Under the pieces are notes generated by a model that was given only the letters and a program-made list of their open reading frames with translations, ran no database searches and was not told where the DNA came from. 28,754 nucleotides of DNA from a virus: positions 1 to 28,754 of IMG/VR virus record IMGVR_UViG_3300007510_000051. One strand, given 5' to 3'. A program made the position numbers and the translations under genes. Shown one piece after another: positions 1-28,754 of the stretch; positions within the stretch are counted from its first letter, which is position 1, and every line of letters begins with the position of its first letter.

Positions 1-1059
1 TCTCCAAAAGTAAATCTTTATCTTAGTCATGATAGTACAAATGAGTGGACTTGTATTATTGGGAAGAGAGCTACAGGCGTACATCAAACTTTTTCTTTAG
101 GTGGAGATTGGAAGAAGTTTAGTTATACGGCACAAGTTCCATCCGAAGATGGTGACACAGATTTTACTGGTGGAACTTCTGTGTCAACGTGGACAACGGC
201 TAGTATACAAGTAACATCGTCAATGTCTGTAGTTGGGGCCCCAGCGTATAGCATTCATAAGCGTATGTATCTTGATAATTTTAAATTAACAGCAAATAAA
301 CCACAAGTACATGCGTCACAAGATGGTATTTTAATATATAATACTGGTGATAACTATATTAATATGGACGCGAGTGGGTTAGAAGTACGAGGTGGTAACA
401 TAAATACAAATGATATTGTTGCAAATTCAGTTGAATCAAATGTTATTTCGACTAACGATTTAGTAACAATAGATGAAACTCAAGATTTGGTAATTGGTAG
501 AGAATCTGCAATAGATGACCCAGGAAATGTTATTATCCAAGCGGCACCAACCGTAACCGAGGGGGGAGGCGAACAAGGGGGTTCTATTTTATTAATACCA
601 GCGTCTGGTTCAGAAGGTGGTACTCAAGGTATCACATATGGTGTTGTTTCTGTTTCTGGGTCATTAAATATTAGTACTGCACTTAGTAAAGGTTCTGGTA
701 CATTTAAAATTAAACATCCAAATCCAGTAAGTGCATCTGAATATTATTTACAACATTCGTTTGTTGAATCGCCTACTTGTGGTGATAATTTATATCGCTG
801 GTCGGAAAATTTATTTAGTGGTTCTAATAGTTTAGATTTACCAGATTATTATAGATTTTTAAATGAAAATAGTATGGTATGGGTTAATCCGATAAAACAT
901 TTTGGTAGAGGATATGGTAAAGTTAATGAAAATCAAACACAAATTGATATAGAAGTTGAAAATGATGGTGAGTATAATATACTTTGTATTGGTACAAGAA
1001 AAGATAAAGTAGCTGTAGATAATTTTAAAGGTGTTATAATAGATAGAGAGAATAATTAA
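1..1059 (+). CDS. Tail fibre / virion structural protein, 3' part only
   Basis: The frame is open from base 1, so the gene starts left of the window; a GTG at 181 lies inside the open frame and I do not treat it as the start. The visible 352 residues are rich in Gly, Ser, Thr and Asn, with a beta-type pattern such as INMDASGLEVRGG, typical of trimeric fibre shafts. Around residues 235-250 it has FKIKHP followed by YLQHSFVESP. This resembles a C-terminal domain I know from fibre-like proteins (FKIDHP...HSFVESP), where it sits near chaperone-type ends. It overlaps the next fibre gene by one base (TAATG), so the two are translationally coupled. I infer a host-contact fibre or baseplate appendage; the exact part is unknown. 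Confidence 0.75.
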   Translation, partial: SPKVNLYLSHDSTNEWTCIIGKRATGVHQTFSLGGDWKKFSYTAQVPSEDGDTDFTGGTSVSTWTTASIQVTSSMSVVGAPAYSIHKRMYLDNFKLTANKPQVHASQDGILIYNTGDNYINMDASGLEVRGGNINTNDIVANSVESNVISTNDLVTIDETQDLVIGRESAIDDPGNVIIQAAPTVTEGGGEQGGSILLIPASGSEGGTQGITYGVVSVSGSLNISTALSKGSGTFKIKHPNPVSASEYYLQHSFVESPTCGDNLYRWSENLFSGSNSLDLPDYYRFLNENSMVWVNPIKHFGRGYGKVNENQTQIDIEVENDGEYNILCIGTRKDKVAVDNFKGVIIDRENN

Positions 1060-2075
1060 TGGCCAATTTAAGTAAAACTGGAATAACGAGTGGTTATTCA
1101 ATAACACCAACACATATAACTAATTTATATGATTGTCTAACTGGTACAACAGCGTTTGATAATATTCAAATAGCTAAATTTGAATATTTGAACGCAGGTG
1201 GTACTGCTGGGTCTGGTGGATATGGTCTTAGAAATAATAGTGGTACTATAGAATTTAAAAATAATGGTGGAGGTTGGGCAGGTATAGCAACAGGTGGTGG
1301 TGGTTCAACATTAACTGTAGCAGGTAGTAACAATCATATACAAATTAATGATGGTTCGAGTGGTCTTGATTCATCAACAAGTTTTACATATGACGATAGT
1401 GGTAAAGTATTCAGATGTGGGGATTTAGCAGGAAGTGGAAATAATACATATATTAGTATGTCGGATTCACAAGGTAATATAGCATGTCAATCTACAGGTC
1501 TATTCTGGGGTGGAGATTATCCTGGTTTTTCTCTTGGTACTTATATATCCGTTGATGATGTAAATGAAATTATACGTATACAATGCGAGGGTTCTACATT
1601 CATTGGTGATGATGACTGGGTAGGATATGGTAATGGTACACATATAGAAGTAAATGATACTAATCAACAAATTAGTATGAGTGCTAGTAATGGTACTATT
1701 ATTAGTAATCTATCAACTGGTACTGCTATTGACGTGGGAACTGATGCTACTGGTAAATTACAACTACACGTATCTGATTTTAGATTAAAAGAAAATATAG
1801 AACCAATTGAAAATCCACTTAATAAAGTTTTAAATTTAGATGGTGTAAAGTTTGAATGGAAAGATAAAGAAACACGAGGTGCTGGAAAAAGTATAGGTTT
1901 TATTGCACAAGAAGTTGAAAAATATGTACCAGAAGTTGTGTTTCAAGATAAAGAAGGTGTGTATGGTATGAATTATAGCCCATTAGTAGCCGTATTGGTT
2001 GAAGCTATAAAAGAACAACAACCACAAATAGATGAATTAATGAAAAGATTAGATAAGTTGGAAAATAATGGCTGA
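1059..2075 (+). CDS. Tail fibre with C-terminal S74 intramolecular chaperone (copy 1)
   Basis: A 338-residue fibre-like protein. The N-terminus (MANLSKTGITSG, then LYDCLTGTTAFDNI) is shared with the next gene and probably forms the attachment end. The middle is Gly/Asn/Thr-rich beta structure. From about residue 238 it has the peptidase S74 (endosialidase chaperone) signature SDFRLKENIEPI, then GFIAQEVEKYVPEVV and a closing helix that looks like a coiled coil (QIDELMKRLDKLE). In this family the domain trimerises the fibre and then cuts itself off at the Ser-Asp bond, here S239-D240. The start is coupled to the stop of the upstream gene (TAATG), and its end overlaps the next gene by 8 nt. Confidence 0.88.
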   Translation: MANLSKTGITSGYSITPTHITNLYDCLTGTTAFDNIQIAKFEYLNAGGTAGSGGYGLRNNSGTIEFKNNGGGWAGIATGGGGSTLTVAGSNNHIQINDGSSGLDSSTSFTYDDSGKVFRCGDLAGSGNNTYISMSDSQGNIACQSTGLFWGGDYPGFSLGTYISVDDVNEIIRIQCEGSTFIGDDDWVGYGNGTHIEVNDTNQQISMSASNGTIISNLSTGTAIDVGTDATGKLQLHVSDFRLKENIEPIENPLNKVLNLDGVKFEWKDKETRGAGKSIGFIAQEVEKYVPEVVFQDKEGVYGMNYSPLVAVLVEAIKEQQPQIDELMKRLDKLENNG

Positions 2076-2090
2076 TTTAAGTAAAACTGG
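2068..2090. repeat. Direct repeat at the starts of the two S74 fibre genes
   Basis: The run ATTTAAGTAAAACTGGAATA near the start of copy 2 is identical to the one near 1064 in copy 1. Other near-identical blocks are the GACTGGTACAAC-type segment about 60 nt further in and the GATTTTAG...AAAGAAAATATAGAACCA segment encoding the S74 motif. They are the DNA trace of the tandem duplication and could support recombination between the copies. Confidence 0.7.
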
Positions 2091-3060
2091 AATAACTTCT
2101 GGAGCAACATTTACTAATACAATGTTGTCTGATTTATATGATTGTTTAACTGGTACAACGGCGTATGATAATATATCAGTATCCAAATATTCATATCTTA
2201 ATGGTGGTGGTGTAACTGGTAGCGATGGATATGGTATTAGAAATAATAGTGGTACTATGCAAATGAAGAATAAAGATGGTTCGTGGGAACAATTTTTAGC
2301 TGCTGTACAAAGTGTAAGTGGTAGTCAATATGCTGTTATATGGAATGATGGTGGTTCATTTGGAGCAGATGATGAGTTTTTCTTTAATACGGCAAGAAAA
2401 GATTTTGGAGTAGGTGATACGGGTGGAAATGGTAATAATACTTTTATTAGTATGTCTGATACAGGTGGTCAAGTTGCTTTAAATTCAATTGGATTTGTAT
2501 CATTGGGAGATAATGTTGGCAACTCCAATGGTACTTATGTTACTTGTGATGATGTAAATGAGGTAATAAGAGTTCAACAAGAAGGTACTACGTTTATTGG
2601 TGATGATGATTGGGTCGGATTTGGAACACAAACTCATATGGAAATAAATGATAATAACCAACAAATTAGTTGTAGTAATGCACTTGGTTTTATTGTTAGT
2701 GGACTTGCTGGTAGTAGTTTGGATTTAAATGCTGATGCAAATGGTAAACTAATAAACGCGGTTTCCGATTTTAGGCTAAAAGAAAATATAGAACCACTTA
2801 CAAAATCACTTGATAAAATTAATAAATTAAGAGGTGTAAATTTTGAGTGGAGAGAAGAGTTTAAAGATGAACAAGGACATGGAAAAAGAGTAGGTATGAT
2901 TGCACAAGAGGTAAAGGATATAATACCAGAAGTGGTTGTCCAAAAGGATGGTGTTTATGGTATAAATTATACTAAAATAATACCTTGTTTAATTGAAGCT
3001 GTAAAAGAACGACAAAATCAAATCGAGAACCTTAAAGAAAGACTCGATAAGTTTTGTTGA
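2068..3060 (+). CDS. Tail fibre with C-terminal S74 intramolecular chaperone (copy 2)
   Basis: A 330-residue paralogue of the preceding gene. It has the same N-terminal block (MADLSKTGITSG, LYDCLTGTTAYDNI), a diverged middle, a shared FIGDDDWVG segment, and the same S74 domain: VSDFRLKENIEPL with the expected autocleavage bond S233-D234, then GMIAQEVKDIIPEVV and a terminal helix (NQIENLKERLDKF). It overlaps copy 1 by 8 nt, so the two are co-translated. The conserved ends around a variable middle fit gene duplication followed by diversification of the receptor-contact part. I infer that the two fibres are alternative or joint adhesins; the sequence does not show which. Confidence 0.88.
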   Translation: MADLSKTGITSGATFTNTMLSDLYDCLTGTTAYDNISVSKYSYLNGGGVTGSDGYGIRNNSGTMQMKNKDGSWEQFLAAVQSVSGSQYAVIWNDGGSFGADDEFFFNTARKDFGVGDTGGNGNNTFISMSDTGGQVALNSIGFVSLGDNVGNSNGTYVTCDDVNEVIRVQQEGTTFIGDDDWVGFGTQTHMEINDNNQQISCSNALGFIVSGLAGSSLDLNADANGKLINAVSDFRLKENIEPLTKSLDKINKLRGVNFEWREEFKDEQGHGKRVGMIAQEVKDIIPEVVVQKDGVYGINYTKIIPCLIEAVKERQNQIENLKERLDKFC

Positions 3061-3063
3061 TGA

Positions 3064-3071
3064 TATTTATA
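3064..3071 (+). promoter_or_regulatory. Candidate phage late promoter (TATTTATA) before the endolysin
   Basis: GATATTTATATA lies in the 40-nt gap between the fibre genes and the endolysin, 29 nt upstream of the ATG. The same core recurs in the other larger gaps of the window. Promoter function is inferred from position and recurrence only. Confidence 0.5.
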
Positions 3072-3100
3072 TATAGGAAAATAACATCAGGAGTCACGAA

Positions 3101-3577
3101 ATGTTAATAAAATTCGAAGAAATAATAGAGGTGGTTTTACACCACGAAGGCGGTTATGTAAATGACCCTAAAGACCCAGGTGGTGAAACTAATTTTGGTG
3201 TTGCTAAAAGAAGTCACCCAGATGTAGATATAAAGAACCTTACAAAAGAAGGTGCAATAGAAATCTACAAGGAACACTATTGGGATAGAAATAAAGTAGA
3301 ATCTTTATCAGAAGATTTACGTCACATTTATTTTGATATGTGTGTAAATCAAGGTAGAGGAAGAGCTGTAAAGATTATGCAACGAGCGGCTAACGCTAAA
3401 GGTGCTGGTTTAAAGGTAGATGGTGGAATGGGGCCAAAAACAATAGCGGCTATGAAAGGTGTTGAGTTGGATAGAGTTAGAGCGTATCGTGTTAAATACT
3501 ATGCGGATTTAGTAACAAGAAAACCAGATTTAGAAAAATTTTACTTTGGTTGGTTTAGAAGAGCATTGGAAGTATAA
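3101..3577 (+). CDS. Endolysin, glycosyl hydrolase family 108 (N-acetylmuramidase type)
   Basis: A 158-residue protein, a usual length for a single-domain phage lysozyme of this family. The signature HHEGGYVNDPKDPGGETNFG is present at residues 14-33; E16 of EGGY is the expected catalytic acid. It is followed by IYKEHYWD and by FDMCVNQGRGRAVKIMQ, which match the family's YW and Asn-containing helices. No signal peptide or membrane segment is visible, so it would need a separate holin or pinholin, and none is seen in this window. The start has a CAGGAG ribosome site at 3088-3093. Its stop overlaps the next gene's ATG (TAATG). The predicted role is cutting peptidoglycan, either for lysis or as a virion-borne lysozyme. 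Confidence 0.9.
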   Translation: MLIKFEEIIEVVLHHEGGYVNDPKDPGGETNFGVAKRSHPDVDIKNLTKEGAIEIYKEHYWDRNKVESLSEDLRHIYFDMCVNQGRGRAVKIMQRAANAKGAGLKVDGGMGPKTIAAMKGVELDRVRAYRVKYYADLVTRKPDLEKFYFGWFRRALEV

Positions 3578-4455
3578 TGAACAAAAAAATCTTAAAGGAA
3601 ATGATAAAATCAGAACTTCGTGAGTTTCTTGAAGATACAGGAAAACTTTGTGTTGTTCTGATGGGTTTACCTGCGGCTGGTAAGTCTACTTGGATTAATA
3701 ATGAGGGTTCAAGTTACATACCAGGATTTACTGGATATAATGTAACTAATTCTGATTCACAAGTTATGGCTTTACAATATGATACTGCTATGTTACACTA
3801 CCAACACTTGTTGAAAGTAGCACCAGATGAAGAACGTAGTAGTGAACGGGGATTTGGTGAATTTGTTGGTAATTCGGCATATACATCAAATCGTGGTAAA
3901 ATAGTTACATTTCCTTTTGATTTTAATTGGTGGTTACAGAATAAAGATAAAGGTAGTAATAATTTTTATAAACTATTGTATAAACCATTTTATGCATCGT
4001 TCTTTGATATCAGAGATATAGCTAAAGAATATGAAAAGGATTTGTTTAAAACTAAAGTACATAAGGCTGGTAAACTTCTTGTAATAGACACAGTAGCGTC
4101 TAAACCACCAAAGATTTTACGTAGATTGAAACAAACTCGTGAAGAAGGTTATCATAATATTATTGTATATTTGGAAATAAATTCAGAATTAGCTGTTGCA
4201 AGAGATAAGTGGAGAGAGAAAAACGTTGGTAGAGGTGTTGGTGCTAAGATTATTGAAAACTATGCTAAATTGATGAGTGGTGCATATAAAGTATATGCTA
4301 AAGAAGGTAAAAATGATAGTGGTTTAGTTGATAGATTAATGTATTTTAAATGGTTTCCAGCCGGAACATCACCAATTAAGGGTGTTTGGAAAAAATTAGA
4401 AGATAAACGATATTCTATTAAAAGAAAACTTGATAAACTTAGGGATAGAAAATGA
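3577..4455 (+). CDS. P-loop kinase-like protein with capsid-targeting-type leader
   Basis: A 292-residue protein with a clear Walker A motif, GLPAAGKST, at residues 30-38. A hydrophobic strand ending in Asp (LLVIDTVAS) may act as Walker B, and a later segment (YLEINSELAVARDKWREKN) contains the basic lid-like region seen in zeta-toxin and polynucleotide-kinase-like P-loop enzymes. The first 20 residues (MNKKILKEMIKSELREFLED) form an amphipathic helix with a candidate protease site at residue 19. They precede the catalytic domain and resemble leaders on neighbouring proteins. The start is coupled to the endolysin stop, and the end overlaps the next gene by ATGA. The substrate is unknown; an RNA or nucleotide 5'-kinase role is an inference from the ligase-like partner next door. 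Confidence 0.72.
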   Translation: MNKKILKEMIKSELREFLEDTGKLCVVLMGLPAAGKSTWINNEGSSYIPGFTGYNVTNSDSQVMALQYDTAMLHYQHLLKVAPDEERSSERGFGEFVGNSAYTSNRGKIVTFPFDFNWWLQNKDKGSNNFYKLLYKPFYASFFDIRDIAKEYEKDLFKTKVHKAGKLLVIDTVASKPPKILRRLKQTREEGYHNIIVYLEINSELAVARDKWREKNVGRGVGAKIIENYAKLMSGAYKVYAKEGKNDSGLVDRLMYFKWFPAGTSPIKGVWKKLEDKRYSIKRKLDKLRDRK

Positions 4456-7109
4456 AGGGAATGAAAAAACTCGTAGAATCTATTGTTAGTGATACTCTTG
4501 GAGAATCCAAGGTACATGGTGCTGACCCTAAAGGTATAAACAGAATTGTTGGTGTTTATGTTGGTAGATTTCAACCATTTCACGCAGGACATTTTAATAC
4601 TTTTAAAGAAATGCAAAAAGAGTTTGGTGCTAAGGATACTTTTATAGCTACATCTAATGTAAGTGGTGGTGATAGACATCCTTTTAATTTTAAAGAGAAA
4701 CAAAAAATTATTAGTAAGATGTATAATATCAGAAAAAATCAAATAGTACAAGAAAAAAATGTTTATGCACCAATTAATATCTTGTCCAAATACGATAAAG
4801 AACACACGGCCGTCGCAGTTGGTTTGGGTGAAAAGGATGGTCAAAGACTTGGTGGTAAATATTTTAAACCATATACTGGCGATGTAACAAAATTGAAGGG
4901 TTTTGAAGATAACGGGTATATTTATATAGTACCAACCTTTAAGTTAAAGGTGGGTGGTTCTAATATAAGTGGAACACAAGTTAGAAAACTTTTAAGTTCC
5001 CCAGATATAGATGACAAGAAAAAGAAAAAATTATTTAAGGTTATTTTCGGTAAGTTTGATAACTCAATGTATGAATTTATTACGAACAGATTGATGTTCG
5101 ACCATAAGCGACCAAATGGTATACTTTTGACTAAGGAAATTGTAGCTAATTTTTGTGTTGACAATGATGTACCAAAAATGATACAAGAATCTTCTACTAC
5201 TTTAACTACCAATTCCAAACGTGGTGCTAATGCAGGTGGTGGAGCACCAGATGATGGGCCAGGAACATTTTATAGAAATTTTTCAGACTATTATAGAGTA
5301 GCTAAAGATGCAGTACCTTGGTTTATGCAAAAAACTGGTTGGTCTGTTGTTGAATTTATGATAAAAGATAAAGAACCAGAAGTTTTAGACCCTGACATGG
5401 ATTTTACTATGATTGATGACCCAATATCTAATGTTACGTTTGGAAGAGTTGGTTCTATACCAGGTAGTAAACACGCCTCGAAGGATTATTTAGAAAGATT
5501 AACAAGCATATCAGAAAGACTTGGTTGGGAAATACTTAAATGGATGCATAAAGATGGTAAAGGACTTGAGATATCCCAAAAACCAACAGAAGAATATGGT
5601 AAAGGTAAAGCCACATGGTCTTATAAAGGAACTAAAGGTAAGAAAGCTAAATTAAAAGAATCTGTAAAACTTAAAAAGAAAAAAGCGGGTGGTAGTAAAT
5701 ATAGATATACTGCTATAATTGATACACCAGTTTCTATAAATAATGTTGATGTAGGATTACATTCGGATGATAAAAGTGCTATAAAATCATTAAACGTATT
5801 GTTGAAAAGAAAGTTTCCAAAAGAAAAACCATTAAAAGAAAGAATTGATATTGTAGATGATGTAAAAAGGTTAATGACAGAAGGTGGAGCATATGGACAT
5901 TTAGCACATCCATTTGATGATAATAATTTAACATTCAGAGATTTCAGAACAATGATTACTAATACACTACAAGGTAATCTTAGTAAAGAAAAACCAGCTA
6001 CAGAAAAGACAGATGGTCAGAATATAATGATAAGTTGGAGAAATGGTAAACTTATAGCGGCTAGAAACAAAGGTCATTTGATGAATAAGGGTGCTAGTGC
6101 GTTAACTACGAATGGTATTAGTAAGATGTTTGCAGGTAGAGGTGATTTACACAAAGCTTTTGCAGGAGCTATGAGAGATTTAGAAGATGCTATAGGTGCT
6201 ATTAGTGATAAACAAAGAGATAAAATTTTTAAAGAGGGTGAACAATTTATGTCTTTGGAAATTATCTATCCAAAAACAGCAAATGTGATTCCATATGAGA
6301 AATCATTATTGATATTTCATGGTGTACTTCAATATGACGATAAAGGAAATGCAATAGGTGACTATTCTCAATTTGCAAGAATGTTAACTGGTATGATTAA
6401 ACAAGTTAACAAGGATGTACAAACTCAATATAAAATAGAATATCCACCAGTTGTAGAATTACCAAAAGTAAAGGACTTTTCAAATCGTAAAAAATTCTAT
6501 ATTGGTAAATTAAACACTTTACAGAAAAAATATAAGTTAAAACCTAATAACACGTTGGGTGACTATCATCAAGCTTTTTGGACAGAGTATATTAACAAAG
6601 CTTTAAAGAGAACTAAGACTAAATTACCAGAAAGTATGTTTATTAGATTAGTTAAAAGGTGGGCATTCTTTGATAAGTCATATAAGATTCCACAAATTAA
6701 AAAGGATATGAAAAAATTTCCAAAATTTTTAGATTGGGTTTTAACTACTGATAAAGAAGACCATAAAGCAAAATTTAAAGAAAATATTACACCTTGGGAA
6801 GACTTGTTCTTAGGACTTGGCACAGAGATAATGTTAAATATGACACAATTGTTGACCGCTAACCCAGACGAAGGAGCTCAAAAAATCAAAAAGGATTTAG
6901 AAGACACTATAAAAGCAGTTCAAAGTAGTGGTGATTTAAATTTGATAAAAAAATTAGAAAAACAATTAAAGAGATTAGAATCAATAGGTGGATTTGGTAC
7001 TATAACATCAACAGAAGGTATAACATTTACTTTTAATGGTAAGTTATACAAATATACTGGTACTTTTGCTCCAGTTAATCAAATTTTAGGTTTATTAAAG
7101 TACATATAG
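4452..7109 (+). CDS. Fusion of NMNAT-type nucleotidyltransferase and ligase-like KxDG nucleotidyltransferase
   Basis: An 885-residue multidomain protein. Residues 1-19 resemble a capsid-targeting leader ending LGE-S. Residues 31-180 form an HxGH nucleotidyltransferase of NMN adenylyltransferase type: GRFQPFHAGH at 38-47 and ISGTQVR at 172-178. The middle (about 200-500) is not recognised and includes a lysine-rich linker near 395-410. From about 515 it has covalent nucleotidyltransferase motifs like those of RNA/DNA ligases: KTDG with K519 as candidate AMP-accepting lysine, R538, motif III-like SLEIIYP (E603), motif IV-like TEGI at 854-857, and a terminal Lys motif (KLYKYTG). The roughly 250-residue gap between motifs III and IV is unusually long. 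It may join or modify RNA, or act on NAD; the reaction is not established. It overlaps the kinase-like gene by 4 nt. Confidence 0.75.
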   Translation: MKGMKKLVESIVSDTLGESKVHGADPKGINRIVGVYVGRFQPFHAGHFNTFKEMQKEFGAKDTFIATSNVSGGDRHPFNFKEKQKIISKMYNIRKNQIVQEKNVYAPINILSKYDKEHTAVAVGLGEKDGQRLGGKYFKPYTGDVTKLKGFEDNGYIYIVPTFKLKVGGSNISGTQVRKLLSSPDIDDKKKKKLFKVIFGKFDNSMYEFITNRLMFDHKRPNGILLTKEIVANFCVDNDVPKMIQESSTTLTTNSKRGANAGGGAPDDGPGTFYRNFSDYYRVAKDAVPWFMQKTGWSVVEFMIKDKEPEVLDPDMDFTMIDDPISNVTFGRVGSIPGSKHASKDYLERLTSISERLGWEILKWMHKDGKGLEISQKPTEEYGKGKATWSYKGTKGKKAKLKESVKLKKKKAGGSKYRYTAIIDTPVSINNVDVGLHSDDKSAIKSLNVLLKRKFPKEKPLKERIDIVDDVKRLMTEGGAYGHLAHPFDDNNLTFRDFRTMITNTLQGNLSKEKPATEKTDGQNIMISWRNGKLIAARNKGHLMNKGASALTTNGISKMFAGRGDLHKAFAGAMRDLEDAIGAISDKQRDKIFKEGEQFMSLEIIYPKTANVIPYEKSLLIFHGVLQYDDKGNAIGDYSQFARMLTGMIKQVNKDVQTQYKIEYPPVVELPKVKDFSNRKKFYIGKLNTLQKKYKLKPNNTLGDYHQAFWTEYINKALKRTKTKLPESMFIRLVKRWAFFDKSYKIPQIKKDMKKFPKFLDWVLTTDKEDHKAKFKENITPWEDLFLGLGTEIMLNMTQLLTANPDEGAQKIKKDLEDTIKAVQSSGDLNLIKKLEKQLKRLESIGGFGTITSTEGITFTFNGKLYKYTGTFAPVNQILGLLKYI

Positions 7110-7116
7110 GATAATT

Positions 7117-7677
7117 ATGGCAGGATATAGTAAAGAGTCAGAAAGACAAAACAGAGCGTTACAAAGTATTTTAGATGGTGGTACACCAGAAAAAAGAATA
7201 TTTGTAAGTATGTCAGATATCAAGAAAAAGAAAAAGGGTGACCAGAAGAGTCATTTAACTGATATTATGGCAGAAGCACGAGTACCTTGGTTTTGTCCAG
7301 AATGTGATAAGGTAATGAAGAAAAAATTAGACGATAAAATGTGGAGATTATTTGGACATTGTTTTGATTGTCAAGTTGTAATTGAAAATAAACTTCGTAT
7401 TGAAGGAACATATCACGAATGGGCTAAAAAGAAAGTTTTATTAAATCAACGTTCTTTTGTAGAAGAACAATTACAAAATGTTACTGAATGGAAGAATCAA
7501 GGAGATGTTACATTTTATAATCAAATTAATCCTGATGGACATTCCGTTGAAAAAGAAAAATGGGATGTTAATAAAGAAAAAATTATAGAACAAGCCGATG
7601 AAGCTATAGGACATTATAAAGAATTATTAGAAAAGATAGATTTAGAACTATCTAAAATAGAAACTAAGGAGAACTAA
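7117..7677 (+). CDS. Zinc-ribbon protein upstream of the terminase
   Basis: A 186-residue protein with a four-cysteine zinc ribbon: CPEC at 60-63 and HCFDC with C82 and C85. A charged helical C-terminus follows. The N-terminal QNRALQSILDGGTPEKRIFV and the ribbon resemble a protein I know from marine T4-like phages just before the terminase genes, where its function is not settled. Position and zinc ribbon suggest a nucleic-acid or packaging role, possibly standing in for the small terminase, but no DNA-binding helix-turn-helix is obvious. AGGA lies 5 nt before the ATG. It is followed one base later by the next gene. Confidence 0.7.
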   Translation: MAGYSKESERQNRALQSILDGGTPEKRIFVSMSDIKKKKKGDQKSHLTDIMAEARVPWFCPECDKVMKKKLDDKMWRLFGHCFDCQVVIENKLRIEGTYHEWAKKKVLLNQRSFVEEQLQNVTEWKNQGDVTFYNQINPDGHSVEKEKWDVNKEKIIEQADEAIGHYKELLEKIDLELSKIETKEN

Positions 7678-7678
7678 C

Positions 7679-7900
7679 ATGGCTGTAAGTTCAATTACAG
7701 AGTTAAAGACAAAGATACAAACTCTTAGTGATAATAAGAGAGGAAATCTTAGAAATCCTACGTACCTATCAACTATTGCAGATTCATTACAAACAGAAAT
7801 TGTTAATTTGAATGCAAGTGGTAGTGACGCATCTTTAATTTCACAAACAGAAACTTATTTACGTAAAGTACAGACAATGTATTCAAGTTCAGTAGCATAA
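7679..7900 (+). CDS. Small protein between zinc-ribbon protein and terminase
   Basis: A 73-residue, mostly helical protein with no recognised domain (MAVSSITELKTKIQTLSDNK at the start, Ser/Thr-rich). It has a strong AAGGAG site at 7666-7671 with 7-nt spacing, and its stop overlaps the terminase start (TAATG), so it is a real, coupled gene. A small terminase (gp16) would be expected here in a T4-type order, but 73 residues is short for that and the resemblance is not visible, so the function is left open. Confidence 0.65.
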   Translation: MAVSSITELKTKIQTLSDNKRGNLRNPTYLSTIADSLQTEIVNLNASGSDASLISQTETYLRKVQTMYSSSVA

Positions 7901-9477
7901 TGAGTGATAAACAAGACTTAAAACAATTAGTTAGGTCTGAATACGTCAAGTGTGCCAAAGACCCAGTATACTTTTTAAAGAAGTATTGTATGATACAGCA
8001 TCCAATTAAAGGCAAAATACCATTTCAATTATGGGATTTTCAAGAAAAAACATTGGAGGACTTTAAAGATAATAGACTTAGTGTTATTTTAAAAGCACGT
8101 CAGTTGGGTATATCAACATTAACAGCTGGATATTCACTTTGGTTAATGACATTTCATCAAGATAAAAATATTCTTGTTATTGCTACAAAACAAGATACTG
8201 CTAAAAATCTTGTAACAAAAGTTCGTGTTATGCATGCTAATTTACCATCTTGGTTAAAACAAAGTTGTGTTGAAGATAACAAATTATCTTTGAGATATAA
8301 AAATGGTTCACAAATTAAAGCTGTAGCAAGTTCGGAAGAAGCTGGTCGTTCAGAAGCACTATCTCTATTAGTTCTTGATGAAGCTGCATTTATAGACAAG
8401 ATTGATACAATATGGGCTGCCGCATCACAAACACTATCTACGGGTGGTCAATGTATTGCACTATCTACACCAAATGGTGTTGGTAATTGGTTTCATAGAA
8501 CTTGGATGGATGCCGAAGATGGGATAAATGGATGGAACTTTATAAAATTACATTGGACAATACACCCAGAAAGAGGAGAAGAGTGGAGAAGTAAACAAGA
8601 TTTATTATTAGGGCCATCGTTAGCCGCTCAAGAGTGTGATTGTAGTTTTATAACTTCTGGTCAAACTGTAATTGATGGTCTTATAATAGAAGATTATAGA
8701 GAAAATTTTGTAAAAGAACCAATTGAAAGAAGAGGATTTGATTCTAATATGTGGATATGGGAATATCCAGATTATTCTAAAGATTATGTGTTAAGTGCTG
8801 ATGTTAGTAGAGGAGATGGTACAGACTTTTCAGCGTTTCATGTGATTGATGTAGAGTCAATGAAACAAGTAGCAGAATATAAAGGTAAAATTGGAACTAA
8901 AGATTTTGGTAATATGTGTGTAAGTGTTGCTACAGAGTATAATAAAGCATTATTAATTGTGGAAAACAATAATATTGGTTGGTCTGCTATACAAACCATA
9001 ATAGATTCAGAATATCCGAATTTATTTTATACATCAAAAGATTTAATGTATGTAGATACAGCAAAACAATTGACAAATAGATATAGAAGTCAAGATAGGA
9101 ACATGGTTCCAGGATTTAGTATGACAGCAAAGACAAGACCACTTGTTATTGCTAAATTAGAGGAATATTTCAGAGAAAAGTCAGTAAGCGTTAATTCACA
9201 ACGATTAATTGATGAGTTGTTTGTATTTATATATAAGAATAGTAGAGCTGAAGCTATGGTAGGGTACAATGATGACCTTGTTATGAGTTTAGCTATAGGT
9301 TTGTGGGTTAGAGATACGGCTCTAAGATTGAGAGCAGAAGGTATAGAACTTACAAAACGTTCATTCGATTATTTTCAATCCCATCAAGGTGTTTATGATA
9401 CCGAAGATGTCAATAAAAACGATAGTTGGCAAATGGATGTTGGTGATGGTAAAGAATCATTAGAATGGTTAATATAA
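7900..9477 (+). CDS. terL: Terminase large subunit (gp17-like)
   Basis: A 525-residue packaging motor and nuclease. The ATPase half shows a Walker A-type motif ARQLGIST at residues 66-73, Walker B LLVLDE with D160 and E161, and the coupling-type motif ALSTPNG at about 187-193. The nuclease half shows the RNase H-like aspartates: LSADVSRGDGTDF with D301, and YNDDLVMSLAIGLW near the C-terminus. These are the standard features of T4-type TerL, which docks on the portal, translocates DNA with ATP and cuts concatemers. The length is slightly below T4 gp17. It is coupled to the small gene upstream by a 1-nt overlap and followed after 13 nt by the portal gene. Confidence 0.95.
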   Translation: MSDKQDLKQLVRSEYVKCAKDPVYFLKKYCMIQHPIKGKIPFQLWDFQEKTLEDFKDNRLSVILKARQLGISTLTAGYSLWLMTFHQDKNILVIATKQDTAKNLVTKVRVMHANLPSWLKQSCVEDNKLSLRYKNGSQIKAVASSEEAGRSEALSLLVLDEAAFIDKIDTIWAAASQTLSTGGQCIALSTPNGVGNWFHRTWMDAEDGINGWNFIKLHWTIHPERGEEWRSKQDLLLGPSLAAQECDCSFITSGQTVIDGLIIEDYRENFVKEPIERRGFDSNMWIWEYPDYSKDYVLSADVSRGDGTDFSAFHVIDVESMKQVAEYKGKIGTKDFGNMCVSVATEYNKALLIVENNNIGWSAIQTIIDSEYPNLFYTSKDLMYVDTAKQLTNRYRSQDRNMVPGFSMTAKTRPLVIAKLEEYFREKSVSVNSQRLIDELFVFIYKNSRAEAMVGYNDDLVMSLAIGLWVRDTALRLRAEGIELTKRSFDYFQSHQGVYDTEDVNKNDSWQMDVGDGKESLEWLI

Positions 9478-9490
9478 GGAAGAGGATAAA

Positions 9491-11314
9491 ATGGCCGATA
9501 AAAGTTTAAGAGCTAGATTAAAAAGATTATTTTCCACAAATGTCATTGTTAGGCATGCAGGGGGGAGAACTTTAAAAGTAGCTGACACCAATAGGGTACA
9601 AGCTATAAACCAAGATATGACAGATAGGTTTACTAAGTTGTATAACAATATGTCACCAATGGGTTGGGGTACAAAAAATAACACATTAGCATCTTCACAA
9701 CGAGTTGGTTTATTTCAAGACTATGAATCAATGGATAATGATTCCATTTTATCATCTGCACTTGATATATACGCAGACGAATCAACGATGAGGTCTGAAT
9801 ATGGTGAGATATTAAATATACGTTCAGATTCGGATAATATACATGATATTTTACACAATCTTTATTATGATGTTTTGAATATAGAATTTAATTTATGGCC
9901 ATGGATTCGTAATATGTGTAAATATGGTGATTTCTTTTTGAAGTTGGATATTCATGAGAAATATGGAGTTACAAATGTAGTTCCACTATCTGCATATGAT
10001 GTTACACGTTCAGAGGGTGATGACCCAGAGAATCCTTATTATGTAAAATTCATTATTGAAAATGGACAAGATAGACATACAGTTAGAATGAATCCAAACA
10101 ATAATGAATTAGAAAATTATGAAGTAGCTCACTTTAGATTATTATCCGATAGTAATATGATACCATATGGAAAGTCTATGATTGAAGGAGCTCGTAAATC
10201 TTGGAAACAATTAATTCTTATGGAAGACGCTATGTTAATACATCGTATCATGAGAGCACCAGAAAAGAGAATATTCAAGATTGATATTGGAAACATACCA
10301 CCAAATGAAGTTGATAACTATATGCAACGAATCATTAATAAAATGAAGAAAGCTCCAGTTATTGATAAAGATACTGGTGATTACAATTTAAAGTATAATG
10401 TCCAAAATATAACAGAAGATTTTTTCTTACCAGTTCGTGGTGGTGATAGTGGTACGGAGATTGATACGGCCGCTGGATTGACATTTGAAGCTGTGGAAGA
10501 TATCGAATATTTAAGAAACAAAATGTTGGCCGCACTAAAGATACCGAAAGCTTTCTTGGGATATGAAGAAGAGGTTAATGCGAAAGCAACTTTGGCCGCT
10601 GAAGACGTTAGGTTTGCTCGTACTATTGAAAGAGTACAAAGAATTGTTGTTAGTGAGTTAACTAAAATTGGTATAATTCATTTATATGCACAAGGTTACC
10701 AAGATGCAGACCTTGTAAATTTTGAGTTGGGTCTAACTAATCCATCAATGATATATGAACAAGAAAAACTTGAATTGTGGTCTACAAAAATAGATTTAGC
10801 GGCTAATATGAAAGATAATAAGTTGTTACCAACTGAATTTATGTATGATGAAATTTTTGGATTTACAGCTCAAGAAAAGAAAAAGGTAAGAGAACAATTA
10901 GTTGATGACCAAAAAAGAATGTTCAGATACGAGTCAATTGAACAAGAAGGTGCAGACCCAGCAGCGGAAGGTAGTTCAGGTGAGGATGATTTTGGTGAAG
11001 ATGATTTTGGTGATAGTATGGCTAGAACAGGAACAGAACTTGGGCCAGAAGGTGGAAGTCCAGAAGGTGGATGGGAAGGTGCTGGTAGGCCAAAGAGACC
11101 ACCAAAATTTGGCAAAGATGGTTCGGCTAGAGGAAGAGACCCACTTGGTGCACACGATATGAAGAAGGGAGCTAGTACTTTAGCTTTAGCACATTTAGAT
11201 AAACTAAAAAAGTCACTGGGAAATAGTGGTTTACAATTATTGAAAGAAACCACTGCTTTAGATGAAGAGTATAAACGTGAAGTAAAAGATACTTTAGATA
11301 ATAACGATAAATAA
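9491..11314 (+). CDS. gp20: Portal protein (gp20-like)
   Basis: A 607-residue portal of T4 gp20 type. It contains characteristic segments such as SSALDIYADESTM, the WPWIRNMCKYGDFFLKLD region, and IPKAFLGYEEEVNAKATLAA, all strongly conserved in T4-like portals. Twelve copies form the DNA gate at one capsid vertex in this family. The C-terminal 110 residues are an unusual low-complexity Gly/Glu/Asp/Pro stretch (about 490-560, with GEDDFGEDDFGD) followed by a Lys-rich helix. Purine-rich AAGGA and AGAGG sites precede the ATG. The gene ends before a 57-nt gap containing the TATTTATA motif, so the next genes may form a new transcription unit. Confidence 0.93.
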   Translation: MADKSLRARLKRLFSTNVIVRHAGGRTLKVADTNRVQAINQDMTDRFTKLYNNMSPMGWGTKNNTLASSQRVGLFQDYESMDNDSILSSALDIYADESTMRSEYGEILNIRSDSDNIHDILHNLYYDVLNIEFNLWPWIRNMCKYGDFFLKLDIHEKYGVTNVVPLSAYDVTRSEGDDPENPYYVKFIIENGQDRHTVRMNPNNNELENYEVAHFRLLSDSNMIPYGKSMIEGARKSWKQLILMEDAMLIHRIMRAPEKRIFKIDIGNIPPNEVDNYMQRIINKMKKAPVIDKDTGDYNLKYNVQNITEDFFLPVRGGDSGTEIDTAAGLTFEAVEDIEYLRNKMLAALKIPKAFLGYEEEVNAKATLAAEDVRFARTIERVQRIVVSELTKIGIIHLYAQGYQDADLVNFELGLTNPSMIYEQEKLELWSTKIDLAANMKDNKLLPTEFMYDEIFGFTAQEKKKVREQLVDDQKRMFRYESIEQEGADPAAEGSSGEDDFGEDDFGDSMARTGTELGPEGGSPEGGWEGAGRPKRPPKFGKDGSARGRDPLGAHDMKKGASTLALAHLDKLKKSLGNSGLQLLKETTALDEEYKREVKDTLDNNDK

Positions 11315-11324
11315 AATACTTTAA

Positions 11325-11332
11325 TATTTATA
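11325..11332 (+). promoter_or_regulatory. Candidate phage late promoter (TATTTATA) after the portal gene
   Basis: TAATATTTATAATTG lies in the 57-nt gap between the portal gene and the next gene, 39 nt before its ATG. It has the same core as in the other gaps. Function is inferred. Confidence 0.5.
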
Positions 11333-11371
11333 ATTGTATCATAGTATAAAAAATTTAATGGAGTAATTAAC

Positions 11372-12247
11372 ATGAGTTCATTCATAAAACATTTAAAAAT
11401 TAAAAATACTGGAATATTATTTGAGTTACTTTCCAGACAAGTAACTGCAGACATTATTAATAATAGTAAAAAGTCACATGCAGTAGCGATGTTAAAAAAG
11501 TATTTCAAAGAAAATACAGAATTGGGGAAAGAGTTGCAACTTTATAATGTTATTATTACTCAAAAATTTCCAACTGAATATAAAGCTGAAAAAATGGTCG
11601 AAGCTGTAATAAAGTCCAGACAAAAATTATCTAATAAGAAATTACGAGAAGAAAAGTACAATCTTATTAAAGATATAAAAGATACATACGACATTTCAGA
11701 ATTTTTTAGTTCTCGTATACCAAATTATAAACTTTTGGCTTCTATATATAAAGTTTTTGGATACACAACAGAGATACATAAGAATGACCCAACCGATGAG
11801 GTTAAAAGTAGGTTTGAAATAATAGAACATATTATTAATAAAAAGATTGAAACGAATGTAAAGACCAATAAAATTATTGAAACTTATAAACAACAAGAAA
11901 AAGATATGAGATTGTTATCTTATAGTATATTAGTTGATAAGTTTAATTCAAAATATTCATCTTTAAATGAACAACAAAAAGCTTTATTGAAAAAATATAT
12001 AGAAAATGTTTCTAATACTAATTCTTTAAGAGAATTTATTAATAGTGAAGTTGATAAATTGACAAAAGAACTAAAATCAATGTTGAAAAATGTTGATGAT
12101 AAAGTTACAACCATTAAATTAAAAGAAGCTACCAAATTAACTAAGAATATGACAAATCATAAAATTGTTAGAGATGACGATGTTGTTAATTTGATGAGAT
12201 ACTATGAATTAGTTAAAGAAGTAAAGAATGTCATCACAAAAAACTAA
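11372..12247 (+). CDS. Conserved-type protein of unknown function after the portal gene
   Basis: A 291-residue, Lys/Glu-rich, almost wholly helical protein. It opens with SSFIKHLKIKNTGILFELLS, a pattern I associate with uncharacterised proteins in marine T4-like head modules. The middle has long charged helices that could form a coiled coil. No catalytic motif is visible. A GGAG site precedes the ATG. In T4 the region after gene 20 encodes prohead core proteins, so a head-assembly role is plausible from position alone. The end overlaps the next gene by 20 nt. Confidence 0.65.
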   Translation: MSSFIKHLKIKNTGILFELLSRQVTADIINNSKKSHAVAMLKKYFKENTELGKELQLYNVIITQKFPTEYKAEKMVEAVIKSRQKLSNKKLREEKYNLIKDIKDTYDISEFFSSRIPNYKLLASIYKVFGYTTEIHKNDPTDEVKSRFEIIEHIINKKIETNVKTNKIIETYKQQEKDMRLLSYSILVDKFNSKYSSLNEQQKALLKKYIENVSNTNSLREFINSEVDKLTKELKSMLKNVDDKVTTIKLKEATKLTKNMTNHKIVRDDDVVNLMRYYELVKEVKNVITKN

Positions 12248-12470
12248 GGAACAACAACTTAAAGAGTTGTTGAAGCAGATGATACTTGATGTTTTAGATG
12301 AAGCATCAGTTTCTGCTAACATAGATGGTGGGGAAGGGCCACCAACAACACCATATTGGGTAAGTAAGAAGAAGAAAAAGAAGAAAGCTGGATATGGTGG
12401 TGGTCATAAACAACCAACAGTCTTAGGATATATGTTGGCTATTGACCCAAATTTGAGAAGAGTTTCTTGA
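12228..12470 (+). CDS. Small protein with capsid-targeting-type leader
   Basis: An 80-residue protein overlapping the previous gene by 20 nt. Residues 6-26 form an amphipathic helix (KEQQLKELLKQMILDVLDEA) with a candidate prohead-protease site LDE-A at residues 23-26. After the leader come a Gly/Pro stretch, seven consecutive lysines at about 48-54 and a Gly/His patch. It has no Cys and no recognised domain. The basic, probably disordered mature part would suit an internal head protein bound to DNA; this is inference. Only a weak purine-rich site precedes the ATG, so coupling to the upstream gene may drive translation. Confidence 0.55.
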   Translation: MSSQKTKEQQLKELLKQMILDVLDEASVSANIDGGEGPPTTPYWVSKKKKKKKAGYGGGHKQPTVLGYMLAIDPNLRRVS

Positions 12471-12477
12471 ATCTATT

Positions 12478-12678
12478 ATGCCGATACAGTGGGATAGTAA
12501 TGGCCCCACTTTTTTGAATAGATTAAGAAGTTTATTTAAATTAAAAAGAAGATGGGTCATTGAAAAAACTAAAGTTAGAGGTCAAGAACCAAGTAAAGTG
12601 GAAACTTTAAAATTTCTTGATGGGTTGATAAAATCATTGAATGAAATGAGAGAAGAAATTCTTAAAAGTAGGAGTTAA
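12478..12678 (+). CDS. Small basic protein of unknown function
   Basis: A 66-residue protein with a basic N-terminal half (FLNRLRSLFKLKRRWVIEK) and a C-terminal helix (LDGLIKSLNEMREEILKSR). It lies 7 nt after one gene and 2 nt before the next within the protease gene cluster. No strong ribosome site is seen before the ATG, so translation may depend on the upstream gene. I do not recognise it; by position it could be a head-core component. Confidence 0.5.
   Translation: MPIQWDSNGPTFLNRLRSLFKLKRRWVIEKTKVRGQEPSKVETLKFLDGLIKSLNEMREEILKSRS
12670..12674 (+). promoter_or_regulatory. Ribosome binding site fixing a TTG start
   Basis: AGGAG sits 6 nt before a TTG at 12681 that opens a 204-codon frame. 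The next in-frame ATG is far downstream (residue 87) and would remove much of the protein, so TTG is the likely start. Confidence 0.7.
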
Positions 12679-12680
12679 CT

Positions 12681-13295
12681 TTGAAACGATTTAAAATAAA
12701 AGAAGTACATCGTTGGTTAAACAATCTTCCAGAAAATAAGTGGAGAAAAATTTATAAAGTTGATGCAAAAAGAGTTGCTCATTTTATCAATCATGGTGGT
12801 AATGTAGAATTACCCGTTACTCTAAGAAGAAAATACGGAGATACCGAATTTGTAAGAGAGAAAAAACTTGCAAAAGGATTCTTACTTCAGAAAATTGATG
12901 AAAAGAAGAAAAATGAGTCTATAATTACTTTAAAACAAATGGTTTATGAAGAATTAAAGAAGTTAGACAGAAGTGGTATATTAAAGGAGAGACTATCAGA
13001 CGAAGCTAGAGAATTAAGATTGTTTATTGATAATGATGCTAAAATTTATAAGTCAAGATATATACCTATTCTTAAAAATTTATCTAAATTTAAGAAAAGG
13101 AATAAATTTAATCCTAAATTAGCTGTTAAAGCTTTTAAATACTTAGTTGACGATGGTGCTAAATCATATGCTAAAAATTACGGAGGTAGTGCTCGTGATA
13201 TGTTTACTAAGAAGGATAGGTTAGTGTTGGCAAAAGATTATGCCGAAGAGTTTGAAACTCAATTTAATAATAAAGAATTTGATTTTATGAAATAA
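12681..13295 (+). CDS. Helical protein of unknown function before the prohead protease (TTG start)
   Basis: A 204-residue basic protein starting at TTG with a good AGGAG site. The N-terminal 70 residues contain RWLNNLPENKWRKIYKVDAKR. An internal segment (about 79-103, IITLKQMVYEELKKLD then GILKE-R) looks like the amphipathic leaders with an (I/L)-x-E site found at the N-termini of neighbours. The first part may therefore be removed by the prohead protease, or the segment may be a second protease-sensitive linker. The C-terminal half is helical and charged. It sits where T4 encodes prohead core proteins, directly before the protease gene. No enzyme motif is seen. Confidence 0.6.
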   Translation: MKRFKIKEVHRWLNNLPENKWRKIYKVDAKRVAHFINHGGNVELPVTLRRKYGDTEFVREKKLAKGFLLQKIDEKKKNESIITLKQMVYEELKKLDRSGILKERLSDEARELRLFIDNDAKIYKSRYIPILKNLSKFKKRNKFNPKLAVKAFKYLVDDGAKSYAKNYGGSARDMFTKKDRLVLAKDYAEEFETQFNNKEFDFMK

Positions 13296-13306
13296 GGAGT
13301 TAGAAA

Positions 13307-13927
13307 ATGACGAAATCACTTTTAATAGATACTTTACTTTTTGAAGTATCATCACAACATATAAACGAATCAATTACAGATAATTCTGGTAAATTGATTG
13401 TTAGTGGTGTACTACAAAGAGCTAACTCAAAGAATCAAAATGGAAGAGTATATCCAAAAGAGATTTTAATGAGAGAATCTACAAAATATACAAAAGAATT
13501 TGTAAAGGAAGCTCGAGCGATGGGAGAACTTGACCATCCAGAGTCTTCGGTTGTTAATTTAAAGAATGTTTCTCACAATGTAAGAGATATGTGGTGGGAA
13601 GGAGACAATCTACTTGGTAAGATTGAAGTTTTAACAACACCTGCTGGAAATATATTAAAAGAACTATTTAAAGCTGGTATTAAACTTGGTATTTCTTCCC
13701 GCGGTATGGGTTCAGTATCAGAAAGTAAAGATGATGATACAGTAGAAGTACAAAAAGACTTTGAATTGATAGCTTTTGATTTCGTATCCAATCCATCTAC
13801 ACATGGTGCGTTTATGCATCCAATGAACGAAAGTGTTAATAGAGAAGATGTAAGGGAAGATGGAACTATTTGTGATAAGTGGTGTAAAACCGAATCTATA
13901 ATTTCTGATATATTAAGTGGTATTTAA
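13307..13927 (+). CDS. gp21: Prohead core protease (gp21-like, serine protease S80/U9 type)
   Basis: A 206-residue T4-type maturation protease. It shows SGVLQRANSKNQNGRVYP near residues 33-50, GELDHP with H77 as candidate catalytic His, and GISSRGMGS with S130/S131 as nucleophile region, then FDFVSNPSTHGAF; all are typical of the family. In T4 it cleaves scaffold, internal proteins and capsid protein after (I/L)-x-E before DNA packaging. Its own N-terminus contains LFE-V (11-14) and INE-S (19-22), fitting self-processing. A strong AAGGAG site lies 7 nt before the ATG. Its presence makes the matching sites in neighbouring proteins meaningful. Confidence 0.92.
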   Translation: MTKSLLIDTLLFEVSSQHINESITDNSGKLIVSGVLQRANSKNQNGRVYPKEILMRESTKYTKEFVKEARAMGELDHPESSVVNLKNVSHNVRDMWWEGDNLLGKIEVLTTPAGNILKELFKAGIKLGISSRGMGSVSESKDDDTVEVQKDFELIAFDFVSNPSTHGAFMHPMNESVNREDVREDGTICDKWCKTESIISDILSGI

Positions 13928-13929
13928 AT

Positions 13930-14517
13930 ATGAATCATAATATGTGGAAAAAATGGAAGAATTTCCGAATTGAACAATTAAATGAGGGTGATGGAGATGA
14001 AACTCTTGAAGGTTTGATTGCTGGAATGACTGGTGCGGCACAAAATCTTATTCCTACCTTAACTAATATGCCAAAGTATATGGATTTCATCATGAAACCT
14101 GATGACCCTAAAAAAACACCAGAAGAAAATGAATTAAACCAAGAAGTTGTTCGTAATGCGTTTGAAGATTTAGATGAGAATGCTAGATTACTTATAAAAA
14201 ATTACAAATTTATAAAGAAGTACGTCAAAGAAGAATATCAATTTGACGTTGATGTAGTTTCAAAGGATGAAAGTTTAACAGAAGTTGGACAATGGGTTAT
14301 AAAAATTAAAAAGGGTAAAAGAGTTAAAAAATTACAATGTCCACCAGGATTTAAAGTAGATAGTAGTGGAAGAAAATGTAAAAAACAGACTGCTAAAGAT
14401 GTAAAAATTGGAAAAAAAGCCGCTAGAAAACGTGCAAAGGCTATGAAAGCTAAAATGGGTAAGATTTTAAAGAAACGAGCGAAGTCTATGAAAAAACGAC
14501 AAAGTATGAATCTATAA
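13930..14517 (+). CDS. Lys/Arg-rich protein with capsid-targeting-type leader
   Basis: A 195-residue protein. Residues 1-20 (MNHNMWKKWKNFRIEQLNEG) end in a candidate protease site LNE-G at 17-20. A middle helical domain (about 25-130) is followed by a two-cysteine motif, CPPGFKVDSSGRKC at 137-150, known to me from uncharacterised phage proteins. The last 45 residues are extremely basic, with repeated KRAKAMK-type blocks and no acidic residues after about 157. Such a tail would bind DNA or RNA. I infer a possible internal head protein co-packaged with the genome. No strong ribosome site is seen; it starts 2 nt after the protease stop. Confidence 0.62.
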   Translation: MNHNMWKKWKNFRIEQLNEGDGDETLEGLIAGMTGAAQNLIPTLTNMPKYMDFIMKPDDPKKTPEENELNQEVVRNAFEDLDENARLLIKNYKFIKKYVKEEYQFDVDVVSKDESLTEVGQWVIKIKKGKRVKKLQCPPGFKVDSSGRKCKKQTAKDVKIGKKAARKRAKAMKAKMGKILKKRAKSMKKRQSMNL

Positions 14518-14518
14518 A

Positions 14519-14692
14519 ATGAAAAATTTTACAAATAAAGAAAATAATGCTATAAAAAAAATTGATAGAGGTCTCGGTGATACAATTGCACGAGCTATCA
14601 ATACAGTATCTCGTGGTACAATTAAAGAATGTGGTGGATGTACTAAAAGAAAAGAATTTTTAAATAAAGTAGTTCCTTACAAGAGAGATTAA
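14519..14692 (+). CDS. 57-residue protein with CxxC-RKEFLN motif
   Basis: A short frame that opens with ATG one base after the previous stop and ends in TAATG, coupling it to the next gene. The product has RGLGDTIARA near residues 17-26 and ECGGCTKRKEFLNKVVPY at 37-54, with C38 and C41. This combination (GLGDTI, paired cysteines, R/K-E-x-LN, P-Y) matches a small conserved pattern I recognise from uncharacterised phage proteins. The single CxxC could bind metal in a dimer. The function is unknown. The tight packing on both sides and the recognisable motif argue that it is a real gene. Confidence 0.75.
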   Translation: MKNFTNKENNAIKKIDRGLGDTIARAINTVSRGTIKECGGCTKRKEFLNKVVPYKRD

Positions 14693-15480
14693 TGAAATTA
14701 AAAGATATAGTTCAAGGTAAAGTTTATACTGATAAAGATAGACCACCATTTCAAGTAAAGGAAGATTTGAGTAAACAAGGATTTGCTGAATTAAAAGGTC
14801 AAGCAAGATATCTTGCAGGTTCAGTAAAAGATTTAGTAAAAGGTATCCAACAAAAAAATGATGATGTTATAGAAACAGAATTGGATTACATAATTGCCAA
14901 ATCAAAGTTAATGAAGGATATGTTAAGTGATAAAAGATATAACGAATCCGTAAATGAAGGTAAATTCAAAACAACACTTCTTCCACAAAAGAAAGATATT
15001 AACAGACTTAAAATAAGATTTCAAAATGACCCTCGTAGATTATACACATTAAAAGATATATCAGTAGGACATAAAGTAAAAGGTGACCCATCAGGAACAA
15101 GTTATTTGTTTGTAGCACCAGGTAATAGAAAAGAACGATTTACAAAAGAAACTTGGCATTTAGCTAATGAAAAAGGTTGGTTATCACTTGAATCCATAAA
15201 TGAAGCGGCTTTTAGTTCACCAGAAGCACAACAAATTTTAAATCAAGATATTACGAAAATGTCAAAAATTTTAGGTAAAGCATCTCAACAAATAATTAAA
15301 ATAATGATGGATGGTGTAAAGGGTGGTAGATATGATGCTATGGATATTGTAAGAGGAATTGATACTGGTCCATTAAATAGAACACATGAGGGTGAAAGAC
15401 CTTTTATGAAAATGTTATGGAGAAAAGTTAGAGATGGTTTTCGTAGATATTCACCAAATAAAAAATTGAAAAGAAAATGA
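14692..15480 (+). CDS. Protein of unknown function in the protease-scaffold cluster
   Basis: A 262-residue basic protein. It begins MKLKDIVQGKVYTDKDRPPF and has a helical segment at about 31-90, a beta-type central part (about 105-165) and a helical C-terminus that becomes very basic (RYSPNKKLKRK). SINE-A at about 168-172 is a potential protease site between the central and C-terminal parts. No known domain is recognised. It is coupled at both ends: TAATG with the 57-residue gene before it and an ATGA overlap with the gene after it. Confidence 0.62.
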   Translation: MKLKDIVQGKVYTDKDRPPFQVKEDLSKQGFAELKGQARYLAGSVKDLVKGIQQKNDDVIETELDYIIAKSKLMKDMLSDKRYNESVNEGKFKTTLLPQKKDINRLKIRFQNDPRRLYTLKDISVGHKVKGDPSGTSYLFVAPGNRKERFTKETWHLANEKGWLSLESINEAAFSSPEAQQILNQDITKMSKILGKASQQIIKIMMDGVKGGRYDAMDIVRGIDTGPLNRTHEGERPFMKMLWRKVRDGFRRYSPNKKLKRK

Positions 15481-16256
15481 TTAAAAAGATTGGTAGTAAG
15501 TGGGCAGTCTATCCTAAAAAAGGCGGGAAACGACTTGGAACACATGATTCAAAGGAAAAAGCGTTGAAACAATTAAAAGCTATAGAGATATCCAAAAGGA
15601 TGCGTTCAGAAGTAGAAAAGATAGTAAAAGAAATACTATTAGAAGCTGATACTGGGGCTGTAGTTGGTGGTGACTTTGTTGGTAGTGTTGCCGGAGATGT
15701 ATCTAACACTATTCAACAATCTGGTTATGATAAATCATATGTTGTCATTGGTAGAACATTTTTTAAAAGAGATGATGGTGGTGGTCACACATATAATTCT
15801 TTATATACAGTTTTATTACATAAAGATAAGGATGAGATTGTTATAAATGCTTTAAATTTGGGTACTGGTGATTCTGCAACTGTATTTAGAAGTAATATTG
15901 AATCTTTTGGACAAGATACACGATTTCCAAGTGATGTTCGTAATATTGTTTATGAGTTTTTGGAGATACCAGACCCATTATTTCTTGAAGCTTGGGGTAG
16001 AGGTACATCAAGTTGGTTCGGAGGTGGAGGCCCGTCTAAACCAATGGATAAGAATATGCCAAAGAAATTTATAATCAATATACCATCTTTAAAAGATGCT
16101 AAAAAGATGTTAAAACAATTAAAAGTCAAGTGGAAATCAGTTGTTGACGATTTAACCAAACCTGGTATTTGGTATTTTAGAAATAGAAAAGGTGATACAG
16201 TTGGTGGTTGGAAACAAACACAAAAGACTTTATACTATGAACGAAGACTTTTTTAA
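15477..16256 (+). CDS. Protein with small KWAVYPKKGGK-type domain and embedded leader-like helix
   Basis: A 259-residue protein. Residues 1-40 contain KWAVYPKKGGKRLGTHDSKE, a short domain common in viral and phage proteins (K-W-x-V-x-x-K-x-G-K-x-L-G-T-H). Residues 42-57 (MRSEVEKIVKEILLEA) match the leader helices of neighbouring proteins and carry LLE-A at 54-57, so protease cleavage would detach the small domain. The mature part (about 57-259) is Gly-rich, then beta-type, and ends in an aromatic-rich segment. The function is unknown. It overlaps the upstream gene by ATGA and is followed by a short gap with a TATTTATA motif. Confidence 0.62.
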   Translation: MIKKIGSKWAVYPKKGGKRLGTHDSKEKALKQLKAIEISKRMRSEVEKIVKEILLEADTGAVVGGDFVGSVAGDVSNTIQQSGYDKSYVVIGRTFFKRDDGGGHTYNSLYTVLLHKDKDEIVINALNLGTGDSATVFRSNIESFGQDTRFPSDVRNIVYEFLEIPDPLFLEAWGRGTSSWFGGGGPSKPMDKNMPKKFIINIPSLKDAKKMLKQLKVKWKSVVDDLTKPGIWYFRNRKGDTVGGWKQTQKTLYYERRLF

Positions 16257-16265
16257 GTAATCTAA

Positions 16266-16273
16266 TATTTATA
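16266..16273 (+). promoter_or_regulatory. Candidate phage late promoter (TATTTATA) abutting an ATG
   Basis: TAATATTTATATATAATGG fills the 21-nt gap. The core ends only 4 nt before the ATG at 16278, leaving no room for a ribosome binding site. A transcript from here would be leaderless or begin inside the gene. Confidence 0.45.
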
Positions 16274-16277
16274 TATA

Positions 16278-17660
16278 ATGGAAAAGTCTAAAAAATGGAA
16301 GACGTTGGTTCAAGTTTCTAAAGAAGCCAATAGTTTTTCTGGTAAAAAGGGTGATAAGTTTGATGGAAGAGGATACTTCCCAAACAAAAATGCTAAATTG
16401 GCTAATGAAGTAGAAGAAAAAGCTAAAGCAAAAGTACAAGGTAGTGCAATAAAACCTAAAAGAATTAAGAGTGTATATGAAGACTATGAAGAAGAAGTTC
16501 TTGAAAAACAAATTGGAAATGGAATGACAAGTGTTCCATCAAAGATGAAAAAACATAAAGTTGATAGTACACAACAAAGTGGAGCTGGAATTAAATATAT
16601 AAATCCAGATAATAATTATAAACAAATTTTTGGAGAAAGTAAAATGAAAAAATCTCAATTTAAATATATGATAAAACAAATGATAGGTGAAATTTTAGAA
16701 GGAAAAGGTAAAGCTCCTGGTTCCAAATCTGCTGGTGGGGCTTCACCAGCTCTACCTGGTGGAATATCTAAAGGTGGATATACATTACGGTCTTATACTT
16801 CATTAGGTGGTGATGCTGGTGAAAGAGCAGGTTCAGAAAGAGGTTGGAAAGGTGGAAATGTTGGGTCAAGAAAATCGTTTAGAACTACTAAAGCTTCTGC
16901 ACTAGCGTCTATAATAAAAGGTCAGAACTTAGGTAAAATTGATGCTTGGAGAACGGATGCATTAACTGATAAGAGAGCAATTATCGGAAAATCTAAATAC
17001 CAAGGTACAAGAACTCCAGGTGGTAGAGGAACTAAACAAAAAGCTGTTAGTGGTACACTTGACAATCTAGCTTCAATACGTGCGTCTGATGATGTTAAAA
17101 GAAAATCCCAAGGTGGAAGGTCAACCGCATTAGGTGGTGCTAAAATGAAGGTGAGTGCTTCTTACATCAACCAAAAGTCTGCTGCTAAAAGTGCTTATAA
17201 CTCGGCAATAAATGCTGAGATTACGGCTCTACAAACTCTTCAAGCTGCTTATATAAAAGGTGGTGGTCAGACAATTGAAAAAACTTATGTAGCTATACAA
17301 AATTTAATTGATGATTTAGGATATAAAAAAGAAGAATATGCATTAAGATGGGATTTCGCGACAGCGGCTTATAATGGTAATACAACTGCTATGAATAACG
17401 CTCGTACAAATATAGAATCTAAAAGAGATACAATAAAGAAGAGAGCTAAGTCTGTCGGAGAAGACCCGGCCGGGTCTATCGGTGGAAGAACTCAAGAATG
17501 GGAAAGAGGTATCAAAGTGAGAGAAGGTGATAAAGTTACCGATGGAAAACAAACTTATCAAGCTACCATACCTAAAGGAGCAAGAGACCATGAATGGATG
17601 TGGTCTAATATACCACCTGCCGAATCAATGCGAGACGGCTTCTGGCAACCATCAAAATAA
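16278..17660 (+). CDS. Two-part protein; C-terminal 338 residues are a paralogue of the next gene
   Basis: A 460-residue frame. The ATG at 16278 has no ribosome site. An internal ATG at 16644 (residue 123) has a good GGAG site 8 nt upstream and opens with MKKSQFKYMIKQMIGEILEG, a capsid-targeting-type leader with ILE-G ending at residue 20, so a 338-residue product starting there is likely. The upstream 122 residues are protein-like and charged. From about residue 205 the sequence aligns by eye with the next gene (AWRTDALTDKRAIIGKSKYQ, VSASYINQKSAAKSAYN, YVAIQNLIDDLGYKKEEYAL). The last 50 residues (WERGIKVREGDKVTDGKQTY) look like a small added beta domain. The function is unknown; an internal head protein is inferred. 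Confidence 0.62.
   Translation: MEKSKKWKTLVQVSKEANSFSGKKGDKFDGRGYFPNKNAKLANEVEEKAKAKVQGSAIKPKRIKSVYEDYEEEVLEKQIGNGMTSVPSKMKKHKVDSTQQSGAGIKYINPDNNYKQIFGESKMKKSQFKYMIKQMIGEILEGKGKAPGSKSAGGASPALPGGISKGGYTLRSYTSLGGDAGERAGSERGWKGGNVGSRKSFRTTKASALASIIKGQNLGKIDAWRTDALTDKRAIIGKSKYQGTRTPGGRGTKQKAVSGTLDNLASIRASDDVKRKSQGGRSTALGGAKMKVSASYINQKSAAKSAYNSAINAEITALQTLQAAYIKGGGQTIEKTYVAIQNLIDDLGYKKEEYALRWDFATAAYNGNTTAMNNARTNIESKRDTIKKRAKSVGEDPAGSIGGRTQEWERGIKVREGDKVTDGKQTYQATIPKGARDHEWMWSNIPPAESMRDGFWQPSK
16632..16635 (+). promoter_or_regulatory. Internal ribosome binding site for a nested start at 16644
   Basis: GGAG is followed after 8 nt by an in-frame ATG. The downstream N-terminus matches the start of the next, paralogous gene, supporting real initiation here. 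Confidence 0.55.
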
Positions 17661-17673
17661 AGGTAAAAAAATA

Positions 17674-18387
17674 ATGAACCAAACTGATATTAGAAAAATA
17701 ATTAAAGAATGTATTCGTGAACTTATGGAAGCACCAGTTTCCAAAGGTGGTCATCCCGTTCAAGATTACTCTAAAGTAGCTGGTGGTGAAACAGGTCAAA
17801 GAAAACAAGATAAAGGTTTATTTGACTTAGCAACCAAGGTTTCGAAAGGAATAACAAGTTCTGATATAGATGGATGGAGACATCAAGCTTTGTTGAGTGG
17901 TGATAAATTTATTGTACCTAAATCCAAATATCAGAAACAACAAACTAAAACAAAATCTGTTAGTGCTAATATAGATAGTTTAGCGGCTATTAGGGGTAAA
18001 GAAGACCAAGAAAGACGTGCAACTGGTGGTAGAGTTGGATACACTAAAGTTTCTGCAACATATATCAATAACCAATCTAATGCTAAAGCTACATATAATA
18101 AAGCAATAGATGATGAGATAAAAAGATTGGGTGCATTACAATCACAAACAAAAGCTGGTGATAAAAATTATGTTGCATTACAAAATTTAATAGAAGATTT
18201 AGAAATAAGAAAAGAAGAATACTCATTAAAGTGGGAATTTGTTACGGCGGCGTTCAATAATGATGAAAATAAGATGAATAATGTTCGGTCTGATATACAA
18301 GCCAAAAGAGATGAGAGATTAAAACGAGCCAAGTCAGTTGGTACTGACCCAAAGGGTGAAGAAGGAAAAGAACAACCCAAAAAATAG
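17674..18387 (+). CDS. Paralogue of the preceding gene, with capsid-targeting-type leader
   Basis: A 237-residue product. I chose the ATG at 17674 because AAAGG lies just upstream and the previous stop is at 17658-17660; the longer in-frame extension would run back into that gene. Residues 1-20 (MNQTDIRKIIKECIRELMEA) give LME-A at 17-20. The rest parallels the preceding protein: GWRHQALLSGDKFIVPKSKY, SANIDSLAAIRG, VSATYINNQSNAKATYN, YVALQNLIEDLEIRKEEYSL and a final KRAKSVGTDPKG. It lacks the extra C-terminal beta segment of its partner. Mostly helical and basic, with no enzyme motif. Inferred internal or head-core protein. Confidence 0.7.
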   Translation: MNQTDIRKIIKECIRELMEAPVSKGGHPVQDYSKVAGGETGQRKQDKGLFDLATKVSKGITSSDIDGWRHQALLSGDKFIVPKSKYQKQQTKTKSVSANIDSLAAIRGKEDQERRATGGRVGYTKVSATYINNQSNAKATYNKAIDDEIKRLGALQSQTKAGDKNYVALQNLIEDLEIRKEEYSLKWEFVTAAFNNDENKMNNVRSDIQAKRDERLKRAKSVGTDPKGEEGKEQPKK

Positions 18388-18397
18388 GGGATTTACA

Positions 18398-19051
18398 ATG
18401 AAAAAGAAAGTATTAAAAGAATTTTTTATGGCAGGTGGTGTAGTCACTGGAAAGCCATTTAAGGTGAATGACGAAGTTCGTGGTTCTGGTATTAAATTAT
18501 CGTCCTTGGTCAAGGAAGGAAACCCAGAGTCTTGGTCTGAATCAGAAGCAACTATTAATGTTAATCGTTTTCTTGAAGACGTTAAGAATTATGGTCATAT
18601 AGGTAAAGATATTTATAGAGAAACAAATTTAAAAGACATAGCTCTTAAACTATCAGAAATTGTTGAGTCTGCAAAGATTCATACTATGAATGAAACTGAT
18701 GATTGGTTTGATAGAGTGTCGGTAAAACGAAATATGAAAGAACTTGGTGGTTTAGCTACTCAATTTGTTAAAGCTGCGAAAGAATCAAATTTAATGCAAC
18801 GTAGAATGGAAACTCTTTATGAAGATATGGGTAACATTTTAAGTAGATATTACGAAATAGAGGATTCTAATACTTTAAGTGAAGCTGATGTAAAAGACTT
18901 AGATAAACCAGAGAGTGGTGACAAAGAAGCATATCAGAAATTCTTTCAAGCGGCTATGAAGAAGTTTGGTGTTGATTCACCAGATGAACTTAGTGATGAA
19001 GATAAGAAAGATTTCTTTAATTGGGTAGATAAAAACTGGAAAAATTCATAA
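18398..19051 (+). CDS. Protein with conserved C-terminal FF...VDKNWK motif
   Basis: A 217-residue product starting at the ATG at 18398, which has AGGGG 7 nt upstream; a longer frame upstream overlaps the previous gene and is not needed. The N-terminus (MKKKVLKEFFMAGGVVTGKP) is leader-like but its LKE site is early (residues 6-8), so cleavage is less certain. Residues 80-170 are helical. The C-terminus has AYQKFFQAAMKKFGVDSPDE followed by DFFNWVDKNWK, a pattern I know from uncharacterised T4-like head-cluster proteins. It is coupled to the next gene by TAATG. The role is unknown. Confidence 0.68.
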   Translation: MKKKVLKEFFMAGGVVTGKPFKVNDEVRGSGIKLSSLVKEGNPESWSESEATINVNRFLEDVKNYGHIGKDIYRETNLKDIALKLSEIVESAKIHTMNETDDWFDRVSVKRNMKELGGLATQFVKAAKESNLMQRRMETLYEDMGNILSRYYEIEDSNTLSEADVKDLDKPESGDKEAYQKFFQAAMKKFGVDSPDELSDEDKKDFFNWVDKNWKNS

Positions 19052-19371
19052 TGACAAAACATTTTTTAAAAGAAAATTACGAAAGATTATTCAAAACACA
19101 ATTATCAGAATCAACTGATATATTTTTAGGAAAAGAAATACCAATTAGTAAACTTAAAAAGTTTGGTAAGATGAAAGGTAAGGTATTTTACTTAGATGGT
19201 ACGAAACAAGGTATGTTAGCAGACATTGAGGGTAAAAACGTTGTTGGTTTTAAAATAACAGCTGGAATGAGAACAGATGATGATGAGAATTTTCATACGT
19301 CACTCGAAGATTTAGCTGATGCACTAAAAATGAAACTATCAGATGACTATGGAGATTACGAACTTAGTTAA
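19051..19371 (+). CDS. Small protein with leader-like N-terminus
   Basis: A 106-residue protein coupled to the gene before it (TAATG). Residues 1-21 (MTKHFLKENYERLFKTQLSE, then S) form an amphipathic helix with LSE-S at 18-21, matching the position of the sites in neighbours. The mature part is a compact alpha/beta sequence (KVFYLDGTKQGMLADIEGKN) with an acidic C-terminus. No known domain is recognised. It lies just before the bS21 gene. Confidence 0.62.
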   Translation: MTKHFLKENYERLFKTQLSESTDIFLGKEIPISKLKKFGKMKGKVFYLDGTKQGMLADIEGKNVVGFKITAGMRTDDDENFHTSLEDLADALKMKLSDDYGDYELS

Positions 19372-19392
19372 AAAAAGAAAAGTAGGTTTTAT

Positions 19393-19599
19393 ATGGCAAT
19401 AAAGGTAGATGTAAGAGATAATAAGATAGAGTTCGCTCTACGAAAGTTTAAGAAAAAAGTAAAAGAGTCTGGGTTATTACTCGAATTGAGAGAAAGGGAG
19501 TTCTATAAGAAGCCTTCTCATATAAAAAGACTCAAAAAATCTAAGGCAAAACTTAGAATTAAATATGATAAGTTAAGAATGGAACGGGAAAAAACCTGA
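19393..19599 (+). CDS. rpsU: Ribosomal protein bS21 homologue
   Basis: A 68-residue protein, the usual length for bS21. The family signature is clear: IEFALRKFKKKV (12-23), SGLLLELREREFYKKPS (26-42), then a basic Lys/Arg tail. In bacteria bS21 binds the 30S platform near the anti-Shine-Dalgarno region of 16S rRNA and helps initiation. Phage copies are known from marine T4-like phages and large metagenomic phages and are thought to bias host ribosomes towards phage mRNA. Here it lies within the head gene cluster, directly before the scaffold and capsid genes. AGTAGG precedes the ATG. It uses AT-rich codons like its neighbours, with no sign of recent transfer. Confidence 0.9.
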   Translation: MAIKVDVRDNKIEFALRKFKKKVKESGLLLELREREFYKKPSHIKRLKKSKAKLRIKYDKLRMEREKT

Positions 19600-19625
19600 A
19601 GGGGGTTTGAACGTTTTACTTTTTT
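19592..19625 (+). terminator. Possible weak terminator after bS21
   Basis: AAACC and GGTTT can pair across a 7-nt loop that includes the bS21 stop codon, followed by a T-rich run (TTTTACTTTTTT). The stem is short, so this may be a partial terminator or an RNA processing feature. Confidence 0.35.
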
Positions 19626-19631
19626 AGCTGA

Positions 19632-19639
19632 TATTTATA
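19632..19639 (+). promoter_or_regulatory. Candidate phage late promoter (TATTTATA) before scaffold and capsid genes
   Basis: GATATTTATATAAAAATC lies in the largest gap (156 nt). The ATG of the scaffold gene is 116 nt downstream, so a transcript from here would carry a long leader starting close to the first stem-loop at 19651. Confidence 0.55.
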
Positions 19640-19650
19640 TAAAAATCAAA

Positions 19651-19730
19651 TACACCATTTTACCATGCCTGGTAAGTCCTGATATGGTGTACTGAAGATA
19701 GTTCAGTATTATTGTTCCTAAATAACAATA
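19651..19730 (+). promoter_or_regulatory. Structured 5' leader of the scaffold-capsid mRNA
   Basis: Three successive perfect inverted repeats are visible. TACACCAT (19651-19658) pairs with ATGGTGTA (19684-19691) and encloses TTACCA / TGGTAA (19660-19665 / 19670-19675) with a TGCC loop. CTGAA / TTCAG (19692-19696 / 19702-19706) has loop GATAG. TATTGTT / AACAATA (19710-19716 / 19724-19730) has loop CCTAAAT. The ribosome site GGAG at 19744-19747 is left unpaired. No poly-T follows the hairpins, so they are not terminators. A role in mRNA stability or translational control is inferred. Confidence 0.6.
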
Positions 19731-19755
19731 GAATCCTTTAATTTGGAGAATTAAA

Positions 19756-20805
19756 ATGGACGACCTTTTGAAAAATGCAATCGCAGATGCAAAAGCAGTT
19801 CGTGAGACCGCGTTGGAAAACGCCAAAGTAGCTTTACAAGAAGCCTTTACTCCAAGACTAAATCAAATGCTTTCACAAAAGATTCAGAATGAAGTCGAAG
19901 ACGAATTAGAAGATGATGAATTTTATGATGAAGAAGACGAAGAAGCTGAAGAAGAAGAAGCAGAAGCTGAAGACGCTGTAGAAGATGAAGCTGAAATAGA
20001 TGCTGAAGAAGGTGCAGAAGAAGAAGCTGAAGAAGCTGGTGAAGAAGAAGCTGAAGAAGCCGAAGAAGAACCAGAAGCTGAAGAAGGTGATGAAGAAGAA
20101 GCAGGTGATGAAGAAGATGACGACCTTGACCTTGAAGCAGTTCTGAGAGAATTAGAATCAGACCTGACTGAAGAGGAAGAGGAAGATGAATTCGCTTCAC
20201 CTGAAGAAGAAGACGAAGTTGACCTTGGTGATGCACCAGTTGACATCGCTGCTGATGATTCTGAGTTCATGCCTGAACCTGCTAATGATGAAGGTGATTT
20301 AGATTTAGATGCCGAAGCACCAGCTGATGAAGAGGGTGAAGAGGATATGGAAGAGGAACTTGACCTTGAAGAAGTGTTGAAAGCTCTACAAGAAGAAGAG
20401 GAAGAAGAGGAAGAAGAAGTGGATGAAATTACTCAACTTAAATCTGAACTTGGAGAACATCGCGAAGTAGTTAAGTATCTACGGTCTAAATTAAATGAGG
20501 TCAATCTACTCAATGCTAAACTCTTGTTTACTAACAAGTTGTTCAGGAATCATTCTATGACTAATGAACAGAAAATTAAAGTCATTGAGCAGTTTGATAG
20601 AGCAAAGAATCTACGTGAAGTTAAGTTGGTATTTTCAACTATAGCTGAATCGTTTGGTTCTTCTGCTAAAAAATCTGTAAATGAGAACAAAGGTTCAGCT
20701 TCTAAAGCTGTTGCTTCTACAAAACCTAAAACCGAAACTAAAGAAGTTTTGGCTGAAGGTTCTGAGTTGAAGAACAGATTTCAGAAACTAGCTAAAATTC
20801 TTTAA
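19756..20805 (+). CDS. gp22: Prohead core scaffolding protein (gp22-like)
   Basis: A 349-residue protein. The N-terminal helix (1-42) contains KVALQEAFTPRL with a candidate protease site LQE-A at 27-30. Residues about 46-220 are an extreme Glu/Asp/Ala-rich stretch. The C-terminal domain has KYLRSKLNEVNLLNAKLLFT followed by NEQKIKVIEQFDRAKNLREV, characteristic of gp22 scaffolds in T4-like marine phages. In T4 this protein forms the core around which gp23 assembles and is then digested by gp21. The acidic insert is much longer than I would expect from T4 gp22 (269 aa in total). It lies directly before the capsid gene, has a GGAG site, and its ATG is preceded by a structured leader. Confidence 0.9.
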   Translation: MDDLLKNAIADAKAVRETALENAKVALQEAFTPRLNQMLSQKIQNEVEDELEDDEFYDEEDEEAEEEEAEAEDAVEDEAEIDAEEGAEEEAEEAGEEEAEEAEEEPEAEEGDEEEAGDEEDDDLDLEAVLRELESDLTEEEEEDEFASPEEEDEVDLGDAPVDIAADDSEFMPEPANDEGDLDLDAEAPADEEGEEDMEEELDLEEVLKALQEEEEEEEEEVDEITQLKSELGEHREVVKYLRSKLNEVNLLNAKLLFTNKLFRNHSMTNEQKIKVIEQFDRAKNLREVKLVFSTIAESFGSSAKKSVNENKGSASKAVASTKPKTETKEVLAEGSELKNRFQKLAKIL

Positions 20806-20829
20806 TAACAACCGTTTAGGAGAAATTAA

Positions 20830-22440
20830 ATGTCTAAAAATAGTAATTTAAAATCTATTGAAGGCCTTATGGATGGCTATAATCCATATCAGGAACGGTT
20901 AGAGGAAACTCGTAAGTTAGTAGGAAAGTGGGAGCCCACTGGATTACTCGAAGGAATAGATTCCGAAACTAAAGTCATGAGTATGGCTACTCTTTTGGAA
21001 AACCAAGCTCGTCAGTTAATTGATGAGTCTTCTAAAACAAGCACAACTGCTAACTCTGAAGAGTGGAGTGGTGTTGCTCTTCCTTTGGTACGTAGGATTT
21101 TTGGTGAATTAGCTGCACAAGATTTCGTATCTGTTCAGCCAATGAACCTTCCTTCAGGACTTATTTTTTACCTTGATTTCAAATATGGTACCGCACAACC
21201 AGGTCACACTCAAAACTCAGATGTTCATGGTAACACTTCTGGTTCTGATGCTGACGCTTCTGGTGGTCTATATGGGGCAGGTAAATTTGGATATTCAATC
21301 AACGAATCTGTTGCAACAATAACAAGCTATAGTTCAGCTTCTGTTGTATGGGGTGATGTTGATTTCGAACCATCTTTGAGTTCTTCTCTTGATAACCTGA
21401 GAAAAGTTACTGTCGCTCTTGCGGACGATGGTATGACAAATCCAGATTTCGATGGCGTTAGAGCTTTTGAAATTTCTGGTTCATCAACCGCGGCTATCGC
21501 TGACTACTATCCTGCTTACTCAAGTTGGGATGGTTCAAACTGGAACTTTGTTGTAAAGACTTCTGGTGCGTACGAAGTTGATGGAAATATCTATGTGAAG
21601 TATCACAAAGCACCAACCGATGTTACTCGTGGTGATTTTGAAGATTCTTCACCAACCGAACCAGCAACGGATATTGGTATTCCAGAAATAGATATCCAAA
21701 TGAAATCTATTCCGATTGTTGCAAAAACTCGTAAATTGAAAGCTGTATGGACTCCTGAGTTAGCTCAAGACCTTAACGCTTATCATTCTGTTGACGCAGA
21801 AGCTGAGTTAACTGCAATGTTATCTGAGTACATTTCAATGGAAATTGATTTGGAAATCCTTGATATGTTGATGGGTAATGCTAATGCTAAAACAGAACGT
21901 TGGTCTGCTAGAGTAGGATATGAGTATAATTCTTCTACCGCTCTTTTCGCAGAATCATCTGCTAATGCATCAGCTTATGTAAAAGGAACTTGGTTCCAGA
22001 CTCTCGGTAATAAGATACAAGCTGTATCTAATGCTATTCATCAGAAGACTCTACGTGGTGGAGCTAACTTTATGGTCGTAAGTCCTGAAGTTGCTACTAT
22101 CATTGAGTCTATCCCTGGATATGCATCTGATTCAGATGGTAATGCTGCTAATAGTTCATTCGCAATGGGTGTTCAAAAAGTTGGACTATTGAACAACCGT
22201 TTTACGGTCTACAAGAATCCATACATGCACGAGAACGTAATACTTGTTGGTTTCAGAGGAAGTAATTTCTTAGAAACTGGTGCTGTATACGCTCCGTATG
22301 TACCACTTATCATGACTCCGTTGGTCTATGACCCAACAAACTTTACGCCAAGAAAAGGTGTTATGACTCGTTATGCGAAGAAAATCGTAAGACCTGAGTT
22401 CTATGGTAAAGTTATCGTTGCTGATGTTAATTACGTTTAA
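20830..22440 (+). CDS. gp23: Major capsid protein (gp23-like)
   Basis: A 536-residue T4-type HK97-fold capsid protein. The N-terminal propeptide resembles T4 gp23: GKWEPTGLLEGI (32-43), LLENQARQLIDE (55-66). The best match for the T4 cleavage point (after residue 65 in T4) is IDE-S at 64-67. The mature part begins with VALPLVRRIFGELAAQDFVS and VQPMNLPSGLIFYLDFKYG, hallmark segments of gp23. The C-terminal part (YDPTNFTPRKGVMTRYAKK) is also typical. AGGAG lies 7 nt before the ATG. Codons are noticeably richer in C-ending forms (AAC, TTC, TAC) and CGT than in neighbours, as expected for the most abundant virion protein. A strong terminator follows. Confidence 0.96.
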   Translation: MSKNSNLKSIEGLMDGYNPYQERLEETRKLVGKWEPTGLLEGIDSETKVMSMATLLENQARQLIDESSKTSTTANSEEWSGVALPLVRRIFGELAAQDFVSVQPMNLPSGLIFYLDFKYGTAQPGHTQNSDVHGNTSGSDADASGGLYGAGKFGYSINESVATITSYSSASVVWGDVDFEPSLSSSLDNLRKVTVALADDGMTNPDFDGVRAFEISGSSTAAIADYYPAYSSWDGSNWNFVVKTSGAYEVDGNIYVKYHKAPTDVTRGDFEDSSPTEPATDIGIPEIDIQMKSIPIVAKTRKLKAVWTPELAQDLNAYHSVDAEAELTAMLSEYISMEIDLEILDMLMGNANAKTERWSARVGYEYNSSTALFAESSANASAYVKGTWFQTLGNKIQAVSNAIHQKTLRGGANFMVVSPEVATIIESIPGYASDSDGNAANSSFAMGVQKVGLLNNRFTVYKNPYMHENVILVGFRGSNFLETGAVYAPYVPLIMTPLVYDPTNFTPRKGVMTRYAKKIVRPEFYGKVIVADVNYV

Positions 22441-22469
22441 TCGTAGTTAGTATTTAGAACTGATGAAAT

Positions 22470-22506
22470 AAAAAGGGGTAATCATTTATTTGGTTACCCT
22501 TTTTTT
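22470..22506 (+). terminator. Rho-independent terminator after the major capsid protein
   Basis: AAAAAGGGGTAA (22470-22481) pairs with TTACCC plus the T-run (22494-22506): six perfect pairs GGGTAA/TTACCC, a G-T wobble and A-T pairs, with a 12-nt loop, ending in TTTTTTT. This is the clearest terminator in the window. It separates the capsid gene from the HNH gene. Confidence 0.85.
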
Positions 22507-22517
22507 GTACTATGTTA

Positions 22518-22525
22518 TATTTATA
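22518..22525 (+). promoter_or_regulatory. Candidate phage late promoter (TATTTATA) abutting the HNH gene
   Basis: TTATATTTATATGTATGG: the core ends 3 nt before the HNH ATG at 22529, just after the capsid terminator. As at 16266, there is no room for a ribosome binding site. Confidence 0.45.
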
Positions 22526-22528
22526 TGT

Positions 22529-22954
22529 ATGGAAACATACAAACAACATCCAAAATTTAAACGATATGAAATTTCTGATAGAGGAAATGTGCGTAATATT
22601 AAAACTAAACGAGTTATGAGAACTCGATTAGATAGATGTGGATATCCAAGATTAAATCTAAGATTAGAAAAAGGTGTACAACTAACAGAATCAGTTCATA
22701 GATTAGTTGCAGAAACCTTTTATGGTGAGATACCTAATGGAATGGTAGTAGACCATATTGATAGAAATAGAGAAAATGCTAATTTATCTAATTTAAGAGT
22801 GGTTACACCACAAAAAAATATGGATAATAGAATAATGATTGGTAAAGAGATACCACATATTCTATATAATTCAGGACGCAAAAGTTTTCAAGTTAATGGA
22901 ATTGAAGTAAGAGATAAAAGAGAAGCTTTAAATCTTTTTCAAAATTCTTTATAG
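22529..22954 (+). CDS. HNH homing endonuclease with NUMOD4-type N-terminus
   Basis: A 141-residue protein. The start at 22529 is chosen because a longer in-frame start at 22490 lies inside the terminator hairpin. HPKFKRYEISDRGNVRN (7-23) is a NUMOD4-type DNA-binding motif. The HNH_3 core follows: H57 in SVHRLVAETF, DHIDRN with D75-H76 and N80, then NLRVVTPQKNMDN. The C-terminal 35 residues (ILYNSGRKSFQVNGIEV) resemble an extra DNA-contact module. Such enzymes nick or cut DNA to spread their own gene. It sits between the capsid gene and the neck genes as a free-standing insertion with its own flanking signals, and lacks a visible ribosome site. Confidence 0.88.
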   Translation: METYKQHPKFKRYEISDRGNVRNIKTKRVMRTRLDRCGYPRLNLRLEKGVQLTESVHRLVAETFYGEIPNGMVVDHIDRNRENANLSNLRVVTPQKNMDNRIMIGKEIPHILYNSGRKSFQVNGIEVRDKREALNLFQNSL

Positions 22955-22982
22955 ACATATTATCCCTTTTTTTATAGCAAGA

Positions 22983-22990
22983 TATTTATT
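22983..22990 (+). promoter_or_regulatory. Candidate phage late promoter (TATTTATT variant) before the neck gene
   Basis: GATATTTATTATTG matches the recurrent core at seven of eight positions, 40 nt upstream of the neck gene ATG in the 76-nt gap. It would restart transcription after the HNH gene. Confidence 0.4.
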
Positions 22991-23030
22991 ATTGATATAA
23001 AATGTACATTTATTAAATTAGGAGAACAAT

Positions 23031-24200
23031 ATGGCAACTCAACCAATATGGCCAGGAAGTGGTTCATATACAGACGCGACAGATGTTCCATTTGGTTTTT
23101 ATACCAGTGATGTGACTTATGTAACTCATTCTGTGCAAACTGCAGAGTGGTGTGCTAAAAGACTTGGATATCCCATTATGGACGTGGAATTACAAGGTAC
23201 ACAAATGTATGCTTGTTTTGAGGAAGCGGTAACAGAATATTCTTCTATTGTAAATCAATTTAATATAAGAGAAAATATTCTTAAATTACAAGGAGCCCCA
23301 ACATCTTCTAATTTTACACATACGGTGGTATCCGATTTAGGAAGAGCTATAACTATATCAGAAGCATATGGAGCAGAAGTTGGAGTTGGTGGTTCAGTTG
23401 ATTGGAAAACTGGGTATATAGAAACATCAGCTAGTCAACAAACTTACGATTTAGATAGTTGGGCAATTGTTTCTGAAAGTAGTTCACCAATAGAGATTAA
23501 AAGAGTATTTCATGAAGCTACACCAGCTGTTTCGAGATACTTTGACCCTTATGCTGGAACTGGACAAGGTACTGATAATGTTATTGATTCATTTGGTTGG
23601 GGTGAATATTCACCTGGTGTTCAATTTACATTAATGCCTGTTTATGCTGATATATTAAAGATGCAAGCAATAGAATTTAATGACCAAATAAGAAAATCGG
23701 CATATTCATTTGAATTAATTAATAATAAATTGAGAGTTTTTCCAATACCTACATCTACATTTAAGATGTATTTTCAATATATCAGAAAAGATGATAGGTG
23801 GAAAACATTATCAAATGAAGTCACAGATGAATATACATCTGGTGGTCAGACTGCAGTACAATCTGATTTCTCAAATATTCGATATGATAATATGTCTTAT
23901 AAAGATATTAACGACCCAGGTAAACAATGGATTAGAAAATACACATTAGCTCTATGTAAAGAGTTATTGGGAATTATAAGAAGTAAATATGGTACTATAC
24001 CAATTCCAGGTGCGGAAACAACATTGGATGGTGATACTTTACGTTCAGAAGCTACGGATGAAAAGAATACTCTTGTTGAACAATTAAGAGAAATGTTAGA
24101 TTCTTCTGGTGGTGATGAGATAATGCAGGAAGAAGCGGCTGAAGCTGAAGCGACACAAGAGATTTTGAAAAAAGTTCCATTAAGTATTTATATAGGATAG
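23031..24200 (+). CDS. gp13: Neck protein (gp13-like)
   Basis: A 389-residue structural protein. The N-terminal segment (EWCAKRLGYPIMDVELQGTQ then FEEAVTEYSSIVNQ) is typical of connector proteins that dock on the portal. The C-terminal part, YTLALCKELLGIIRSKYGTI followed by PGAETTLDGDTLRSEA, matches T4-type gp13 neck proteins, which close the head after packaging. The final 45 residues are a helical Glu-rich extension. Its position directly after the capsid region and before the other neck and tail-completion genes agrees. AGGAG at 23020-23024 lies 6 nt before the ATG. It is followed after 4 nt by the next gene. Confidence 0.8.
   Translation: MATQPIWPGSGSYTDATDVPFGFYTSDVTYVTHSVQTAEWCAKRLGYPIMDVELQGTQMYACFEEAVTEYSSIVNQFNIRENILKLQGAPTSSNFTHTVVSDLGRAITISEAYGAEVGVGGSVDWKTGYIETSASQQTYDLDSWAIVSESSSPIEIKRVFHEATPAVSRYFDPYAGTGQGTDNVIDSFGWGEYSPGVQFTLMPVYADILKMQAIEFNDQIRKSAYSFELINNKLRVFPIPTSTFKMYFQYIRKDDRWKTLSNEVTDEYTSGGQTAVQSDFSNIRYDNMSYKDINDPGKQWIRKYTLALCKELLGIIRSKYGTIPIPGAETTLDGDTLRSEATDEKNTLVEQLREMLDSSGGDEIMQEEAAEAEATQEILKKVPLSIYIG
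24185..24192 (+). promoter_or_regulatory. TATTTATA copy inside the end of the neck gene
   Basis: GTATTTATATAGGATAG overlaps the last codons of the gp13-like gene, 12 nt before the next ATG. It could be a further promoter of the same type, or chance in AT-rich DNA. Confidence 0.25.
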
Positions 24201-24204
24201 AGTT

Positions 24205-24690
24205 ATGGCAGGAAGATTTAATTCGGCAAATGATTTAAGGACTTTTGAAACTTTTAATAAAGAGTTAGTTGGTGATTTACGTCTAAGTAAAGATGGTATA
24301 ATAAATCAAACAATAAAACTCTTTAAAGTTTCTGCAGAACATACGTCTACTAATTTGTATGGTGAATCTACTGGTGGTAAAATTTACAAACCTGGTGTTG
24401 AATTTGCTTGTATGATTGAAAGTGGGGATATAGATTTTAATTTAGATGAATTTGGTGCTGATGCATTACAAGATGCTACATTTTTTATGTTAAGAGAGAC
24501 ATTGACAGATTTGAAATTAGTTCCAGAATTGGGTGATATAGTAGAGTGGAATTATGCACACTTTGAAATTAATGGTATTAATGAAAACCAATTAATAGGT
24601 GGACAATATGACCAAAATTGGTCGGTTAATTGTACTGCACATATAATTAGGTCATCTACATTACAAATTGAAAGGGTTAGGAGAATATAA
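24205..24690 (+). CDS. Neck / head-tail connector protein (gp14 position)
   Basis: A 161-residue protein opening MAGRFNSANDLRTFETFNKE. The central and C-terminal parts are beta-type: PELGDIVEWNYAHFEINGIN then GGQYDQNWSVNCTAHIIRSS, a pattern I associate with neck or head-tail joining proteins of T4-like marine phages. It lies between gp13-like and gp15-like genes, where T4 has gene 14, but is much shorter than T4 gp14 (256 residues), so strict orthology is uncertain. It overlaps the next gene by one base (TAATG), giving coupled expression of the neck parts. Confidence 0.65.
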   Translation: MAGRFNSANDLRTFETFNKELVGDLRLSKDGIINQTIKLFKVSAEHTSTNLYGESTGGKIYKPGVEFACMIESGDIDFNLDEFGADALQDATFFMLRETLTDLKLVPELGDIVEWNYAHFEINGINENQLIGGQYDQNWSVNCTAHIIRSSTLQIERVRRI

Positions 24691-25478
24691 TGGCTGGAAG
24701 ATTTAGACCGATACCAAAGGTACAAGAAAAACAAAGAGGTATGGGCCCAACTGCGAATAGAGGTACACAATTATCGAGAAAAAAGGATGTAGCTAATGAT
24801 TTAAGTGTTAGTTTGATGGATGTTGATGCGGCTATTATGTATTATTTTTCCGATGTTATAAAACCTACTATTGATGAGAATGGAGAACGAGCTAGAGTTC
24901 CTGTTCTTTATTCAAATGCAGAAAGGTGGAAGTCAGCTCAAGTTGATGGTGTTATAAGAGACAATAGAAAACAAGTTATTCTTCCAGTAATAACATTTAA
25001 AAGAACAAGTGTAACTAAAGATGATAGTTTAGCAGTAGATAAAATGGATGCTAACAATCCACAATTATTTTATCACTTCGAAAGACAATATAGTAAAGAA
25101 AATAGGTATGATAAATTTTCAGTAGTACATGGACTTAAACCAGCAAGACAATACCATTCAGTTGCGATGCCTGATTATATGATATTGACATATGATGTTA
25201 TTGTATGGACAAGTTATACTGAACATATGAATGAAATAATAGAAAAGGTTAACTGGTCTGAAGGTTCATATTGGGGAGAACCAGGAAAGTTTAAATTTAG
25301 GGTCAATATAGACTCATACGAGGATGCTACAGAATTAGCAGATAGAGAAAGAATTGTTAGAAGTACCTTTAGTTTAACTGTTAAAGGATATTTAGTACCA
25401 GATAGTATTAATAAAGCTATACTAACAAGAAAATATTTTACACCAAAAGCAGTGACAATGACAGAAGTCATCGAGTAG
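24690..25478 (+). CDS. gp15: Tail completion / sheath stabiliser (gp15-like)
   Basis: A 262-residue protein, close to T4 gp15 (272). Conserved segments include VDAAIMYYFSDVIKPTID, VPVLYSNAERWKSAQVDGVI, then DKMDANNPQLFYHFERQYS, and late in the protein MPDYMILTYDVIVWTSY and KFKFRVNIDSY. These match the T4-like proximal tail terminator that caps the tail sheath and tube and joins the tail to the neck. The N-terminal MAGRFRPIPK resembles the start of the preceding protein (MAGRFNS), but the rest is unrelated. It is translationally coupled to the upstream gene. Confidence 0.78.
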   Translation: MAGRFRPIPKVQEKQRGMGPTANRGTQLSRKKDVANDLSVSLMDVDAAIMYYFSDVIKPTIDENGERARVPVLYSNAERWKSAQVDGVIRDNRKQVILPVITFKRTSVTKDDSLAVDKMDANNPQLFYHFERQYSKENRYDKFSVVHGLKPARQYHSVAMPDYMILTYDVIVWTSYTEHMNEIIEKVNWSEGSYWGEPGKFKFRVNIDSYEDATELADRERIVRSTFSLTVKGYLVPDSINKAILTRKYFTPKAVTMTEVIE

Positions 25479-25487
25479 GAGAATTTA

Positions 25488-25982
25488 ATGTCAATTAATA
25501 AACAACTCGGCGGAGTATCTGATTTTATACGAATAGCTGAAACACAAACTGGAAACCAAGCTACAGATTTGGAATTTACTAATACTTTTGGTGGAACTAC
25601 GATATTTATTATGAGAGGTGATGGCTCGCAAGTAAGTGGTAGTGATTTGGTAAATTTGAATTATGTTGGTACAAACTACTATAGAGTACAAAATCATTTC
25701 AATGGTAATGGTTCATCATCAATAGATGCATCTACTAATTCTCAAGTTTTTAATGTAACTATAGATAGTGGATATAAAATTAAAAATGGTACGATAGAGT
25801 GTAATGTCAATGGAGTTAATATGATATCAAATACAGACCAAATAAATAGTGGTGGTATTGATTTTTATATGAGTGCTTCAGCAACACAAGTATGTGTTAG
25901 AAAATTATATACTAATGGAAATGGAATGAATCTTGATAGTGGCGATTTGGTAAATATATCTTATCAACAGGAGAAGATTTAA
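25488..25982 (+). CDS. Virion structural protein, beta-sandwich type (copy 1)
   Basis: A 164-residue beta-rich protein with AGGAG just before its ATG. The C-terminal half (about 100-164) contains IECNVNGVNMIS, VCVRKLYTNGNG and SGDLVNISYQQEKI. The next protein has a matching domain (LKVRVNGYDLRT, IRIKKLYVEDTN, EDTISLKYQQE), so the two share a duplicated domain. No enzyme motif is seen. Its place between tail-completion and fibre genes suggests a baseplate, decoration or fibre-attachment part; this is positional inference. The next gene begins immediately at the following base. Confidence 0.62.
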   Translation: MSINKQLGGVSDFIRIAETQTGNQATDLEFTNTFGGTTIFIMRGDGSQVSGSDLVNLNYVGTNYYRVQNHFNGNGSSSIDASTNSQVFNVTIDSGYKIKNGTIECNVNGVNMISNTDQINSGGIDFYMSASATQVCVRKLYTNGNGMNLDSGDLVNISYQQEKI

Positions 25983-26537
25983 ATGGCTGGAATACGTAAT
26001 GGAGCTATTAGACAAGTAGAAGGATATATAGGAACAACGCGTGATTTTTTAACACCAATTTCCGAATCTACGTTTGGTTCTGATGTTTTAAAATTTCATG
26101 ATAACGCTGGTAGAGAGAATGGATTTAGTATGAATCTTGTTAAGGGAAGTCCAGAGTATTCTACCGATATTTGTAGTCGTGAGTTTGTAGATAGTATGTG
26201 GACAATTCAAGAAAATTTTGGATTACAACATATGACATCATCTACTTCTGAATATCAAGAATTTCATCCAACTCAATTAGGTGATAAAAGAAAAATTAAA
26301 AGTGGAACTTTGAAGGTCAGAGTTAATGGATATGATTTGAGAACTATGTCTGGTTCTACAGACCAAAGTAACACAAATAAAGTAGAAGCTTATTTAGATT
26401 CTACTTATAAGAAAATAAGAATTAAAAAGCTATACGTTGAAGATACCAATAAAATAGCTGGAGATAGAGTATTGTTAGGAATAGATTTAAATGACGAAGA
26501 TACAATTTCTCTAAAATATCAACAGGAGACAAGTTAG
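25983..26537 (+). CDS. Virion structural protein, beta-sandwich type (copy 2)
   Basis: A 184-residue protein starting at the base after the previous stop, with AGGAG at 25970-25974. The C-terminal domain (about 110-184) is related to that of the preceding protein. The N-terminal half differs: GYIGTTRDFLTPISESTFGS and CSREFVDSMWTIQENF. No known family was recognised. By its zero-gap position it probably makes part of the same substructure as its neighbour. Confidence 0.62.
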   Translation: MAGIRNGAIRQVEGYIGTTRDFLTPISESTFGSDVLKFHDNAGRENGFSMNLVKGSPEYSTDICSREFVDSMWTIQENFGLQHMTSSTSEYQEFHPTQLGDKRKIKSGTLKVRVNGYDLRTMSGSTDQSNTNKVEAYLDSTYKKIRIKKLYVEDTNKIAGDRVLLGIDLNDEDTISLKYQQETS

Positions 26538-27491
26538 ATGCCACTCATAGACCCGTTACGACAATTAAAACCACCTACTTCACAAAGTAGGATTTTACAA
26601 TCATCAGAATTAACAAGTTCTGATACTGGATTACCAACATTACAATGGGGCCAGGTTGGTCTGAACCTACTTGGAACTGGTAGTTTAGATGTTGGTACTG
26701 GAAATACATTATCAGCAGGATATGTTAAATTATATAATAATATAATTAAAAATTCATTAGAAGACCCAGCTATACAGTTACTCGTAGATGGTTATGATAG
26801 TGGTAGTGTTAAAATTTATGGTGATTTGATTGTTGAGGGAAGTCAATCAATACAAAACACAGAAACTTTTAGAGTAGAAGACCCAATACTTGATTTAAAT
26901 TATAGTGGTTCTACAGCGTTAGCCGGAGCTGATGCTGGATTGAAAGTTGGTCGTAATGGTGCAACTGATGCTAGAATATTATGGAATGAATCAGAAGTGA
27001 AGTGGATGGTTGATAATGGAACTGGTACGTTACAAACAATAGGTGGAGCTACAGGTTCTGAGTTTCTTGGAGCTACACAAACTAATATGTCTTCTTCTAC
27101 TATGTTAACAGATGCTAATTTAACTTTTGAAGGTGGTGAACCACTTGGTTTACCAGGTACACCTACAACTGGAAGTGCGGCAGTATCAATGACATATGTA
27201 TCCGAGTCTTTATTTCATTATATTAGAACAAAGGGTACATATCAAGCTAATTTGGTTACTGCTCCATCAACCGCGTCATTTACAGCGGTTACGGCGTCTG
27301 CACCAAGTGGAATGGAACAGACAAATTTACAAGATTTTATATTTTTTATCAATGGTCAATATATTGAACATTATGCTTGTACAATAAGACAAGAAGATTC
27401 AAATTTTAAGTTATACATAGATAGTAGTAGTTTAGAGATGGAATTTGATGCAGATGATGAGATAGTTGCACATGGTAAATTTAATGTTTAG
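26538..27491 (+). CDS. Tail fibre / structural protein with VEDPILDLN repeat-type domain
   Basis: A 317-residue protein that begins one base after the previous stop, with AGGAG upstream. It contains GDLIVEGSQSIQNTETFRVE followed by DPILDLN, then DAGLKVGRNGATDARILWNE and KWMVDNGTGTLQ. This is a recurring module of fibres and baseplate-wedge-linked proteins in T4-like marine phages. The C-terminal part (about 225-317, FFINGQYIEHYACTIRQED) is another small beta domain common in such fibres. It precedes the collagen-like fibre gene, so I infer a fibre or fibre-connector role. Confidence 0.75.
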   Translation: MPLIDPLRQLKPPTSQSRILQSSELTSSDTGLPTLQWGQVGLNLLGTGSLDVGTGNTLSAGYVKLYNNIIKNSLEDPAIQLLVDGYDSGSVKIYGDLIVEGSQSIQNTETFRVEDPILDLNYSGSTALAGADAGLKVGRNGATDARILWNESEVKWMVDNGTGTLQTIGGATGSEFLGATQTNMSSSTMLTDANLTFEGGEPLGLPGTPTTGSAAVSMTYVSESLFHYIRTKGTYQANLVTAPSTASFTAVTASAPSGMEQTNLQDFIFFINGQYIEHYACTIRQEDSNFKLYIDSSSLEMEFDADDEIVAHGKFNV

Positions 27492-27492
27492 A

Positions 27493-27500
27493 TATTTATA
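27493..27500 (+). promoter_or_regulatory. Candidate phage late promoter (TATTTATA) before the collagen-like fibre
   Basis: GATATTTATAGTTAAG starts two bases after the upstream stop and ends 20 nt before the fibre ATG. TTGGAATAAAATATG supplies a weak GGA ribosome site. Confidence 0.5.
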
Positions 27501-27520
27501 GTTAAGATTTGGAATAAAAT

Positions 27521-28754
27521 ATGGCATTATTAGAAAAAAAGCAAATAGACGAAGATGCGATAGCCGCGTTATCTGGAACAAGTGGAAGTTCTGGTTCAAG
27601 TGGTTCGTCAGGTTCATCTGGCTCAAGTGGTTCTTCTGGTTCAAGTGGTACAGATGGTACATCTGGAACTGATGGTACGTCTGGAACAGACGGAACAAGT
27701 GGAAGTTCTGGCTCGTCAGGCTCAAGTGGAATTGATGGAACTTCTGGCAGTTCTGGGTCAAGTGGAACTGATGGAACAAGTGGTTCAAGTGGTACAGATG
27801 GAACAAGTGGTGTAGATGGAACAAGTGGTTCTTCTGGGTCTTCTGGAAGTTCTGGTACAGACGGAACAAGTGGAACAAGTGGTTCGAGTGGAACTGATGG
27901 AACAAGTGGTTCAAGTGGTTCGAGTGGAACTGATGGAACTTCTGGTACAGATGGAACGTCAGGTTCAAGTGGTTCAAGTGGTTCAAGTGGAAGTAGTGGT
28001 TCTTCTGGAACAAGTGGTTCTTCTGGTTCCAGTGGTTCAAGTGGAACGGATGGTACATCTGGAACTGATGGAACAAGTGGTTCTTCTGGGTCAAGTGGAA
28101 CTTCTGGTTCATCAGGTTCAAGTGGTTCAAGTGGAAGTAGTGGTTCTTCTGGAACAAGTGGAACAGATGGAACTGATGGTACCAGTGGTATTTCTGATAC
28201 TTTTGTAACAACATCGAGTACAAGTATAGCAATACCAACATCACATCCAACTACAGTAACAATAACGGTTGGTACAGGTTTAGCTTGGAGTACTGGTCAA
28301 AATGCTCTTGTAGCTAAAACGGGTGATGCAACAAAACAATTTTTAATGGATGTTACCAGTTACAATTCTGGTACTGGAGTAATGGTTGGTGAAAGTATAT
28401 CTAATACTGGTACTGGTACTATTGCGTCATGGTCTGTAAATTTAGAAGGTGTAGCTGGTGACGATGGTACATCTGGAACTGATGGAACAAGTGGAAGTAG
28501 TGGTTCTTCTGGTTCTTCAGGTTCAAGTGGAACAAGTGGTTCAAGTGGTACAGACGGAACAAGTGGTTCAAGTGGTTCAAGTGGAAGTTCTGGAACAGAC
28601 GGAACAAGTGGTACAGATGGAACAAGTGGTTCTTCTGGTTCTTCTGGTTCTTCAGGTTCAAGTGGAACTGATGGAACAAGTGGTTCTTCTGGTTCAAGTG
28701 GAACAGATGGAACAAGTGGAAGTAGTGGTTCTTCAGGTTCAAGTGGTTCAAGTG
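27521..28754 (+). CDS. Collagen-like tail fibre, 5' part only
   Basis: The frame runs open from the ATG at 27521 to the right edge (411 codons). After an 18-residue N-terminus (MALLEKKQIDEDAIAALS) come 69 uninterrupted Gly-X-Y triplets (27575-28195), almost all GSS, GTS or GTD. An 84-residue non-collagen beta domain follows (28196-28447, with TVTITVGTGLAWSTGQNALV and GTIASWSVNLEG). A second collagen stretch then runs from 28448 to the edge. Phage collagen-like repeats form trimeric rods in fibres and spikes. Triplets contain no proline, so stability must come from other residues. Receptor-binding or chaperone ends, if present, lie beyond the window. Confidence 0.88.
   Translation, partial: MALLEKKQIDEDAIAALSGTSGSSGSSGSSGSSGSSGSSGSSGTDGTSGTDGTSGTDGTSGSSGSSGSSGIDGTSGSSGSSGTDGTSGSSGTDGTSGVDGTSGSSGSSGSSGTDGTSGTSGSSGTDGTSGSSGSSGTDGTSGTDGTSGSSGSSGSSGSSGSSGTSGSSGSSGSSGTDGTSGTDGTSGSSGSSGTSGSSGSSGSSGSSGSSGTSGTDGTDGTSGISDTFVTTSSTSIAIPTSHPTTVTITVGTGLAWSTGQNALVAKTGDATKQFLMDVTSYNSGTGVMVGESISNTGTGTIASWSVNLEGVAGDDGTSGTDGTSGSSGSSGSSGSSGTSGSSGTDGTSGSSGSSGSSGTDGTSGTDGTSGSSGSSGSSGSSGTDGTSGSSGSSGTDGTSGSSGSSGSSGSS
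27575..28195 (+). repeat. Gly-X-Y coding repeat, first collagen block
   Basis: 621 nt with a 9-nt period (GGN NNN NNN), 69 triplets with no break in phase. Typical units are GGTTCAAGT, GGAACAAGT and GGTACAGAT. Ser is encoded by a mix of AGT, TCA, TCT and TCG, so the DNA is less repetitive than the protein. Confidence 0.9.
28448..28754 (+). repeat. Gly-X-Y coding repeat, second collagen block (runs off the edge)
   Basis: The same 9-nt period resumes after the 84-residue interruption with GVA, GDD, GTS, GTD and continues to the last base of the window (about 34 triplets). Confidence 0.9.

Follow-up and report, generated by a model that had tools for sequence, protein, structure and literature searches.

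Short N-terminal leaders on many proteins of far-T4 phages are probable capsid-targeting sequences

We find that a short N-terminal segment is common to unrelated protein bodies in the uncultured T4-like phage of IMG/VR record IMGVR_UViG_3300007510_000051 (positions 1 to 28,754; this whole 28,754-nucleotide stretch is termed the window) and in related phages, although remote homology between body clusters is not excluded. In phage T4, the gp21 protease cuts after (I/L)-x-E, and internal proteins and Alt are targeted by short N-terminal sequences. The leaders described here are likely capsid-targeting sequences that are cut by an S77 protease, with packaging, cleavage and ejection being inferred. 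Capsid targeting of the T4 type by a leader is known; the leaders described here differ in including a second, longer class (about 22 residues) and in having many carriers.

Results

Two leader classes recur on different protein bodies

Class S leaders are about 10 residues long (MIKLKxLLxE, with the putative cut behind the Glu) and were found in 119 proteins from 38 body clusters; class L leaders are about 22 residues long (MKIxxxxLRxIIxEEIxxxLxE, likewise) and were found in 57 proteins from 33 body clusters. Reversed and shuffled sequences gave zero hits for either class at the same cut-off. Near-duplicate contigs are included in these protein counts, as well as in the conservation, orthologue, hold-out and held-out profile protein counts. 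Across 108 class S sequences, the conserved residues are K3 (108), L4 (102), [LI]7 (106), [LI]8 (101) and E10 (99), while in class L [ILVM]xE is present in 45 of 54, compared to a shuffle mean of 20.7 (reached by 0 of 1000 shuffles). The residue behind the Glu (P1') is broad in class S (N, S, K, D, E, A or R), and is G, A, S or T at the capsid, scaffold and protease sites described below. The leaders are modular; homologous bodies were found behind several different ones, and profiles from some phages detect the leader in other phages (profiles A2 and A3 were built from 31 of 39 and 24 of 33 segments; 75 of 79 representatives were covered by the Pfam and PHROG scan).

The similarity is also seen without any leader model. 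In one random draw that excluded records G001-G003 and proteins shorter than 75 aa, 214 of 10,000 pairs of head-region N-termini from different body clusters scored at least 30, compared to 26 for shuffled sequences, 25 for internal segments, 26 for N-termini elsewhere and 52 for C-termini. Similarity among head-region N-termini is thus about 8-fold commoner than among shuffled, internal or non-head sequences. C-termini are slightly elevated, and no more than 2 proteins have the single C-terminal pattern that was examined. The original prediction would have been refuted had the leaders been conserved no more strongly than the starts of unrelated non-head genes; this outcome was not observed.

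Profile searches beyond the window showed that the leaders extend to related phages. The first class L profile search was directed at 43 far-T4 records, 38 of which were retrieved, and gave E ≤1 in just 12 of the 43. Using tblastn, a 24-residue consensus found only LR756508 among phage records, an uninformative outcome because short queries lack power. The class S profile matched only 3 places in LR756508, and since the power of this profile is low, its lack of matches in T4, cyanophage and other records carries little weight. In the viral collection, a leader DNA pattern was found in at least 120 stretches, with 146 of 151 matches opening a frame of at least 60 codons; the codon-reversed control pattern was found in 54 stretches across the whole collection, with 19 of 54 matches opening such a frame.

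Leader genes are concentrated near head genes

With records G001, G002, G003, G008, G009, G028 and W01-W04 excluded, leaders are carried by 99 of 435 head-region genes, compared to 18 of 703 genes elsewhere. Similarly, in the 484 kb genome LR756508, which has about 30 profile-supported carriers, 21 of 24 class L genes are at most 50 kb away from the capsid gene, compared to a baseline of 101 of 624 plus-strand genes (p 5e-15). Among culturable relatives, Microcystis phage Mel-JY01 and Flavobacterium phage immuto have capsid proteins with 56.6% and 54.1% identity to that of the window, and only 1 and 4 leaders, respectively, have profile support in them. Part of the leader genes lie far from head genes. 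The bare (I/L)xE motif is less specific: counting one protein per body cluster and omitting records G001-G003, 68 of 128 head-region clusters have it (compared to 36.3±4.3 after shuffling), and a weaker excess exists far from head genes (274 of 903 clusters; shuffles 222.3±12.0, 0 of 200 reaching this number).

Cargo of the leader proteins includes a NUDIX domain (5.7e-11), a type for which packaging has been predicted in myophages (PMC9503650). LR756508 also has a family of 23 ORFs, the majority with a leader, that resembles ADP-ribosyltransferases by motif, which makes this assignment no more than a guess. A PDB profile search did not bear the assignment out, as none of its 17 matches at E ≤1 (best 0.0016) was so named, most being designed or helical proteins. 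Alignment of the family to T4 Alt with hhalign was not significant (E 0.36; LYRG was placed on LYRS), and its PHROG matches were without function except for one weak ‘endonuclease’. For the L236 protein, AlphaFold2 gave a poor model (4 sequences, pLDDT 40).

Leaders in the window differ in support

All features of the window given here lie on the plus strand, and a hyphen behind a Glu marks the putative cut. Eight sites had been named in the original prediction (FLE19-D, LGE18-S, LDE25-A, LNE19-G, ILE19-G counted from ATG 16644, LME19-A, LSE20-S and LLE56-A), and all eight Glu positions held when the window was re-checked. From gene 3577 up to the capsid gene, (I/L)xE with its Glu at residues 8-28 is present in 11 of 21 genes, compared to 4.97±1.75 for shuffled N-termini of the same genes (1 of 500 shuffles reached 11); the other 12 plus-strand genes, including the capsid gene, have the motif in 4 (shuffles 2.18±1.13, reached by 62 of 500). 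These 11 genes are not the eight of the prediction: they include 7679, 11372, 12681, 13307 and 18398, and gene 3577 was counted through LKE8 and LRE16 rather than FLE19. A class L profile trained without the window and its three closest relatives was used to score 29 window N-termini. Support for the eight cases proved to be uneven.

Two class L leaders score well with this held-out profile. MNKKILKEMIKSELREFLE-D (3577..3633; E 2.3e-5) opens a P-loop kinase-like protein (gene 3577-4455; AAA_33 7.5e-5 and Zeta_toxin 0.0028, both short of the Pfam cut-off), and its FLE-D is retained in both the G002 and the G003 orthologue. MNQTDIRKIIKECIRELME-A (17674..17730, gene 17674-18387) scores E 1e-4, and its identical copy G001_22 scores E 0.0068 with a profile trained on LR756508 alone. 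A class L leader at an internal ATG, MKKSQFKYMIKQMIGEILE-G (16644..16700 in ORF 16278-17660), scores more weakly (E 0.07); a GGAG site lies just upstream of ATG 16644, with none at 16278, and residue 123 of the 16278 protein aligns with residue 1 of the 17674 protein. From that residue onward the two share 38% identity (E 7e-51) and are paralogues, so the claim that the leader proteins are unrelated held only in part. The amphipathic helix that had been proposed for the leaders is not shown: the only structure model, that of the 17674 protein, predicts a helix at residues 3-17 with confidence <50 there and is weak overall (AlphaFold2, pLDDT 50).

Two further segments are class L-like. One ends in LDE-A (12228..12302, gene 12228-12470; held-out E 0.0068), its family having L-x-E followed by A or V in 9 of 9 homologues found; the gene sits between portal and protease, an interval in which T4 has gp67 and gp68. 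The other is internal and ends in LLE56-A (15597..15644, gene 15477-16256; E 0.17); the G002 and G003 orthologues end in EVLTE-A, and residues 2-51 match phrog_3684 (1.2e-11). The window terminase (large subunit, gp17 type, 7900..9477; Terminase_6N 6.3e-12) scored E 0.055 with the held-out profile and was rejected as a false positive, as was a class L match to the terminase of record G031.

Matching neither class profile, the leader MKGMKKLVESIVSDTLGE-S (4452..4505) opens a nucleotidyltransferase protein (gene 4452-7109; CTP_transf_like 2.4e-6, above cut-off; phrog_395 cytidyltransferase 1.8e-14). It is supported by the motif and by its two closest non-identical orthologues (G002 and G003), which have LDE-A ends; more distant orthologues start differently. 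Also matched by neither profile is a third leader type, MxxxMWxxWKxFR...LNE-G (13930..13986, gene 13930-14517): MWxxW(K/R)x(F/Y/W)R occurs near the N-terminus of 14 proteins from two body clusters, counting the window and near-duplicates, and the C-terminal part of the 13930 protein matches phrog_3503, head scaffolding (2.1e-9). Gene 14692-15480 has a degenerate class S start without Glu10 (MKLKDIVQ, 14692..14715; held-out class S E 0.0085, covering residues 1-7 only). A class S-like segment, IKLSSLVKE-G (18491..18517), lies inside gene 18398-19051 and scores only E 0.33, but many homologues have a class S-like start at their own N-terminus, and [LIVM]xE is found near the N-terminus in 24 of 28. 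The candidate leader ending in LSE20-S (19051..19110, gene 19051-19371) rests on the motif alone, and among 38 other records this gene was present only in the identical G001. In summary, chance is ruled out by the controls for the leader set, but not for single cases.

The protease and other head proteins have conserved (I/L)xE sites

The predicted gp21-like protease was confirmed as an S77 prohead protease (13307..13927; Pfam S77 2.9e-31, 108.9 bits compared to a cut-off of 27). It contains the site INE21-S (13367-13369), and I/L-x-E followed by S or A is kept in 20 of 21 genomes. An acidic scaffold candidate at the gp22 position (19756..20805), which is without a Pfam match, has LQE29-A (19840-19842), with L-x-E followed by A or S in 31 of 32 genomes. 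The major capsid protein (gp23 type, 20830..22440) has LLE41-G (20950-20952) and IDE66-S (21025-21027), retained as L-x-E-G and as [ILV]-x-E-[AST], respectively, each in 33 of 33 genomes. The portal protein (gp20 type) lies at 9491..11314 (Portal_T4 5.7e-69). Conservation of the motif alone does not prove a cut, because the family of the 11372 protein has L/I-x-E followed by L or V in 21 of 21 genomes, yet this segment is no leader. All these genome counts exclude G001, G002, G003, G008, G009 and G028, and so do the homologue counts of the 12228 and 18398 families, the C-terminal pattern count and the comparison that identified the 16278/17674 paralogues.

An S77 match was found in 20 of 41 leader-pattern records, compared to 7 of 28 controls over the cut-off and 8 of 28 at E 0.001 (the 41 are those of at least 20 kb out of 80 of the at least 120 loci; the controls are 28 of 54). 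The association is only moderate, as control records are often T4-like too. Three pattern records have a T4 portal without an S77 match, the portal being at or near the contig end; there was no control for the portal search.

Discussion

The original prediction held that these proteins form a packaged, processed and ejected set. The leaders support this, while all three steps remain inferences. In the proposed mechanism, the N-terminal segment, probably an amphipathic helix, would bind the prohead core. When a closed shell surrounds the core, the S77 protease would cut behind the Glu of (I/L)xE, as it probably also does in the precursors of capsid, scaffold and protease. Once released, the protein would remain in the head and be ejected with the DNA. 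Virion proteomics of a close relative was not found in the literature searched, which did not cover RM378.

An alternative that we consider improbable is that the leaders dock proteins on the prohead core or another late structure, uncut and possibly never ejected, which would make them core or assembly proteins. In its favor, the 12228 and 18398 leader families are conserved neighbors of portal, protease and scaffold, the C-terminus of the 13930 protein matches a head scaffolding family, and some SPN3US head proteins are unprocessed although homologues in other giant phages are processed (PMC5694885). However, conservation in class S is among the highest at [LI]8 and Glu10, which correspond to T4 processing rather than targeting positions (PMC9026906), and some leader-protein bodies are enzyme-like.

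Still less credible is that the leaders are recombination remnants, gene starts spread by gene conversion without a selected protein function. Codon identity at identical residues exceeded expectation in 5 of 6 marine-contig tests (for example, 0.74 compared to 0.48 in G013; the exception was G005, 0.56 compared to 0.58), and leader cassettes are therefore exchanged. Against remnants, codon identity in LR756508 is close to expectation (0.46 compared to 0.40) while amino-acid identity is 32%, the pattern of old leaders that are maintained as protein sequence; the similarity of the 30 bases upstream exceeds that of random pairs by no more than 0.08; and the conserved columns are hydrophobic residues and Glu. 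Chance, by which A+T-rich phage genes would often have lysine-rich amphipathic starts and (I/L)xE would be a weak motif, can be virtually dismissed for the set: shuffling alone does produce the motif in 4.97 of 21 window genes and 19051 has no other support, but other N-termini of the same genomes, shuffles, reversals and internal segments lack the similarity, and the codon-reversed pattern falls well short of the leader pattern in both stretches and opened frames.

Returning to capsid targeting as the preferred reading, we lean, by a narrow margin, towards a bolder joint claim: far-T4 phages would use a portable address code in which the first 10-22 codons name head-loaded proteins, tens of LR756508 proteins would be tagged, and leaders would be exchanged between bodies. 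Within this reading, gene 16278/16644 might yield tagged and extended forms from its two starts. If true, unknown genes could be assigned as ‘delivered at infection’ from sequence alone. Proteins entering the host with the DNA are known for few phages only; the leader served to identify many internal-protein genes of T-even phages, three of the T4 ones encoding anti-restriction proteins (PMC12373910). If it can be read in uncultured marine and jumbo phages, the leader would point to a set of proteins that are likely delivered, mostly of unknown function, and the leaders could also serve as new tags to load proteins into phage heads.

The closest known system is the T4 capsid-targeting sequence of the internal proteins and Alt, which is cut by gp21. 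Shared with it are a short N-terminal segment on unrelated bodies, an (I/L)xE end and an S77 protease in the same clade as the leaders. In T4, residues 4 and 7 serve targeting and residues 8 and 10 processing (PMC9026906), and ipII and ipIII begin with MKTYQEFIAE. In class S, a Glu likewise stands at position 10 and positions 4, 7 and 8 are hydrophobic, a correspondence inferred from conservation without mutants and holding for class S only; class L is longer and differently spaced. T4 has a handful of carriers, in contrast to the roughly 30 of LR756508, and far-T4 leaders also differ in having internal copies behind other segments. In the T4 record, the class S profile finds nothing and the class L profile a single weak match (E 0.015), which at position 73008 falls within the annotated gene trna.3; T4's own leaders are matched by neither profile. 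Of the T4 starts, that of gp24 (MAKINELLRES, Glu at 10) comes closest to class S variants like MAKLKDLLKE, but gp24 is a shell protein, unlike a packaged effector; the gp24 N-terminus has a cut site. In phiKZ-type giant phages, a related protease cuts several head proteins behind a Glu (PMC5694885, PMC9026906), with A-x-E or S/A/G-x-E instead of (I/L)xE; neither profile has a match in the phiKZ record. Finally, the NUDIX domain among the leader proteins recalls the NAD/ADP-ribose enzymes for which packaging has been predicted in myophages; that prediction was drawn from gene clusters and from fusions with head proteins (PMC9503650), and in far-T4 phages packaging is inferred from the leader.

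Head-region proteins share short, modular N-terminal leaders

The 28,754-base window has a T4-like gene order, comprising a terminase, a T4-type portal, a prohead protease of the gp21 type (S77), an acidic scaffold candidate and a gp23-type capsid protein (20830-22440). By capsid protein, its relatives include the 484-kb phage record LR756508.1 (56.5% identity), Microcystis phage Mel-JY01 (56.6%), Flavobacterium phages immuto (54.1%) and Rhodothermus phage RM378 (38.1%); the group is referred to here by a name from the literature, "far-T4". A scan of viral contigs returned at least 598 relatives, and the best 80 were taken as loci.

Genes were called in 39 records, their products clustered from residue 31 onward, and one protein per cluster (a single draw) compared between clusters by ungapped similarity of residues 2-28. 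Across 117 head clusters, 214 per 10,000 pairs of head-region N-termini scored at least 30, compared with 26 for shuffled sequences, 25 for internal segments, 52 for C-termini and 26 for N-termini elsewhere. Iterated profiles (E ≤ 0.1, near-duplicate contigs included) defined class S (about 10 residues, MIKLKxLLxE), with 119 proteins in 38 body clusters and 108 distinct leaders, and class L (about 22 residues, MKIxxxxLRxIIxEEIxxxLxE), with 57 proteins in 33 body clusters and 55 distinct leaders. At the same threshold, reversed and shuffled N-termini matched neither class. Class S also had no match among internal segments or C-termini, whereas class L had 10 among the former and 1 among the latter; several of the internal class-L matches resemble leaders, at an internal Met or behind another segment.

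Trained on LR756508 alone, the class-L profile picked up 25 proteins from 11 clusters outside that record; trained on the other records, it recovered 18 proteins in LR756508, and class S built from five contigs recovered 84 proteins in 26 clusters elsewhere (controls in the same order: reversed 0, 0 and 1; internal segments 3, 1 and 0; C-termini 0, 1 and 0). These hold-outs are not fully independent, as training rows were chosen with the joint profile, and body clusters may conceal remote homology (cluster 0 merges several families). The protein body encoded at 14692 matches 26 of 38 other records (near-duplicates included), and the 14 relatives detailed carry at least four very different starts ending in xE (MLKLKDLLNE, SIYKKLMIE, FKRFLLE and WKDFRLNE), with other relatives beginning with another domain. 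The leaders are genuine, and they are modular. The C-terminal part of 14692-15480 contains a stretch of the form SPEAQ...KILGKASQQ...MMDGVKGG, found in relatives elsewhere behind several different leaders. A KFGEPLPTL motif also occurs in 22 proteins across 10 body clusters; (R)KFGEPLPTL lies behind several class-S leaders, in contigs L197, L250 and others.

Leaders cluster upstream of the capsid gene in one clade

Of the 435 plus-strand genes that precede the capsid gene by 15 kb or less, 99 carry leaders; the figures are 10 of 117 for those at 15-25 kb and 18 of 703 for the rest (29 records, near-duplicates left out; Fisher p 1e-27). In LR756508, 21 of the 24 class-L genes are 50 kb or less from the capsid gene, a zone that contains 101 of the record's 624 plus-strand genes (p 5e-15). 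On marine contigs, five of the six codon-identity tests indicated that leaders had been exchanged recently; LR756508 gave no clear sign of it.

The window's head gene cluster also includes a ribosomal protein bS21 homologue (19393-19599) with matches in 17 other records; in all 14 of those detailed, it precedes the capsid gene by 1.4-1.65 kb. Directly behind the capsid gene is an ORF resembling an HNH endonuclease by eye (22490-22954), the place that segD occupies behind gene 23 in T4. Two adjacent look-alike genes (1059-3060) each end in a segment that resembles an intramolecular chaperone of the endosialidase type. A 412-codon open stretch at 27400-28754 abounds in GSSG/GTDGTSG repeats, and the ORFs called in its other frames are unlikely to be genuine.

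A class-S DNA pattern scanned over the viral collection, blind to head genes, returned at least 120 stretches, and 146 of 151 matches opened a frame of at least 60 codons, compared with 19 of the 54 stretches found in total with a codon-reversed control pattern. Leader records of at least 20 kb (n = 41) contained S77 in 20 cases and the T4 portal in 23; control records (n = 28) contained S77 in 7 over cut-off and 8 at E 0.001. Three leader records with a portal and no S77 decide nothing, because the portal is truncated by the contig end (G053) or the roughly 2.7 kb behind it (G040, G064) lies within the portal-protease distances of pattern-scan records (1.7 to 4.3 kb). Another 18 leader records had neither gene; among the 14 analysed, 11 had profile-supported leaders and shared 24-63% of genes with the far-T4 set, and three had no profile-supported leader and shared 9-15%.

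In 12 records searched, class S matched LR756508, immuto and Mel-JY01 and had no match in T4, KVP40, P-SSM2, S-PM2, HTVC008M, lambda, phiKZ, LR756511 or RM378. Class L followed the same pattern, except for a single weak hit in T4 that does not lie in its internal proteins. The first class-L profile matched 12 of 43 far-T4 records (RM378 weakly, 0.07); thus, not every far-T4 fragment shows class L.

Support for individual leaders in the window

The original prediction, that proteins starting at 3577, 4452, 12228, 13930, 16644, 17674 and 19051, and internally the protein at 15477, carry a leader ending in (I/L)xE, was correct in all eight Glu positions. The motif by itself is weak evidence: it lies near the N-terminus of 11 of 21 head-region genes of the window, compared with 4.97±1.75 in shuffled N-termini, and these 11 overlap the predicted cases only in part. 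When the window and its three nearest relatives were kept out of training, the resulting class-L profile, applied to 29 window N-termini, clearly supported 3577, 17674 and 12228 and weakly supported 16644 and the internal site in 15477. The leader at 13930 is of a third type, MWxxWKxFR (14 proteins in two body clusters, window counted), that at 4452 is backed by two close orthologues, and that at 19051 has the motif as its sole support. The window terminase scored 0.055 with the held-out profile and was judged a false positive.

The choice of ATG 16644 as a start also held, because a GGAG site is present there and absent at ATG 16278, leaving ORF 16278-17660 with a poor first start and a good internal one. 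The site falls in the FGESKM codons and is retained in two orthologues, and the ORF may yield two products. Its protein is a paralogue, from residue 123, of the 17674 protein from residue 1.

Conserved sites agree with the protease rule

All 108 distinct class-S leaders have K3; L4 is present in 102, L/I at 7 in 106 and at 8 in 101, and E10 in 99. In class L, [ILVM]xE falls within columns 16-27 in 45 of 54 leaders (shuffle mean 20.7), its Glu mostly at column 22 or 18. Candidate protease sites were sought among conserved-Glu columns near N-termini. The capsid protein has L-x-E before G and [ILV]-x-E before A, S or T, each in 33/33 genomes; the scaffold has L-x-E before A/S (31/32), the protease I/L-x-E before S/A (20/21), and the 12228 family L-x-E before A/V (9/9). 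P3 residues differ at the remaining conserved Glu columns, and P1' in class S spans a wider residue range than at the capsid, scaffold and protease sites. These sites agree with the (I/L)xE rule and prove no cut, because the 11372 family, which is not a leader, keeps L/I-x-E before L/V in 21/21; cleavage is inferred.

Leader-bearing proteins are diverse

Matches over Pfam cut-offs were obtained for a NUDIX protein (5.7e-11), a PAP2 protein (5.7e-10), a P-loop kinase or zeta-like protein of LR756508 (3.2e-9, 8.4e-9) and the window nucleotidyltransferase (2.4e-6); below cut-off or weaker were matches to a zincin-like stretch (0.0035) and to Lar-like restriction alleviation (0.00027). At E 0.01, 19 Pfam families were matched by one member each, which leaves 56 or more of the 75 representatives without a match. 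The nucleotidyltransferase (4452-7109) carries GRFQPFHxGH and, downstream, a KTDG stretch resembling an RNA/DNA ligase motif by eye. P-loop (GGPGSGKS) proteins with class-S starts in several contigs are mutual homologues, which does not imply homology to the window's 3577 protein.

LR756508 encodes one family of 23 ORFs (one a 55-residue piece), 19 of which have [ILVM]xE ending at residue 8-13. Its alignment conserves YRG, RxxS and a late Glu, a pattern reminiscent, on motif only, of ADP-ribosyltransferases, the class of T4 Alt; this identity was unconfirmed in PDB profile, T4 Alt hhalign and PHROG searches. Family members lie at L084, L095-L102 and L108 (LR756508 at 179-441 kb), and contig L236 (40-3260) holds four tandem relatives, one partial; many of these ORFs have class-S-like starts and the YRG...RxxS...E pattern.

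Comparison with T4 internal proteins

The best reading, and a likely one, is capsid targeting: a leader would direct its protein to the capsid, where the S77 protease would then cleave it, packaging and cleavage both being inferred. Confidence in this reading is tempered by the motif excess elsewhere, the 11372 family and the 12/43 class-L result. We found no report of leaders in the far-T4 group in the literature searched, a search that excluded most subscription journals and all preprints. Profile matches give no support for descent of far-T4 leaders from the T4 leader, and the likeness, drawn by analogy, would be one of working. In T4, ipII and ipIII begin MKTYQEFIAE and gp24 MAKINELLRES; the first ten residues of IPIII suffice for packaging, targeting depending on residues 4 and 7 and processing on 8 and 10 (PMC9026906). 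T-even internal proteins are described as diverse defence proteins with the targeting sequence as their sole common feature (PMC3012670; PMC12373910), and the far-T4 leaders would carry this picture into another clade.
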